DNA from: Geothrix paludis
Lineage (GTDB): Bacteria; Acidobacteriota; Holophagae; Holophagales; Holophagaceae
Direction: 5' to 3'
DNA length: 64,000 nt
Assembly: GCF_022808815.1 (NCBI RefSeq)
Contig: NZ_JAKZLC010000004.1
Location: 186,001 to 250,000 of the forward strand
Both the position numbers and the translations under genes were made by a program. The notes under the pieces are model-generated. The model ran no database searches. It was not told the origin of the DNA and was given only the letters and a program-made list of their open reading frames with translations. Each line of letters begins with the position of its first letter. Position 1 is the first letter of the stretch. Below are positions 1 to 64,000 of the stretch, piece by piece.

Positions 1-182
1 GCTACGTCTTCCTGACGGATTCGGGTGAGACCACCACCTCGGGCTTCACCCCCCACCTCGGCGTCGGCGTCGAGGTGCCGCTCGGGAGGCAGTGGCTCCT
101 GCGCCTGGACGGGAGCCTGTTCCCCCGGGTGCTGTCCCATCGCCTCGTCCGCGTGAGCGCGGGCGCGGCCTGGCGCTTCTAG
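1..182 (+). CDS. C-terminal end of an outer-membrane beta-barrel protein (5' partial)
   Basis: The window opens inside a reading frame (codons from base 3) that stops with TAG at 180-182. The 59 visible residues alternate polar and hydrophobic positions in amphipathic strands (for example VGVEVPLG, LLRLDGSL, RVSAGAAWRF) and end in Phe, the usual C-terminal signature recognised by the BAM complex. This supports an outer-membrane or porin-like barrel. Which one cannot be said because the body lies outside the window. It converges with dsbD, leaving only 16 bases between the two stop codons. Confidence 0.6.
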   Translation, partial: YVFLTDSGETTTSGFTPHLGVGVEVPLGRQWLLRLDGSLFPRVLSHRLVRVSAGAAWRF

Positions 183-198
183 GCGAGGCCGCCGTCCC

Positions 199-1944
<1,746 letters not shown>

Positions 1945-2035
1945 GGACACTCCAGGCGTGCCGTGGGGCACCCTCCATGATCCCCTGGGCGGACCGCCCT
2001 CCGCCAGCGGCCACTGCGATGGCAGGGGCCGGCGA

Positions 2036-2512
2036 TCAGGACAGGCCGCCCGCGGCCCGCTGGACGAAGTTCTGGAGGCCCATCTGCCCGATGAGGTCGA
2101 GCTGGGTCTCCAGCCAGTCCACATGTTCCTCCTCGCTCTCCAGGATGTCCTGGGCGAGGTCGCGGCTCACGTAGTCACGGATGCCCTCGGCATAGGCGAT
2201 GGTCTCGCGCAGGTCCTTCATGGCGTCCATCTCCAGCGCCAAGTCCCCCTCCAGGACCTCCTTGGGGTTCTGGCCGATGCGCAGCTTGTGCAGGTCCTGC
2301 ATGCTGGGCAGGCCTTCCAGGAAGAGGATCCGCTCGATGAGCCGGTCGGCGTGCTTCATCTCGTCGATGGATTCCCGGTACTCGTGCTCTCCCAGCTCCT
2401 TCAGGCCCCAATTGCGGCACATGCGGGCGTGGAGGAAGTACTGGTTGATGGCCGTGAGTTCGTTGCGGAGGAGCCGGTTCAAGTGCTGGATGAGGGTCGC
2501 ATCGCCTTGCAT
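2036..2512 (-). CDS. bfr: Bacterioferritin
   Basis: A 158-residue four-helix ferritin subunit of normal length. The dinuclear ferroxidase ligands are all visible: E18, E51, H54, E94, E127 and H130. The axial heme ligand M52 sits in EMKHAD, which separates true heme-containing Bfr from plain ferritin. It stores iron as a 24-mer in the cytoplasm. It lies 59 bases downstream of bfd on the same strand, the classic storage and release pair, so the two are probably co-transcribed. Confidence 0.96.
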
Positions 2513-2571
2513 GGGGCCTCCCGTGAAAAGGCCCTCACCATAGCCACCTTTGCCGGTTCTTCACAAGGATT

Positions 2572-2925
2572 TCAGCCAGCCTTGGCGACCTCCGCCGGGC
2601 CCCAGGCCAGATCCGAGGCCGGGCCCCAAGCCGGGGTCGTGGCCGGGTCCGACGTCGGCCCCCAGGTCGGGCGGCAGCGGCCCCGGCAGCCCCAGGGCGT
2701 GGTCCGGAGATCCAGGGCAGGATCCAAGGCGGGATCCAGAGCCACCCCCACCGGCTCCCCGGCCCGGATGGCCAGCACCGCCTCGGCCATGGCCCCAAGG
2801 CAGCGCCCGCAGTCCGGCTTGGCCTCCAGGGCCTCGAAGACCGCCTTCACCGACGCCGCGCCGCGCTCCCGCACGGCCCAGACGACCTGGTCTTCCGTGA
2901 TGGCGTTGCAGACGCAGAGATACAT
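2572..2925 (-). CDS. bfd: Bacterioferritin-associated ferredoxin (Bfd) with a repetitive C-terminal tail
   Basis: Residues 1-60 match the Bfd/BFD-like [2Fe-2S] fold, with cysteines C4 and C6 (CVCN) and C39 and C42 (CGRC). Bfd reduces bacterioferritin heme so that stored ferric iron can be released. Typical Bfd is about 60-75 residues. Here a further 55 residues follow, low in complexity and rich in Gly, Pro, Trp and Asp, with echoes such as DPALDPALD and GPTSDPA/GPASDLA. That tail may be a real extension or drift past a lost stop. The gene precedes bfr. Confidence 0.85.
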   Translation of the reverse strand: MYLCVCNAITEDQVVWAVRERGAASVKAVFEALEAKPDCGRCLGAMAEAVLAIRAGEPVGVALDPALDPALDLRTTPWGCRGRCRPTWGPTSDPATTPAWGPASDLAWGPAEVAKAG

Positions 2926-3032
2926 GCCCGACCTCAGGGATCCATTTTAGACAAAAGAGAAAGAGTCTCAATATTGAATTCTGTGATCTCCGCCACAAAC
3001 CCCGGCCCCGGCGGCTGGATTAGGCTGGAACC
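2926..3032. promoter_or_regulatory. Divergent control region between bfd and the HD-domain gene
   Basis: This is an AT-rich island in a GC-rich genome. It contains a perfect 10-bp palindrome TCAATATTGA (2968-2977). Bfd/bfr systems are commonly iron-regulated, so an iron-sensing repressor site is plausible, but I see no classical Fur box. On the plus side TAGGCT (3021-3026) lies six bases from the HD gene ATG with no Shine-Dalgarno, which suggests a leaderless transcript. Confidence 0.35.
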
Positions 3033-3704
3033 ATGACGCCGAGCCCTTCCTTCCCCTGGTTCGCGCCCCTGATGGCGCGCCTTCGGACCCATCTGGCCGC
3101 CGAGCCCTTCCCCCGGGACGCCGCCCACGACCTGGGCCACATCCTGCGGGTGGCGCGCCTGGCGGCCGCCCTGGCCGCCGAGGAGGGTGCCGATGCCGAG
3201 GTCTGCGTGGCCGCGGCCCTGCTCCACGACCTGGTCTACCGCCCCAAGAACCACCCGGAGTCGCCCCTCACCGCTCGCATGGCCGCGGACCTGGTGCCCC
3301 AGTGGTGCCGGGAGACGCCGGGGCTGGAGACGAAGGCCGAGGCCATCGCCGCCGCGGTGGCCACCCACAGCTGGAGCGGAGGCCAGGCCCCCGGCAGCCT
3401 GGAGGCCGCCGTGCTGCAGGATGCCGACCGCCTGGAGGCCCTGGGCGCCATTGGCATCGCCCGGGTCTTCGCCACGGGCGCCAGCTTCGGGGCTGGCCTC
3501 TGGCACCCGGAGGACCCCTGGGCCGAGGGCCGCGACCTGGATGACAAGGCCTGGAGCCTGGACCACTTCGAACGGAAGCTCCTCAAGCTGGCCGCCGGCA
3601 TGACCACCGCCGCGGGACGCCGCCGCGCCGGGGCCCGGCAGGCGGTCATGACCGCCTACCTGGCCGACCTCCGCGCGGAGCTGGGAACGGCGACCGAGCC
3701 CTGA
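3033..3704 (+). CDS. HD-domain phosphohydrolase, YedJ-like
   Basis: A 223-residue cytoplasmic protein with the HD metal-dependent phosphohydrolase signature: H32/H36, the HD doublet H65-D66 in LLHDLVY, H112, and D130/D132 in LQDADRLEALGAIGIARVF. That last segment is characteristic of the YedJ/YpgQ subgroup, whose tested members hydrolyse nucleotides. The substrate here is unknown. No ribosome-binding site precedes the ATG. The gene stands alone between the bfd divergent region and the QueD-fold gene, 49 bases away. Confidence 0.8.
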   Translation: MTPSPSFPWFAPLMARLRTHLAAEPFPRDAAHDLGHILRVARLAAALAAEEGADAEVCVAAALLHDLVYRPKNHPESPLTARMAADLVPQWCRETPGLETKAEAIAAAVATHSWSGGQAPGSLEAAVLQDADRLEALGAIGIARVFATGASFGAGLWHPEDPWAEGRDLDDKAWSLDHFERKLLKLAAGMTTAAGRRRAGARQAVMTAYLADLRAELGTATEP

Positions 3705-3742
3705 TCGCCGTTCCTCATGTCCGCAGTCCCATGGCCGATAGC

Positions 3743-3748
3743 TATACT
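3743..3748 (+). promoter_or_regulatory. -10 element (TATACT) five bases upstream of the QueD-fold start codon
   Basis: TATACT is followed by CAGCC and then ATG at 3754. With a normal initiation distance the transcript would start at or next to the ATG, so the message is probably leaderless. No purine-rich ribosome site is present. Confidence 0.45.
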
Positions 3749-3753
3749 CAGCC

Positions 3754-4104
3754 ATGCCTTTCACCCTCTCCCTCCGACGCCCCTTTGTGGCCGATCATTT
3801 CCACGACCTTCCTGGATTCCAGGAGGATCGGCATGGGCACAACTGGGAAGTCGAGGCCACGGTCGAGCTGGTCTCCGAAGCCGATGAGGCCGCCTTCGCC
3901 AAGGCCCTGGACGCCTGGCTGGAAGCCGTGGACTACCACCTGCTGAACACCCTTCCCCGACTGGAAGGGAGGAACCCCACCGCCGAGATCCTCGCCGAAT
4001 GGGCCTTCGAGCACCTGCGGGAGGCGGACCTGCAGCCGCACAGCGTGAGGATCCGGGAAAAGGCCAACTACTGGGCGCTCTGCCGGGGAGACGCCACGTC
4101 ATGA
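3754..4104 (+). CDS. 6-pyruvoyl-tetrahydropterin synthase / QueD-fold protein without the catalytic cysteine
   Basis: A 116-residue T-fold protein of the PTPS/QueD family. The three zinc histidines are H15 (FVADHF), H27 and H29 (HGHN). The VDYHLLN segment (D60, H62) and the substrate-anchoring Glu in IREKANYW (E102) are conserved. QueD converts dihydroneopterin triphosphate to carboxytetrahydropterin in queuosine synthesis using a Cys four residues before the first HGH histidine; here that position is Gln23 and no Cys occurs nearby. The family call is firm, but the QueD reaction is not. No other queuosine gene is close. The stop overlaps the next start (ATGA). Confidence 0.75.
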   Translation: MPFTLSLRRPFVADHFHDLPGFQEDRHGHNWEVEATVELVSEADEAAFAKALDAWLEAVDYHLLNTLPRLEGRNPTAEILAEWAFEHLREADLQPHSVRIREKANYWALCRGDATS

Positions 4105-5456
4105 GACCCGCCCGCAGGCCAGGTCCGGGCCCAAGTCGGCGCATGGGCCTCTGCATAGGCCTGTGCTCGGGGCTCTTCCTGGTCTTGACGGGCTGTGGGC
4201 GCCAGGCGGCCCAGGAGGCAGCTTCGCGGCCCGCTCCCCCGCCCAGGCCCGCCACCTCGGCCCGGAAGGACTGGTCCTGGCGCCCCGTGGGGGGGTTGGC
4301 CATCCTGGAAGGCGAGCTGGCCTCTCCTGCGGAGCTGGTGCTGGAGGGACGCTCCATCCGGGAGACCCGCTTCGCCGAGGCAGGTCCGGTGCGCTGGGAG
4401 CTGTTCCGGCCCCCCGTGGGCGAGACCGCCCTGCTGCGCACCGGTTCCGGCCAGATCCTGGCCCGCTTCGAGTTCGTGCTGCCTCCGCCGGCCAGGATCG
4501 CGCCGCCCCCGAAACCCAGTGCCCGCGCCACTTCCGCGATCCCGTCCAAGAGGCCGCATGCCGATCCGCCGGCCCGACCTCCGAGAGCCTTGCCGGCATC
4601 GCCCGCGCCGACCCCCGATCGGGCCGCTCCCCTGCCAAGCCCCACCCCGTTCCTCCTTCCCCGCGCCGCTGCTCCAGCCCCGGGCTCGGGCCCCTGGCCC
4701 GGGATGGGCGAGGCGCTCAACCTCACCCGCGGCCCCGGGGGACAGAAGCGGCTGCTGCTCAGCTTCGATGGCGGCTCCAATGCGGAGGTCGCCACTGAGA
4801 TCCTCGACACCCTGAAGGCCCGGGGCGTGCACACCACCATCTTCCTCACGGGCGCCTTCATCCAGCACTTCCCGGCCCTGGTGAAGCGCATGGCGGCCGA
4901 AGGGCACGAACTGGGCAACCACACCATGAACCATCCCCACTTCGCGCCGGGCATGAAGCGCGATCCCAAGTGGACCAAGGAGCGGGTGCAGCGGGAGCTC
5001 CTGGAGGCGGACGCGGCCATGGTGCGCCTCCTCGGCCGCCCCATGGACCCCTACTGGCGGGCGCCCTACGGCGAGCAGACCGCCGAGATCCGCCGCTGGG
5101 CCGAGGAACTGGGCTATCGCCACGTGGGCTGGAGCGAAGGCGCGGACACCCTGGACTGGGCGACACCGAAGGAGCGCCGCCTGTACCGCAGCGGCGACGC
5201 CATCCTGCAGCGTCTCAGGCAGCGCCTGGACCGCGATGGCGACGGCCTCATCGTGCTCATGCACCTGGGCTCGGAGCGGGCCGAGAAGGACCGGCCCTCC
5301 GCGGGGCTGGGGGCCTTCATGGACCGCGCACGGCGGGAAGGCTGGGCCTTCGTGCCGGCCAGCGCCTTCCTGCACGACCTCGGCAAGCCCGCCTGGAACC
5401 CGCAGCTCCGCCTGGCCTTCCTGCAACCTCCGGCCCCCGCGCCCCAGGCCCGCTGA
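4101..5456 (+). CDS. Lipoprotein polysaccharide deacetylase (NodB domain)
   Basis: A 451-residue predicted lipoprotein. After a basic start, a hydrophobic stretch ends in the lipobox LTGC, so it is probably exported and lipid-anchored. A Pro/Ala-rich linker (about 130-210) leads to a carbohydrate esterase family 4 (NodB) domain. Its motifs are SFDGG (motif 1, normally TFDDG), NHTMNHPH (metal histidines), YWRAPYG (motif 3), the DTLDW segment, and IVLMHLG (motif 5). The enzyme likely N-deacetylates peptidoglycan or another N-acetyl polysaccharide in the envelope. The Asp-to-Gly change in motif 1 leaves one acidic residue there and may alter activity. The ATG at 4101 overlaps the previous stop; a longer upstream reading lacks a signal sequence. 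Confidence 0.85.
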   Translation: MRPARRPGPGPSRRMGLCIGLCSGLFLVLTGCGRQAAQEAASRPAPPPRPATSARKDWSWRPVGGLAILEGELASPAELVLEGRSIRETRFAEAGPVRWELFRPPVGETALLRTGSGQILARFEFVLPPPARIAPPPKPSARATSAIPSKRPHADPPARPPRALPASPAPTPDRAAPLPSPTPFLLPRAAAPAPGSGPWPGMGEALNLTRGPGGQKRLLLSFDGGSNAEVATEILDTLKARGVHTTIFLTGAFIQHFPALVKRMAAEGHELGNHTMNHPHFAPGMKRDPKWTKERVQRELLEADAAMVRLLGRPMDPYWRAPYGEQTAEIRRWAEELGYRHVGWSEGADTLDWATPKERRLYRSGDAILQRLRQRLDRDGDGLIVLMHLGSERAEKDRPSAGLGAFMDRARREGWAFVPASAFLHDLGKPAWNPQLRLAFLQPPAPAPQAR

Positions 5457-5473
5457 GCGCCGCGTCCCTGGGC

Positions 5474-5479
5474 TACACT
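5474..5479 (+). promoter_or_regulatory. -10 element (TACACT) for ftsK
   Basis: TACACT lies 25 bases before the TTG start of ftsK, after the deacetylase stop. The same hexamer precedes smpB, the TPR gene and def, which suggests the house -10 sequence of this genome. GGAGG at 5496-5500 serves the TTG. Confidence 0.4.
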
Positions 5480-5504
5480 GAAGCCCAGACACCTTGGAGG
5501 CGCG

Positions 5505-8048
5505 TTGCAGGGGATCGGCCGTTGGATGCTGAGGGCAGGACTGGGCTTCGTGGCCCTGGTGCTGCTGCTCTCGCTGGCCAGCTTCCATCCCCTGGACCCG
5601 CACCCCTTCACCCAGGGCGCCGCCGTGGCGGGCGTGCAGAACCTCTGCGGCACCGTCGGGGCCACCATCGCGGGCCTGCTCCAGACCCTCATGGGTATGG
5701 GCGCCTGGATCGTCCCGCCCTACCTGCTCTGGGAGGCCTGGCCCCGGGAGGAGCACCGCTGGCCCGGCCGCCTGGCTTGGCTGGGCCTGGCCCTGGCGGT
5801 CTGGACGGCCCTCGGCGCCTTCGGCAGCCGGTCCTGGCCGGGCCTCGATGGCGTGGGCACCGTGGAGATCCGCTGGGGCGGCTGGCTGGGAAGCACCCTC
5901 TGGCCCGCCCAGCGCCACCTCCTGGGCCCCGTCGGACTGCCTCTCTTCCTGGCCCTGGTGATGCTCACCTGCGCCCTCGTCCTGGCTCCGTCCGTGACGC
6001 GGAGCATCGGCCGGCTGCTGCACCGCTGGCTGGGCGAGACCGCCTGGCCCTGGATGAAGCCCATGCCCGCCAAGGGCTTCCAGGGTTTCCTCGGCATGGT
6101 GAAGCGGCCCTTCCTTCGGGGCCGCAACCCGGACCAGCCGGACCTGGATGCGGCGGATGGCGCGGCCTTGCTGGCCCTGGCCCAGCGCCAGGACGCCCTG
6201 GAGGCCCAGCGCGAAGCCCTGCTCAAGGCCGAGCTGGAAACGGCGGAGATCCGCAAGAAGCAGCCCCTCATCCGGGCCGAGGACCTGCTTCCGCCCATCC
6301 AGTCCATCAACCTCGACGCTGCCCAGACCCTCATCGACGCGCAACCACTCCCCACCTCCGCACCGACACCCCCGCTGGCCGCCGACGCCCCCTTCCGCGC
6401 CAAGCTGCTCGCCGAGGCCCCGCCGCCGCCCAAGCCGAAGCCCACCGTGGCCAAGGTCCAGGTGGCCAAGGACCGCTTCGGGCGGGAGATCGTCCAGCCC
6501 CCGCTGCCCCTCACGGAGCCCACCCCGGCGCGCCCCCTGCCCGCTCCGCCGCCAGAGCCGGAGCCGGGCCCGGCCTCCCGCGAGACCCTGCCTCCGCGCC
6601 GGCTCTTCGATCCGCCCGGCCAGCACGCCAAGGCCGACCTCGCCGCGCTGGAGTCCATCAAGGATGTCATTGGACAGAAACTGTCCGAATTCAAGATCAA
6701 GGGCGCCGTCACCGGCATGCAGCCCGGCCCCGTGGTCACCGTCTTCGAGTTCCAGCCCGACCCCGGCATCCCCCTGTCGCGCATCCTGGGCATGGAGGAG
6801 GACCTGGCCCTGGCCCTCCAGGCCGAAGCGGTGCGCATGGACCGCATTCCCGGCAAGAACCTGGTGGGCATCGAGGTGCCCAACCCCAAGCGCGAGATCA
6901 TCACCTTCCGCGAGGTCATCGACAGCCCCGCATTCCGCGACGCGCCAGGGCTTCTCCAGCTGGCGCTCGGTAAGGACATCGCCGGTAAGCCCGTGGTGGC
7001 CGACCTCAACAAGATGCCCCACCTGCTCATCGGCGGCAGCACCGGCAGCGGCAAGAGCGTGGGCGTGAACGCCATGATCTGTTCCTGCCTCGTGCGCGCC
7101 CTGCCCGACGAGGTGAAGCTCATCCTCGTGGACCCGAAGATGGTGGAGCTGGGCGTCTACGAGGACATCCCCCACCTGTGGGCGCCGGTGGTCACGGACA
7201 TGAAAGAGGCGGGCCGCGTGCTCAAGTGGGTGGTGGCCCAGATGGAGGACCGCTACCGCCGCCTGGCCCTGCTCAGCGTGCGCGACCTGAAGGGATTCAA
7301 CACCAAGATCACCGACGCCGGCGGAAGCCTGGATATCTCCGAGCGCACGCCCAACCCGCGCTGGCCCGACCGTCCCGCGGTGCTGGACCCCATGCCCCAC
7401 GTGGTGGTGGTCATCGACGAGCTGGCGGACCTCATGATGGTGGCCCGCAGCGAGGTGGAGGACAGCATCGCGCGCATCGCCCAGAAGGCCCGCGCCGTGG
7501 GCATCCACCTCATCCTCGCCACCCAGCGGCCCAGCGTGGACGTGGTCACGGGCGTCATCAAGGCCAACCTGCCCAGCCGCCTCAGCTACCGCGTGCGCAC
7601 CAAGATCGACAGCCGCACCATCCTGGATTCCGGCGGCGGCGAGCAGCTGCTGGGCGCGGGCGACGCCCTCTTCCTGCCCAACGGCGCCAGCCACCCCCGG
7701 CGCATCCACGCGCCCTTCCTCACGGAGGACGAGACCCTGCGCCTCGTCACCTGGCTGCGGGAGCGCGGCCGGCCCGATTACAACCAGTCCCTCGTCAGCG
7801 CCATGGAGACCGAGGAGGAGACGGCCCTATTCGACGAGGCGGAGATGGGCGGCGGCGACGACATCTACGTGCGGGCCCTCGCCGTGGTGAAGCGCGAGCG
7901 CAAGGCCAGCACGAGCCTCCTCCAGCGCAAGCTCAACCTCGGCTATGGACGGGCGGCGCGGCTCATCGACCGCATGGAGGAAGAGGGCATCGTGGGGCCG
8001 GACCGGGGCGCGGGTAAGCCGCGGGAAGTGCTGGTCGAGGCCGAGTAG
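5505..8048 (+). CDS. ftsK: DNA translocase FtsK/SpoIIIE
   Basis: An 847-residue septal DNA pump. About four transmembrane helices (1-170) anchor it. A charged, Pro-rich linker (about 200-370) leads to the alpha/beta motor, with Walker A GGSTGSGKS near residue 510, Walker B VVVIDELADLM near 635, and the arginine-rich RVRTKIDSRTIL segment. The C-terminal gamma winged helix (about 785-845: LLQRKLNLGYGRAARLIDRM) reads polar KOPS sites and activates XerCD. It drives the chromosome terminus through the closing septum. The TTG start is supported by GGAGG four bases upstream. Confidence 0.95.
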   Translation: MQGIGRWMLRAGLGFVALVLLLSLASFHPLDPHPFTQGAAVAGVQNLCGTVGATIAGLLQTLMGMGAWIVPPYLLWEAWPREEHRWPGRLAWLGLALAVWTALGAFGSRSWPGLDGVGTVEIRWGGWLGSTLWPAQRHLLGPVGLPLFLALVMLTCALVLAPSVTRSIGRLLHRWLGETAWPWMKPMPAKGFQGFLGMVKRPFLRGRNPDQPDLDAADGAALLALAQRQDALEAQREALLKAELETAEIRKKQPLIRAEDLLPPIQSINLDAAQTLIDAQPLPTSAPTPPLAADAPFRAKLLAEAPPPPKPKPTVAKVQVAKDRFGREIVQPPLPLTEPTPARPLPAPPPEPEPGPASRETLPPRRLFDPPGQHAKADLAALESIKDVIGQKLSEFKIKGAVTGMQPGPVVTVFEFQPDPGIPLSRILGMEEDLALALQAEAVRMDRIPGKNLVGIEVPNPKREIITFREVIDSPAFRDAPGLLQLALGKDIAGKPVVADLNKMPHLLIGGSTGSGKSVGVNAMICSCLVRALPDEVKLILVDPKMVELGVYEDIPHLWAPVVTDMKEAGRVLKWVVAQMEDRYRRLALLSVRDLKGFNTKITDAGGSLDISERTPNPRWPDRPAVLDPMPHVVVVIDELADLMMVARSEVEDSIARIAQKARAVGIHLILATQRPSVDVVTGVIKANLPSRLSYRVRTKIDSRTILDSGGGEQLLGAGDALFLPNGASHPRRIHAPFLTEDETLRLVTWLRERGRPDYNQSLVSAMETEEETALFDEAEMGGGDDIYVRALAVVKRERKASTSLLQRKLNLGYGRAARLIDRMEEEGIVGPDRGAGKPREVLVEAE

Positions 8049-8091
8049 TCACGAGCGTGTGGGTTCCTGTCCCAGGGCTAAAGAGCTGGAA

Positions 8092-8128
8092 CGCAGAGGA
8101 CGCAGAGAAAAGCAAAAAGCCTTCTGCC
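8092..8128. repeat. Decayed copy of the CGCAGAGA 9-bp repeat family (family B)
   Basis: Two 9-bp units, ACGCAGAGG and ACGCAGAGA, are followed by AAAAGCAAAAAGCC and a remnant of the opposite arm (TTCTGCC). The intact version of this element is at 36053-36126. Only the left arm is preserved here. Confidence 0.6.
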
Positions 8129-8129
8129 A

Positions 8130-8285
8130 GTGATGCACGGTGATGAAAAGATCATCTGCACACATGCTCCGATTGCGTGGATCGGCAGCATCAGCACGGG
8201 CACGCCGTGAAGCCCATGCGCAGCTTGCAGCTGCCAGAGGCAGGACCAGGCAGCTCCCATCACCGTTCATCACGGTTCATCGCCG
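8130..8285. repeat. 10-bp-period inverted repeat (GTGATGNACG family); remainder of the 8049-8515 gap shows no gene
   Basis: The left arm has GTGATGCACG followed by GTGATGAA. The right arm (about 8257-8285) has CATCACCGTT, CATCACGGTT and CATCGCC, the reverse complement spaced at 10 bp. The core between the arms has no recognisable coding content. The rest of the 467-base gap up to the rhodanese gene is unremarkable apart from that gene's GGGAG ribosome site at 8505-8509. Confidence 0.55.
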
Positions 8286-8515
8286 GCTGTCTTGGCATTT
8301 GAACCTGGGTGTGGCCGAAGCACGGGAGGGCGCGACCATGCCTTCTCGGACCAGAACTGATTTCGGGCCCAGTGGCAGGCCGCACCTGTATTTTCACTCC
8401 CCCGTCAGGTGGGCTGAAGCTTCCACCGAGGTGTCCGTAGACCGTGGTCACAATCCATCTGCATGCATGGCCAAACAACCATAGACTCCATTCGTACATG
8501 ACCACGGGAGAGTCT

Positions 8516-9889
8516 ATGGCAATCCACCACCCCTTCATCCTTCCGCTGGCCGCCGCCTGCGCCCTGGCTACCGCCCAGGCCCCGGCCCCGAAGCCCGCCT
8601 CCGCGAAGATCTGCACCACCTGCCACACCACGGCCGCCGACAACCTCCGCGGCCACTTCGACAACCTGGTCCTGAAGAACGCCTCCTTCCAGCTCAAGAT
8701 CGACGAGCGCACGGAGGTGCTGCGCTTCGATAAGGCCACCCTGAAGGTGGTCACGCCCGAGCCCGCCGCCAACGCCGAGGCGGCGCTGAAGTCCATCGCC
8801 AAGGGCCACGAGGTGCGCGTCCAGTTCACCGAGAAGGATGGCGTGAAGACCGCCGTGGCGGTGTTCGCCAAGCCCCCCGTCAAGCTGGCCGCCAGCGAGA
8901 TCATGACCCTCGACGAGCTCCAGAAGCTGGTGGCCACGGGCCCTGAGAAGGGGAAGTACTTCCTCTTCGACTCCCGGCCCGCGCCGCGCTTCATGGAAGG
9001 CGCCATCCCCACGGCCGTGAACCTGCCCTTCCCGGCCTTCGACAAGAACGTGGACAAGCTGCCCGCCGACAAGGGCGCGCTGGTGATCTTCTACTGCAGC
9101 GGGAAGACCTGCAACATGAGCCCCGGGTCGCTCGCCAAGGCCAAGAAGCTGGGATACACGAACGCCAAGGTGTTCGTGGACGGCATGCCCGCCTGGACGA
9201 AGAAGGCCTACGGCGTGCTGAGCCCCGCCTCCCTGAAGGCCGCGTTCCTCGACACGCAGACGCCCCTGGTGATCCTCGACGCCCGCCCCGCCCCTGAAGC
9301 CTCCAAGGGCTTCATCAAGGACGCCGTGGCCGTGGATCCCGCGAAGACGGCCGACCTGCTCAAGACCTTCCCCTCCGCCAAGCTGAAGCCCCCGGTGGTG
9401 GTGGTGGATGAGACCGGCGGCGACGCGGCGAAGGCCGTGGCCTCAGATCTCGTGAAGGCCGGCTACGTGGGCGTGAATGTCCTCTCCGGCGGCTTCAAAG
9501 CCTGGCAGGCCGCGTCGATGCCGGTGGAGACGGGAACTCTGGCTACCAAGGCCACCTTCGTGCCGAAGCCCCGCCCGGGCGCCATCGCCCCCGCGGACTT
9601 CACGAAGCTCGCGAACCTGGCCCCCGCCGAGCGCGGCGCCGTGATCCTGGACGTCCGGAACCCTGACGAAACGAAGAACGGCATCATCAAGGGCGCCCTC
9701 ACCATCCCCGAGCCCCAGCTCTTGGCCCGCCTCGCCGAAGTTCCCAAGGGCCAGAAGGTGGTCTGCCACTGCTCCACGGGCATCCGCGCCGAGCTGGCCT
9801 ACCACCTGCTGAAGGAGAAGGGCTACGACGTGCAGTTCCTCCCCACGGAGATCACCATCATCGACAGCGGAGAGTTCACCCTCGACTGA
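8516..9889 (+). CDS. Exported protein with a c-type heme motif and three rhodanese-like domains
   Basis: A 457-residue exported protein. A signal peptide (1-22) is followed by a single heme c site CTTCH (33-37), then a beta-rich spacer and three rhodanese-like domains. Domain 1 (about 128-235) has active-loop C194 (FYCSGKTC). Domain 2 (about 236-335) lacks a catalytic Cys (VVVDETGGD). Domain 3 (about 355-455) has C419 in CHCSTGIRA. Rhodaneses transfer sulfane sulfur through a cysteine persulfide; joining this to a heme suggests periplasmic sulfur redox chemistry, which is inference. The ATG at 8516 is preferred because GGGAG lies six bases upstream and a signal peptide starts there. Confidence 0.85.
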   Translation: MAIHHPFILPLAAACALATAQAPAPKPASAKICTTCHTTAADNLRGHFDNLVLKNASFQLKIDERTEVLRFDKATLKVVTPEPAANAEAALKSIAKGHEVRVQFTEKDGVKTAVAVFAKPPVKLAASEIMTLDELQKLVATGPEKGKYFLFDSRPAPRFMEGAIPTAVNLPFPAFDKNVDKLPADKGALVIFYCSGKTCNMSPGSLAKAKKLGYTNAKVFVDGMPAWTKKAYGVLSPASLKAAFLDTQTPLVILDARPAPEASKGFIKDAVAVDPAKTADLLKTFPSAKLKPPVVVVDETGGDAAKAVASDLVKAGYVGVNVLSGGFKAWQAASMPVETGTLATKATFVPKPRPGAIAPADFTKLANLAPAERGAVILDVRNPDETKNGIIKGALTIPEPQLLARLAEVPKGQKVVCHCSTGIRAELAYHLLKEKGYDVQFLPTEITIIDSGEFTLD

Positions 9890-9902
9890 CGGCACCTCGC
9901 GC

Positions 9903-9938
9903 ATAAACAAGGCCGGCCCCAAGGCCGGCCTTGTTTAT
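9903..9938. terminator. Strong terminator hairpin after the rhodanese gene
   Basis: A perfect 16-bp stem, ATAAACAAGGCCGGCC and its complement, closes a CCAA loop 14 bases after the stop at 9889. The distal arm ends in TTGTTTAT. Confidence 0.85.
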
Positions 9939-10050
9939 GTTTCTTCCGGAATTTCAGTGAAAGCAGGCTCACAGAGGGATCTGCAGAAGACACCGAGAAC
10001 CGCAGCAGCGAGGTTCCACAGCAAGAACCAGCCAATCCTCCCCCTTCATG

Positions 10051-10196
10051 CTGGTCACGGAGGACACGGAAACAAGCCGGAAGGCACGGAATAAGAGCAG
10101 GGGCGTCCGCTCCGAAAGCACGGGGTGCATCCCGGAGGCGGCGAGGGCCTGGCCCCTTCCGTGCCTTCCGTGGAATTCCGTGGCTTCCGTGACCAG
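10051..10196. repeat. 9-bp-period inverted repeat, CACGGAAGA family (family C), copy 1
   Basis: The left arm reads CTGGTCACGGAGGACACGG and the right arm repeats CCTTCCGTG/GCTTCCGTGACCAG, its inverse. Units recur every 9-10 bp. It occupies most of the 452-base gap between the rhodanese terminator and the hemerythrin gene; the segment 9960-10040 looks like further decayed units. A near relative lies at 17438-17570. Confidence 0.75.
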
Positions 10197-10341
10197 CTAT
10201 TGGCGCGATACCCCTGTGAAGTACCGCCTTTGCGTTTCTGGTCACGGAATTCTCAGAAGAATCTTTTTATTGCCACCGACGATCAGGCAGCACTCAAGTT
10301 CGGCCCGGCCGGACCGATAACGGAAGGCATAAGGATCCGCC

Positions 10342-10761
10342 ATGGACGCCAGCCTCGCCCCCTACCACCATCACCACCAGGAGCTGCGGCGCCTGGCGCG
10401 CGAGCATGAGGCCCGCCTAGCCCCGGCCTTGGTGCGAAGCCATCCGGAGGTCTGCCTGGCCGGCGCGCAGGCCCTCCTCACCACGGTCAAGGCCCACCTG
10501 TCCATGGAGAACACGGTCCTGTACCCGGCGCTGCTGGAGGCCGTGGACGCCGACATCCAGGCCACCGCGAGGGGGCTGGAGGCAGGCCTGGAGGAGCTGA
10601 AGACCCGCTTGCGCCAGTTCAGCCACCACTGGCCCAGCGCGGAAGCCATCCGGCTGGCGCCGGAGGCCTTCATCGAGACGTCCAGGGATCTGCTCCAGGT
10701 CCTCCGCCGGCGGATCGACCTGGAGGAAGCCCGGCTGTTCCCTCTCGTGGAGCGGGCCTAG
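10342..10761 (+). CDS. Hemerythrin (HHE) domain protein
   Basis: A 139-residue cytoplasmic all-helical protein. Three features fit the diiron-oxo HHE fold: the N-terminal YHHHHQELRRL, the AHLSMENTVLYPALL segment (His then Glu five residues later), and the C-terminal EEARLFPLVE. Members bind oxygen or nitric oxide, or sense iron and redox state. It converges on the P460-like cytochrome with a gap of only seven bases, so the two may share function in nitrogen-oxide or oxygen handling, though they are transcribed toward each other. Confidence 0.8.
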   Translation: MDASLAPYHHHHQELRRLAREHEARLAPALVRSHPEVCLAGAQALLTTVKAHLSMENTVLYPALLEAVDADIQATARGLEAGLEELKTRLRQFSHHWPSAEAIRLAPEAFIETSRDLLQVLRRRIDLEEARLFPLVERA

Positions 10762-10768
10762 TCGCGGC

Positions 10769-11728
10769 TCAATTCTCGGAAACGGCCTTCAGGCGCGGCA
10801 CGCGCCAGCGGCTGCGCTGCGCGGGATCGGCCATGCCGCCGGCGTGGCACGCCTTGCAGGCCTCCAAGTGGGTGTTCTGGTTCCGCCAGTAGGCCCGGGC
10901 CTCGCCGTCAGTCTCCTGGCGACGGTCGATGGGCACCTGGGGCCAATAGAAGGTGAGCGCGGGCGTCTCGCCCTTCATCTCCAGGGAGTAGAGGGGACCA
11001 GGTTCGGTGCTGGGGCGGCCCCAGCGGTCCTCCAGGGTGCTGAGCACCACCAGGGAGCCCGGCGGCAGGGGCCGGCCGGCCCGGTAGGCGGAGGCGGCGG
11101 TGGGATTGGCCCAGGCGCGGATCCACCGGCCGCCGTGAGCGGGGGACTTCACGGGCTCGGCGTGGATGGCCTCGAGGGAGGCGAAGTCCAGGGCCCGCAC
11201 GGGAGCCTGGGCTTCGGGATCCACCGGCGGCGCGGGGGGCGCCTGGACGACCTTCACGGGCGCGGGGGGAACGGGCCGGCCCGGATGGGCCAGGCCGTAA
11301 CCGGAATAGCCGGTCGCCAGGAGCGCGCCGGACCAGGCGAGACCCAGCAGCAGCGCAAGGATGCCCAGACTCTGGTGATCCTTCCGCGGCCGGTTCATGG
11401 ACCAGAGCGCGGGCACTGAGAGGAGCGCCGCGGCGGTGGCGATCACCGCATGGCGGAACAGCAGGGCATCCGCCCCCAGACCCGAGGCCGGCAGGGGGAA
11501 GATCCGCCCGGCGGGGATCAGTGAGGAAAGGCGGCCCAGCGCGGGGCCGCTGACGAGCGCGGCGATCAGGCCCAGCAGGCCGACCCAGCCCAGGTACCGG
11601 CACACGGTCCACCAGGGGCGCATGCCCCGGCCCGCGCGCTGGGAGGCGAACAGCGCCCAGGGCAGAAGCAATCCGGTCGCCACCGGGAGGTGGGCCAGCA
11701 GGGCGTGTTTGAGGGCAATCCAATCCAT
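10769..11728 (-). CDS. Membrane protein with a C-terminal cytochrome P460-like heme domain
   Basis: About 319 residues. The N-terminal third has four or five hydrophobic helices. A Pro-rich linker leads to a soluble domain resembling cytochrome P460/cytochrome c' beta: [33 protein letters not shown], then a single c-heme site CKACH near the end. P460 proteins carry a cross-linked heme and act on hydroxylamine or NO; the cross-linking Lys cannot be judged by eye. The ATG at 11728 starts just before the first helix. A TTG at 11752 with GGGGAG two bases away is an alternative that adds eight residues. Confidence 0.65.
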
Positions 11729-11817
11729 GGGATCCACGCTCGGAAGGGGCAAGGCTCCCCGCAGTCTGCCAGTGTCTGGGAAATCCTGGGAGTGGAATTC
11801 CTGTCACAATCGGCGGC

Positions 11818-12381
11818 ATGAAGCAGATCCTCCTCCAGCACGTCCAGGAGTCCGTCCAGCTCAAGCAGGCCTTTTTCGCCCAAGAGATGGATCACCTCCT
11901 CGCCCAGGCTGACGACATGGCCGAGCGGCTGCGGCGGGGCGGCCGCATCCTCGTCTGCGGCAACGGGGGCAGCGCCGCCGACGCCCAGCACCTGGCCGCG
12001 GAGCTGAGCGGGCGCTACCTCAAGGAGCGGCGCGCCCTCGCGGGCATCGCCCTCACCACCGACACTTCGGCCCTCACGGCCATCGGCAACGACTACGGCT
12101 TCGACCAGGTCTTCTCCCGGCAAGTGGAAGCCCTGGGCCGCCCCGGCGACCTGCTCATCGGCATCAGCACCAGCGGCAACAGCCCCAATGTCATCCGGGC
12201 CGTGGCCTCCGCGAAGGAGCTGGGCGTCCGCACCCTGGGCCTGCTGGGCCGCGACGGCGGCAAGCTGGTGGGCCTGATGGACGACGCCCTCGTGGTGCCC
12301 TCCACCGTGACGGCGCGCATCCAGGAAATCCACCAGATGATCTACCACTTCTGGTGCGAGGCCCTTGATGGCCAGTTCTGA
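11818..12381 (+). CDS. gmhA: D-sedoheptulose 7-phosphate isomerase
   Basis: A 187-residue SIS-domain enzyme, full length for GmhA. Visible motifs are [17 protein letters not shown], the [17 protein letters not shown] active-site stretch, [11 protein letters not shown], and the C-terminal [13 protein letters not shown]. It makes D-glycero-D-manno-heptose 7-phosphate, the first step toward the heptose of the lipopolysaccharide core, and so supports a diderm envelope. No other heptose gene is adjacent. CACAAT (11805-11810) sits seven bases before the ATG with no ribosome site, so the transcript may be leaderless. Confidence 0.95.
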
Positions 12382-12390
12382 GGCCTTCGG

Positions 12391-13122
12391 GTGATCGCCG
12401 CCGCGGGACTGCTCGTCTTGGCCCTCCTGGGCCAGCCTTCGCGAACCTACTACTGGCGCGATGCCGGCGGGCAGACCCACATCACCAACACGCCGCCGCC
12501 GGCCGACGCGGAGATCCTGGAGCCCCCGCCCCCGCCTGCGGTGGAGCCGGGCCGCCCCCACCAGGCCCAGGCCGGTTCCCAAAACCTGATCCCCCGCGGC
12601 TACCGCCAGGTGACGCTCACTCCCACCCAGAAGCAGGCATGGGAAGCCCTGGACCAGCACCTGCTCCGGGCCCGGACCGCCAACGACCGCCGCACACTCG
12701 AAGCCGTCACCGATTCCCTCATCCACGACTGCCTCTGGGGCAATGGGCTGTGGGCCATGCCCTTGGTCCCGCTCCTGGCGCTGGTGCTCATGGTCCTCAT
12801 GGGTTGGTGGCTGGCCCTGGGGCTGGGCACCGCGCTCCGCCTGCCGGTGGTGGGCGGCTTCCTGATCCTGGGCCTCGCCTTCGGCCACCTGCTCCTGAAC
12901 GTCTTCCTCTACCACCCCCAGGCGGCCCGCCTCCAGCAGAACCTCGAACTGCTCGAGCTCCACATGGGCGGGCGGATCCCCCGGCCCGAACGCCAGGCCT
13001 TCCTGCAGCAGCGGTACCAGGCCCTGGAACAGGCCGCGGAGCCCACCCAGGCGCCCTGGCGTTTCCCGAAGGAAGTCCGGACCCTGCGGGAGGCCGTGAA
13101 GCAGGTGATGGTTGACCCCTGA
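12391..13122 (+). CDS. DUF4124-type exported membrane protein
   Basis: A 243-residue protein with a GTG start nine bases after the gmhA stop. A signal-like segment (1-14) is followed by a DUF4124 motif (TYYWRDAGGQTHITNTPPP), a Pro-rich stretch, and two hydrophobic helices (about 110-170). A Gln/Leu-rich helical C-terminus follows (RLQQNLELLELHM). DUF4124 proteins are envelope proteins of unknown role. Its end overlaps the hemW start, so gmhA, this gene, hemW and the transporter probably form one transcript. Confidence 0.7.
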   Translation: MIAAAGLLVLALLGQPSRTYYWRDAGGQTHITNTPPPADAEILEPPPPPAVEPGRPHQAQAGSQNLIPRGYRQVTLTPTQKQAWEALDQHLLRARTANDRRTLEAVTDSLIHDCLWGNGLWAMPLVPLLALVLMVLMGWWLALGLGTALRLPVVGGFLILGLAFGHLLLNVFLYHPQAARLQQNLELLELHMGGRIPRPERQAFLQQRYQALEQAAEPTQAPWRFPKEVRTLREAVKQVMVDP

Positions 13123-14302
13123 CCTTCCGCCCCCCCTGGCGGAGAGGCTGCCGGCGCTCAGGGCCGCCGCACACGCGGAGCCGCTCGGGCTCTACCTGCA
13201 CATCCCCTTCTGCCTGGACCGCTGCACCTACTGCTCCTTCACCACCACCCGGGACCGCGACCTCCAGCCGGCCACGATCCGGCGCCTGACGGCCCAGGTC
13301 CGGGCCTGGGGCGCGGCCCTGGATCGACCCGCCGTGGACACGCTCTACCTGGGCGGGGGCACCCCCTCCCTGCTCTCCCCGGAGGAGTTGGCGACGCTCA
13401 CGGCCGCCCTCCGCGAGGCCTTCGACCTCTCGCCCCTGGTGGAGGCCACCTTCGAAGCCAACCCCGGCACCGTGGACCTGGCCTGGCTTTGGCAGGCCCG
13501 GGACCTGGGCTGGGACCGCGTGAGCCTCGGCGTGCAGGCCCTGGACGACGCCCTGCTCGCCCGACTGGGGCGCATCCACGGCGCCACGCAAGCCCTGGAG
13601 GCGCTGGACCTGGCGGAGCGTGCCGGTTTCCGCCGCCGCAGCGCCGACCTCATGGTGGGCATTCCTGGACAGTCACTGTCCAAGGTGATCGGGGACGCCC
13701 GCACCCTCGCCGCCACGGGCCTCGACCACCTGAGCGTCTACCTCCTGGACCTGGACAAGGCCTGCCCCCTGCGGGCCGAGATTGACGCCGGCCGCCTGGC
13801 CCTGCCCTCCGAGGACGAGGTGGCCGACGTCTTCGAGGCCCTCCAGGCCGAGCTTCCGCCGCTGGGCCTCGCGCCCTACGAGATCAGCAACTACGCCCGG
13901 CCCGGCGGCGAGTCCATCCACAACACCCGCTACTGGGAGCGCCGCCCCTACCTGGGCCTGGGCCCCAGCGCCGCCTCCCAGATGGGGGCCTTCCGTTGGA
14001 CGGAGACCTCCGTCATCCCCGCCTGGGCCGAGGGCCGTGGCGAGATCGACCTCCAGGAGCTGGACGCGGCGGAAGCCCTTTCGGAGGTCCCCCTGCTGGG
14101 CCTGCGCCTCCACCGCGGCGTGGACTGGGGCGCCCTGCGGCGGCAGGCGGAGGATCTGAACCTGCGGCCCCTGACGGATGGGTGGGAGGCGCGGCTCCGG
14201 GCCCTCGCGAAGGAGGGGCTCACGGTCTGGGAAGGCGACCGGGTGCGCCTCAGCCCCCGCGGCATGCTCATGAGCAACGGAATTCTGCAGATGTTCGTAT
14301 GA
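13112..14302 (+). CDS. hemW: Radical SAM heme chaperone HemW
   Basis: A 396-residue radical SAM protein. The [4Fe-4S]/SAM cysteines are C34, C38 and C41 in HIPFCLDRCTYCSF. LYLGGGTPSLL, EANPGTVD and RVSLGVQALDD follow. The HemW-specific HNTRYW motif lies before YLGLGPSAAS, which separates it from coproporphyrinogen dehydrogenase HemN. HemW delivers heme to respiratory enzymes, a good fit with the cytochromes nearby. The start is TTG at 13112, overlapping the previous gene by eleven bases. The stop overlaps the next start (ATGA). Confidence 0.93.
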   Translation: MTPDLPPPLAERLPALRAAAHAEPLGLYLHIPFCLDRCTYCSFTTTRDRDLQPATIRRLTAQVRAWGAALDRPAVDTLYLGGGTPSLLSPEELATLTAALREAFDLSPLVEATFEANPGTVDLAWLWQARDLGWDRVSLGVQALDDALLARLGRIHGATQALEALDLAERAGFRRRSADLMVGIPGQSLSKVIGDARTLAATGLDHLSVYLLDLDKACPLRAEIDAGRLALPSEDEVADVFEALQAELPPLGLAPYEISNYARPGGESIHNTRYWERRPYLGLGPSAASQMGAFRWTETSVIPAWAEGRGEIDLQELDAAEALSEVPLLGLRLHRGVDWGALRRQAEDLNLRPLTDGWEARLRALAKEGLTVWEGDRVRLSPRGMLMSNGILQMFV

Positions 14303-15186
14303 CGTACCTCGGCGAAAGCGCCGCCCTGCTGACCTCCGCGTGCTGGGCCCTCAATTCGGTTTGCTTCACCATCGCGGGCCGGCGGGTGGGGTCCGCCAGC
14401 GTGAATCTGGTGCGGCTGCTCATGGCCTGGGCGCTGCTGATCCTGCTGCACCTCGCGCTCTATGGCCAGGCCTTCCCCTGGCAGGCGGGGACGGCACGCC
14501 TCGGCTGGCTGGCCGTCTCGGGCCTCACCGGCTTCGCCGTGGGCGACGCCGTGCTCTTCGAAGCCTTCGTGCTCATCGGCGCGCGGCTGGCTATGCTGTT
14601 CATGACCCTCTCACCCATCTTCAGCGCCCTGCTGGCCTGGCTGTTCCTGGGCCAGAGCCTGAGCCTCCCGAAGATCCTGGCCATGGCCATCACCCTGGGC
14701 GGCATCGCCTGGGTGGTGTGGGATGGTGGCGATCGCGAGCCCCATCCCCATCTCTGGCGCGGCGTGGCCCTCGGCGTCGGCGGAGCCCTGGGCCAGTCCC
14801 TGGGCCTCCTCTTCAGCATGAAGGGTCTGGCCGGGGGCTTTCCGCCCATCTCCGCCAACCTCATCCGGGTGACCGCGGGCCTGGGGGCCCTGGGGCTCTA
14901 TTTCATCGCCACGGGCCGGCTGCGCGACCGGCTGGGCGGCCTCCGCGACGGCCGAGCCGCGGCCTACATCGGCCTCGGCGCGGTCACCGGCCCCGTGCTG
15001 GGTGTGGTGCTGTCGCTGGTGGCCATCGCCAGGGCCCCCATGGGCGTGGCCGCCACCCTCATGTCCCTGTCGCCCGTCATCCTCCTGCCCGTCTCCCATT
15101 TCGGGTTCAAGGAGAAGGTCGGCTGGCATGCCATCCTGGGGACGCTGCTGGCCCTCGCCGGGGCGACTACATTGTTCTTCGTCTAG
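14299..15186 (+). CDS. EamA/DMT-family transporter
   Basis: A 295-residue inner-membrane protein with ten predicted helices in two EamA repeats (about 3-135 and 150-295). The first repeat ends in LSPIFSALLAWLFLGQSLS and the second in LSPVILLPVSHFGFKEKVGW, the usual signature before the last helix of each half. The family exports metabolites or amino acids; the substrate is not predictable. The ATG at 14299 overlaps the hemW stop. A longer upstream reading would lie wholly within hemW and is not credible. Confidence 0.88.
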   Translation: MTYLGESAALLTSACWALNSVCFTIAGRRVGSASVNLVRLLMAWALLILLHLALYGQAFPWQAGTARLGWLAVSGLTGFAVGDAVLFEAFVLIGARLAMLFMTLSPIFSALLAWLFLGQSLSLPKILAMAITLGGIAWVVWDGGDREPHPHLWRGVALGVGGALGQSLGLLFSMKGLAGGFPPISANLIRVTAGLGALGLYFIATGRLRDRLGGLRDGRAAAYIGLGAVTGPVLGVVLSLVAIARAPMGVAATLMSLSPVILLPVSHFGFKEKVGWHAILGTLLALAGATTLFFV

Positions 15187-15194
15187 GAGTCCCG

Positions 15195-16154
15195 ATGACC
15201 CTGCGCAAGGATCCCGTCAGCTGGCTCTACCCGGCCCTCGAGCCCACCCGAGTGCTGCGCCTGAAGGTGTCGGACCTGCACGAGCTGCATGTGGAGGAGA
15301 GCGGCAACCCCGCCGGCAAGCCCGTCATCTTCCTCCACGGCGGGCCCGGCGGCGGCACCAGCCCCAAGCACCGGCGCTACTTCGATCCGGACAAGTACCG
15401 CATCATCCTCTTCGACCAGCGCGGCTGCGGCCAGAGCACGCCCTACGCCGAGGTGCGCGAGAACGGCACCTGGGACCTGGTGGCCGACATCGAGCGCATC
15501 CGCGTGGAGCTGGGCATCGACCGCTGGATGGTCTTCGGCGGCTCCTGGGGCGCCACCCTCGGCCTGGCCTACGCGGAGACACACCCGGAGCGCGTGACCG
15601 AGCTGATCCTCCGCGGCATCTTCCTGCTGCGCCAGCGCGAGGTGGACTGGCTCTACCAGGAGGGCGCCAGCCGCATCTTCCCGGACGCATGGGAGCCCTA
15701 CCGCGACGCCATCCCCGAGGCCGAGCGAGGCGACTTCCTGCAGGCCTACGCCATGCGCCTGCTCAGCGACGACCCGGCCGTGAACCTGCCCGCCGCCAAG
15801 GCCTGGAGCATCTGGGAGGGCGCCACCAGCAAGCTGATTCCGGACCCCGACTTCATCGCCTCCTACGGCGACGAGGCCACCACCCTGGCCTTCGCCCGCA
15901 TCGAGTGCCAGTACTTCCTGAACAAGGGCTGGATGGACGAGGCCCAGCTGCTGCGTGACGCGCCGCGGCTGAAGGGCATCCCCGGTGCCATCATCCAGGG
16001 CCGCTACGACATGGTCTGCCCCATCGAGAGCGCCTGGGCCCTGTCCAAGGCCTGGCCCGAGGCAGACCTCGTCATCGTCCCCGACGCCGGCCACAGCGCC
16101 TACGAGCCCGGCATCTCCAGGGCCCTAGTCGCTGCGACGGATCGCTTCGCCTGA
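15195..16154 (+). CDS. pip: Prolyl (proline) iminopeptidase
   Basis: A 319-residue alpha/beta hydrolase of peptidase family S33. It has HGGPGGG (oxyanion hole), DQRGCGQSTPYA, the nucleophile elbow GGSWGATL, WSIWEGATSKL, and the C-terminal GRYDMVCP and DAGHSAYEP carrying the catalytic Asp and His. It releases N-terminal proline from peptides in the cytoplasm. It starts eight bases after the transporter and is probably in the same operon. Its stop is followed immediately by a family A repeat. Confidence 0.93.
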   Translation: MTLRKDPVSWLYPALEPTRVLRLKVSDLHELHVEESGNPAGKPVIFLHGGPGGGTSPKHRRYFDPDKYRIILFDQRGCGQSTPYAEVRENGTWDLVADIERIRVELGIDRWMVFGGSWGATLGLAYAETHPERVTELILRGIFLLRQREVDWLYQEGASRIFPDAWEPYRDAIPEAERGDFLQAYAMRLLSDDPAVNLPAAKAWSIWEGATSKLIPDPDFIASYGDEATTLAFARIECQYFLNKGWMDEAQLLRDAPRLKGIPGAIIQGRYDMVCPIESAWALSKAWPEADLVIVPDAGHSAYEPGISRALVAATDRFA

Positions 16155-16156
16155 TG

Positions 16157-16279
16157 GAAAAGCTGGGACAGGATTAACAGGATGAAAAGCTGGATTAACA
16201 GGATTAAAGCATTCACTGAATTGATTTTTTTGAATCCTGTTAATCCTTCTAATCCTGTTAATCCTGTTCCCGTTTTTCA
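16157..16279. repeat. 9-bp-period inverted repeat, GGATTAACA family (family A), copy 1
   Basis: The right arm (16233-16268) is four consecutive units AATCCTGTT, AATCCTTCT, AATCCTGTT, AATCCTGTT. The left arm has the reverse complement in two blocks (ACAGGATTAACAGGAT and TGGATTAACAGGATTAA). The outer ends GAAAAGC.GGGA and TCCCGTTTTTC also pair. It fills the whole gap between the stops of pip and dedA, and its last bases form the dedA stop codon. The core is AT-rich. Copy 2 is at 24141-24256. Confidence 0.85.
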
Positions 16280-16933
16280 GCCTTTGGCCCTGTTCTTGAA
16301 GTGGTCGTACACGAACCACGCGACGCCAGCCACGATGAGCACGCCGATGACGGCATCGAGCTTGTGGAAGTACTGGCCGAGGGTGTTCCACTTCTCGCCG
16401 AGCTTGTAGCCGACCCAGGCGAGACCCAGGCACCAGGGCAGGCTGCCCACGAAGGTGTAGAGGTGGAAGCGGGTGCGGTTCATGCGGGCGATGCCGGCGG
16501 GCAGGGCGATGAAGGTGCGCACCACGGGCAGCAGGCGGCCCAGGATGATGGCCTCGGAGCCGAACCGCTCGAAGAAGCGGTGGGCCTGGTCCAGGTGGCC
16601 CGTGTGCAGCCAGACGTACTTCCCGTACTTCTCGATGGCCCGGCGACCGCCCCAGGCGCCCACCTCGTAGGCGGGGATGCTGCCCAGGTTGCAGCCCAGG
16701 GCACCGAAGATCCCGGCGATCCAGATCTGCGCCACAGGGCTGCCGGCGCCGAGGCCCAGGAAGGTGAGCTTGCCCTGGAAGGCCAGGTAGCCCGCGAAGG
16801 GCATGATGACCTCGCTGGGCAGCGGGATGCAGGCGCTCTCGATGGCCATGAGCAGCATGACGCCCAGGGGCCCCATGGCGGCCATGAGGGCCACCATCCA
16901 GGCGATGATCGGGGCGAGGAGCTTCTGCAGCAT
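16277..16933 (-). CDS. DedA-family inner-membrane protein
   Basis: A 218-residue membrane protein of the DedA/SNARE-associated (VTT) family. It has the re-entrant segment ESACIPLPSEVIMPFAGYLA, the Gly-rich GALGCNLGSIPAYEVG, and RLLPVVRTFIALPAGIARM with its conserved Arg residues, followed by two C-terminal helices. DedA proteins act in undecaprenyl-phosphate or phospholipid flipping and in proton-motive-force maintenance. It is transcribed away from smpB, with 47 bases between the start codons. Confidence 0.92.
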   Translation of the reverse strand: MLQKLLAPIIAWMVALMAAMGPLGVMLLMAIESACIPLPSEVIMPFAGYLAFQGKLTFLGLGAGSPVAQIWIAGIFGALGCNLGSIPAYEVGAWGGRRAIEKYGKYVWLHTGHLDQAHRFFERFGSEAIILGRLLPVVRTFIALPAGIARMNRTRFHLYTFVGSLPWCLGLAWVGYKLGEKWNTLGQYFHKLDAVIGVLIVAGVAWFVYDHFKNRAKG

Positions 16934-16968
16934 GGCGGCGTCCCAAAAGGTCCAGTCTACCGGGCGGG

Positions 16969-16974
16969 TACACT
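16969..16974 (+). promoter_or_regulatory. -10 element (TACACT) six bases upstream of smpB ATG
   Basis: TACACT, then GGGTGG, then ATG at 16981. The transcript would begin at or next to the start codon, so smpB mRNA is probably leaderless or nearly so. Confidence 0.45.
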
Positions 16975-16980
16975 GGGTGG

Positions 16981-17436
16981 ATGTCCGAAGACCTCGTCCG
17001 CAACCGGAAGGCCCTGCACAACTACCACGTCCTGGAGACCTGGGAGGCGGGGATCGCCCTGCAGGGCACCGAGGTGAAGGCCCTGCGGGCGGGCCTGGGC
17101 CAGTTGCAGGACGCCTACGTGGACGCGGTGGATGGGGAGCTGTGGCTGAAGCAGGCCCACATCTCGCCCTACGAGTTCGGCACCTACGCCAACCACGATC
17201 CCCTGCGCCCCCGCAAGCTGCTGCTGCACAAGGCGGAGATCACCAAGATGACCGCGAAGGTCGTCCGCAAGGGCCTCACCATCATCCCCCTGGCCATCTA
17301 CCTGAATGAAAAGGGAACGATCAAGGTCAAGGTGGCCCTGGCCGAAGGCAAGGCCGTGGGCGACAAGCGCGAAGCCCTGAAGCAGCGCGAGCAGAAGCGC
17401 GAGATGGACCGCATCCGCAAGGGCGCGCGGGAGTAG
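16981..17436 (+). CDS. smpB: SsrA-binding protein SmpB
   Basis: A 151-residue RNA-binding protein of normal length. It shows RNRKALHNYHVLETWEAGI, the GTEVKALRAG loop, the HISPYEFGTYANHDPLRPRKLL stretch and the basic C-terminal tail (KREALKQREQKREMDRIRKG) that enters the ribosomal A site. SmpB with tmRNA rescues stalled ribosomes. No tmRNA gene is seen in this window. It converges on ribE with a family C repeat between. Confidence 0.96.
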   Translation: MSEDLVRNRKALHNYHVLETWEAGIALQGTEVKALRAGLGQLQDAYVDAVDGELWLKQAHISPYEFGTYANHDPLRPRKLLLHKAEITKMTAKVVRKGLTIIPLAIYLNEKGTIKVKVALAEGKAVGDKREALKQREQKREMDRIRKGARE

Positions 17437-17437
17437 G

Positions 17438-17570
17438 CGAAAGCGGCTGGTCACGGAAGACACAGAGGATCGCGGAAGACACGGAACAAGCCACGGCGCC
17501 CCGGATCCGGCTCGTGTCTTTATTCCGCGTCTTCCGGCTGGTTTCCGTGCCTTCCGTGACCAGCGTTTTC
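17438..17570. repeat. 9-bp-period inverted repeat, CACGGAAGA family (family C), copy 2
   Basis: The left arm has GCTGGTCACGGAAGACACAG and CGCGGAAGACACGGAACA. The right arm has TTCCGTGCCTTCCGTGACC and AGCGTTTTCC, its inverse. It starts two bases after the smpB stop and ends at the ribE stop, filling the gap completely. Confidence 0.85.
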
Positions 17571-18221
17571 CTAGACGTTCCACCCGCCCTGGGCGAACCT
17601 GGCGAGTTTCTCGTCGCTGCCGCGGAGGGCCAGGGCTCGGGCCACGAAGCGGCCGACGGGATCGGCTTCGAGGTTCACGGGGTCGCCGGGACGCATGGCG
17701 TCCAGGGCTGTGCGCGTGACGGTCTCGGGGATGAGGGCCGCGGTGAACCAGTCCGGGCCGCAGTCCACCACCGTGAGCGAGATGCCGTCCACGGCGATGG
17801 AGCCCTTGGCGGCGGTCATGGGCGCCAGCTCCGGGGGCATGGCGAAGCGCCAGATGCCCTCGTCGATGCCACCTTTGGCGCGGGGCCGCTCCAGCAGCCG
17901 GCCCACGGCGTCCACGTGGCCGGAGACCAGGTGGCCGTCGAGGGGATCGCCCACGCGCAGGGCCGGCTCCAGGTGCAGGGTCGCGCCCAGGGGCAGGCGG
18001 CCCAGGGTGGTCTTCGCCAGCGTCTCCTCGCTGAGGTCCGCCTCCCAGGCGCGCCCGTCCACGGCCACGCTGGTGAGGCAGGCGCCGTTCACGGCGATGC
18101 TGGCGCCCAGCTCCGCCCGGGCCAGCAGGTCCGCCGGGGCCGCGATGCGCAGGCGCGCCCCGCCGGGCCGAGAGGACCGGGATTCGAGATGACCGATGTG
18201 GCGGATCAGACCGGTGAACAT
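17571..18221 (-). CDS. ribE: Riboflavin synthase, alpha subunit
   Basis: A 216-residue protein starting with the invariant MFTGLI and built of two lumazine-binding repeats (about 1-97 and 98-195). Each has a NGACLT- or DGISLT-type loop (VNGACLTSVAV and VDGISLTVVDC), and the first ends in LSEETLAKTTLG. It dismutates 6,7-dimethyl-8-ribityllumazine to riboflavin. No other rib gene is adjacent. It lies 19 bases downstream of the amino-acid permease in the direction opposite to transcription flow, that is, the permease ends just before where this gene would read into it; both are on the minus strand and ribE is upstream. Confidence 0.95.
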   Translation of the reverse strand: MFTGLIRHIGHLESRSSRPGGARLRIAAPADLLARAELGASIAVNGACLTSVAVDGRAWEADLSEETLAKTTLGRLPLGATLHLEPALRVGDPLDGHLVSGHVDAVGRLLERPRAKGGIDEGIWRFAMPPELAPMTAAKGSIAVDGISLTVVDCGPDWFTAALIPETVTRTALDAMRPGDPVNLEADPVGRFVARALALRGSDEKLARFAQGGWNV

Positions 18222-18240
18222 GGGGACAGCTCCGGATCCA

Positions 18241-19815
18241 TCATCGCGCAGCTGGCGTCTCCAGGCGGCTGTTCCGCGAGCCGAAGAAGAAGTAGATCAC
18301 CAGCCCGATGCCCAGCCAGCCGAAGAAGCGGTACCAGGTGATGGCGGGCAGGCCCCTGGCGATCCAGAAGCAGCCGAGGATGCCCAGAGGCGCCACGATC
18401 CAGGCGAAGGGCATGACGAACTTCCGGGGCGCCTCCGGCCGGCGCTTCCTCAGGATGAGCACGGCGGCGCAGACGATGACGAAGGCGAAGAGGGTGCCGA
18501 TGTTGGCCAGCTCCACCACCTCGTCGATGTTGAGCAGCGCGGCGGGGATGGCCACCAGGAAACCCGTCAGCACCGTGGCGGTGGAGGGCGTCTTGAACCG
18601 CGGGTGGACCTTGCCGAACCAGGATCCCAGCAGGCCGTCGCGGCTCATGCTCAGGAAGATGCGGGGCTGGCCCACCTGATAGACGAGGAGGGCCGCGGTG
18701 GTGGCGATGACGGCGCCGAAGCTGATGACGGCGGCGATGCCGGCCATCCTGTGCTGGGTGAAGATGTAGGCTAGGGGATCCGCGATGCCCCCCAGCTTCG
18801 TGTAGTGCAGCATGCCGGTCACCACCAGGGCCACGGCGGCGTAGATGACGGTGCAGATGACCAGGGAGCCCAGGATGCCCCGGGGCAGGTCGCGGCCCGG
18901 ATCGCGGCATTCCTCGGCCGTGGTGCTCACGGCGTCGAAGCCGATGAAGGCGAAGAAGATGATGGCGGCGCCGGCCTGGATGCCCCGGAACCCATGGGGC
19001 ACGAAGGGATGCCAGTTGTCCGGGCTGATGAACTTCACGCCGAGCCCCACCACGGCCAGCAGGATGATCACCTTGATCACCACCATGACGCCGTTCACCC
19101 GCGCGCTCTCCTTGATGCCGATGTAGCAGAGCCAGGTGATGACGGCGGTGATGATCACGGCGAGGAGGTTGATGGTGATGGGGAAGTTCCCCACTGTGGG
19201 CGCGGCCTTCACCACGTCCCAGTTGGCGAAGGTGGCGGCGCCGTTGATGAGGCCCGCCTTGGCCTGGGCCAGGGCCTGGAGCTTGGCGCCGAGGTCCATG
19301 GCCGGCACGCCCTGGACCAGCTTGAGGGCGCTGCGGGGGTCCATGCCCAGCCAGCCGGGGATGTCCACGTGGAGCACCGTGGAGAGGAAGCTGCGGGCGT
19401 AGTCGCCCCAGGAGATGGCCACGGCCACGTTGGAGATGGCGTACTCCAGCAGCAGGTCCCAGCCGATGATCCAGGCCATCAGCTCGCCGAGCGTGGCGTA
19501 GGCGTAGGTGTAGGCGCTGCCGGACACGGGGATCATGGAGGCCATCTCGGCGTAGGCCAGGGCGGTGAAGCCGCAGATGACCGCCACGATGAGGATGCTG
19601 AGGACCAGGCCCGGCCCCGCCGGGAGGCGTCCGTCGGCCATGTTCCCGGCGGCGGCGGTGCCGATGCTCGAGAAGATGCCCGCCCCGATGATGGCGCCGA
19701 TGCCGAACATGGTGAGGTCGAAGGCCCCCAGGTTCTTCTTGAGCTGGTGCTCCGGCTCGTCGGCGCTGGCGCGGAGCTGCTCCAGGGTTTTCGTGCGAAG
19801 AACACGTTCCAGCAT
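18241..19815 (-). CDS. APC-superfamily amino-acid permease
   Basis: A 524-residue transporter with about twelve helices. Helix 1 carries the broken GIGAIIGAGIF motif of APC permeases. YAEMASMIPVSGSAYTYAYATLGE and FIGFDAVSTTAEECRDPGRDLPRGI are typical of the cationic amino-acid transporter (CAT/YfnA) branch. A long loop between helices 4 and 5 (about 150-215) is an insertion also seen in that branch. The substrate is uncertain. Its start at 19815 diverges from the DUF58 gene, and ribE starts 19 bases beyond its other end. Confidence 0.9.
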   Translation of the reverse strand: MLERVLRTKTLEQLRASADEPEHQLKKNLGAFDLTMFGIGAIIGAGIFSSIGTAAAGNMADGRLPAGPGLVLSILIVAVICGFTALAYAEMASMIPVSGSAYTYAYATLGELMAWIIGWDLLLEYAISNVAVAISWGDYARSFLSTVLHVDIPGWLGMDPRSALKLVQGVPAMDLGAKLQALAQAKAGLINGAATFANWDVVKAAPTVGNFPITINLLAVIITAVITWLCYIGIKESARVNGVMVVIKVIILLAVVGLGVKFISPDNWHPFVPHGFRGIQAGAAIIFFAFIGFDAVSTTAEECRDPGRDLPRGILGSLVICTVIYAAVALVVTGMLHYTKLGGIADPLAYIFTQHRMAGIAAVISFGAVIATTAALLVYQVGQPRIFLSMSRDGLLGSWFGKVHPRFKTPSTATVLTGFLVAIPAALLNIDEVVELANIGTLFAFVIVCAAVLILRKRRPEAPRKFVMPFAWIVAPLGILGCFWIARGLPAITWYRFFGWLGIGLVIYFFFGSRNSRLETPAAR

Positions 19816-19889
19816 GGGAGGCCTTGTGGGGATGAGGGACCATGCTAGCAGGCGGATTTCCGGCCGCGTGGCGAGGTAGGCTGGAGGCC

Positions 19890-20828
19890 ATGCAACTGTG
19901 GAGCGACCGCCGCCTTCGCCTCTCCCTGACGGGGTTGGGCGCGCAGTGCCTGCTGGCCCTGCTGGCCGTGGGCGCCTTCTCCGTGAACACCGGGAACAAT
20001 CTGCTCTACCTGGTGTTCTCCCTGATGCTGGGCCTCTTCCTGGTCTCCGGGGTCCTGAGCCGCCGGGCCCTCCAGGGCCTCGGGGTCGTCGGCCTCGAGG
20101 AGGGCAACCTCTTCGCCCGCGTCCGAGGCGGCCTCCGCCTCCGCATTCGGGACAACGGCCGCGGCCGGATCCGGGGCCTGGAGCTCCACCTCACCCTGGA
20201 GGATGGCCAGGTGGAGCCCGGCTTCCTGGGCCGGACCACCTCCGACGGCGAGATCCTGGTGGTCCTCCAAGCCCGTGCCGGCCACCGAGGCTGGACCAAG
20301 GCGCGCCGGCTGGAGCTCCGCACCCGCTTCCCCTTCGGCCTGGTGGAGAAGGCCCGCTTCATCGACCTGGATCAGGACCTGCTCATCCTGCCCCACCCCC
20401 GCACCCCGCCGGCTCCTCCCGCGGGATGGCGGGGCGAGGGCCATCGCACCGTCACCCAGGAGGGGACCAGCAGCCCGGAGGGCGCGCGCCCCTGGCGGGC
20501 GGGAGATCCCCCGGGCCGGGTCCACTGGAAGCGCACGGCCCAGCGGAGCCAGCTCTGGGTGCGCACCTTCCACGAGGAGCGCCCTCAGGGCCTGCACCTG
20601 CGGCTCGACCTCGCCGCCTGGGCCCCGGGCCGGCCCTTCGAACGGGAGCTGGAGCGCCTCTCCGGTGCGGTGCTCCAGGCCCGCCTCCAGAAGCGGGAGG
20701 TCAGCCTGGAGCTCCAGGGCGCCCTGGAGACCCGGGAGGTGCGGGGGCACACCCCCTGCTGGCGCGCCCTGGCCCTCGCCCAGGCCGAGGGTTCCGGAGA
20801 CCCAGCGGCCCCCGAGAACCTCCGCTAA
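19890..20828 (+). CDS. DUF58-domain membrane protein
   Basis: A 312-residue protein. Two N-terminal helices (about 12-60) are followed by a periplasm-like beta region and a DUF58 core (EGTSSPEGARPWRAGDPPGRVHWKRTAQRSQLWVRTFHEER). DUF58 proteins usually sit beside a MoxR ATPase and a transglutaminase and resemble VWA-type scaffolds; no such partners are here. GGAGG at 19883-19887 is only two bases from the ATG. TAGGCT at 19876-19881 may be its -10 element. Confidence 0.82.
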   Translation: MQLWSDRRLRLSLTGLGAQCLLALLAVGAFSVNTGNNLLYLVFSLMLGLFLVSGVLSRRALQGLGVVGLEEGNLFARVRGGLRLRIRDNGRGRIRGLELHLTLEDGQVEPGFLGRTTSDGEILVVLQARAGHRGWTKARRLELRTRFPFGLVEKARFIDLDQDLLILPHPRTPPAPPAGWRGEGHRTVTQEGTSSPEGARPWRAGDPPGRVHWKRTAQRSQLWVRTFHEERPQGLHLRLDLAAWAPGRPFERELERLSGAVLQARLQKREVSLELQGALETREVRGHTPCWRALALAQAEGSGDPAAPENLR

Positions 20829-20850
20829 TCTGAACGTGACGGAGGCGCCG

Positions 20851-21267
20851 GTGTTCGACGATCCCCAATCCCCATCCTGGACGCCCCTGCTGGAGGCGGC
20901 CTGGAAGGCCCGGGCGAATGCCCACGCCGCCTACTCCCACTTCCAGGTCGGGGCGGCGCTGCTGACCGCCTCGGGGGACGTCGTGGCCGGATGCAATGTG
21001 GAAAATGCCGCCTACCCCGTCACCCTCTGCGCCGAACGGGGGGCCCTCAGCGCCGCCGTGGCCGCCGGCCTGCGTCCGGGAGGCCTGGTGGCGGCCGTGG
21101 TGGTGACGGACGTGGACCTGCTGACGCCGCCCTGCGGCGCCTGCCGGCAGGCCCTGGCCGAGTTCGCCGAGCGCCTGCCGGTCCTCCTGGCCAACCGCCA
21201 GGGCCGCGAGCTCCACCGCCTGGAGGACCTGCTGCCCCACAGCTTCACGGGACGCAATTTCGCCTAG
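20851..21267 (+). CDS. cdd: Cytidine deaminase
   Basis: A 138-residue zinc enzyme of normal length. The substrate loop is HAAYSHFQVGAAL and CNVENAAYP. The zinc motifs are TLCAERGAL (Cys and catalytic Glu) and PPCGACRQAL (two Cys). It deaminates cytidine and deoxycytidine to uridine for salvage, linking functionally with the pyrimidine-nucleoside phosphorylase near 49 kb. The GTG at 20851 is chosen because GGAGG lies five bases upstream; a GTG at 20836 is weaker. Confidence 0.93.
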   Translation: MFDDPQSPSWTPLLEAAWKARANAHAAYSHFQVGAALLTASGDVVAGCNVENAAYPVTLCAERGALSAAVAAGLRPGGLVAAVVVTDVDLLTPPCGACRQALAEFAERLPVLLANRQGRELHRLEDLLPHSFTGRNFA

Positions 21268-21301
21268 ACCACAGGATCTATCCAAGTGGGCCCCCGCCGC
21301 C

Positions 21302-21307
21302 TACACT
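21302..21307 (+). promoter_or_regulatory. -10 element (TACACT) for the TPR gene
   Basis: TACACT lies 31 bases before the ATG at 21339. The leader contains GAGGAAG as ribosome site. Confidence 0.4.
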
Positions 21308-21338
21308 TTCCGAACCATCAGGCATCTTGAGGAAGTGA

Positions 21339-24140
21339 ATGGCCATTGATCGCGTCAAAGTCAAGAAGGAAGCCGACAAGCTCTTGACGGCGGGGAAAGT
21401 CGATCGGGCCATCGAGGAGTTCCACAAGCTCGTCGAGGACAACCCCAAGGACTACGCCACCCTGAACCAGATCGGCGACCTCTACGTGCAGATCGGGCGC
21501 GCGCGGGAGGGCGTGGAGATCCACAAGCGGCTCGGCGGGGCCTACGAGCGGGACGGCTTCCACGCCCGCGCCGCCGCAATCTTCCAGAAGGTGGTGCGCA
21601 ACGCCCCCGAGGACATCGACGCCGCCCAGCGCCTGGCGGACCTCTACCGCCAGATGAACAAGGTCACCGACGCGGTGAAGGTCCACCTGCAGGTGGCCGA
21701 GCACTTCCAGAAGAAGGGCCTCATCAAGCGGGCCCTGGAAGAGTTCAACAAGGTCGTCGACCTGGACCCCAAGAACCTGAAGATGAAGGTCAAGCTGGCC
21801 GACCTCTATAACAAGGAGGGCATGAAGGACCGCGCGGCGGGCATCTACCTGGAAGTGGCCGAGTCCCTGGCCATGGAGCAGATGCACGGGGAGGCCAACC
21901 AGATCCTCGAGCGCGCCAAGTCGATGATCTCCACGCCCCATGTGTTCCTCACCCAGAGCCGGCTGGGGGTGATCCAGGGCGACTATGCCCTCGCCGCCCA
22001 GCACCTGCGGGAGGGCTTGGCCAGCAACCCGCGCGACACGGAGCTGCTGGAGGCCCTCGCCGAGATCGAACTCCGCAGCGGGCACCCCGACCGCGCCCTG
22101 GAGGCCCTGGGGGAGATCGCCCAGCTCCCGGAGAAATCCCTTCCGCTGGCCGAGAAGGCCCTCCGCAATCTGGTGAACGCCGACCGCGGGAACGAAGGCC
22201 TCCGGCTGTTCGCACCCATCGCCCGCGAGCTGGCCCGCCGGGGTTCCGGCGACATTGTGGGCCGCAGCCTTCGGGGGGCCATGCAGAGCGCCATGAGCCT
22301 CGAGGCCTGGACCCTGCTCGCCGAGATCGCCCACCAGAGCGGCAACCGGACCGACCAGGTCCATGCCCTGCAGAATGCCTACAGCCTGGCCCACCAGGCC
22401 AATGACCAGGCGCAGATCGGACAGCTCGCCAACCAGCTCCGCGGATTGGGCGTGGTTCCCGATGCCTCGGCGCCGCCGCCAAGCCCGCTCCAGCCCTCTT
22501 CCCCCGCGGGCTTCCAGGCCCCGGCGATCATGGAGGCCACCCTTCAGGGCGGTGGGGTCACGGAGCTGGATCCCGTCCGGCGCCTCCGCATCGAGCAATT
22601 TTCCCGGGAGGCCGAGGCCCTGCTGCGCGGCGGCAGCCACGACCGCGCCGTGGAAAGCTACAAGAAGGCCCTGGAGCTCGATCCGTCGGATCTCGCGATC
22701 ATCGAGGCCATCGTCGCCGTGCACCGGACCACCGGGCACCTCACCAAGGTGCAGATGCAGTACGTGCAGAGCGCCCAGGCCCTCAACCAGCTCGGCAGGA
22801 AGCGCGAGGCCGCCCAGCTGCTGGACATGGCCGAGCAGCTCTTCCCGGGATCGACCCGCATCCACCGCCGGACCCTGGGCCTCCCCGAACCCGGCGCCCG
22901 CCTGCCCGAGCCTCCGGCCCCTCCGCCGATTCCCGTGCCGGCCCCGCCTGCGCCGCGGCCGGCCATCCCCCTCGCCGCGCCAGCCCCCATCCCCGCGCCG
23001 GCGCCTGCACCCATCCCCCTACCCGAGCCCCTGCCCGAGCCCTCCCTCTCCCTGGAACAGCCCATCGAGCTGGAGGTTCCCGATCTCGCTCCGGCGCCGC
23101 CAGCCAAGAAGCCCCTTCCCTCTTCACGGGAGCCCATCCCCCTGGGCGAAGGCCTGCCCGTGCGGCCGGAGCCCGTCCTCCCCGCCGCGGCCCTGCCTTC
23201 GGCGCCCATGGCGGCGGCGGTCCCGCCCGCGGCGCTCGATGCCTCCGACCTGAGCTGGATGGACGAGACGCTGTCCGATCTGAGCGCCGGATCGGATGCC
23301 GTCTCCTCCCCCACGCTACAACTCCCCCCCATGCCCACGGGCGTCCTCTCGCCGGAGGTCGTCGAGGCCCTGCCGCCGCTCTCGGCCGCCGAGCCCTGGG
23401 CGCCCCCGGTGGAGCCGGCCCTTCCGGATGAGCTGGTCGGCCTCCTGGGCGACATCGACTTCCAGCTGGACTACGGAAGCCCGGAGGAGGCGGACGTCGA
23501 GATCCAGGCCGCCCTCAAACAGTTTCCGGGGCACCCCGAACTGGAAGCCCGCATGGAGCGGGCCTCCATCGCCCTCCAGAAGCTGGGCCACGCCCCCAAG
23601 GCCAACGCCCTGGAGGAAGGCGACTTCGCCAATTCCTTCTTCGACCTCACGGACGTGCTGGGCACCGCCCTCCTGGATACGGGCGAAGGCGAGGAGATGC
23701 ACGACGCCACCCATGTGGTGGAGAAGATCCAGAGCGTCGACGAGCTGTTCAGCGCCTTCCGCGAGGGCGTGGAGAAGCAGGTCAAGGGCGACGACTACGA
23801 CACCCACTACAACCTGGGCATCGCCTACAAGGAGATGATGCTCATCGATCCCGCCATCGAGGAGTTCAAGATCGCCATGGGCGACCCCGAGCGGACCCTC
23901 GAGTGCTGCTCCATGCTCAGCATCTGCGAGCAGAGCCGGGGCGATCTCCAGGCCGCCGTGGACTGGCTCCGGCAGGGCGTCGAGGCCCCCGGCTTCCCGC
24001 CCGAGGACAGCATCGGCCTCCGCTACGACCTGGCCGAGATCTACCTCCAGCAGGGCCAGGCCGCCCTCGCCGCCACCGAGTTCAAGGTCGTCCACGACAT
24101 GGACCCCGACTACCGCGATGTCGCCGCGCGCCTGGCCTGA
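21339..24140 (+). CDS. Large tetratricopeptide-repeat protein with a Pro/Ala-rich middle
   Basis: A 933-residue soluble protein without signal peptide. Residues 1-370 hold about nine TPR-like helix pairs (such as GKVDRAIEEFHKLVEDNPKD, GLIKRALEEFNKVVDLDPKN). Another TPR pair follows near 420-490. A long Pro/Ala linker (about 515-690) separates it from a C-terminal TPR array (about 695-930), which includes DDYDTHYNLGIAYKEM, DPAIEEFKIAMGDPERTLEC and YLQQGQAALAATEFKVV. TPR arrays bind other proteins; the partner is not visible. Proteins of this design occur in gliding and pilus systems of other phyla, but nothing nearby supports that. Confidence 0.8.
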   Translation: MAIDRVKVKKEADKLLTAGKVDRAIEEFHKLVEDNPKDYATLNQIGDLYVQIGRAREGVEIHKRLGGAYERDGFHARAAAIFQKVVRNAPEDIDAAQRLADLYRQMNKVTDAVKVHLQVAEHFQKKGLIKRALEEFNKVVDLDPKNLKMKVKLADLYNKEGMKDRAAGIYLEVAESLAMEQMHGEANQILERAKSMISTPHVFLTQSRLGVIQGDYALAAQHLREGLASNPRDTELLEALAEIELRSGHPDRALEALGEIAQLPEKSLPLAEKALRNLVNADRGNEGLRLFAPIARELARRGSGDIVGRSLRGAMQSAMSLEAWTLLAEIAHQSGNRTDQVHALQNAYSLAHQANDQAQIGQLANQLRGLGVVPDASAPPPSPLQPSSPAGFQAPAIMEATLQGGGVTELDPVRRLRIEQFSREAEALLRGGSHDRAVESYKKALELDPSDLAIIEAIVAVHRTTGHLTKVQMQYVQSAQALNQLGRKREAAQLLDMAEQLFPGSTRIHRRTLGLPEPGARLPEPPAPPPIPVPAPPAPRPAIPLAAPAPIPAPAPAPIPLPEPLPEPSLSLEQPIELEVPDLAPAPPAKKPLPSSREPIPLGEGLPVRPEPVLPAAALPSAPMAAAVPPAALDASDLSWMDETLSDLSAGSDAVSSPTLQLPPMPTGVLSPEVVEALPPLSAAEPWAPPVEPALPDELVGLLGDIDFQLDYGSPEEADVEIQAALKQFPGHPELEARMERASIALQKLGHAPKANALEEGDFANSFFDLTDVLGTALLDTGEGEEMHDATHVVEKIQSVDELFSAFREGVEKQVKGDDYDTHYNLGIAYKEMMLIDPAIEEFKIAMGDPERTLECCSMLSICEQSRGDLQAAVDWLRQGVEAPGFPPEDSIGLRYDLAEIYLQQGQAALAATEFKVVHDMDPDYRDVAARLA

Positions 24141-24256
24141 AAAGCGGGGACAGGATTAACAGGATGAAAAGCTGGATTAACAGGATTAAAGCCTTTGCTT
24201 TTGAATCCTGTTAATCCTTTCTAATCCTGTTAATCCTGTCCCCGCTTTTTTCTCTC
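24141..24256. repeat. 9-bp-period inverted repeat, GGATTAACA family (family A), copy 2
   Basis: The outer stem AAAGCGGGGACAGGATTAAC pairs with the reverse complement that ends in CCCCGCTTTTTT. Inner units repeat AATCCTGTT/AATCCTTTCT. It fills the space between the stop codons of the TPR gene and fmt exactly. It shares the motifs and layout of copy 1 but has a tighter, better-paired outer stem. The closing run of T makes it a plausible terminator for the TPR gene. Confidence 0.85.
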
Positions 24257-25175
24257 AGCCGAGTACCCGGCTGCCGCTGGCGCCCCAGGGCTGGAGGGCC
24301 TGGAGCGCGGGCTGGACGGGCTTGCCGGGCCGCTGGAGCTGGGTGAGTTCCAGGGCGCCCTCGGGGGTGGTGAGCCAGGCGCCCTCCTTGCCCCATAGGA
24401 GCTGGCCCGGGTCGCGGTAGCAGGTGCGCAGGGCCCCCACGCCGCAGACCTTGAGGGGCTGGCCCTCCATCTGCAGCTCGGATCCCGGCCAGGGCCAGAG
24501 GGCCCGCACCTGCCGGTGGAGCTCCGCCGCCGGGCGGTGCCAGTCGAGGTGGCCCATGTCCTTGCGGAGCTTCGAGGCGTAGGTGGCCTCCTCGTGGCGC
24601 TGCTCCACCGGCCGGCCGCAGCCGCAGAGCAGCAGGGGCAACTGGTCCTTGAGCAGCTCGGCCGCGTCCTCCGCCAGGGCCGCCAGCAGGCTCTCGGCCG
24701 TGTCCCCATGCCCGATGGCGCGGCGGGATTGGGCCAGGATGGGCCCTTCGTCCAGCCCCGGGGTGAGGCGCATGAGGCTGACGCCCGTTTCCTCATCCCC
24801 CGCCAGGAGGGCGTGGTTCACGGGCGCCGCACCCCGCCAGCGGGGCAGCAGGGAGAAGTGCAGGTTCCAGACGCCGTTGGGACAGGAATCCAGCATCCAG
24901 GCAGGCAGCAGGTGGCCGTAGGCCACCACCACGGCCAGGTCGATCTTCAGGGAGTCCCACAGCTCGCGGGTCTCCGGCGCCTTCCAGGTCGGGGGCTGGT
25001 GGACGGGCAGGCCCAGCTCCAGGGCCGCCCCCTTCACCGGCGGGGCTTCCAGGTGGCGCCCCCGCCCCGCGGGCCGGTCGGGATTGCAGAACACCGCCTC
25101 GATGCCTTCCTCGGCCAGGGCCCGCAGGGCCGGGACGGCCGCGCGGGGGGTGCCGAGGAACGCGATGCGTGTCAT
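24255..25175 (-). CDS. fmt: Methionyl-tRNA formyltransferase
   Basis: A 306-residue enzyme of normal length. The formyl-transferase domain (1-205) has FLGTPRAAVPALRAL, the AYGHLLPAWML segment and the catalytic NLHFSLLPRWRGAAPV (Asn/His), with the Asp in LTPGLDEGP. The C-terminal domain binds tRNA. It formylates initiator Met-tRNA. Its ATG overlaps the def stop (ATGA), giving the classical def-fmt operon. Confidence 0.96.
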   Translation of the reverse strand: MTRIAFLGTPRAAVPALRALAEEGIEAVFCNPDRPAGRGRHLEAPPVKGAALELGLPVHQPPTWKAPETRELWDSLKIDLAVVVAYGHLLPAWMLDSCPNGVWNLHFSLLPRWRGAAPVNHALLAGDEETGVSLMRLTPGLDEGPILAQSRRAIGHGDTAESLLAALAEDAAELLKDQLPLLLCGCGRPVEQRHEEATYASKLRKDMGHLDWHRPAAELHRQVRALWPWPGSELQMEGQPLKVCGVGALRTCYRDPGQLLWGKEGAWLTTPEGALELTQLQRPGKPVQPALQALQPWGASGSRVLG

Positions 25176-25675
25176 CCCCGTGCCTGCTTCTGGTACTTGC
25201 GTTGGATGACCTGGCGCTTGACCGGGCCGAAGTACTCCACGAAGAGACGGCCGCGCAGGTGGTCGATCTCATGGCAGAAGGCCCGGGCCAGCAGGTCCTC
25301 GCCCTCCAGCTCATGCCAGCTGCCGTCCTTGGCCCGATTCCGGATGGCCACCTTCTGGGGGCGCTCAAGCACTTCCCGGATGCCGGGAATGGACAAGCAG
25401 CCCTCCGGCCCGACCTGGCTGCCCTCGGTCCGGACGATCTCAGGGTTGATGAGGACCAGCTTCTGGGCCGGATCCTCACCGCAGGAGCAGTCGATGACGG
25501 CCAGGTTGAGGTTCACGCCGATCTGCGGCGCCGCCAAGCCCACGCCCTCTTCGTCGAGGGCCGTTTCGAACATGTCGGACACGAGCTGTTCCAGCTCGGG
25601 GGTCCATTCGCCCACATTCTCGCTGTTCTTCTTCAATCGGGGATCGCCCCAGGTCAGTACGGGCAGGACGGCCAT
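25172..25675 (-). CDS. def: Peptide deformylase
   Basis: A 167-residue metalloenzyme with all three motifs: GVGLAAPQIG (motif 1), EGCLSIPG (motif 2, Cys ligand) and HEIDHLRG (motif 3, two His and catalytic Glu). It removes the formyl group from nascent proteins. A minus-strand TACACT (25700 to 25695) lies 19 bases before its ATG. It diverges from the PpiD-like gene. Confidence 0.96.
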   Translation of the reverse strand: MAVLPVLTWGDPRLKKNSENVGEWTPELEQLVSDMFETALDEEGVGLAAPQIGVNLNLAVIDCSCGEDPAQKLVLINPEIVRTEGSQVGPEGCLSIPGIREVLERPQKVAIRNRAKDGSWHELEGEDLLARAFCHEIDHLRGRLFVEYFGPVKRQVIQRKYQKQARG

Positions 25676-25752
25676 GCATTCGCTCCAGCATTCCAGTGTA
25701 ATCCATTGCCGTTCCCGAGGTAATCTGGGAGGTCCGTGCTCCGGAGCCCCGC

Positions 25753-27657
25753 ATGCTGCGTTCCTTCCGCCAGGTCTTCAAATCCAACCGTACCCCCATG
25801 GCCGCGATCATGATCGTGGTCCTGCTGGGCCTGGTGGCCTATCTGGCCCCCTCCGGGCGGGTGGATACGCCAGATACCGTCGTGGCGAGGGTCTACGGCC
25901 GCGACGTGCTGCTGCGCGACCTGGCCGAGCACATGCAGGAGCTCTACCAGCGCTATGGCAAGCAGGCCAGTCCCGAGGCCCTCAAGCCCTTCGTCCAGTC
26001 CCAGGCCCTGAAGGACCTCATCAACCAGAAGCTCATGGAGGAACTGGCGGAACGGCACCACGTGGTGGTGACGGACGAAGAGGTGGGCGCCCGCCTCCGG
26101 GCCTTCCTGAAGCAGTACCCCGTCCTCCTGGACGCCAACGGCAACCTGAAGTCCACGGCGGAACTGAAGCAGATCTTCCAGGACACCGGCTTCAACCCGG
26201 CCATCCAGGAGCGGAACCTGCGCAGCGAGCTGCTGCGCACCAAGCTCATCCAGCAGGCGGCCGTCCAGGTGCCCGTGGACGAGGCCTGGCTGGCGGTGGA
26301 GAACCGGCTGCGCAACGAGAAGGTCGCCTTCCAGCAGGCCACCCTGGCCGTGGATCCCGCCGCCGTGGCCGATCCCGGCGACGCTCCCCTGGAGGCGTTC
26401 TACAAGGCCGGCGGTCAGCGCTTCCTCCAGCCCCCCCGCCGCGTGATCCAGTACGTGGCCGTGGATCGCGCCGCCCTGGGCAAGGACCTCCAGGTGGACG
26501 ACGCCACCCTCAAGGCCGCCTTCGAAGCCCGGAAGAACGACTTCATCGAGTTCAAGGCCCGCCACATCCTCTTCAAGGCCGAAGGTGACACGCAGATGCA
26601 GGAGGCCACGGCCAAGGCCGAGCTGCTGCGGGGGCGCCTCGTGAAAGGGCAGGACTTCGCCAAGGCCGCCGAGGAGCTCAGCGAGGATCCCAGCGCCAAG
26701 GGCAATGGCGGCGACCTGGGCTGGTTCAACGCCTCGAAGATGGTCAAGCCCTTCTCGGATGCCGCCGCGACCCTCAAGCCCGGCGAGATCAGCCAGCCCG
26801 TGCGGACCGTCTACGGCGTCCACCTCATCAAGCTGGAGGGCCGCCGGGAGAAGCGGTTCGAGGAGGTCAAGGACCAACTGGCCCGCGAGATCTCGGAGGA
26901 CCGGTTCAACGCCCGCGCCCAGGAGCGCCTGGAGCAGATCCGCAAGCGCGCCAACGGGGGCGATCTCGCCGCCGCGGCCAAGAGCTTCGCCAGCCAGGCC
27001 CAGCTCAGCCAGCCCTTCAGCAATGAGCCCGGCGCCCAGTCCGAAGGCCTGCCGGAACTGCCCCAGATCGCCGGCGAGGCCTTCCGCCTGAAGGTGGGCG
27101 AGGTCTCCAAGCCCATGCGGTTCGCCGATCGCCACATCCTCTTCCGCGTGCAGGAGGAGCTGCCCGAGGCCGTGCCGCCCTTCAAGGAGATCCGCGCCAA
27201 GGTGCTGGCCGCCTACCGCCTGGAGGAATCCCGCAAGCAGGCCCTGGCCAAGGCCGAGCAGGCCATCAAGACCGGCGGCCTCCAGGCCGTGGGCCCCGTC
27301 TCCGACCAGGCCGCGGCTCCCCTCAGCGGCCTGCGCGACCTGGTGTCCCACCCCGGCATCCGCAAGGCCCTGCTGGACACGCCCGTCGGCCAGATCACGC
27401 CCCTGCTCTGGGCGCCGGACGGCAAGCTGTGGGCGGCGCGAATCGTCTCGCGGGAGCCCGCCCCCGCCCTTGACTTCGAAAAGCGCCGGAGCCTCATCCA
27501 GGAGGTCCAGACCTCCGAGGCCCAGAAGCTCCTCTCCGCGGAGCTCCAGTCCCTGGACCAGGAGGGCCGCCTGCGCCCTGGCCTCAGCAGCTTCTGGGGC
27601 CACTTCGGCGGCATCTACGTGAACGCCAGCGCCGTCCAGGTGCCGGTGGAGGAGTAG
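25753..27657 (+). CDS. PpiD/SurA-type periplasmic peptidyl-prolyl isomerase
   Basis: A 634-residue protein anchored by one N-terminal helix (about 16-34). A SurA-like N-terminal chaperone region (about 45-230) is followed by a parvulin domain (about 265-365: KARHILFKAEG, DLGWFNASKM, PVRTVYGVHLIKLEGRR). A second, less regular parvulin-like segment follows (about 430-480: EVSKPMRFADRHILFRVQEE). The layout matches PpiD, which helps fold outer-membrane and exported proteins at the periplasmic face of the membrane. It would serve barrels such as the four receptors here. Confidence 0.85.
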   Translation: MLRSFRQVFKSNRTPMAAIMIVVLLGLVAYLAPSGRVDTPDTVVARVYGRDVLLRDLAEHMQELYQRYGKQASPEALKPFVQSQALKDLINQKLMEELAERHHVVVTDEEVGARLRAFLKQYPVLLDANGNLKSTAELKQIFQDTGFNPAIQERNLRSELLRTKLIQQAAVQVPVDEAWLAVENRLRNEKVAFQQATLAVDPAAVADPGDAPLEAFYKAGGQRFLQPPRRVIQYVAVDRAALGKDLQVDDATLKAAFEARKNDFIEFKARHILFKAEGDTQMQEATAKAELLRGRLVKGQDFAKAAEELSEDPSAKGNGGDLGWFNASKMVKPFSDAAATLKPGEISQPVRTVYGVHLIKLEGRREKRFEEVKDQLAREISEDRFNARAQERLEQIRKRANGGDLAAAAKSFASQAQLSQPFSNEPGAQSEGLPELPQIAGEAFRLKVGEVSKPMRFADRHILFRVQEELPEAVPPFKEIRAKVLAAYRLEESRKQALAKAEQAIKTGGLQAVGPVSDQAAAPLSGLRDLVSHPGIRKALLDTPVGQITPLLWAPDGKLWAARIVSREPAPALDFEKRRSLIQEVQTSEAQKLLSAELQSLDQEGRLRPGLSSFWGHFGGIYVNASAVQVPVEE

Positions 27658-27658
27658 C

Positions 27659-27719
27659 GATCAGCTGTCGGCTCTCAGCTGCCAGTCACTGATAGCTGGG
27701 AGCCGATGGCCGACAGCTC
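27659..27719. repeat. 7-bp-period inverted repeat (AGCTGTCGGCTC family, family D)
   Basis: GATCAGCTGTCGGCTCTCAG and, inverted, TAGCTGGGAGCCGATGGC/CGACAGCTCC form an imperfect hairpin. Units such as CAGCTGT, CGGCTCT, CAGCTGC and CGACAGC recur every 7 bp. It begins one base after the PpiD-like gene stop and runs into the 3' end of the convergent ABC gene, supplying that protein's last fifteen or so residues and its stop. Confidence 0.75.
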
Positions 27720-28334
27720 CATCGCCCGATCGCACAGGACCTCCACGACTACCTGATCGTGGCTGGCCAGCAGGAGGGCCGTGCCCTCGGCCTTGAGGTC
27801 CAGGAGCAGGGCCAGCAGGTGGCCCGCCAGGGTGGGATCCAGGGCCGAGAAGGGCTCGTCCAGCACGAGCAGAGCGGGATCCAGCATGAGGGCCCTTCCC
27901 AGACAGAGCCGCTGGGACAAGCCCCCGGACCAGGCCGCGGGCCGCTGGCCCAGGGCCGCCTCCGGGAACTTCACACGCCCAGCCATGGCCGCCGCGGCCT
28001 CCCGACGGGATGACTCCGTGCCCCGATTCCAGATGGCGAGGGGCTCCTGGAGGATCTCCCAGCCCGTGCGGTGCGGCGGCAGGCTGGCCAGCGCATCCTG
28101 GAACACCGCCTGGATCCGGGATCGGCGCCCCCGCCGTTCCCGCTCCGGCAGGGGCGACCAGGGCGTGCCCTCCAGGAGGATCCGGCCTTCCGTGGGCTCC
28201 AGCAGGCCCAGCACGAGGTTCAGGAGAGTCGTCTTTCCCGCCCCGCTCGCGCCGACCACGCCCAGGGCTTCGCCCTGGGCGATGGAAAAAGAAACATCCC
28301 TGAGCACATCCTTCCCCATGCGCTGAAGGCGCAA
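27675..28334 (-). CDS. Orphan ABC-transporter ATP-binding protein (oligopeptide/nickel type)
   Basis: A 219-residue ATPase with Walker A GASGAGKTT, Q-loop VFQDALASL, signature WSGGLSQRLCLGRAL, Walker B ALLVLDEPFSALDP and switch ASHD. It resembles the DppF/OppF class by its helical region but is short, and no permease or binding protein is near. The listed start is TTG at 28334. The frame upstream ([17 protein letters not shown]) looks like a normal ABC N-terminus, and a CTG at 28367, overlapping the serS stop, has AGGTGAT just upstream, so initiation at CTG is possible. The C-terminal residues AIGSQLSVTGS are encoded by the family D repeat. Confidence 0.75.
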   Translation of the reverse strand: MRLQRMGKDVLRDVSFSIAQGEALGVVGASGAGKTTLLNLVLGLLEPTEGRILLEGTPWSPLPERERRGRRSRIQAVFQDALASLPPHRTGWEILQEPLAIWNRGTESSRREAAAAMAGRVKFPEAALGQRPAAWSGGLSQRLCLGRALMLDPALLVLDEPFSALDPTLAGHLLALLLDLKAEGTALLLASHDQVVVEVLCDRAMELSAIGSQLSVTGS

Positions 28335-28363
28335 GCCTTCAGCGCAAAGGACGGGCCCTTCCC

Positions 28364-29632
28364 TCAGCGGATCACCTCGGCGCCGAGGTAGGGCCGCAGG
28401 GCCTCGGGCACGACAATGCTGCCGTCCGGCTGCTGGTAGTTCTCCAGGATGGCCACCCAGGTGCGGCCCACGGCCAGACCGCTGCCGTTGAGGGTGTTCA
28501 CGAAGGCGGGCTTGCCCTCCTTCCCCTTCATGCGGATGTTGGCGCGCCGGGCCTGGAAGTCGCCGAACCAGCTGCAGGAGCTGATCTCGCGGTAGGTGTT
28601 CTGTGAAGGCAGCCAGACTTCGAGGTCGTAGGTCTTCTGGCTGCTGAAGCCCATGTCGCCCGTGCAGAGCAGCACGCAGCGGTAGGGCAGGCCCAGGGCC
28701 TCCAGGATGGCCTCGGCGTTCGAGGTGAGCCGCTCCAGCTCAGCCTCCGCTTCGTCGGCGGCGGCAAAGGTGACCAGCTCCACCTTGTGGAACTGGTGCT
28801 GGCGGATGATGCCCTTGGTGTCCTTGCCGTAGCTGCCGGCCTCGCTGCGGAAGCAGGGCGTGAAGGCGCAGTGGCGCAGAGGGAGCGTCTCCGCCGGCAG
28901 GATCTCGTCGCGGTAAAGGTTGGTGACGGGCACTTCCGCCGTGGGGATGAGGTAGAGCGGCGCGCCGTCCCCGCGGCTGGTCCTGAAGAGATCCTGCTCG
29001 AACTTGGGCAGCTGGCCCGTGCCGTACATGCTCTCGGCGTTCACCAGGTAGGGCGGGATCACCTCGGTGTAGCCGGCCGCCGTCTGGCGGTCGAGCATGA
29101 AGGCGATGAGGGCCCGCTCCAGCTTGGCGCCCAGGCCCTTCAACACGGCGAAGCGCGCGCCGCTCAGCTTGGCGGCGCGGTCCAGGTCGAGGATGCCCAG
29201 GGCCGTCCCCAGCTCCACGTGGTCCTTCGGCGCGGCGATCGAGGGGACCTGACCCCAGCGCTTGACCTCGACATTCGCATGCTCGTCGCGTCCCGAGGGC
29301 ACGCTGGCGTGGGGCGGGTTGGGGATGCCGGCCAGGAAGTCCCGGAAGGCCGCTTCGATCTCGCGCTCGGCGGCCTCCAGGGCCTTGAGCTTGTCGCCCA
29401 CCTCGCGCTGCTGGGCGATGAGGTGGTCCGCGTTCTCCTTGGCCCGCTTGAGACGCCCCACCTCTTCGCTCACGCGGTTGCGCTCGGCCTTGAGGGTCTC
29501 CGCTTCCTGGAGCGCGGCCCGGCGCCGCTGGTCCAGCTCCTGGTAGCGCGCCCGATCCAGCGCGTAGCCGCGCTCGGACAGGCGCGCCGCCACGGCGTCG
29601 AGGTCGTTGCGCAGGAGGTTGGCGTCGAGCAT
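28364..29632 (-). CDS. serS: Seryl-tRNA synthetase
   Basis: A 422-residue class II synthetase. The N-terminal antiparallel coiled coil (about 25-105, rich in Arg/Glu/Leu) contacts the long variable arm of tRNA-Ser. The catalytic domain shows motif 2 [20 protein letters not shown], the [15 protein letters not shown] segment and motif 3 [19 protein letters not shown]. It charges tRNA-Ser and tRNA-Sec. The ABC gene follows directly, with overlapping or adjacent ends. Confidence 0.97.
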
Positions 29633-29663
29633 GGTGTGTCCCTAGCGATTGATCAGTTTACCT

Positions 29664-29698
29664 AGCTCCAAAACGCGCCATGGGCGCGTTTTGGAGCT
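29664..29698. terminator. Hairpin between asparaginase and serS
   Basis: A perfect 16-bp stem (AGCTCCAAAACGCGCC and its complement) with a three-base loop sits 15 bases past the asparaginase stop and 31 bases before serS. It lacks a clean U-tract, so it may be a weak terminator or a processing site. Confidence 0.6.
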
Positions 29699-29713
29699 CA
29701 TCAGGCCAGAAGC

Positions 29714-30721
29714 TCAATCCTGCGACCACGCCCCCTCCGGTATGGGCTCCCCGGCCCAAGCCGCCCCGAAGGCCTCCCGCACCGCCTCGATGCCGCCACC
29801 GGCGCCCAGGACCAGGCCCATCTTGGCCAGAGCCGCCCAGCGGGTGTGCAGGCCGCCGGAGATGGCGCCCATCGCCTCGATCTGCCGCCCCAGCTCGTAG
29901 GCCGAGAGGTCCACGCCGCCGTAGGGGCACTGGGAGATCACCACCACGGGCAGCCGTCGCTGCCGCGCGTCCTCCAGCATGGCCCGGAGGTCCGTCCGTC
30001 CCATGGGCAGGTTGCCCGCGCCGAAGGCCTGGATCAGGACCGCCCTGGCGCCCGCGGGGGCCAGGCTCCAGGTCATGCCCGGGTGGGGCGTCAGGGTGTG
30101 GATGGCCAGATCCAGCCGCGCTCCCACGCCTTCCGGCACCTGCCGGATGAACTGGCCCACGTCCGGGTGGAGGCGGATCTCCGCCCCGATCTCCGCCAGA
30201 GGCGGCAGGTTCGGGCTCTGGAAGGCCTCGAACTGGTGGACGCTCAGCTTGTCCGCGGCCACCCCGCGGATCCAGTGGGTGCCGAAGCAGATCCCCACCT
30301 CGGGGATGCCGCGGCAGGCCAGGTCCACCGCGTTGACGAGGTTGCTGCGGGCGTCGCTGCGCACGAAGGCGAGGGGGCGCTGGCTGCCGGTGATGACCAC
30401 GGGCTTGCCCAGGTCCGCCAGCAGGAAGCCCAGGCAGGAGGCCGTGAAGGCCATGGTGTCCGTGCCGTGGATGATCACGAACCCGTCGAAGTCCTGGGCC
30501 GCGGCCCGCACGCGGGTGGCCAGCGCCAGGATGTGTTCCGGCTCCAGACAGGAGGAATCCTGGTTGAAGGGGACCTCCACGGAGAGCTTCGCCATCTGGC
30601 CCAGCTCCGGCACCTGCTCCAGCAGGTGGTCCAGGAAGCGCCCCGGCGCCAGCGAGGCCGGTTCCCCGCTGGGCATCATGCCCAGGGTGCCACCCGTGTG
30701 GAGGAGGAGGATCGTCCGCAT
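29714..30721 (-). CDS. ansA: L-asparaginase, type I (cytoplasmic)
   Basis: A 335-residue enzyme without signal peptide. The two catalytic threonine motifs are clear: HTGGTLGM near the N-terminus and IIHGTDTMAFTASCL around residue 87. TGSQRPLAFVRSDARSNLVNAV and the C-terminal QCPYGGVD segment fit AnsA rather than the periplasmic AnsB type. It hydrolyses asparagine to aspartate and ammonia. A hairpin separates it from serS downstream. Confidence 0.92.
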   Translation of the reverse strand: MRTILLLHTGGTLGMMPSGEPASLAPGRFLDHLLEQVPELGQMAKLSVEVPFNQDSSCLEPEHILALATRVRAAAQDFDGFVIIHGTDTMAFTASCLGFLLADLGKPVVITGSQRPLAFVRSDARSNLVNAVDLACRGIPEVGICFGTHWIRGVAADKLSVHQFEAFQSPNLPPLAEIGAEIRLHPDVGQFIRQVPEGVGARLDLAIHTLTPHPGMTWSLAPAGARAVLIQAFGAGNLPMGRTDLRAMLEDARQRRLPVVVISQCPYGGVDLSAYELGRQIEAMGAISGGLHTRWAALAKMGLVLGAGGGIEAVREAFGAAWAGEPIPEGAWSQD

Positions 30722-30845
30722 GCTTCCACCCTAATCGAAACGGGCCGGACTTCTCCATGGGGCGCGGCGCGACGTCTGCGCTCCGGTCCCGGGTTGGCCC
30801 GCGCGCCTTCCGGATGGTTAACTGGACTGGGACCTTCGCCACGCC

Positions 30846-31751
30846 ATGCGCCGTATTCCCCGCTACCTCCAGCTGATCGCGGGCCGCTATCTCCGGCGGC
30901 TGCTGAGGGGCCGTCTGTCCGGCCGGCAGCTGCAGACGGCCGTGGAGACAGCCATCGCCACCCTGCCCATCCAGGAGAAGCTCCTGGTGCGCGAGGGAGC
31001 CCTGCGTTCCGAGACCCTGAACCGCCAGCTGGCCTGGGCCATGGCCTTCGTCGCAGGGGCGGTGAACGCCGGCGGCTTCCTGGCCGTGAGCCACTACACC
31101 TCGCACGTGACCGGCGTGGTCTCCTCCATGGCCGACGAGCTGGCCGACGGGGACCTGGCCACGGCCTTGGCGGCACTGGCCATGATGCTGAGCTTCCTGG
31201 CGGGGGCCTTCGTCTGCACCACCCTGATCAGCTTCGGCCAGCGCCGTCGCATGCGCAGCCGCTACGCGCTGACCCTCGTGTTCGAGGCCCTCCTGATGAT
31301 GGTCTTCGGGCTCATGGGCAACCGCCTCCAGCAGGAGATCCGCTTCACCCTGCCCAGCACCGTCATGCTGCTCTGTTTCATCATGGGCATGCACAACACC
31401 GTCACCTCCATCATCTCCGGCGCCGCGGTGCGCACCACGCACCTCACGGGCACGGTCACGGACATCGGCATCGAGCTGAGCCGCCTGACCTACGTGAACG
31501 TCCACCACCGGCACGGCCGGGAGCGCATCGTCGCCAACCGGCAGAAGCTCACGCTGCTCCTGCTGATCCTGGTCTCGTTCATCGTCGGCGGCGTGTCGGG
31601 GGCCCTCGGGTTCCGGCACATCGGCTTCAAGGTCACGGTGCCCCTGGCCCTGTTCCTGTGCTTCCTCGCGGCCCGCCCCCTGCTGCTGGAGATGCGCCTC
31701 CTGCTGCACCGCCTCCGCCGCCAGTGGGATCCGGACCACACGGCACCCTGA
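30846..31751 (+). CDS. YoaK family (DUF1275) membrane protein
   Basis: A 301-residue protein. A basic N-terminal region (about 1-60) precedes six predicted helices. The family hallmark NAGGFLAVSHYTSHVTGVVS is at about 75-94, and a second signature (RTTHLTGTVTDIGIELSRL) is near 200. DUF1275 members are small inner-membrane proteins of unknown transport role. Its end converges on the GYNTD-type gene, separated by a short GC-rich stretch with a 12-bp tandem duplication. Confidence 0.85.
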   Translation: MRRIPRYLQLIAGRYLRRLLRGRLSGRQLQTAVETAIATLPIQEKLLVREGALRSETLNRQLAWAMAFVAGAVNAGGFLAVSHYTSHVTGVVSSMADELADGDLATALAALAMMLSFLAGAFVCTTLISFGQRRRMRSRYALTLVFEALLMMVFGLMGNRLQQEIRFTLPSTVMLLCFIMGMHNTVTSIISGAAVRTTHLTGTVTDIGIELSRLTYVNVHHRHGRERIVANRQKLTLLLLILVSFIVGGVSGALGFRHIGFKVTVPLALFLCFLAARPLLLEMRLLLHRLRRQWDPDHTAP

Positions 31752-31827
31752 CCTCCGGCCCCTCGGGCACGTCGGGCCGCGAACCGCAGGCGACGACGCG
31801 AGTTACAACGAGAGCTGCAATGCGGCG

Positions 31828-31851
31828 TACAGCGCGACCTACAGCGCGACC
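31828..31851. repeat. 12-bp tandem duplication at the 3' end of the GYNTD-type gene
   Basis: TACAGCGCGACC occurs twice in a row. The second copy forms the end of the minus-strand coding sequence and its stop. Confidence 0.6.
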
Positions 31852-32483
31852 ACGGCCGCCTTCAGCTCGTCGAAGCCCTGGTCGCAGGTGCAGCTGATCA
31901 CCACGGCGCACTGGCCCGGCTGGCTCGGCGGCAGATGAACCTCGCCGTCGAAGTGGCCGTCGCTGCCCGTGCGCCCGGTCAGGAGGCTGGTGGCCTTCTT
32001 GAGGCTGGACACCAGCTTCACGGAGACCTCGGCATCGGCCACGGGGCTCTGGCTCTGGCTGAGGCGGGCCCGCAGGCGCACCCGGAAGGGGGCTCCGAAG
32101 GCCGGCTTCAGGGGCTGGTCCAGCACCAGCTCCAGCGTGTCCACATCGCCCTCCAGCTGGAGGAACTCGAGGATGGCCTGATCCAGGGGCCGCTCGTTGA
32201 AGGCCTGCTTCTCCAGCAGATCCGGCGGCGTCTGGTCGTACTTGCCGTTCTTGATGTCCCGGATCACCGCGCGGTGCTGCTCATCCATGCGCTCCTGGAC
32301 GGCGGCATCGGACACGGGCGGGGCCGAGATCAGGTCCTCGTAGGAAGACCGGTAGTTGTCCAGGATCTCGCCGCCCACGTAGATGAGGGTCTCGATCTTG
32401 GGGTTCGACATGCCCTTGTCTTCGGTCTGCACGTGGTAGACGCGGTTCCCATGGCGGACATCGGTGTTGTAGCCGGTGATCAT
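31839..32483 (-). CDS. Conserved protein with GYNTD/YHVQTED N-terminal motif
   Basis: A 214-residue protein with no signal peptide. The N-terminus (ITGYNTDVRHGNRVYHVQTEDKG, then IETLIYVGGEILDNYRSSYEDL) belongs to a conserved family of unknown function found in Acidobacteria and deltaproteobacteria. Residues 125-210 form a beta-rich, carboxypeptidase-regulatory or bacterial-Ig-like domain (FRVRLRARLSQSQSPVADAEVSVKL, TGSDGHFDGEVHLP). It lies 42 bases downstream of the response-regulator gene start-to-stop order on the same strand (the regulator follows it in transcription), so the two may be linked. Function unknown. Confidence 0.65.
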   Translation of the reverse strand: MITGYNTDVRHGNRVYHVQTEDKGMSNPKIETLIYVGGEILDNYRSSYEDLISAPPVSDAAVQERMDEQHRAVIRDIKNGKYDQTPPDLLEKQAFNERPLDQAILEFLQLEGDVDTLELVLDQPLKPAFGAPFRVRLRARLSQSQSPVADAEVSVKLVSSLKKATSLLTGRTGSDGHFDGEVHLPPSQPGQCAVVISCTCDQGFDELKAAVVAL

Positions 32484-32525
32484 GGGAGGAACCCGGAAGA
32501 CGAAGGGGCAGGGCGGATCATGAGC

Positions 32526-34037
32526 CTACCTCTGCAATCTTCCAGCCAGTTCCGGCATGACCTCCCAGGCAATCTCGCGGATCACCTGATCACCCATGCG
32601 GGCCACCAGGGCCTTCACCAGGGCGTCCATCAGCGCGGGATCGGCCAGGAGCGCCTGGACCTGGCCGGGCGTGAGGGCCGCCTGCCCGGGTGCGGCAGGC
32701 GCCTGCCCAGGCGCGGCAGTGGCCAGCTCCACCGGGGCGGCCACGACGGGCATGATCGGCGCGGCAGGCGGCGCGAACGGGACCACCGGTGGAATTCCGG
32801 CAACCGGGAGCACCGGGAGGGGAGGCTCCATGACCGGGGCCGCCGGGGGTTCCGGTGCGGCCTGGTGAGGGGACGGGTGAGAGGCCTCGTGAGCAGGCTG
32901 GTGATCCTCATGCGACCGCCCCAGCAGACCAGCGGCCCCGGCCGCCAGGCCGGCGAAGGCGACGCCCGCCACGGGAAGGATGGGAGGCCGCTCGGCGGCG
33001 GCGGGCGGCTCGGGCAGAGGCGGCAGCTCGAGGGTGCCTCCCAGGTCGTCGAGGGTCTCGATGCCCGAGAAGGCGGGCAGGCTTTCCTCGACCAGGGCCT
33101 CGGCATGGGCGGGCTCGGGCATCGGGGGAAGCGCCGAAGGCACCGGCAGGGGCTCGGCCACCGCGGGTATGACGGCCGGCAGGGGGGGAAGCGACTCGGT
33201 GCCCAGGCCATGAAGACTGTCCAGGTCCAGTTCCTCCAGGTCGAGGTGGACCTGGGCCACGGCTGTGGGCTCGGGGGCCAATGCGGCAACCGGCGCAGGA
33301 ATTGGCTCGGAAACCGGTTCAGGAGCGGGCGCGGGGGCCACCTCGGCCGCCACATCCTCGGGCCAGAGGTCCTCGGCCGTCAGGACCAGCAGGTCATCCT
33401 CGGCCGTGTCGGCGAGGGCGATCGGCGGAGGCGCGGAGCTGGTGTCAATGGCAGGATGACTGGCGTCCAGGGCAGGAAGGCCAGCGGGCAGGGCAGGAAG
33501 GCCAGCGGGCGGGGCAGGAAGGCTGGCCTCCAAAGCCGGGGGCGGGAAGACCGGCTGGGCGAATTCGGCCGTCTTCGCGGGCTCCGGCGTCGGGGGGGCC
33601 ATGGCGGCAACCGGTGCGGCGACAACAGGCGCAGCGGCAACAGGCGTGGCGGCAGGCGCAGCGGCCACCGGGGTCGCCAGCAAGGCCTTCACGCGGTCCG
33701 CCAGCTCGCGGAGCTCGATGGGCTTCTTCAGGAAGCCCTGGATGGGAGCCCGGGCCAGCTTGGCGGGATCCACCGGGTCCAGCACGCCGGCCATCATGGC
33801 GATGGGAAGGCGGGCGGTGGCATCCATCTCCCTCAAGCGGGCCAGCAGGGCCCACCCGTCCATGCCGGGCATGGCCGTATCCACCAGGGCCACGTCGAAC
33901 CGTTCGCCCCGGGCGATGCGGTCCAGGGCCTCGGCGGCGGAGTCGACACAGACCACTTCCACATCCGTGGGAGCCAGCAGGGATTCGGCGATGCGGTGGA
34001 TGCTGGGATTGTCGTCCACGAGGAGGAGGCGGGGCAT
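32526..34037 (-). CDS. Response regulator with a long Pro/Ala linker and conserved C-terminal helix
   Basis: A 503-residue protein. The N-terminal receiver domain (1-120) has acidic D8/D9, phospho-acceptor D53 (LVDTAMPGMDGW) and the FLKKPIEL Lys. The conserved Thr/Ser that switches the output face appears to be Met (IAMMAG). A Pro/Ala-rich linker (about 125-455), containing a hydrophobic stretch near 380 (VAGVAFAGLAAGAAGLLG), leads to a C-terminal segment LMDALVKALVARMGDQVIREIAWEVMPELAGRL, an amphipathic helix also known in other receiver proteins of delta-type bacteria. No kinase is adjacent. The ATG at 34037 has GAGGTAAC upstream. Confidence 0.8.
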   Translation of the reverse strand: MPRLLLVDDNPSIHRIAESLLAPTDVEVVCVDSAAEALDRIARGERFDVALVDTAMPGMDGWALLARLREMDATARLPIAMMAGVLDPVDPAKLARAPIQGFLKKPIELRELADRVKALLATPVAAAPAATPVAAAPVVAAPVAAMAPPTPEPAKTAEFAQPVFPPPALEASLPAPPAGLPALPAGLPALDASHPAIDTSSAPPPIALADTAEDDLLVLTAEDLWPEDVAAEVAPAPAPEPVSEPIPAPVAALAPEPTAVAQVHLDLEELDLDSLHGLGTESLPPLPAVIPAVAEPLPVPSALPPMPEPAHAEALVEESLPAFSGIETLDDLGGTLELPPLPEPPAAAERPPILPVAGVAFAGLAAGAAGLLGRSHEDHQPAHEASHPSPHQAAPEPPAAPVMEPPLPVLPVAGIPPVVPFAPPAAPIMPVVAAPVELATAAPGQAPAAPGQAALTPGQVQALLADPALMDALVKALVARMGDQVIREIAWEVMPELAGRLQR

Positions 34038-34148
34038 CTGGTTACCTCGGGAGGCCGGGAGGAAGAAAGAGTGGCTGGGCACAACGCTACCAGAAATCTG
34101 CACTTCCAACGCAAGCGAATGGGCCGGAGGCGTGTCTGGAATCTGACG

Positions 34149-35453
34149 CTAGCGCAACAGCTTCTTCAAGACCCGTACCCGTTCCACTTCCACCAGGCGG
34201 ACCAGCAGGACCCGGTCCCCCACCCAGATCCAGGCGACGCCCAGGGGTTCGCGCAAGGCGACCTCGGGGCCTCCGGGCAGCCAGCCCTTGACGGAGACGC
34301 GCAGGTTCAGGGCGGCCCGCCAATCCGGGCGGAAGGCCTCGCTCAGCGCCTGGCGCTGGCGCTCCGGCGGCAGGGCGCTCTCGTTCCACCGCTGGTCCCA
34401 GGCATCGAAGGCCCCGTTGTCCCGCCAGGCCCAGGCCGCGTCCCAGGCGGGCCAGGGTAGCGTCCCGTCGGGCACCGGGATCCAGTCCACCCCGGTCACC
34501 GGGCTCGTGCGGCGGGCCATCCCCTCGTCGGCGAGAGGCGAGGTCAAGGCCATGCGCTGGGGCGGATGGGCCGTGAGCAGCCCTGGCCCCGCGGCGGCGC
34601 GGCGCCACCGGCCCTCCTTCAGGACCCAGGCGACCCACCCCTGGACGCCTCCGTACCAGAGGCGGTCCGCCCGCGGGAACCAGAGCCGGTCCCCCGCATG
34701 CCAGGGCAGCTCGATGCGGGCTCCGGGCAGGTCCCGGCCATCGTCCGACAGGGCTTCCGGCTTCGTGGCCAGGCCCCGGGGCGGAGCGGGAAGGCCCGCT
34801 TCGTCCCAGCCGGCGAGGGTGGATTCCCCCAGATCGGTCTCCAGGGGCAGGACGCCGACCAGCAGGCGGGATTCCGCCCGGGGGTCCGCCTTTTCGAAGA
34901 ATCCCAGCAGCACGGCCTTTCCGTCCCAGCTGAACCGGCTCCAGGGCCCCGACTCCGTGGACCAGATCACCCGACCCTCGGGCACCTCCAGCAGCCGGGT
35001 CTCGTAGCGACCGTCCCCCATCTGGAGGGTGACCAGCAGGCGGTTGCCCTTGGCCGGATCCAGCCGGGCGGAGGCAAGGGGGGCGTCGAACCGGTACCGC
35101 CGCCATTCCAGACCGCGCCAGAGGACGACCTCGCTCCGTCCCTGGGGACCGTTCAGGGCCAGGCCCTGGTCGCCCAGGTAGGGCGAGGCCGGCTCCCAGG
35201 GCGTGCCGAAGCCGCCTTCGAAGGGCCAGGGCTCGGACTGGTCTGGGTCGAGGGCCCCCTGGAAGCGCGGCGCCCAGCCATCCTGCAGCCTGAGCTCGGC
35301 GAGGGTCTCGCTGCCGCCAAGGCTCATGACGGCCGGTGCATCTGTGACCGTCACGCCGCCCGAGGTCACCGGACGCGGCGCCTGCACCACCGCGAAGAGC
35401 AGCAGCATGGCGGCGATGAAGAGGGTGGCGATGATGTACCGTTGTGGGATCAC
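34149..35453 (-). CDS. Membrane-anchored hypothetical protein
   Basis: A 434-residue protein I do not recognise. One N-terminal helix (about 7-25) is followed by a large Trp-rich, beta-rich region with repeated strands that would suit a beta-propeller or sandwich outside the cytoplasm (RYETRLLEVPEGRVIWSTE, WYGGVQGWVAWVLKEGRWRRA). The C-terminus is basic. It diverges from the CYTH gene with 50 bases between the starts. No enzymatic motif is visible. Confidence 0.55.
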   Translation of the reverse strand: MIPQRYIIATLFIAAMLLLFAVVQAPRPVTSGGVTVTDAPAVMSLGGSETLAELRLQDGWAPRFQGALDPDQSEPWPFEGGFGTPWEPASPYLGDQGLALNGPQGRSEVVLWRGLEWRRYRFDAPLASARLDPAKGNRLLVTLQMGDGRYETRLLEVPEGRVIWSTESGPWSRFSWDGKAVLLGFFEKADPRAESRLLVGVLPLETDLGESTLAGWDEAGLPAPPRGLATKPEALSDDGRDLPGARIELPWHAGDRLWFPRADRLWYGGVQGWVAWVLKEGRWRRAAAGPGLLTAHPPQRMALTSPLADEGMARRTSPVTGVDWIPVPDGTLPWPAWDAAWAWRDNGAFDAWDQRWNESALPPERQRQALSEAFRPDWRAALNLRVSVKGWLPGGPEVALREPLGVAWIWVGDRVLLVRLVEVERVRVLKKLLR

Positions 35454-35503
35454 GATGGGACCGCAGAGACAGCACCATCATGCCTGATCGGAGGCGCGCC
35501 GCG

Positions 35504-36028
35504 ATGAAGCACAAACCCGCCGTGGAGACCGAGCTCAAGCTGCGCATCCCGGCCACGAGGCCCTACCGCGCCCTGCTGGAGGCCCTGGGCTTCCACGAGG
35601 TCGTTCCCGCCCAGGCGGAGGTGAGCGTGCTCTGGGACCGGGATGGCGAGCTGCGGGCCGCGGGCTCGGCGTTGCGGACACGACGCTTCGCCGGGGCCTT
35701 CCGGCTGACCTGGAAGGGCCCCAAGGTGCCGGACCCCATGCTCAAGATCCGCCCCGAGCACGAGGCGGGCATCGACGACGGGGAGTCCCTGGAGGCCATC
35801 CTCCGCGCCCTGGGCTTCGCGCCCGTGCTGCTCATGGAAAAGGTGCGAGCCGTCTGGGAGCGGGAGGAGCTGGAGGCCTGCCTCGACGAGACCCCCTTCG
35901 GCTGCTACCTGGAGCTGGAGGGAGATCCCCAGGCCATCCGCGCCGCCATGGAGGGCCTGGGCCTCGCCCCCGACCGCGCCGAGACCCGCAGCTACCCGGA
36001 GCTGTACCAGGCTCACGGGCTGGGCTAG
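35504..36028 (+). CDS. CYTH-domain protein (class IV adenylate cyclase / ThTPase superfamily)
   Basis: A 174-residue protein. The CYTH signature ExExK appears as ETELKLRI at residues 8-15, and later strands add basic and acidic tunnel residues (RLTWKGPK, KVRAVWEREELEACLDE, CYLELEGDP). CYTH enzymes act on triphosphates: cAMP formation, thiamine triphosphate or inorganic triphosphate. The activity cannot be assigned. The ATG at 35504 has GGAGG nine bases upstream; an in-frame ATG at 35480 is possible. It converges on the metB-type gene across a family B repeat. Confidence 0.85.
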   Translation: MKHKPAVETELKLRIPATRPYRALLEALGFHEVVPAQAEVSVLWDRDGELRAAGSALRTRRFAGAFRLTWKGPKVPDPMLKIRPEHEAGIDDGESLEAILRALGFAPVLLMEKVRAVWEREELEACLDETPFGCYLELEGDPQAIRAAMEGLGLAPDRAETRSYPELYQAHGLG

Positions 36029-36052
36029 ATTTCTGGAAAAGAAGAACCGCCA

Positions 36053-36126
36053 ACCGCAGAGAACGCGGAGAGCGCAGAGAAAAGCTCTTTGGCTTTTTCC
36101 TCTGCGTTCTCCGCGTTCTCTGCGGT
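36053..36126. repeat. 9-bp-period inverted repeat, CGCAGAGAA family (family B), intact copy
   Basis: The left arm has units CCGCAGAGA, ACGCGGAGA, GCGCAGAGA followed by AAAGC. The right arm is their inverse, ending TTCTCTGCGGT. The hairpin is about 32 bp with few mismatches. It sits between the stops of the CYTH gene (36028) and the gamma-synthase gene (36157). Confidence 0.85.
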
Positions 36127-36156
36127 GAATCAACCGCCCGGATGGGTCGGCGCGAT

Positions 36157-37311
36157 TCAGACCTTCAGGATCTGTTCCAGGTCCTCGATGAGGTCCTGCA
36201 CGTCTTCCACGCCCACGCTGAGGCGCAGGAGGTTGTCGTTGATGCCGAGGCGCTGGCGGTCCGCCTCGGGCACGCTGCCGTGGGTCATGCTGGCCGGGTG
36301 GCAGACGAGGCTCTCCACGCCGCCCAGGCTCTCGGCCAGGGAGAACACCTTGAAGCTGGAGGCCATGCGCCGCGTGCGCTCCGCGTCGCCCGTGTCGAAG
36401 CTGACGATGCCCGAGAAGCCCTTCATCTGCTGCTTGGCGAGGGCGTGCTGGGGGTGGGATTCCAGTCCGGGGTAGTAGACGGCCTTCAGGTCCTTGCGGG
36501 CCTCCAGCCAGCGGGCGATCTGGAGGGCGCTCTGGTTGTGGCGCTCCATGCGCAGGTGCAGCGTCTTGGTGCCCCGGAGGATGAGCCAGGACTCCATGGG
36601 CGAGAGGATGCCCCCGGCGGCCTTCTGGTGGAAGCGCAGGCCCTCGGCGATGTCGTCGCGGCTGGTGATGGCGATGCCGCCGATGGTGTCGCTGTGGCCG
36701 TTCAGGTACTTGGTGGTGGAGTGGAAGACCAGGTCGGCCCCCAGCTCCAGGGGCCGCTGGTTGTAGGGCGTGGCGAAGGTGTTGTCCACGGCCAGCACGG
36801 CCATGCAGCCGGCTTCCGTCATCACGCGGCGCGCGCCGGGGATGTCCGTGAGGCCCAGCATGGGGTTGGTGGGCGTCTCCAGCATCACCAGCTTCGTGTT
36901 GGGACGCAGCGCCGCCTTGAAGGCCGCCAGGTCGCCGGTGTCCACCTGGGTGTAGGTGAGGCCGAAGCGGGTCATCACCTTGTCCAGCAGGCGGAAGGTG
37001 CCGCCGTAGACGTTGTCGCCCAGCACCACGTGGTCGCCGCTGGAGAGCTGCTCGAAGATGGCCTGCACCGCCGCCATGCCCGAACCGAAGGCCATGCCGT
37101 GGGCGCCGCCCTCGAGGGCCGCCAGGTTCGCCTCCAGGGCGTCGCGGGTGGGGTTGCGCACGCGGGCGTAGTCGAAGCCCTTGTTCTGGCCCAGGCCCTC
37201 CTGCACGTAAGTGCTGGTGAAGAAGACCGGCGTCATGATGGCGCCGCTGGTGGGATCCGGGCTCTGGCCGGCGTGGATGCAGCGGGTGTCGAAACGGCCT
37301 TGGGGATTCAT
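36157..37311 (-). CDS. Cystathionine gamma-synthase/lyase-family PLP enzyme
   Basis: A 384-residue PLP enzyme of the Cys/Met metabolism family. The segment TRCIHAGQSPDPTSGA is the family N-terminus. The PLP-binding Lys sits in HSTTKYLNGHSDTIGG. Further motifs are YARVRNPTRDALE, ETPTNPMLGL and the C-terminal SLGGVESLVCHPASMTH. It could be MetB (cystathionine gamma-synthase), MetC or a gamma-lyase; the sequence cannot separate these confidently. The ATG at 37311 is chosen; a longer upstream reading has no domain. It diverges from the small lipoprotein gene. Confidence 0.88.
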   Translation of the reverse strand: MNPQGRFDTRCIHAGQSPDPTSGAIMTPVFFTSTYVQEGLGQNKGFDYARVRNPTRDALEANLAALEGGAHGMAFGSGMAAVQAIFEQLSSGDHVVLGDNVYGGTFRLLDKVMTRFGLTYTQVDTGDLAAFKAALRPNTKLVMLETPTNPMLGLTDIPGARRVMTEAGCMAVLAVDNTFATPYNQRPLELGADLVFHSTTKYLNGHSDTIGGIAITSRDDIAEGLRFHQKAAGGILSPMESWLILRGTKTLHLRMERHNQSALQIARWLEARKDLKAVYYPGLESHPQHALAKQQMKGFSGIVSFDTGDAERTRRMASSFKVFSLAESLGGVESLVCHPASMTHGSVPEADRQRLGINDNLLRLSVGVEDVQDLIEDLEQILKV

Positions 37312-37353
37312 GGGACCATCCTTCCTGGTCCACCAGTGTGAAGGTGAGCGTCC

Positions 37354-37767
37354 ATGAGGAAAAGCATCGCTTTGGTTTCTATGCTGGCGATCCTCCTGGC
37401 TTGTCGATCCGACAAGCCCGAGGACCGGATCCGGAAGGCCTTCGAATCCTGCCGCGCCGCCCTGGAGGACGGGGACGCGGCGGCGGCCGTGGGGCCCCTG
37501 GACGCGGCCTTTCGCGGACCCGAAGGCATGGACAAGGGCGGCGCCCGGCTGTTCCTCCTGGGCCTCCTGAGGCAGGACAAGGTGGGGGTGACCGTGCTGC
37601 GCAACGACCTCACCGTTCGGGGGAACGAGGCCTTCCAGGAGGTGGACCTCCTCATCACGGGCCGCCAAGGCGGCCTCCTGCCCCGGGACGCCACGCGCCG
37701 CTCCTTCGGCCTGCGCTGGCGGAAGGCCGGCGACGACTGGCGGATCCTGGAGATCCAGGAGCGCTAG
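37354..37767 (+). CDS. Small lipoprotein
   Basis: A 137-residue protein with a signal peptide ending in the lipobox LLAC (C17), so membrane-anchored. The mature part looks like the NTF2/DUF4440-type alpha-beta fold (DRIRKAFESCRAALEDGD, LRWRKAGDDWRILEIQ), often a small binding domain. Function unknown. Its last codons and stop (GAGCGCTAG) are the first unit of a 9-bp tandem repeat. Confidence 0.6.
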   Translation: MRKSIALVSMLAILLACRSDKPEDRIRKAFESCRAALEDGDAAAAVGPLDAAFRGPEGMDKGGARLFLLGLLRQDKVGVTVLRNDLTVRGNEAFQEVDLLITGRQGGLLPRDATRRSFGLRWRKAGDDWRILEIQER

Positions 37768-37812
37768 GGACGTCAGGAGCGCTAGGAACGTCAAGAACGC
37801 TGGGAGCGCTAA
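37759..37812. repeat. Six 9-bp tandem units spanning the convergent stop codons (family E)
   Basis: Consecutive units are GAGCGCTAG, GGACGTCAG, GAGCGCTAG, GAACGTCAA, GAACGCTGG and GAGCGCTAA. The first supplies the stop of the lipoprotein; the last overlaps the stop of the kinase on the opposite strand. AGCGCT is self-complementary, so both strands read similar units. Confidence 0.8.
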
Positions 37813-39212
37813 TCCCCCAGGTAGGCCATGAACTCCTGATGCAGCTCCAGGGGGAGGTGGCAGGTGGCGGCCTCCTCATCCACGAGCTGGGCGCAGCGGG
37901 GGACCGCCTTCAGGAGCGGGGCCGGGATGCCGCCATCCCGGGCGTGGCGCAGGCTCTGCATCATCGCCTCCCCCCAGCCCAGGCGATAGAGCGTGACCAG
38001 CAGCATCGCGTGGGCCTTCGCGTTGCCCGGGTCGATGGCGAGGGCCTGGAGCAGTTGGCGCCGCGTGGTTTCCAGGACGTCCTTCCGGACTTCCGCCTGG
38101 CCCGCGGGACGCTTCTCGCGTGGAACCTCCTCCTCGTGGTCCGGAGCCGGCGCGGTCCCTCCGGCCCCGGCGGCCCGCCGGGGCCCCGAAGCCGGGGACG
38201 GGAGCCTCGCGGAGGGCGTGTCCCGGGGGCGCCCAGGGCTGGCGGGTGAGGCGGCGGCGGAGGCGGGGAGCTCCCTCGGCGCCGTGGCCTCCTGGGCTTT
38301 CACGGGCCGAGGCCCGGGAGCCGCTGGGAACGGGGCCGGAGCCACTCGGGGAGGCAGGGGACCGGCGTGGAGGTATTCCGGGCTCCAGCGCCAGTTCGGA
38401 TCCTTGGCGGCTCTCAGGGCCGCCGCCAGGGCCTCGGCGCTCTGGAACCGGTGCGCCGGGTCCTTGGCCAAGGCGCCGCTCAGGAGGTTCTGGACGTCGC
38501 GGCTGATGCCGTGGGAGGCCGTGGGCAGCAGCGGGGGCGGAGGCTCGTGCAGCAGGCGGTAGATCACGGCGCCGGGATTGGGCCCGTCGAAGGGCGGGAT
38601 GCCCGTCAGCGTCTCGTAGAGGACCACCCCCACGGCGAACAGGTCGCTGCGGGCGTCCGGGCGGCCACCCTGGAGGTACTCCGGGGCCATGTAGGTGACG
38701 GTGCCGAAGACGATGCCCTCATCCGTGGTGTCGGTGTTGAAGATCTTGGCCACCCCGAAATCCAGGACCTTGGCCTGGAGGGCCTTCCCGTCCCACACCA
38801 CCCGGATGTTGGACGGCTTGATGTCCCGGTGCAGCACCTGGTGCTGGTGGGCCACCGCCAGGCCATCGCATACCTGGGCCAGCACCTCGAGGGTGTCCCG
38901 CGGCGAGAGGGTGCCCGCCCGGATGAGCGTGGCCAGGTCCTCGCCCTTCACCAGCTCCATGGCGAGGTAGAGCACCCCCTGCTCCTCCCCCATCTCATGG
39001 ATGGTCACAATGTTCGGATGGTTCAGCGCCCCGGCGGCCCGGGCCTCCCGGGCGAACCGCTCGCGCGCCTCGGGCCCCGCGGCCGCCGAGGCCTGGATGA
39101 CCTTGATGGCCACCTCCCGGCCGATGATGGGATCGCGGCCCACGTAGACATCGCCCATGCTTCCTTGAGCCAGCAGGCGGAGGATGTCGAACTTGCCGAG
39201 GCGCGTGAGCAC
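37809..39212 (-). CDS. Serine/threonine protein kinase with a C-terminal TPR-like tail
   Basis: A 467-residue kinase starting at GTG. The kinase domain (1-265) has the glycine loop AQGSMGDVY, K37 (AIKVI), HRD (128-130) in LHRDIKPSN, DFG (151-153) and the APE-type MAPEYLQGG. A Pro/Ala linker (about 285-370) leads to a short helical tail (QLLQALAIDPGNAKAHAMLL) resembling TPR. No transmembrane helix is present, unlike PknB types, so it is probably cytosolic. It lies 43 bases downstream of ligA and may be co-transcribed with the cell-shape cluster. Confidence 0.9.
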   Translation of the reverse strand: MLTRLGKFDILRLLAQGSMGDVYVGRDPIIGREVAIKVIQASAAAGPEARERFAREARAAGALNHPNIVTIHEMGEEQGVLYLAMELVKGEDLATLIRAGTLSPRDTLEVLAQVCDGLAVAHQHQVLHRDIKPSNIRVVWDGKALQAKVLDFGVAKIFNTDTTDEGIVFGTVTYMAPEYLQGGRPDARSDLFAVGVVLYETLTGIPPFDGPNPGAVIYRLLHEPPPPLLPTASHGISRDVQNLLSGALAKDPAHRFQSAEALAAALRAAKDPNWRWSPEYLHAGPLPPRVAPAPFPAAPGPRPVKAQEATAPRELPASAAASPASPGRPRDTPSARLPSPASGPRRAAGAGGTAPAPDHEEEVPREKRPAGQAEVRKDVLETTRRQLLQALAIDPGNAKAHAMLLVTLYRLGWGEAMMQSLRHARDGGIPAPLLKAVPRCAQLVDEEAATCHLPLELHQEFMAYLGD

Positions 39213-39255
39213 GGAGCTTTCCAGGTGCAGGCCTAGATCATGGGATGGGGCCGGA

Positions 39256-44241
<4,986 letters not shown>

Positions 44242-44242
<1 letters not shown>

Positions 44243-44730
44243 CAGCCCAGCCGGGGAGAAGGCCCGGAGTACAGCAGGCGCCAGGTCGCCCAGCCCCAGA
44301 GGGGCAGGCTGAGCAGGGCCCAGAACCACCCGGGACCCCAGGCGTGCGGGCCCGCGGCCAGGCGGACGGCCGCGTGGACCAGCAGGGTGTGCGCGACGAC
44401 CAGGCACGCCAGCCGCGCCAGCCAGCCCTTCAGGCCCTCCAGCGGCCAGCGGCCCGCCATCCAACCGGCCGCCAGGGTCAGGGTCATGTCCGCCCAGGCC
44501 GTCCCGCCCAGGTGCGGATAGAGCCGCAGGGACCCCTCGAAGGCCCAGCCGGCGGCCGCGGCCCAGAGCACGCCCGTCAGCGGAGAGCCCGCCCGGGGCG
44601 CTAGGGCCAGCACCAGCAGGACATGCACCACGGCCTGGAGCCGCGGGAAGGGGGCGCAGAGGAACACCAGGCCCAGGGCGGCCGCGCACAGGAGGTTCTG
44701 CCGCATGGCGGAGGGAGCCGGGATCCTCAT
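44242..44730 (-). CDS. mreD: Rod-shape membrane protein MreD
   Basis: A 162-residue protein with about five helices and few conserved residues, as usual for MreD; position supplies most of the support. It sits between mreC and mrdA with overlapping codons on both sides. MreD bridges MreC to the membrane elongasome. The start is ATG at 44730; a second in-frame Met eight residues later is possible. Confidence 0.8.
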
Positions 44731-45614
44731 GGCGTCCCCCGCTTGCGCTGCGGCTTCTGTTCCGGCGCCACGAAGGGCGGCTGCACTTCCAGCGGCGGCT
44801 GGGCGGGCAGCAGCAGCACCGTGGAAATCCGGTCCAGGGGCGCCGACAGGTTCACCTGCACCTTCAGCTCCAGGTCGCCGGGCGCCACCTCGGCCACGTA
44901 GCCCACCAGGAGGCCCCGGGGGAACACGCGGTCCAGGCCCGACGTGAGAACGGCTTCGCCCACCTGCACCACCTCCTGGTTGCTGATGTAGCGGATCAGG
45001 GCGCGCCCGGAGCCCAGGCCCTGGAGCACCCCGGTCGCACGACTGCGCATGAGCATGACGGCCACGGAGGCGTTCGGCGCGTCCGCCGGCAGGATCTTCG
45101 ACTGGGTGGGCCCCACGGACCAGAGGCGGCCCACGATGCCTTCGGGCACCAGCACGCCCTGGTCGGGCACCAGCCCGAGATCCTGGCCACGGTCGAGAAT
45201 GAGGCCTCCGAAGGCGGCAGGCCGCGTGCTGAAGATCACCCGCGCACCCTTCAGATCCAGGGGAACCTGCCGCTTCAGCCCCAGGAGCCGCACGGCTTCG
45301 TCCGCTTCCATCAGCCGGGGCGCTTCCTGCGCCGACTGGGTCCGCAGCTGCGCGAGTTCGGCGCGCAATCGTTCGTTCTCGACCTGGGTCTCCGCGAAGC
45401 TGCGGGCCGACACTCGCCGGGCCGCCCGCCACAGCGCCCACCGGGACGCCAGGCCCTGGCCGGGCTTCGAGAGGACATCGGCCGCGCGCGCCCAGTGCCG
45501 GCCGGGACGGGGGCCGAGCAGGACCCAGGTTCCGTGGCCCAGCCACAGGAGGAGGACGAGCAGGCGCTGCCAGCCCGCGCGACTCCATCCCCACTTGGCT
45601 GCGCGGAGGGCCAT
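44727..45614 (-). CDS. mreC: Rod-shape determining protein MreC
   Basis: A 295-residue protein. One helix near residues 17-38 is followed by a coiled coil (about 60-105, SFAETQVENERLRAELAQL) and the periplasmic beta domain (ARVIFSTRPAAFGGLILDRGQDLGLVPDQGVLVPEGIVG and the SGLDRVFPRGLLVGYV stretch). MreC assembles PBP2 and RodA into the elongasome. It follows mreB by 19 bases and overlaps mreD. Confidence 0.92.
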   Translation of the reverse strand: MALRAAKWGWSRAGWQRLLVLLLWLGHGTWVLLGPRPGRHWARAADVLSKPGQGLASRWALWRAARRVSARSFAETQVENERLRAELAQLRTQSAQEAPRLMEADEAVRLLGLKRQVPLDLKGARVIFSTRPAAFGGLILDRGQDLGLVPDQGVLVPEGIVGRLWSVGPTQSKILPADAPNASVAVMLMRSRATGVLQGLGSGRALIRYISNQEVVQVGEAVLTSGLDRVFPRGLLVGYVAEVAPGDLELKVQVNLSAPLDRISTVLLLPAQPPLEVQPPFVAPEQKPQRKRGTP

Positions 45615-45633
45615 CTGTCGAACCTCCCGCCAG

Positions 45634-46677
45634 CTAGTCGAGGATCTGGATGCGGCGCAGGAGCGGGATGTTCTCCAGCAGGAGCGCGGTTCCCCGCACC
45701 ACGGCGGTCTGGGGATCCTCGGCGCGGAAGACCGGCAGGTGGGTCTCCTTGCGCAGCCGCTCGTCCAGGCCCTGGATCAGCGAGCCGCCGCCCGTGAGGC
45801 AGATGCCGCGGTCGATGAGGTCCGCCGCCAGCTGGGGCGGGGTCTCGTTGAGGGCCTTGCGGACCAGGTCGATGATGGCGTTGATGGGCTCGGCCAGCGC
45901 CTCGCGGATCTCCGCGTCGTTGAGCGTCAGGGTCTTGGGCAGGCCCTCGAACTGGTCCCGGCCGCTCACCTCCATGGTCCGCGTCAACTCCGAGGGGAAG
46001 GCCGAACCCAGCGTCCACTTCACTTCCTCGGCCGAGGCCTCGGAGATGAGCACGTTGTATTTCTCGCGGATGTACTTGATCACCGCCTCGTCCATCTCGT
46101 CGCCGGCGATGAGGATGGAATCCGAGAACACCTTGCCGTTGTAGCTGATGACGGCCACGTCCGTGGTGCCGCCGCCGATGTCCACGATCATGCAGCCGCG
46201 CTTCTCGTTGATGGCCAGGCCCGCGCCGATGGCGGCCACCATGGTCTGGTCCACGATGAAGACCTCGCCGGCCTTGGCGTCGTAGCAGACCTGCTTCACG
46301 GCCCGGCGGGCCACCTGGTGGGCCCGGGGCGGCACGCTCACCACGATGCGGGTGCGGGCGATGCCACGGTTGGGCCGGGCCTTGGAGATGAACTGGGCCA
46401 GCATCTTCTCGGCGGCATCCACCTCGAAGATCATGCCGTCCTTCATGGGTCGGATGGTCCGGACGCCCTGGGGGGCGCGGCCCAGCAGCTGCTTGGCCTC
46501 GTCGCCCACGGCCTCCACGTCATGGGTGACCGTGTTCACGGCCACGATGGAGGGTTCGTAGATGACGATGCGGCCCGCCTGCTTCGTATGGATCAGGGTC
46601 GACGCCGTGCCAAGGTCGATGGCGAGGTCCGAATTGAAGATGTTGGACCAGAACTGGCTGGAAAAAATGCTGGCCAC
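45634..46677 (-). CDS. mreB: Actin-like cytoskeletal protein MreB
   Basis: A 347-residue actin homologue. Phosphate 1 loop IDLGTASTLIH, the conserved NTVTHDVEAVGDEAKQLLGR, phosphate 2 loop MIVDIGGGTTDVAVIS and the adenosine motif GICLTGGGSLIQGL are all present. It polymerises on the inner membrane and places wall synthesis. Start GTG at 46677 with GGGAG upstream. It heads the mreB-C-D-mrdA-rodA block. Confidence 0.97.
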   Translation of the reverse strand: MASIFSSQFWSNIFNSDLAIDLGTASTLIHTKQAGRIVIYEPSIVAVNTVTHDVEAVGDEAKQLLGRAPQGVRTIRPMKDGMIFEVDAAEKMLAQFISKARPNRGIARTRIVVSVPPRAHQVARRAVKQVCYDAKAGEVFIVDQTMVAAIGAGLAINEKRGCMIVDIGGGTTDVAVISYNGKVFSDSILIAGDEMDEAVIKYIREKYNVLISEASAEEVKWTLGSAFPSELTRTMEVSGRDQFEGLPKTLTLNDAEIREALAEPINAIIDLVRKALNETPPQLAADLIDRGICLTGGGSLIQGLDERLRKETHLPVFRAEDPQTAVVRGTALLLENIPLLRRIQILD

Positions 46678-46784
46678 TGGCGGCTCCCGGAGAACCTCCT
46701 AGAGTGCCACGAACCACCCCCCCCAGGCCAGGGAACAGAGCAGCCCTTGCCCGGATGGATCCAGGCAGGCCCGCGGCATGGCGC

Positions 46785-46866
46785 TACTTCCCCGCCGCCA
46801 ACAGCTCCGCCACCAGCAGATCCCCGTCCAGCCGCTGAGGCAATTCCTTGTGATAGCCCCGGACCC
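46785..46866 (-). pseudogene. Duplicated 3' end of the adjacent glutaredoxin gene
   Basis: These 82 bases repeat 46962-47043, the end of the glutaredoxin gene, at an offset of 177 bases with about six differences. The stop codon is TAG here and TAA in the gene. The frame still reads about 20 residues close to the gene's C-terminal KELPQRLDGDLLVTELL. It has no start and is separated from the gene by 95 bases that include a GGACAGGC/GCCTGTCC hairpin (46891-46912). Confidence 0.8.
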
Positions 46867-46960
46867 GCGAACCGGATGCGGGTCGCGAGCGGACAGGCTC
46901 CACTGCCTGTCCCGAGCGGGGCTCCGCACCGGTGAGCATCAAGCGCGTGTCCGGGGCGGC

Positions 46961-47254
46961 TTACTTCCCCGCCGCCAGCAGCTCCGTCACCAGCAGATCC
47001 CCGTCCAGCCGCTGAGGCAGCTCCTTGTGGTAGCCCCGGACCCAGCGCTCCCCGTTCACCAGCACGAACGGGATGGCCCGTTTCCCGGTTTCCGTCTCGA
47101 GTTTTTCTGCCGCACCTGGGACGGTCTCGATGTCCACCTTCCGGTGGGCCACACCCTGGCCCGTCAGCCAGGTCTCCAGGCGACGACAATCCGGGCACCA
47201 TGTGGCGCTGTAGACCGCCAGATCTAGGCCCTTCAGGTCATCAATTCGGCTCAT
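46961..47254 (-). CDS. Glutaredoxin-like thiol protein
   Basis: A 97-residue protein of the thioredoxin fold. The redox motif is WCPDC (C20, C23), followed by HRKVDIETVPGAAEKL and the cis-Pro region KRAIPFVLVNG. It resembles the NrdH/mycoredoxin-like glutaredoxins. It probably acts in the cytoplasm as a thiol donor. It lies upstream of mreB on the same strand with 283 bases between, which include a copy of its own 3' end. Confidence 0.85.
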   Translation of the reverse strand: MSRIDDLKGLDLAVYSATWCPDCRRLETWLTGQGVAHRKVDIETVPGAAEKLETETGKRAIPFVLVNGERWVRGYHKELPQRLDGDLLVTELLAAGK

Positions 47255-47309
47255 GCGATCCTCCCGGACCTGTCATTCTGGATGCTTTGATGCCTTTGTT
47301 GGGGGTTCC

Positions 47310-47921
47310 ATGTCCAAGATGACCCATCGAGCCGGCCTGATCGCGATGCCGGCCCTTTTCCTTGCCCTCGCCCTGGGCTGCGGCAAGGCCGCCAAGCCGG
47401 ATTCCAGCCGTGTCATCGCCAACATCGGCGGGAGCAAGCTCACCGAAGCCGAGTTCCAGGACATCGTGAAGAGCCTGTCCCCGGATCCCAAGGAGGCCCA
47501 GGCCTTCCTGACGGACGCTGCCGCCCGCAACGACCGGGCCCAGCTCGCCCAGCGCATCGCCATGTCGCGGGCCATCACCACCTATGCGGCGCAGACCGGG
47601 CTCGATCAGGATCCCTCCGTGAAGCGCCAGCTGGAGCAGCAGCAGGCCAACGTCTACTTCCAGGCCCTGATGAAGAAGCGCATGGCGGGCATGAACCCCA
47701 CCGACGAGCAGCTCCAGGCCTTCTACAAGGAGCGCGTCGAAGCTCTCAAGGCCCAGGGCCGCGCCCAGGGCATCCCCCCCTTCGAGACCGTCAAGTCCCA
47801 GCTGCCCGAACTCTGGCGACAGCAGCACATGCAGACCCTCAGCGACCAGATCCAGAACGAGGTCAAGCAGAAGGTCCCCGTCACCCTGGCCGACGACTAC
47901 CGGCCGGCGGGGGCGGAATAG
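47310..47921 (+). CDS. Lipoprotein with a SurA N-terminal-type chaperone region
   Basis: A 203-residue protein with a signal peptide and lipobox (ALALGC, Cys near residue 24). The mature part is helical (SRVIANIGGSKLTEAEFQDIV, PSVKRQLEQQQANVYFQALM, NPTDEQLQAFYKERVEAL) like the N-terminal substrate-binding part of SurA/PpiD, but no parvulin domain follows. It is likely a periplasmic holdase. The ATG at 47310 is preceded by GGGGG at 47301-47305. A strong terminator follows. Confidence 0.7.
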   Translation: MSKMTHRAGLIAMPALFLALALGCGKAAKPDSSRVIANIGGSKLTEAEFQDIVKSLSPDPKEAQAFLTDAAARNDRAQLAQRIAMSRAITTYAAQTGLDQDPSVKRQLEQQQANVYFQALMKKRMAGMNPTDEQLQAFYKERVEALKAQGRAQGIPPFETVKSQLPELWRQQHMQTLSDQIQNEVKQKVPVTLADDYRPAGAE

Positions 47922-47941
47922 GAACCTTTCGCGCGTTCACG

Positions 47942-47972
47942 AACCAAGGCCCCCGGTTTGGGGGCCTTGGTT
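47942..47972 (+). terminator. Terminator after the SurA-type lipoprotein
   Basis: A 13-bp stem (AACCAAGGCCCCC and its complement, loop GGTTT) is followed by TTTT. A 20-bp copy of the tRNA-Phe 3' end starts two bases later. Confidence 0.85.
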
Positions 47973-47973
47973 T

Positions 47974-47993
47974 TGGTGCCTGGAGACGGAATC
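47974..47993 (-). repeat. 20-bp extra copy of the tRNA-Phe 3' end
   Basis: TGGTGCCTGGAGACGGAATC recurs exactly at 48163-48182, where it is the 3' end of the tRNA-Phe gene including CCA. The copy stops abruptly after these 20 bases; the next bases do not continue the tRNA. The gap 47994-48108 between the copies has no recognisable gene. Confidence 0.85.
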
Positions 47994-48123
47994 CTCCGGG
48001 GCCGCGCTCGCGCGCGTCCCCTCCGCCGCACGCAGTCTAGGGGCGCCTCTGGCCTCCAGACGCTGCGCGTCCTTCGGCCTCCGAAACGCGCCCCAAGACT
48101 GCTGTGACTTCGATTCCGTCTCG

Positions 48124-48165
48124 CCAGAAATCTAAGGCCCCCATTCGGGGGCCTTAGATTTCTGG
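48124..48165. terminator. 19-bp perfect hairpin adjoining the tRNA-Phe 3' end
   Basis: CCAGAAATCTAAGGCCCCC pairs perfectly with GGGGGCCTTAGATTTCTGG around an ATTC loop. Its right end includes the CCA bases of the tRNA. It would terminate tRNA transcription on the minus strand. Confidence 0.75.
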
Positions 48166-48238
48166 TGCCTGGAGACGGAATCGAACCGCCGACACATGGA
48201 TTTTCAATCCATTGCTCTACCAACTGAGCTACCCAGGC
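48163..48238 (-). tRNA. tRNA-Phe (anticodon GAA)
   Basis: On the minus strand the cloverleaf is complete: acceptor GCCTGGG/TCCAGGC, D arm GCTC...GAGC, anticodon stem ATGGA/TCCAT with loop TTGAAAA (anticodon GAA), variable GTGTC, T arm GGCGG-TTCGATT-CCGTC, discriminator A and encoded CCA. All stems pair with only G-U exceptions. Confidence 0.97.
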
Positions 48239-48343
48239 AGGAAGAGCCAGCATATCAGGCAGCGGCGCATTTTCAAGTGCCGGAACCGAGGGGATTGGTG
48301 CATCCTCAATGGTTTGAGTGCTGCTCCATCTGAGAGGTCCGCC

Positions 48344-49024
48344 ATGGCCCGTCCCACCAAAAACCGCGAGATCCAGGTCCAGAAGCCGGCGCAGAGCCTG
48401 GCCCACTTCCAGACCAAGCTGGGCAAGAGCGAGGACGAGGACGGTGCGCTCCTGAAGCCCATCCTCATCGGCATCGGGGCCCTGGTGCTGGCGGGGCTCA
48501 TCTACGGCGGCTGGAGCGCCTATCAGACCCAGGCCGTGGAAAAGCACGAGGCCGCCCTTTCGGCTCTGGAGATGGAGGTCGAGGGTGATGGCGTGACGCC
48601 CGTCCCCCCTGCCGAGGTGGAGAAGCGCATGCGGGAGCGCCTGGGTCGCCTGGAGGCCCTGGTGAACCAGGCGCCTTCGTCGCGGAAGGCCGCCACCGCC
48701 GGATTGCTTAGCAGCTGGCGCCTGGCCCTGGACGGGAAGGAACAGGCCCCGGCCAAGGCCGAGGACCCCTGGGGCAAGATCCGCCTCGCCCAGCGGGCCC
48801 TGGCCCTGGGGCAGGCCGATGCCGCGCGGGCCCAGCTGGACGGCCTGCGGGCCAAGGCCACCCCCGGCGAGCCCTGGGCCGAGGCCTTCTGGGCCAGCCA
48901 GATGGATGCCGACCGCCTGGCCGGTGATCGCGCCCAGGCCATGAAGGACCTGGCCGAATACAAGGCCCGCTTCAAGGGCCGCAGCGACGCCGGGGCCTTC
49001 GAGAGCCTGGTCCAGAGCATCTGA
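48344..49024 (+). CDS. Membrane-anchored TPR-type protein (YfgM-like layout)
   Basis: A 226-residue protein. A short cytoplasmic N-terminus is followed by one helix (about 36-58) and a helical region with TPR-like pairs (IRLAQRALALGQADAARAQLDGLRA, AMKDLAEYKARFKG). The layout resembles YfgM, a periplasmic chaperone partner of the Sec translocon and PpiD; the match is structural rather than by motif. The ATG at 48344 has GAGAGG upstream. It lies 25 bases before the nucleoside phosphorylase. Confidence 0.6.
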   Translation: MARPTKNREIQVQKPAQSLAHFQTKLGKSEDEDGALLKPILIGIGALVLAGLIYGGWSAYQTQAVEKHEAALSALEMEVEGDGVTPVPPAEVEKRMRERLGRLEALVNQAPSSRKAATAGLLSSWRLALDGKEQAPAKAEDPWGKIRLAQRALALGQADAARAQLDGLRAKATPGEPWAEAFWASQMDADRLAGDRAQAMKDLAEYKARFKGRSDAGAFESLVQSI

Positions 49025-49049
49025 GGGCCTTCAGCCGAGGAGTCATCCC

Positions 49050-50354
49050 ATGCGGATGTACGACCTGATCTACACCAAGAAGCTGGGCGGCGCCCTGTCG
49101 CCTGAGCAGATCGCCTTCTGGGTGAAGGGCGCGGCCGACGGCAGCGTTCCTGACGAGCAGAGCGCCTCGCTGCTGATGGCCATCTGCTGGCGCGGCATGA
49201 CCACCGAGGAGACCCTGGCCCTCACCCTGGCCATGCGCGACTCCGGCAAGCGCATGGACCTCTCCGCCGTGCCTGGCACCAAGGTCGACAAGCACAGCAC
49301 CGGCGGCGTGGGCGACAAGACCACCCTCATCCTCGGACCCATCGTGGCGGCCTGCGGCGTGCCCTGTCCCATGTTCAGCGGGCGCGGCCTGGGCCATACC
49401 GGCGGCACCGTGGACAAGTTCGCCGCCATCCCCGGCCTCAAGGTGGAACTCACGGACGCGGAGTTCGTCCGCAGCCTGAAGGAGACCCGTTTCGCCAACT
49501 CCGCGCCCACGGGAAACATCGCCCCCGCGGACAAGAAGCTCTACGCCCTGCGCGACACCACCGCCACCGTCGAGAGCATCCCCCTCATCACCGCCAGCAT
49601 CATGTCCAAGAAGCTGGCGGGCGGGGCTGACGCCCTGGTGCTGGACGTGAAGTGCGGGCCCACGGCCTTCATGAAGACCCTGGAGGACGCCCGCACTCTC
49701 GCCCAGAGCATGGTGGACGTGGGTACCGCCCACGGCATGCAGATCCGCGCCCTCATCACCCGCATGGACGCCCCCCTGGGCTGGGCCATCGGCAACGCCC
49801 TGGAGGTCATGGAGTCCGTGGAGATCCTGCGCGGCGAGCACGGCGATTCCGAGCTGGCCCAGATGAGCTTCCGCCTGGCCGCGGAGATGCTGATCATGGG
49901 CGGCGCCGCCAAGGCGCTGCCGGAGGCCCGGGCCCTGGTCGAGGCCAGCATCCAGGACGGCTCCGCCCTGGAGACCCTGCGGCGCTTCGTGGCCCTCAAC
50001 GGCGGGGATGCGAAGGCCCTGGACGACTTCAGCCGCCTGCCCCAGGCCGGCCAGACCGTGGACATCCGGGCCGACCGGGCCGGCTACGTGGCCGCCATCG
50101 ATGGCCGCGCCCTGGGCCTCCTCGCCATGGAGCTGGGTGCCGGGCGGAAGGATCAGAAGGATGTGCTGGATCTCGGCGTGGGGATCCGGGTTCGCGTCAC
50201 CGTCGGCCAACGGATCGAACCGGGGGACGTGGTCTTCACGGCCCATGCCAAGGCCGGCTACTCGCTGAAGCCGGACGCCTACCTGGCCACCCTGGAACTC
50301 GCGGCAGCGCGGCCCGCGGAAGCCCCCTGGCTGCTGGACAGCATCGGCTGTTGA
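49050..50354 (+). CDS. Pyrimidine-nucleoside (thymidine) phosphorylase
   Basis: A 434-residue enzyme. The family signature is split across TKVDKHSTGGVGDKTTLIL, SGRGLGHTGGTVDKFAAIPG, the catalytic region ALRDTTATVESIPLITASIMSKK and DVKCGPTAFMKT, with a C-terminal alpha/beta domain. It cleaves thymidine, deoxyuridine or uridine to base and pentose 1-phosphate. DeoA and Pdp cannot be separated by eye; the length suits either. Salvage context is given by cdd at 20.9 kb. Confidence 0.92.
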   Translation: MRMYDLIYTKKLGGALSPEQIAFWVKGAADGSVPDEQSASLLMAICWRGMTTEETLALTLAMRDSGKRMDLSAVPGTKVDKHSTGGVGDKTTLILGPIVAACGVPCPMFSGRGLGHTGGTVDKFAAIPGLKVELTDAEFVRSLKETRFANSAPTGNIAPADKKLYALRDTTATVESIPLITASIMSKKLAGGADALVLDVKCGPTAFMKTLEDARTLAQSMVDVGTAHGMQIRALITRMDAPLGWAIGNALEVMESVEILRGEHGDSELAQMSFRLAAEMLIMGGAAKALPEARALVEASIQDGSALETLRRFVALNGGDAKALDDFSRLPQAGQTVDIRADRAGYVAAIDGRALGLLAMELGAGRKDQKDVLDLGVGIRVRVTVGQRIEPGDVVFTAHAKAGYSLKPDAYLATLELAAARPAEAPWLLDSIGC

Positions 50355-50378
50355 GTCTCAATAAGCCGCAGAAGTGCG

Positions 50379-50394
50379 CCCTTGCCGACAAGGG
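50379..50394 (+). terminator. Weak terminator hairpin after the nucleoside phosphorylase
   Basis: CCCTTG-CCGA-CAAGGG, 24 bases after the stop. The stem is only six base pairs and the tail is not T-rich. Confidence 0.4.
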
Positions 50395-50440
50395 TTCCCA
50401 GAAATGTATAAAAAAAGACGATTGACTTGGGTCCTGCCGT

Positions 50441-50535
50441 TATAATGCGACCAAACAAGAATCGATCTTTTCCACGATGAAGTCCCAGACGTCAAGCCTG
50501 GGGGCCCGAGCGGGCCCTTGATCGACGACGTCTGG
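50441..50535 (+). promoter_or_regulatory. Promoter -10 and structured leader of receptor 1
   Basis: TATAAT at 50441-50446 is a strong -10; TTGACT at 50422 is 13 bases before it, too close for a standard -35. GATCTTT follows at 50464. The leader then folds: CCAGACGTC (50485-50493) pairs with GACGTCTGG (50527-50535), enclosing TCAA/TTGA and a GGGCCC-GAGC-GGGCCC hairpin. The ATG follows 62 bases later behind GGAGG. Confidence 0.55.
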
Positions 50536-50597
50536 CGGAGGACCCGCGTTCACCCTCGGGACCTGCGATGCATGGCCCCGATTTCCATGGAGGCTGT

Positions 50598-53573
50598 ATG
50601 CATGGACGTTTCTCCCACTTCGGCCGTCTGACGGCCCTCCTCGCCCTCGGCGGGGTGATCCTGTGCGCGCAGGACGCCACGACGGGCGCCATCTCGGGGA
50701 CGGTGACGGCCCCGAACGGGGCCCCGGTCGCCGGCGCGAAGGTCGTCCTTGATGGCGGCCGCGGACAGGTTGTCCGCGTGACCGACGCCAATGGCGCCTT
50801 CAAGGCGTCCGCCTTGATTCCCGGCCAGTACCACCTCACGGTGACGGCGGCCGGCTACGAGACGGCGACGAAGCTCATCGCCACCGCCTCCATCAACACC
50901 CTGACGCCCGTCCGGGTCACCATGACCCGGGCAGCCGGCGCCGTGGTCGAGGTGATCGCCACCACCCAGGCCCTGGACACCACCACGGTGACCAGCGGCA
51001 CGTCCTTCAGCACGGACGAGTTCAGCACCATGCCCCTGGGCCGTTCCTTCACCGCCATTGCCTCCATGGCTCCCGGCGTGGTGGATGGTGGCGGCACGGG
51101 CGCCAACAACCCCTCGATCTCCGGTGGTTCCGGCCTCGAGAACCAGTACGTGATCGACGGCGCCAACACCACCAACACCGGTTTCGGTGGCAGCGGCTCC
51201 TTCTCCATCATCTATGGCTCCCTCGGCACGGGCATCAACTCGGACTTCATCCAGGAAGTCCAGGTCAAGAGCTTCGCCATGGAGGCCGAGTACGGCCAGA
51301 GCACGGGCGGCATCATCAACGCCGTCACCAAATCGGGATCCAACTCATTCCAGGGCAGCGTGTTCGCCTTCCTGGACATCGATGGGCTCCAGGCCGCGGA
51401 CCGGCAGGTCTACCGCACGGATGGCACGGAGCAACCCACCTGGAAGTCGTACGACCGCCTGGAGCTTGGGTTCTTCGTCTCGGGCCCCATCATTAAGGAC
51501 AAGCTCTTCTACTTCGTTGGTTACAACCCTGTTTCGGAATCCCAGAAGCGGGTCGCGCCGTATCACATCGTCACGGCTGCCTCGGCCACCGCCACCACTC
51601 CCGAGGGCATCTATCCGTGGCCGAGGAGCGGCCAGACCCTTGAGAACAAGAACAAGACCGACTCCTACTACGGCAAGCTGCAGTGGGTGGTGGCCACCGA
51701 TCAGATCCTGGAATTCAGTGCGTTCGGCGATCCCGGCAAGCGGGATCTGGGTCCCCAGCTCTTCTCTTCCTTCCGGGGCACCGAAGGCAAGGACACCGAA
51801 TTGAAGTTCGGCAGCCAGACCCTGACGTTGAAGTACAACGCCACCTTCGCCAATGAGTACTTCCTGGAGGCCCGCGTCACCTCCAGTGAGAACACCTTCG
51901 AGACCGCGATTTCAGGCCTTGGCAACAGCGAATGGTCAGTGGTCGACACCCGGGGCGGCGCCACCATCTCCCCCAATTCGGCCGGCCTCTATGAGCAGAA
52001 GCTGAAGGGCCAAAACAAGCAGTACGACGTCAAGCTGTCCCGGACCTGGGGCAGGTTCGACTTCAAGATCGGCTACCTGCACGAGGACGTGGACTACAAG
52101 TCCAACCTGCAGCGTTCAGGCCCGCTGGGTTTCGTGGACCCGCACTCCGGGGCGGTCTTCTCCCAGGGGCTCTCCATCCAGAAGCGGTACGGGTCCATCA
52201 ATGGCGGCCCCGCCGGCACGCCCTATTACCGCATCGTCCGGGGTGACATTTCGAATCCCCAGATCAAGACGGAGACGAAGTACGACGCCTATTTCCTGCA
52301 GACTGCCATCAAGCTGGACCGGTTCAATTTCAAGCTGGGCCTCCGCATGGAAGGCCAGAAGATGATCGGGCAGGATCAGACCTACAAGTTCAAGGCCAGC
52401 GACAACCTCGCACCGCGCCTCGGCGTCACCTACGACATGAGCGGCGACGGCAAGTCGAAGCTCTACGCCTTCTGGGGCCGCTACTTCGAGAAGGTCCCCA
52501 ACGACATCTGCGTCCGCGCCTTCTCCAATGAGAAGGGCGTGAACCGGTCGGACTTCCTGACCCTGGCTCCCGGGTTCAATGGGCTCTCCAATCCCATCCT
52601 GACCGGCACCCCCGTGATCGATGACGGCACCACGACCGTCACCACGACCCACTACCGCACCACCGGCGACCAGACGACCCTCGTCATTCCGGGCACGAAG
52701 TCCATGTATCAGGACGAGTCGATCTTCGGCTTCGATGTCGAGCTCCCGAACGGCGTGGCCCTCAGCAACCGCTTCATCTACCGCAAGCTCGGCCGGATCC
52801 TGGAAGACATGTCCCTGGATGGCGACAGCTACTTCATCGCGAACCCCGGCGAGAACAACGGGGCCATCGCCGCCCTCACGGGATTCACCGGTACCGCCAC
52901 CTTCCCTTCCCCGACGCGCAACTACTACGCGTTCGAATTCGAGATGAGGAAGAATACGGTCAAATACAACGCCTTCATGAACCTGCGCCTCTCCAAGCTG
53001 GAAGGCAACTACGAGGGCCTGTTCCGCAACGACAACGGGCAGTCCGACCCCAACATCTCGAGCCTCTATGACCTCCCCGTGGAACTCCTGGCGGATCCCG
53101 CCCGCGGCCTCACGGGCATGGAGCAGTTCCTGATCGGCGCCCTGCCCTCGGATCGCACCCTCGTGGTCAATTCCGGCGGCAGCTACAACTTCGACATGGG
53201 GCTGACCGTGGGCTTCACTGCCCGCTACCTGACCGGCACCCCCATCACCTCGTACCTGGCCCACCCCGTGTATGAGAACGCGGGCGAAATTCCGGTCTAT
53301 GGCCGTGGCGTGGAGGGGCGCCTGCCTTCCCGCTTCCTCCTGGACCTGGCCGGCCAGTACAGCATCAAGCTGGGCGGATCCAAGCGCCTGGTCTTCATCG
53401 CGAACATGTTCAACGTCTTCAACCAGCAGAAGGTCACCGCGCTGGACACCAACGTGGATCTGGGCATCAACACCGTCAATCCGAACTACATGCGACCCAC
53501 CGGCGTAGTGGGCGGAACCCCCGCCTACGATGCCGGACGCCGGGTCCGCCTTGGCGTGAAGTTCAGCTTCTGA
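50598..53573 (+). CDS. Oar-like TonB-dependent receptor 1
   Basis: A 991-residue outer-membrane receptor. Signal peptide 1-25; carboxypeptidase-regulatory domain about 28-110 (GAISGTVTAPNGAPVAGAKV); plug about 130-240 with ENQYVIDGANTTNTGFGG and AEYGQSTGGIINAVTKSGSN; then a large barrel ending VRLGVKFSF. Oar-like receptors are abundant in Acidobacteria and take up large or unknown substrates. No TonB box could be picked out. The ATG at 50598 is set by GGAGG four bases upstream; it begins MHG. Its N-terminus (GRLTALLALGG) is nearly that of receptor 2. Confidence 0.9.
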   Translation: MHGRFSHFGRLTALLALGGVILCAQDATTGAISGTVTAPNGAPVAGAKVVLDGGRGQVVRVTDANGAFKASALIPGQYHLTVTAAGYETATKLIATASINTLTPVRVTMTRAAGAVVEVIATTQALDTTTVTSGTSFSTDEFSTMPLGRSFTAIASMAPGVVDGGGTGANNPSISGGSGLENQYVIDGANTTNTGFGGSGSFSIIYGSLGTGINSDFIQEVQVKSFAMEAEYGQSTGGIINAVTKSGSNSFQGSVFAFLDIDGLQAADRQVYRTDGTEQPTWKSYDRLELGFFVSGPIIKDKLFYFVGYNPVSESQKRVAPYHIVTAASATATTPEGIYPWPRSGQTLENKNKTDSYYGKLQWVVATDQILEFSAFGDPGKRDLGPQLFSSFRGTEGKDTELKFGSQTLTLKYNATFANEYFLEARVTSSENTFETAISGLGNSEWSVVDTRGGATISPNSAGLYEQKLKGQNKQYDVKLSRTWGRFDFKIGYLHEDVDYKSNLQRSGPLGFVDPHSGAVFSQGLSIQKRYGSINGGPAGTPYYRIVRGDISNPQIKTETKYDAYFLQTAIKLDRFNFKLGLRMEGQKMIGQDQTYKFKASDNLAPRLGVTYDMSGDGKSKLYAFWGRYFEKVPNDICVRAFSNEKGVNRSDFLTLAPGFNGLSNPILTGTPVIDDGTTTVTTTHYRTTGDQTTLVIPGTKSMYQDESIFGFDVELPNGVALSNRFIYRKLGRILEDMSLDGDSYFIANPGENNGAIAALTGFTGTATFPSPTRNYYAFEFEMRKNTVKYNAFMNLRLSKLEGNYEGLFRNDNGQSDPNISSLYDLPVELLADPARGLTGMEQFLIGALPSDRTLVVNSGGSYNFDMGLTVGFTARYLTGTPITSYLAHPVYENAGEIPVYGRGVEGRLPSRFLLDLAGQYSIKLGGSKRLVFIANMFNVFNQQKVTALDTNVDLGINTVNPNYMRPTGVVGGTPAYDAGRRVRLGVKFSF

Positions 53574-53595
53574 ACCCAGCCATCACATCCCTGAA

Positions 53596-53620
53596 ACGGG
53601 CCCCTTCGGGGGCCCGTCTT
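53596..53620 (+). terminator. Terminator after receptor 1
   Basis: ACGGGCCCC-TTCG-GGGGCCCGT followed by CTT, 23 bases after the stop. Confidence 0.8.
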
Positions 53621-53725
53621 ACGTACGGCAAACCCGGTCAAACCTGCAGGCTCAACTTGAACTACTTGGTCTTCTAAGCGGTCCAGAGAAAATACCGTCA
53701 CTCCCACTCAGGCGACCTTTTGACA

Positions 53726-53742
53726 TTGCGATAACCTCGCAA
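53726..53742. promoter_or_regulatory. Inverted repeat upstream of receptor 2 (candidate operator)
   Basis: TTGCGA-TAACC-TCGCAA, six-base arms with a five-base spacer, about 98 bases before the -10-like hexamer. The same 6-5-6 geometry recurs upstream of receptors 3 and 4. Confidence 0.4.
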
Positions 53743-53839
53743 CTCGAGGCATACCTTCAAAGCTAAAGTGAGATGCCGATTCCGCCGAATCGGTTCCCAA
53801 CTTTGTGGCCGGATTAACAAAAATTAATATCCATCGCAA

Positions 53840-53976
53840 TACAATGGCCGCATCATCGTGCTCTGATCTTTCTCCCCTTTAATGCCTTCTGCCATCCCCG
53901 ATGCCTGGGCAATTCCCCGGGCGCCCTCGGAGATCGCGGATGTTTTTTCAACGCAGAGCCGCCCTGTCCGGCTCTG
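53840..53976 (+). promoter_or_regulatory. Promoter -10 and leader hairpin of receptor 2
   Basis: TACAAT (53840-53845), then GATCTTT (53865-53871), then the hairpin CAGAGCCG (53954-53961) / CGGCTCTG (53969-53976). GGAGG and ATG follow. The rest of the 420-base gap 53574-53993 holds the terminator and operator listed separately, with no gene. Confidence 0.5.
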
Positions 53977-53993
53977 GTCTTCCGGAGGATGCA

Positions 53994-56942
53994 ATGCATC
54001 TCTTGAACAACCGCCTGGGCCGTCTCACGGCCCTCATCGCCCTGGGCGGGGCAGCGCTGTACTCGCAGGGCACCCAGACTGCGAACGTCACCGGCACGGT
54101 GGTCGACGCCGCTGGCGCCCCCGTGGCTGGCGTCACCGTCCGCCTCACCTCTCCCGCGCTCCAGGGCGTCCGCACCTACGTCACGGATGCGACGGGCAAG
54201 TTCATCGCCCGCCTGCTGCCTCCCGGCCTCTACACCATCCAGTACACCAAGGACGGCCTCGAGACCCGGAAGATCACCGAGCAGCTCGGCATCGACCAGA
54301 CCTTCAGCCCCAAGGTCACCCTGAGCAAGGCCGGTGGCGCCGTGGTCGAAGTGGTCGCCGCCGCTCCCGCCGTGGACAAGACTGACGTCAAGACCGCCAG
54401 CAACTACCGCAACGACACCGTCGATCTCCTGCCCAACGCCCGCACGATGGAAGGCGTCGCCCTCCTCACCCCCGGCGTCACGGCTGGCGTGGGCGGTCGC
54501 GTGCAGATCCGCGGCGCCATGACCTCCGGCAACCTCTACCTGCTGGACGGCCAGAACATCGCCGACAACGCCTACAACAACCGCGGCGTCCGCACCATCG
54601 ATGACTCCATCGAAGAGACCCAGGTCATCACCGGCGCCATGTCCGCCGAGTACGGCGACGTGGACGGCGGCGTCATCAACTCCATCACCCGCTCGGGCGG
54701 CAACGAGTTCTCCGGCTCCCTCCGCTGGGAACTGAGCAATGCCGCGTGGAACGCCACGGCCCCCCTGCAGGACCGCAACAAGATCAACAACGTGCTCAAC
54801 GAAGAGAAGACCCTCTTCCTGAGCGGCCCCATCCTCAAGGACCGCCTGTGGTTCGCCGCCTCCTTCTTCAAGACGGACCAGGCCACCGCTGGCGCCATCA
54901 CCTACAACCAGAAGGATGTCTACGGCCTCTGGCCCGCCGGCACCAACCTGAACGGTCCCGAAGGCCTGAACGCCGGCTACACCGCGACCTCCAAGGAAAT
55001 CCGCAGGCAGGCGAAGCTGACCTGGTCCGTCAACCAGGACCACACGGTCATCGCGTCGTTCATGAACTCCAGCACCAACCAGATCAACCGCAACTACTCC
55101 GCGGCTGAACTGCGCTCCCTGGTGCCCCAGATCAACACCAGCGAGTTCTGGAAGCTGTCCTGGCGCGCTGCCTGGGCCACCAACTTCACCACGGAACTGA
55201 ACGTCGGCAACAAGAAGCAGAACCTCTCCGCCGGCGGCTCGCCCAACGGCGAGAGCCCCTTCTACACCTACGGCATCGGCGGCTACAGCAACAACGGCAT
55301 CTTCAACAGCGCCGACGGCGGTGACGAGCGCGACAACCGCACCTACAACGTCAAGGCCAGTCTCTTCTGGGATGCCGCCGGCAGCCACCAGACCGATTTC
55401 GGCATCGACTACTACGAGGGCAAGCGCCAGGCCAAGAACGAGCAGACGCCCACCGGCTTCATCTTCGGCGTCTATGGCCTGAACCTGGCCACCCGCCAGG
55501 CCTACGGCGCTGACGTCTGGACCTACCAGAGCGGTTCCGGCTCCGCCAAGAACTACTCCTACGGCCTCTACGTCAACGACAAGTGGAGCCTCAACCAGCA
55601 CTGGAACTTCCAGCTCGGCCTGCGCTTCGACAAGTACAAGGCCAAGAACGAGGGCGGCACCGAGACCGCCGGCGCCGACGGCCTGTCCCCGCGCCTGGGC
55701 CTGAAGTACGACCTCTTCGGCGACAGCAAGCACATCTTCGGTGTGAGCTACGCCCGCTACAACGCCAAGGTGCTGGAGGGCATCACCAACTCCGTCACCA
55801 GCCAGGGCAACCCCACCGAGATCGACTACGCCTACATCGGGCCCTTCCAGCCCATGAGCCTGACGGCCCTGCAGAACCTGGCCCTCTACGACATCGGCGG
55901 CACCCCCACCTACTACAACGACCCCAAGCTGAACGTCCGCCTGAGCAACGACCTCAAGGCCCCCACCGTGGATGAAGTGCAGGGCAGCTACGCCTACTCC
56001 TTCAACTACGGCCCCATGGGCGACGGCTACGTCAAGGTCACCGGCGTCTACAAGAAGTGGAAGAACCTCATCGACTACAGCGTTGGCAACCTGGGCACCG
56101 TGTCCGATCCCACGGGCAACCCCATCTACATCCGCGTGTGGAACAACAACCCGGATGCCCAGCGCAAGTACAAGGGCCTGGAACTCGAGGGCAGCTACAA
56201 CCGCAACGAGTGGAGCTTCCTGGGCAACATCACCTGGAGCGAGCTGAAGGGCAACTACGAGGGCGAGAGCACCAACTCCCCCGGCCGCGGCGAGGGTCTG
56301 AACAACTTCAACGTCCAGGATGGCGTGGCCCTCTACGACCGCAACTGGACCACCCCCGAGGGCTACCTCTTCGGCCACGTGCCCATCCGCATGCGCGTCA
56401 CCGGCAACCGCACCTACCTGAACTCGTTCGGCAAGACCTCCCTCGGCCTGGTCTACCGCTTTGATTCCGGTTCCCACTACAGCAACACCCGCAACATCAC
56501 CCCGCGGGCCCTGGGTGGCACGAGCACGGTTGCGGATCCGAACTACGATCCCACCCGCGCGATCACTGACACCAACAACCCGTACCTGACGAACCTCAGC
56601 AGCCAGTTCGGCACCACCGCCACCCAGTACATGGACCAGCAGCGTGGCGCCGGCGTCTACAACGCCGCCTCCTACCTGGACCTGGCCATCACCCACGACT
56701 TCCCCCTGTTCAAGGTGGCGGGCAAGGACGTGACGGCCTTCGGCAAGCTGATCATCGGCAACGTGTTCAACCACCAGCAGCTCGTCACCTTCAACACGGC
56801 CTGGAATTCCGCTCCCCAGGCCGTGCGCGGCGGCAGCGTGAATTCCCCCTGGGTGGCCGCCGCTGGCTTCGGTCAGCCCAGCAGCTACCTCAGCTACGGC
56901 ACGGCCCGTACGATCACCGCATCCGCCGGCTTCCGCTTCTAA
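53994..56942 (+). CDS. Oar-like TonB-dependent receptor 2
   Basis: A 982-residue receptor. Signal peptide 1-25 (LGRLTALIALGGAALYSQ); regulatory domain about 28-110 (GTVVDAAGAPVAGVTVRLTS); plug with RVQIRGAMTSGNLYLLDGQN and SAEYGDVDGGVINSITRSGG; barrel ending TITASAGFRF. The plug carries an RGAMTSG segment, unlike the other three, and is closest to classical Oar. The ATG at 53994 has GGAGG five bases upstream; an ATG four bases earlier is out of frame. Codon use is strongly biased toward C-ending codons, hinting at high expression. Confidence 0.9.
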   Translation: MHLLNNRLGRLTALIALGGAALYSQGTQTANVTGTVVDAAGAPVAGVTVRLTSPALQGVRTYVTDATGKFIARLLPPGLYTIQYTKDGLETRKITEQLGIDQTFSPKVTLSKAGGAVVEVVAAAPAVDKTDVKTASNYRNDTVDLLPNARTMEGVALLTPGVTAGVGGRVQIRGAMTSGNLYLLDGQNIADNAYNNRGVRTIDDSIEETQVITGAMSAEYGDVDGGVINSITRSGGNEFSGSLRWELSNAAWNATAPLQDRNKINNVLNEEKTLFLSGPILKDRLWFAASFFKTDQATAGAITYNQKDVYGLWPAGTNLNGPEGLNAGYTATSKEIRRQAKLTWSVNQDHTVIASFMNSSTNQINRNYSAAELRSLVPQINTSEFWKLSWRAAWATNFTTELNVGNKKQNLSAGGSPNGESPFYTYGIGGYSNNGIFNSADGGDERDNRTYNVKASLFWDAAGSHQTDFGIDYYEGKRQAKNEQTPTGFIFGVYGLNLATRQAYGADVWTYQSGSGSAKNYSYGLYVNDKWSLNQHWNFQLGLRFDKYKAKNEGGTETAGADGLSPRLGLKYDLFGDSKHIFGVSYARYNAKVLEGITNSVTSQGNPTEIDYAYIGPFQPMSLTALQNLALYDIGGTPTYYNDPKLNVRLSNDLKAPTVDEVQGSYAYSFNYGPMGDGYVKVTGVYKKWKNLIDYSVGNLGTVSDPTGNPIYIRVWNNNPDAQRKYKGLELEGSYNRNEWSFLGNITWSELKGNYEGESTNSPGRGEGLNNFNVQDGVALYDRNWTTPEGYLFGHVPIRMRVTGNRTYLNSFGKTSLGLVYRFDSGSHYSNTRNITPRALGGTSTVADPNYDPTRAITDTNNPYLTNLSSQFGTTATQYMDQQRGAGVYNAASYLDLAITHDFPLFKVAGKDVTAFGKLIIGNVFNHQQLVTFNTAWNSAPQAVRGGSVNSPWVAAAGFGQPSSYLSYGTARTITASAGFRF

Positions 56943-56958
56943 TCGGGAACGCCGCTTC

Positions 56959-56988
56959 AGGAAAGAGGCCCGCAAGGGCCTCTTTCCT
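56959..56988 (+). terminator. Terminator after receptor 2
   Basis: AGGAAAGAGGCCC-GCAA-GGGCCTCTTTCCT, a 13-bp perfect stem 16 bases after the stop. Confidence 0.85.
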
Positions 56989-57029
56989 TATGTACTAAGG
57001 AAAACCTGTCGAAAGGTCTAGATCAGAAT

Positions 57030-57046
57030 ACATCGCGTAACGATGT
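57030..57046. promoter_or_regulatory. Inverted repeat upstream of receptor 3 (candidate operator)
   Basis: ACATCG-CGTAA-CGATGT, perfect six-base arms and five-base spacer. ATCGCGTNNCGATGT is shared with the site upstream of receptor 4. Confidence 0.5.
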
Positions 57047-57098
57047 CTGTATTCCAAGACTCAGGGTCAAATTTATTTGTAAAGTTCTTGGAACCTGA

Positions 57099-57177
57099 CC
57101 TATCCTTTCGACACTCGTCCCCGCTCTTTGGCAGTCCCCCGAATTCGGAACCGCCCCCGCCGCAGACCCTGCGGCGG
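57099..57177 (+). promoter_or_regulatory. Promoter-like box and leader hairpin of receptor 3
   Basis: CCTATCCTT (57099-57107) is shared with receptor 4; TTGTAA at 57077 could be its -35 (18-base spacer). GCTCTTT lies at 57123-57129. The hairpin CCGCCGCAG-ACC-CTGCGGCGG follows (57157-57177), 86 bases before the ATG. No gene is seen in the 321-base gap. Confidence 0.45.
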
Positions 57178-57263
57178 ACTTGTTTACCTCCATTCGACCT
57201 GGGGTTCCCCCGCTTTTTACCTGCACCATGCGGCATTGCCGCCTTCCCCCCAAAGGAGTTTCT

Positions 57264-60200
57264 ATGAATCGTGTCTTAACCCGGCTGGGCTTCACAGCCG
57301 CCGCCATCGTCGCCGGGAGCGGCATCGTCGCGCACGCGCAGACGGCCACCACCGGCGCCGTCAGCGGCGCGGTGACGGATGGCAAGGGCGCCCCGATCGC
57401 TGGTGCGACGGTCCGCCTGACCTCCGCCCAGACCACCCGCCAGGCGGTGACGGGCGCCGACGGCTCCTTCCGCCTCGGCCTCCTGAACCCCGGCGCCTGG
57501 ACCATCGAAGTCACCAAGTCCGGCCTCCAGAAGTTCACCCAGAACCTCACCGTCCTGGTGAACCAGACCCAGCCCGTCAACATCAAGATGGCCTCCGAGG
57601 CGGCCACCGTGGTCGAGGTGCTCGGCACCACCGCCACCGTGGACACCACCACCACCCAGACGGGTCTGGTGACCTCCATGGACAACCTGTCCGCCATCCC
57701 CAAGGGCCGCGACATGAGCACCGTCGCCCTGCTGGCTCCCGGCGTGGTCGCCGGCGGCACGTTCGGAACCGGCCTCAACCAGCACAACGACCCCTCCATC
57801 GGCGGCGGTTCGGGCGCTGAGAACAGCTACGTCGTGGACGGCCTCTCCACCACCAACACGGCCCGCGGCTTCCAGGGCGCCCAGCTGGTGACCGACTTCA
57901 TCGACCAGGTGGAAGTCCAGACCGGCGGCTTCAAGCCCGAGTTCAGCGCCCTTGGCGGCGTGATCAACGCCATCACCAAGTCCGGCACCAACGCCTTCAA
58001 GGGTTCCGCCTGGGCCACCTGGGACGCCATCGGCATCCAGGCCGTCCCCAAGAGGAACGACTACTTCAAGCAGGATCCCCCCACCAGCCGCTATGACCTC
58101 GGCGGCGAGGTGAGCGGTCCCATCATCAAGGACAAGCTCTTCTTCTTCATCGGCGTGGACGGCAGCAAGACCGAGTCCCCCCAGAGCAACAACCTGCCCA
58201 ATCGCAGCGGCCTCCGCAACGGCGACGAGACGGTCGACGCCTACCAGGTCATCGGCAAGATCAACTGGTACCTGACCCAGGACCAGCAGCTCACCTTCTC
58301 GGCCAACGTGAACAGCACGAAGGACGATTTCCCCAACCAGTACCCCGGCACCCTGGGCAACGCGCAGCTCGGCTACAACGCCAAGCTCGACGTCCAGAAC
58401 TTCGTGCTGAACTACGACTGGAACATCAGCCCCAGCCTGTTCCTCAGCGCCAAGCTGGGCACCACCCAGTACAAGACCACCAACAATCCCACGGACACCA
58501 CGACTGTCCGTGTGACTGACTACCTCTGGGAAGAGACTGGCCCCGGCTCCACCAATGGCGATCCCAATGCCGGCAGCGGTCTCGCCTATGCCCACGGCGG
58601 CGCGGGCTACTACGTGGGCGAGGACAAGACTCAGACCACCCAGGCCCGCGTGGACCTGAGCTGGTTCCTGGGCAACCACAACATGAAGTTCGGCCTGTCC
58701 CAGCTCACCTCCAAGTACACGGAGATCGCCGCCACCTCCGGTGGGGAGCGCGTCCAGATCAACGTGACGTCCTCGCCCACCCAGACGCAGATCATCCGGC
58801 AGTTCCTCCACACCAACGCCACCGTGAAGGCCATCATCAACGCCTTCTACGCGCAGGACACGTGGGATGTGGGCGCCGGCGTCAAGCTGATGTATGGCTT
58901 CCGCTTCGAGACCCAGGATCAGCGGGACTTCCACGACAAGTCCTTCATGAAGTTCGACAACTTCAAGGACTACGTGCAGCCTCGCCTGGGCTTCACCTGG
59001 GACGTGAACCAGGACGGCAAGACCAAGGTCAGCGGCAACTACGCCAAGTACTTCGAGCAGATCCCCCAGCGCATGGCCATCCGCGTCTACGCGAACGAGA
59101 CCTACCTGCGCTACAACTACCGCCCCACCAACTCCACTTACAACACCGCCACCGGCGCCTACACCTACGGGGCCACGCCGAACTCCATCACCGACTACGG
59201 CACGCCCTTCAGCTACGACCCCATCGCCGAAGGGACCAAGCTCCCCGAGCGCAATGAGTACATCCTGGGCGTGGACCACACCTTCGCCAGCGGCTGGACC
59301 GCGGGCGTCCACGCCAAGTACCGCGAGCTGAAGAACCCCATGGAAGACATGGTGTTCACGGATTCGTACGGCAACCCCTACGATGAGGGTCCGGCCATCT
59401 CCACCACCGCCTCCGGCACTCCCCGCTACGGCGCGGGCGCGGCCGTCATCGGCAACCCCGGCGCCTTCCAGCAGTGGCGTCCGAATGCCAAGAGCATGAC
59501 CAACGTGATCCTGGCGGGCGGGCCCGGCAGCTCCACGTACTTCGGCTATCCCTACCCCTACAACAGCTACGGCATCAACATCCTGGACTACTACAACCCG
59601 GCCACGGGTCTCTTCACCGTCCAGAACACCGGGTATGAGAAGGCCGGGAACCGCTACCAGAGCGTGGACTTCACCCTGGACAAGAAGACTGACCGCGACA
59701 CCTTCAGCTTCAGCTACACCTGGAGCCGCCTGGAAGGCAACTACGAGGGCGTGGTGTCCAGCTCCAACGGCCAGGCGGACGGCAACATCACCGCCAGCTT
59801 CGACTACTTCCCCTATGTGGGCTGGGGCCTGCTGCCCAACGACCGCACCCACGTGGTCAAGCTCTTCGCCAGCCACCGCTTCGACTTCTTCGGCGGCGAC
59901 CTGAACGTGGGCGTCAACTGGACCTACCAGAGCGGCACCCCCAACAGCGCCTGGGATGACGGCTCCCTGACCCACGGCAGGGCCCCGGGCTACGACACCG
60001 CCCACCTGGGTTACCTCGATTACGACAACAACACCACCCTGAGCGGCAACCCCATCGTCGTCTCCTCCGAGGCCGCCTACAACAATGTCAACAACTGGGC
60101 CACTGGCGCTGGTTATGGCATCGGCACCCAGTGGATCGGCCCCATGTCCGACACCTACAAGTTCCTGGACATCGGCTTCTACGGCGACGCCGTGGCCACC

Positions 60201-60458
60201 CGCGGAGTCCAGGGCGACGCCGGCCGTACGCCCGCCATCAACAACGTGGACCTGCACCTCGACTGGGCCTACAAGATCGGCAAGAAGTACAAGCTGGTCC
60301 CCAGCGTGGACGTGTTCAACCTGTTCAACACCCGCTACGCCACCGGCCAGCTCCAGCAGGCCACCGACCAGGGCGGCGCTCCGGATCCCCGCTACGGCGC
60401 TGCCAACAGCTGGCAGGTCGGCCGCCGCTATCGGTTCGGCGTGAAGTTCCAGTTCTAA
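57264..60458 (+). CDS. Oar-like TonB-dependent receptor 3
   Basis: A 1064-residue receptor, the longest of the four. Signal peptide 1-26 (ending AHAQ); regulatory domain about 30-112 (GAVSGAVTDGKGAPIAGATVR); plug with ENSYVVDGLSTTNTARG and EFSALGGVINAITKSGTN; barrel ending GRRYRFGVKFQF. The plug motif is closest to that of receptor 1. The ATG at 57264 has AAAGGAG upstream. Codon bias is as strong as in receptor 2. Confidence 0.9.
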   Translation: MNRVLTRLGFTAAAIVAGSGIVAHAQTATTGAVSGAVTDGKGAPIAGATVRLTSAQTTRQAVTGADGSFRLGLLNPGAWTIEVTKSGLQKFTQNLTVLVNQTQPVNIKMASEAATVVEVLGTTATVDTTTTQTGLVTSMDNLSAIPKGRDMSTVALLAPGVVAGGTFGTGLNQHNDPSIGGGSGAENSYVVDGLSTTNTARGFQGAQLVTDFIDQVEVQTGGFKPEFSALGGVINAITKSGTNAFKGSAWATWDAIGIQAVPKRNDYFKQDPPTSRYDLGGEVSGPIIKDKLFFFIGVDGSKTESPQSNNLPNRSGLRNGDETVDAYQVIGKINWYLTQDQQLTFSANVNSTKDDFPNQYPGTLGNAQLGYNAKLDVQNFVLNYDWNISPSLFLSAKLGTTQYKTTNNPTDTTTVRVTDYLWEETGPGSTNGDPNAGSGLAYAHGGAGYYVGEDKTQTTQARVDLSWFLGNHNMKFGLSQLTSKYTEIAATSGGERVQINVTSSPTQTQIIRQFLHTNATVKAIINAFYAQDTWDVGAGVKLMYGFRFETQDQRDFHDKSFMKFDNFKDYVQPRLGFTWDVNQDGKTKVSGNYAKYFEQIPQRMAIRVYANETYLRYNYRPTNSTYNTATGAYTYGATPNSITDYGTPFSYDPIAEGTKLPERNEYILGVDHTFASGWTAGVHAKYRELKNPMEDMVFTDSYGNPYDEGPAISTTASGTPRYGAGAAVIGNPGAFQQWRPNAKSMTNVILAGGPGSSTYFGYPYPYNSYGINILDYYNPATGLFTVQNTGYEKAGNRYQSVDFTLDKKTDRDTFSFSYTWSRLEGNYEGVVSSSNGQADGNITASFDYFPYVGWGLLPNDRTHVVKLFASHRFDFFGGDLNVGVNWTYQSGTPNSAWDDGSLTHGRAPGYDTAHLGYLDYDNNTTLSGNPIVVSSEAAYNNVNNWATGAGYGIGTQWIGPMSDTYKFLDIGFYGDAVATRGVQGDAGRTPAINNVDLHLDWAYKIGKKYKLVPSVDVFNLFNTRYATGQLQQATDQGGAPDPRYGAANSWQVGRRYRFGVKFQF

Positions 60459-60475
60459 TCGGAACCCACGACCGC

Positions 60476-60509
60476 AATGAAAACGGGCCCTTCGGGGCCC
60501 GTTTTCATT
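60476..60509 (+). terminator. Terminator after receptor 3
   Basis: AATGAAAACGGGCCC-TTCG-GGGCCCGTTTTCATT, a 15-bp stem 17 bases after the stop; works on either strand. Confidence 0.85.
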
Positions 60510-60611
60510 GGACATCCATCCATTATTGATGATGAATCAATCGTCTATTCTTTAACCAAGATGGCTTCAATCTCCTTCTATTTCCCAGGCTTCCAGTCGA
60601 TCAACCCATTA

Positions 60612-60628
60612 ATATCGCGTTGCGATGT
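60612..60628. promoter_or_regulatory. Inverted repeat upstream of receptor 4 (candidate operator)
   Basis: ATATCG-CGTTG-CGATGT, five of six arm pairs match. It differs from the receptor 3 site at only three of 17 positions. Confidence 0.5.
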
Positions 60629-60675
60629 AGCGCATCAAAAGGTTAAGAAAAACAGGAAAGGATCCGAGAACTTGT

Positions 60676-60767
60676 CCTATCCTTATCGCACTCTCCGCTC
60701 TTTCGACATCGACGTCCCGTTACTCCCCGGGCCCGTCGCCCCACCTCCATGAATCCTGGATGGAGGT
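60676..60767 (+). promoter_or_regulatory. Promoter-like box and leader hairpin of receptor 4
   Basis: CCTATCCTT (60676-60684), GCTCTTT (60697-60703), then the hairpin ACCTCCAT (60743-60750) / ATGGAGGT (60760-60767), 82 bases before the ATG. The 391-base gap 60459-60849 has no gene besides these elements and the preceding terminator. Confidence 0.45.
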
Positions 60768-60849
60768 CGGCCGCGGTCTAGGCGAAGGCAGGCTCGATGT
60801 CTCGACAACCTTCACCTGTGCGGCCTTCCGCACCCACCAGGAGTTCTGC

Positions 60850-63800
60850 ATGCATCTCTCCCCCCGCCGAATGGCCCGCACCACGGCCCTTCTTGTGGCC
60901 GCTGGCGCCACGGCCTTCGCTGCCGGTGACGGCAACTTGTACGTCAAGGTGCTGGATTCCCAGGGCAAACCTGTCGCAGGCGCGACGGTCATCGTCACCA
61001 GCCCCACCCAGATCGGCGGCGCCCGCACCGTGCCTTCCGACAAGGAGGGCAATGCCCGGTTCATCCGCCTGAGCCCCGGTGACTTCAAGGTCCAGGTGTC
61101 CAAGGAGGGATTCCAGACCGCCACCCTCTCCGCCATCGATGTCAAAGTGGACCAGACCTCCTCGGCCAACCTCAAGCTCCAGCCCCTGGGGGCCGCCACT
61201 GTCGAAGTGGTGTCCAATGTGGCCGCGGTGGATGCCACCACCGTCACCACCGGCACCCAGATCACCTCCGCTGAGTTGGAAACCCTTCCTGTCGGCCGCA
61301 CCCAGCTCTCCACGCTGAATCTGGCTCCCGGGGTGATCGCCACCCTCGGCAACACCAACGGCAATCCCACCCTGGCCACAGGCCTCAACCGCGACAACTT
61401 CGGATCCGGCGGCGGCCGCAACAATACCTACCTCGTGGACGGCGTGGATGTGACCAGCCCTGAGGCCGGCACGCTGCGCACGACCATCGCCCCCGAGTTG
61501 ATCCAGGTTCAGGACGTGAAAACCGGCGCCATCACGGCGGAATACACCGCCCGCGCCGGCCTGTTCTCCAGCGTGACGACCAAGGTGGGTGGTAACGAGT
61601 ACTCAGGCGGCCTGACCGTCGACTACCAGAGCCCTTCGCTCCAGAACAAGGTCGGCTACGGGAAGTACGACGTGGGTGAGCGCAGCGTCCGAGACTACAG
61701 CGCCTTCTTCATGGGCCCCATCATCAAGGACAAGCTCTGGTTCGTCGGGAGCATCCAATCCGTCAAGGACGAGCTGACCGTCAAGCTCCCCAGCGGCGAG
61801 TCGCGCACGGGCCTGAACGAGGATGGCAAGCGCTTCTTCGGCAAGTTGACCTGGCAGATCACCCCCGAGGATCTGTTCAGCTTCACCTACAACACCAACC
61901 CCTACGACTTTGACAACCTGACCAGTCCCGGCGTTGTCACGCGCCGAGCGGCCAAGACCGAGTGGGGCGGCAACCGCTGGATCGCGGCCTACTCCCACCA
62001 GTTCGCCAACCTCTTCGTGGACGTGCATTACTCCCACCACCAGGAGGACAACAAGGTCACCGGCCTCTACACGGATGCCGGACCGCAGAACACCATCGTC
62101 TCCCTCTCTGCGCTCACGCCCGACCAGGCGCAGCAGGGCAACAGCTCCGCGATGGACCTGCGCGTCTACAAGAAGGATCTCCTCCGCGCGGACCTGACCT
62201 GGCTCTTCAGCGCCCTGGGCAACCACACCGTCAAGTTCGGCGGCCAGAGCGGCGAAGACTCCCTCACCCGCACCTCCGGCATCAGCCAGGGCGCAGCCTA
62301 TGAGAGCTTCGACCTCGGCACCTATACCTGGGGGGCCCTGCCCGGCGGCCAGGTGAGGTCGCAGCGTGCCCGTGTCCTGGGCGCCATCAACAACACGCCC
62401 TCCCTCAAGGCCGCGGCCATCGCCGCCGGCTACACGCCGACCGGTACCGGCGGCGTGTTCCAGTCCTCGGACTTCAACAGCTACACGTTCAACGAAGCGA
62501 ATCCCATCGGCGGCTACTACGGCTACCGGAATAATTTCGTGTCCTCGGCCAGCTCCACGCCCAAGCAGCTCACCCAGGGGTTTTACATCCAGGATCAGTG
62601 GCAGGTCGGCCGGTTCACGCTGAGCCCCGGTTTCCGGTTCGACAAGTACGAGTACAAGGCGGACAACGGCCAGTCCCTCTTCAAAACGGACTACAACTTC
62701 GCCCCCCGCATTGGCGCGACCTACGATGTGAAGGGTGACGGCCATTCCAAGATCTACGCCTATTGGGGCCGCTACATCGATCCCATCCGCCTGGACATGG
62801 TGCGGTTCACCGGCAGCCTCCAGGCTTCGGCCACCACCGAAGACGTGCGGATGTTCAACACCTGGATCACCGCCATCAACCGCGGCACCAAGGGCTCTGT
62901 GGACGCGGTCTTCGTCGACAAGTTCAAGCTCCCCAAGACCGATGAGTTCCGCCTCGGCTACGCCACCGATTTCGCCAGGATCTACTCCTTTGAAGTCGTC
63001 GGAACCCTGCGCCGCGACTTCGACATCGTGGAGGACTGGGACATCGGGCTCTACACCAGCGCCGACAACCTCGAAGGCGAGGCCCGGGCGTTGTGGGGCA
63101 TGGGCAGCGCCGCCACGGCGCCGTACGCCTCCCTTACCGCCCAGCAGAAACGCGTGGTGGACTACTTCCGAGGACTCGCCATGCCGGTTGAATATTTCGC
63201 CGGTGGTGGGTTCACCGGGGCCCAGAACCTGGCTCGTGCCAACGCGGGCCAGCTCAACTTCGCCCTGGCCAACCTGCCGGGCGGCGTCCGCAAGTACAAG
63301 ACCCTCGATGTCACCGTCAGCCGGCGGGAATCCAATAACTGGGGCGGCTTCGCTTCGGTCAGCCTGGTGGATGGACAGGGCAACAGCTTCAGCCTCGGCA
63401 ACGCCGACTACCAGGGCGATCTGGCGCAGTATGACCCCCGCCTGCCTTACATGAACGGCAAGCTGGATGGCTCCGTGGACTGGATGGCGAAGTTCAACGC
63501 CTTCTACCACTGGGACATGGGCTTGCAGGTGGCCATGAACTTCAATGCGAACTCCGGCTACCACTACAGCGCCAGCGACAAGGTCGGCACCCGCGTGCTG
63601 AACAGCGCTCCCAAGGACATCAACGATGTGTTCACCGAGCAGGCCGGGAAGTTCCGGACCCCCAATTTCTGGCAGAGTGACATCCGCGTTCAGTACGCCT
63701 GGAAGTGGAACCAGAAGCTCCGCTCCGAGGTCTATCTGGACATCATCAATCTGACGAACCGCCAGGAGGTCACCGGGGTTTCCGAAGGCCTGAATGTCCG

Positions 63801-63900
63801 CTCCGGAACGACGACGATCTACAATGCGGCCGTAGCAGGCCAGCCTTACGCCTTCCAGGCGCCACGGCGCTACCAGATGGGCTTCCGCCTGAAGTTCTAG
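60850..63900 (+). CDS. Oar-like TonB-dependent receptor 4
   Basis: A 1016-residue receptor. Signal peptide 1-27 (ATAFAAGDG); regulatory domain about 30-115 (YVKVLDSQGKPVAGATVIV); plug with NNTYLVDGVDVTSPEAG and AEYTARAGLFSSVTTKVGGN; barrel ending RRYQMGFRLKF. It is the most divergent of the four: the regulatory domain lacks the usual GxVxG opening and the plug lacks the SGG/TGGIINA pattern. The ATG at 60850 has AGGAG upstream. Its substrate is unknown. Confidence 0.88.
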   Translation: MHLSPRRMARTTALLVAAGATAFAAGDGNLYVKVLDSQGKPVAGATVIVTSPTQIGGARTVPSDKEGNARFIRLSPGDFKVQVSKEGFQTATLSAIDVKVDQTSSANLKLQPLGAATVEVVSNVAAVDATTVTTGTQITSAELETLPVGRTQLSTLNLAPGVIATLGNTNGNPTLATGLNRDNFGSGGGRNNTYLVDGVDVTSPEAGTLRTTIAPELIQVQDVKTGAITAEYTARAGLFSSVTTKVGGNEYSGGLTVDYQSPSLQNKVGYGKYDVGERSVRDYSAFFMGPIIKDKLWFVGSIQSVKDELTVKLPSGESRTGLNEDGKRFFGKLTWQITPEDLFSFTYNTNPYDFDNLTSPGVVTRRAAKTEWGGNRWIAAYSHQFANLFVDVHYSHHQEDNKVTGLYTDAGPQNTIVSLSALTPDQAQQGNSSAMDLRVYKKDLLRADLTWLFSALGNHTVKFGGQSGEDSLTRTSGISQGAAYESFDLGTYTWGALPGGQVRSQRARVLGAINNTPSLKAAAIAAGYTPTGTGGVFQSSDFNSYTFNEANPIGGYYGYRNNFVSSASSTPKQLTQGFYIQDQWQVGRFTLSPGFRFDKYEYKADNGQSLFKTDYNFAPRIGATYDVKGDGHSKIYAYWGRYIDPIRLDMVRFTGSLQASATTEDVRMFNTWITAINRGTKGSVDAVFVDKFKLPKTDEFRLGYATDFARIYSFEVVGTLRRDFDIVEDWDIGLYTSADNLEGEARALWGMGSAATAPYASLTAQQKRVVDYFRGLAMPVEYFAGGGFTGAQNLARANAGQLNFALANLPGGVRKYKTLDVTVSRRESNNWGGFASVSLVDGQGNSFSLGNADYQGDLAQYDPRLPYMNGKLDGSVDWMAKFNAFYHWDMGLQVAMNFNANSGYHYSASDKVGTRVLNSAPKDINDVFTEQAGKFRTPNFWQSDIRVQYAWKWNQKLRSEVYLDIINLTNRQEVTGVSEGLNVRSGTTTIYNAAVAGQPYAFQAPRRYQMGFRLKF

Positions 63901-63918
63901 CGGAACCACATGCACCAT

Positions 63919-63948
63919 GGAGAAGGGGGCCATCCGGCCCCCTTCTCC
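63919..63948 (+). terminator. Terminator after receptor 4
   Basis: GGAGAAGGGGGCC-ATCC-GGCCCCCTTCTCC, a 13-bp perfect stem 18 bases after the stop, followed by TTT. Nothing recognisable in the last 50 bases of the window. Confidence 0.85.
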
Positions 63949-64000
63949 TTTGCCACGGGCGCTGATGCCGTGGGGCGCCCACCCCGCGCTCCTCGAGCGG

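Follow-up and report, generated by a model that had tools for sequence, protein, structure and literature searches.

The window, a stretch of 64,000 nucleotides from Geothrix paludis, holds several convergent gene pairs whose gaps are occupied by inverted arrays of short repeats. The gap at 16155-16276, between an alpha/beta hydrolase gene (15195-16154, plus strand; pip in the initial annotation) and a VTT-domain gene (16277-16933, minus strand; dedA in the initial annotation), is filled by a hairpin-forming inverted array of the GGATTAACA family (F1), with best arms at 16157-16189 and 16246-16278. A second F1 element, with arms at 24140-24170 and 24219-24249 and AAAAGCGGGG...CCCCGCTTTT at its base, lies in the convergent gap at 24141-24254 between a TPR gene (21339-24140, plus strand) and fmt (24255-25175, minus strand). 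The convergent gap at 17437-17570, between smpB (16981-17436, plus strand) and a ribE-like gene for a lumazine-binding protein (17571-18221, minus strand), contains an element of the CACGGAAGA family with arms at 17446-17466 and 17544-17564. An element of the CGCAGAGAA family (36053-36126) is located within the convergent gap at 36029-36156, flanked by a CYTH gene (35504-36028, plus strand) and a gene for a Cys/Met PLP enzyme (36157-37311, minus strand).

Five hairpin-filled convergent gaps had been proposed for the window. These four carry 9-bp inverted arrays as described, but the fifth, next to a PpiC/SurA-type gene (25753-27657, plus strand), is a gap of only 17 bp, and its hairpin of the 7-bp type (AGCTGTC; 27663-27718) reaches into the 3' terminus of the open reading frame (ORF) at 27675-28259 on the minus strand. 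A sixth site, between lipoprotein and kinase genes, does not share the design: it is a direct 9/18-bp repeat (37743-37805, plus strand) that spans the stop codon of a small ORF (37381-37767) and forms no hairpin (fold z, -1.05). A CACGGAAG-family paired array at 10053-10194, in the co-directional gap at 9890-10341, was absent from the initial annotation. The convergent gap at 31752-31838 is without a paired array (fold z, +0.9), and the 7-bp convergent gap at 10762-10768 has no array of this kind. Gene calls were home-made throughout.

Architecture and flanking sequence of the elements

The elements measure about 70 to 140 bp and consist of two arms, each mostly of two to four tandem 9-bp units, inverted around a short loop; a second class is built of 7-bp units. 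The 9-bp units pair in several registers between the arms. The purine-rich arm is nearly always first, on either strand: G. paludis, Thiobaca, and HSG25 together had 56 purine-left, 7 mixed, and 0 pyrimidine-left elements, and the congener G053 had one pyrimidine-left and two mixed elements. By period, gaps with paired arrays in the G. paludis sample numbered 23 at 9 bp, 16 at 7 bp, 1 at 8 bp, 3 at 10 bp, and 0 at both 11 and 12 bp. The claim that one design recurs in several sequence families was supported, with arrays far above shuffles and period 9 preferred. Under a laxer test, the period-7 elements of G. paludis (78) were not above shuffles (87). Period 6 was also above shuffles in G. paludis, mostly within genes (210/3050 gene pieces against 57 expected, and 19 gaps against 6.4 expected), and this excess is taken as codon structure.

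A core, CRCNRR, which was formed on these data, is present in 13 of the 14 distinct 9-mer units of G. paludis (letter-permuted mean, 4.0; 0/2000 as high). It occurs in 5/8 distinct units from the gaps of relatives, several of which had been seen beforehand (permuted mean, 1.4; 8/2000), in 1/2 distinct units of G053, and, outside the genus, in 2/7 distinct units other than F1 and CACAGAGAA compared with 1.3 expected. We regard CRCNRR as a lead toward a shared core. In the 7-bp class, a TCAG core is present in 7/12 distinct units (permuted mean, 1.0).

RNA folds were scored as z values against 200 dinucleotide shuffles. The sites with 9-bp units gave values of -9.7 (16151-16280), -8.0 (17437-17575), -13.2 (24138-24257), and -9.1 (36029-36156), and the 7-bp-type site (27655-27725) gave -6.0. 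Within the genus, 13 distinct F1 elements have a CCCCGC consensus after CCTGT, and their positions 7 to 10 are 77 to 96% T with the two strands combined. In 56 cross-phylum F1 elements, the arm-adjacent positions 3 to 7 are A-rich and T predominates only from position 8 (positions 8 to 13, 36 to 53% T versus 19 to 26% A), a flank that differs from the textbook U-tract of intrinsic terminators. The element at 36053-36126 has no T-run adjoining its right arm. Rfam gave six matches at E values up to 1 for window positions 9800-39300, all under the gathering scores and four of them to miRNA hairpin models, and a known RNA family was ruled out for this interval, as no match exceeded the curated threshold.

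Placement at gene ends and turnover of gaps

The distribution of the arrays was determined in an 864-kb sample of G. paludis, with gaps classed as convergent, co-directional, or divergent and compared, along with gene pieces, to shuffles. Paired 9-bp arrays were found in 11/69 convergent, 11/252 co-directional, and 1/118 divergent gaps and in 1/3050 gene pieces, with approximately none in shuffles. Among convergent gaps of at least 25 bp, they were found in 4/6 in the window versus 7/63 elsewhere in the sample (P = 0.005), a comparison biased by the choice of the window for its arrays. Two further genomes were picked as F1 carriers, with the HSG25 stretches taken from contigs known to hold F1. 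The corresponding counts were 3/32, 18/154, 0/46, and 1/1249 for Thiobaca and 5/32, 11/123, 3/31, and 0/1222 for HSG25. In co-directional gaps, the array began a median of 18 bp past the upstream stop in G. paludis (n = 11) and 37 bp in Thiobaca (n = 18); HSG25 elements were far from it (median, 129 bp). No arrays were detected in 142 gaps of G081 and only 3 in 210 gaps of G053, indicating that the elements are dispensable.

When five genomes were pooled, arrays were present in 62/930 convergent and co-directional gaps versus 4/279 divergent gaps (P = 0.00025). Convergent gaps exceeded co-directional ones per gap (P = 0.007). However, the rates per gene 3' end were equal (21/364 convergent versus 41/748 co-directional; P = 0.89), indicating that the arrays are tied to gene ends and not to colliding transcription; equal frequency in co-directional gaps had been named in the initial annotation as an outcome that would refute a role special to convergence. 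The proposal that they are built where transcription meets was therefore not borne out, and a convergence-specific origin was rejected. The suggestion that a 9-bp unit, as three codons, keeps reading frames intact has little force, since only a single gene piece in the G. paludis sample carries such an array.

Orthologous gaps in relatives were compared, as the initial annotation had proposed, and proved to be empty, to hold different 9-bp families, or to hold one family reversed. Among 60 gaps with the same partner gene (G. paludis included), 33 contained words of the 9-bp families, a count that rests on family labels assigned by simple word matches; 16 were empty, measuring -4 to 21 bp, and 11 held something else. 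The word CRCAGAG in L230 was attributed to a GC-rich repeat and disregarded; for L278 the gap is truncated, since the in-frame stop found lies within the element. A strict paired-array detector found a 9-bp array in only 10/40 relatives' gaps of 25 to 260 bp. Two or more families, as well as the empty state, were seen at each of the four sites. One family was in opposite orientations at the same gap in G. paludis compared to L264 and L208, and between the orthologous CGCAGAGAA elements of G. paludis and G040 (L228 and L229) some units of one arm have changed type. Filled and empty gaps set side by side, by eye, showed no consistent target-site duplication, and the gaps appear to be replaced rather than cleanly interrupted. 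Exchange of gaps together with long flanks was not supported, as gene-end identity to G. paludis does not track gap type; exchange of shorter tracts may occur.

The F1 family beyond the genus

One exact F1 20-mer was found at at least 118 loci in at least about 76 assemblies (counted by hand from accession prefixes) and at least 15 phyla (counted by hand from record titles); many of these records are MAGs with depositor labels, of which those labeled Bordetella are doubtful. By our own arithmetic, about 0.5 match would be expected by chance in 257 billion bases. Thiobaca trueperi contains 258 exact 16-mer matches to F1. Most cross-phylum copies share the ends GACAGG...CCTGTC as terminal inverted repeats, and 88% of the 112 ends of the 56 elements have a terminal C where internal units carry T. 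The polarity among the cross-phylum matches listed was 51:4. Copies within one genome or genus also share non-repetitive parts, which are asymmetric in the genus comparison, and whole elements rather than units alone are common to copies in one genome. A cruder gene caller assigned the 118 loci to convergent (20), co-directional (35), and divergent (12) gaps; a further 23 were within predicted ORFs, and 28 lay at the margin of the stored stretch.

Judged from arm positions, no clear gene cassette was bracketed by F1 arms at the 118 loci (up to 8 kb each), and no autonomous copy, mobiliser, or target-site duplication was found for the elements. Carriage mainly by plasmids was unsupported (one partial plasmid match), as was carriage mainly by viruses: among 2.9 million viral contigs, two 20-mers were present in 15 and 23. 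MITEs are short non-coding inverted-repeat elements present in many copies; the elements here share these traits, and most cross-phylum F1 copies have terminal inverted repeats, but the arms here are tandem arrays, and neither target duplication nor a parental transposon was found. Drosophila foldback (FB) elements have inverted arms of short tandem repeats, are eukaryotic, and are much longer, and the likeness to them is one of resemblance only.

Origin and proposed role

We consider it fairly probable that these are dispersed foldback elements that are acquired at gene ends, where one replaces another, and that would act as bidirectional terminators. From the hairpins and flanks, we infer that the elements probably act as two-way transcription stop signals: a transcript from either side would form a hairpin with a T-rich stretch beyond it, as in a bidirectional intrinsic terminator, and in a convergent pair a single copy could suffice for the two genes. 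If an element works in this way, selection would tolerate or retain newly arrived copies mainly at the 3' ends of genes. Gaps may have been refilled repeatedly by new elements, and pairing in several registers would allow arm length to change with the hairpin kept. More tentatively, they may belong to a single ancient foldback class with a 9-bp unit grammar, found in at least 15 phyla and spread in trans by something other than Y1/RAYT, with members that would be interchangeable two-way terminators and a stop-to-stop gap that would be a replaceable cassette.

Other origins were weighed against this reading. Replication slippage and hairpin-templated expansion could have built the elements on the spot, with selection favoring them as terminators and convergence producing the similarity between genomes; the multiregister pairing and the one-arm unit-type changes between the CGCAGAGAA orthologues fit this. 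However, the exact 20-mer at at least 118 loci in at least 15 phyla compares with about 0.5 expected by chance, and a terminator requires neither a particular unit nor a particular polarity. Local slippage, named in the initial annotation as one process that might build the unrelated sequences, is quite unlikely because non-repetitive parts are shared within a genome and genus and because units, ends, and the 51:4 polarity recur across phyla. Movement of REP-like elements by a Y1 (RAYT/IS200-like) transposase is very unlikely. REPs, which occur in 8 phyla, resemble the elements here in being palindromic, dispersed in multiple copies, mostly downstream of genes, and spread over many phyla; their CGTC class has no known transposase (PMC3733652). 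REP/BIME measure 20 to 40 bp and have a GTAG or CGTC tag, and the available text describes no 9-bp tandem arms (PMC3733652). In the base composition of the ends and flanks of the 56 and 13 F1 elements, no such tag was apparent. G. paludis has one Y1_Tnp gene, but matches were present in only 3/25 genus genomes searched (G. paludis, G053, and G064); the F1-rich drafts G039 (97% complete) and G065 (93% complete) had none, and G053 had seven yet no F1 match. This mismatch with F1 carriage led us to reject a Y1/RAYT mobiliser.

The closest functional parallel is that of DNA uptake sequences, transformation 9-mers co-opted as inverted terminator pairs in Neisseria and Haemophilus. As far as described, the inverted uptake-signal terminators of Neisseria and Pasteurellaceae are short inverted motifs in one favored configuration, with A/T tails and enrichment between convergent (tail-to-tail) genes (PMC1852404). 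They have a single motif in each arm and in each genus, present in very many copies, generally at least 1,000 per genome and also within genes (PMC1852404), whereas the elements here have tandem arms, several coexisting families, and low copy numbers. Within the coding sequence of the 864-kb sample, counts of ten units showed no general excess (ACAGGATTA, 0 observed versus 0.1 expected; CACGAAGGA, 23 versus 23.4; CACGGAAGA, 8 versus 14.3), with only CGCAGAGAA (7 versus 2.9) and CACCAAGGC (37 versus 22.5) above expectation. In the absence of a marked coding excess of single units, uptake sequences were rejected as a highly improbable source. Binding sites for a nucleoid protein or other global regulator are an unlikely explanation. 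Paired tandem 7- to 9-mers of Geobacter metallireducens were reported as global regulator binding sites of classes 1 to 3 and proposed to be IHF/HU sites; these classes are described as unique to that genome, and class 4 is reported to resemble multicopy sequences of many genomes (PMC2700814). The view that no named element has this pattern was thus nearly right, and our literature search found no other such element and no paper for the exact repeat strings. The Geobacter repeats likewise are dispersed tandem 7- to 9-nucleotide units in opposite-strand pairs and several families, and, judged by eye, TCTCCGTS[Y] (class 2) and MTYCTGA (class 3) appear to fit the CRCNRR and TCAG cores; with respect to the available text, 3'-end bias, ortholog turnover, and a cross-phylum family are noted only here (PMC2700814). 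That units and polarity are conserved suggests that some factor recognizes the elements. However, promoter regulation would not be expected to leave divergent gaps almost free of arrays (4/279 pooled), sequences vary between families, and the Geobacter reading is one of putative binding.

If the elements are portable foldback terminators, the ends of bacterial genes would be equipped with interchangeable hairpins. Orthologous gaps in their different states, whether empty, filled, or occupied by a second family, would then amount to natural experiments on how transcripts terminate, read through, or run antisense. Closed genomes and the high-copy isolate Thiobaca trueperi offer a concrete test case for how the same units, ends, and polarity, with no known mobiliser, came to recur in distant phyla.

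Repeat arrays in the window and the sampled genome

Inverted arrays of 9-bp units occupy four of the eight convergent gaps in the window (NZ_JAKZLC010000004.1, contig C4, 186001 to 250000; genome of 3.41 Mb in nine contigs, G+C content of ~68%), with GGATTAACA units at 16155-16276 and 24141-24254 (family F1), CACGGAAGA units at 17437-17570, and CGCAGAGAA units at 36029-36156. A fifth gap contains a 7-bp-type hairpin (27663-27718) that overlaps the 3' end of the adjacent open reading frame (ORF). The initial annotation of inverted arrays in named convergent gaps is borne out at these five. The lipoprotein/kinase array (37743-37805) is a direct 9/18-bp repeat without a hairpin (fold z, -1.05). 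This repeat begins within a small ORF (37381-37767, no Pfam match), crosses its stop codon, and includes AGCGCT and GACGTC palindromes. The convergent gap at 31752-31838 has neither array nor hairpin, and that at 10762-10768 is just 7 bp. One co-directional gap also has a CACGGAAG array (10053-10194). The earlier gene names mostly fit Pfam among 10 proteins scanned (SmpB, lumazine-binding, TPR, formyltransferase, PpiC, CYTH, Cys/Met PLP enzyme, VTT domain, and alpha/beta hydrolase).

We counted gaps of 25 to 1000 bp across the window and a further 800 kb of the same genome, setting aside 12 longer ones; 69 were convergent, 252 co-directional, and 118 divergent. Plain inverted repeats (z > 3) were present in 46, 65, and 8 of these gaps, respectively, so gene-end hairpins are frequent in this sample, the majority without an array. 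Paired 9-bp arrays, with tandem units in two inverted arms, were found in 11, 11, and 1 gaps and in 1 of 3050 gene pieces, compared with 0, 0, 0, and 0.2 in dinucleotide shuffles; the proposed 9-bp periodicity thus exceeds shuffled controls, and 1 or 2 of the 23 period-9 gap matches look like chance GC-rich sequence. Period 7 occurred in 3, 11, and 2 gaps (0.6 expected across all), with no excess in genes (11 versus 9.8 expected). Period 6 was above expectation in gaps (19 versus 6.4) and in gene pieces (210 versus 57). Period 8 occurred in one gap, period 10 in three, and periods 11 and 12 in none.

The unit sequences are suggestive of a common 9-mer core in this genome, CRCNRR, which was derived from the same data it was scored on and failed to replicate on seven independent units. 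Another class of paired arrays, built from 7-bp units with TCAG in common (TCAGTCC and TCAGCTA/TCAGCTG), lies on another contig at C1:16047-16277 and C1:1098659-1098717; by eye these arrays resemble the MTYCTGA class of Geobacter metallireducens. A MITE-like element of ~270 bp with inverted ends of ~33 bp (GAGTGCCTAACAAAACCCC...) has two copies in convergent gaps (C1:224213-224486 and C1:1162905-1163181).

Placement relative to gene ends

Arrays had been tied to sites where transcription meets. Counted per gap, convergent gaps are favored in this genome (p = 0.002). Because two gene 3' ends meet in one convergent gap, we also counted per 3' end, and there was no preference (11/138 convergent versus 11/252 co-directional, p = 0.17). 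Arrays were present in 3/32 convergent, 18/154 co-directional, and 0/46 divergent gaps of Thiobaca trueperi, in 5/32, 11/123, and 3/31 of Anaerolineales HSG25, in 2/21, 1/140, and 0/49 of a congener (G053), and in 0/28, 0/79, and 0/35 of a distant relative (G081). The pooled frequencies per 3' end were equal (21/364 versus 41/748, p = 0.89), which does not support the link to meeting transcription, and convergent plus co-directional gaps together exceeded divergent gaps (62/930 versus 4/279, p = 0.00025). The placement rule is "after a gene," which HSG25 obeys weakly or not at all (same comparison, p = 1). In co-directional gaps, arrays start a median of 18 bp past the upstream stop codon in G. 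paludis (n = 11), 37 bp in Thiobaca (n = 18), and 129 bp in HSG25 (n = 11).

Turnover at orthologous gaps

For each of four genes, 41 genomes of the genus were searched and 30 loci taken. The comparison covered the 60 of these 120 loci (G. paludis included) in which the partner gene was the same and the gap was ≤260 bp; the remainder had another neighbor or a longer gap or were truncated. Words of the 9-bp families were present in 33 gaps, 16 were empty (-4 to 21 bp), and 11 were other, including a GC-rich dispersed repeat. A strict paired-array detector found period-9 arrays in only 10 of 40 gaps of 25 to 260 bp outside G. paludis; many arms are therefore degenerate. With families named by unit words, the dedA/pip gap (n = 14) was empty in 7 loci, F1 in 4, and CACGAAG in 3. 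In the gamma-synthase/CYTH gap (n = 17), CRCAGAG was present in 9 loci (in one as a remnant) and CACGGAAG in 3; 1 locus was other, and 4 were empty, with stop codons that overlap by 4 bp. The fmt/TPR gap (n = 20) had 4 F1, 5 CRCCAAG (one also with CACGAAG), 1 CRCAGAG-like, 8 other, and 2 empty, and the smpB/ribE gap (n = 9) had 2 CACGGAAG, 1 CRCAGAG, 1 CRCCAAG, 2 other, and 3 empty.

In G040, a near relative whose fmt is 97% identical, a GC-rich gap of 120 bp lies at the site of a G. paludis F1 array, with no visible trace of the other sequence, which indicates that gaps are replaced and not only interrupted. Asymmetric F1 arms have opposite orientations in G. paludis and in the same gap of L264 (dedA) or L208 (fmt), indicating independent gains or a flip. 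Gap type did not correspond to gene-end identity to G. paludis among the compared loci. An F1 16-mer had a patchy distribution: 24 of 77 genomes in the taxonomic family matched (reversed control, 0). G. paludis had 19 matches and G065 had 22, many congeners had none, and the other genera together had 1. In the fmt gap of L199, L201, L203, and L212 and the CYTH gap of L230, the place of a 9-bp array is taken by the GC-rich repeat, which has inverted ends and a core like GGGGGTGTGCGCGCAGCGCGGAACCCCC. In G059, the fmt gap (L223) has a CACGAAG array beside a CRCCAAG half-array, and L219 (G068) retains a right half alone; these may be snapshots of replacement.

The F1 element across phyla

The exact 20-mer GGATTAACAGGATTAACAGG occurs at at least 118 loci in at least about 76 assemblies (by accession prefix) and at least 15 phyla (by record titles), compared with ~0.5 matches expected by chance in the whole collection (an arithmetic estimate). 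Records not marked as MAGs include Thiobaca trueperi, Flavobacterium pectinovorum, Chryseosolibacter histidini, Desulfamplus magnetovallimortis, Microcoleus, and Cedecea. Among the matches listed (118 loci), 20 lie in convergent, 35 in co-directional, and 12 in divergent gaps and 23 within called ORFs, by a cruder gene caller and with 28 at the edge of a stored stretch. Exact 16-mer matches numbered 258 in Thiobaca and 191 in HSG25 (controls, 0). Loops or flanks are common to several copies inside one genome, and few matches were on plasmids or viral contigs.

The purine-rich arm came first at 51 and second at 4 of the 55 listed loci with an opposite arm nearby; at the other 63, none was found nearby at the stringency used. 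In G. paludis, Thiobaca, and HSG25 together, 56 of 63 elements were purine-left, 7 mixed, and none pyrimidine-left, and G053 had two mixed and one pyrimidine-left. Most paired cross-phylum elements start with GACAGG and end with CCTGTC, with variable loops; the terminal C is present in 88% of 112 ends (56 elements), where internal units have T. Same-strand F1 arrays without an opposite arm within 160 bp occur at L060 (regular ~31-bp spacing), L100, L124, and L131, so single-strand forms also occur.

In published accounts, paired tandem 7- to 9-mers of G. metallireducens are putative global-regulator sites (PMC2700814), G. bemidjiensis has multicopy families with 6- to 42-nt direct repeats, multicopy sequences making up 12% of its intergenic regions (PMC2996986), inverted uptake-sequence pairs form tail-to-tail terminators (PMC1852404), and REPs carry tags (PMC3733652). 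Paired tandem 7- to 9-mers are thus already in print; in the open-licence papers searched, we found no description of a cross-phylum GGATTAACA element or of orthologous-gap turnover.

F1-rich congeners gave no Y1_Tnp match, and F1 arms had no apparent gene cassette between them. The data show that the elements follow genes, form strong hairpins, have a preferred polarity, share ends, and turn over. The 13 distinct F1 elements of the genus have the consensus CCTGTCCCCGCTTTT on either side, which is the arrangement of a bidirectional intrinsic terminator. Beyond CCTGT, the 56 cross-phylum elements are A-rich at positions 3 to 7 and T-rich at positions 8 to 13 (p of about 1e-10, computed from rounded frequencies with sites taken as independent). 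The elements probably act as two-way terminators. A hairpin alone accounts for neither the polarity nor the unit; these call for common descent or for a factor that recognizes the elements.
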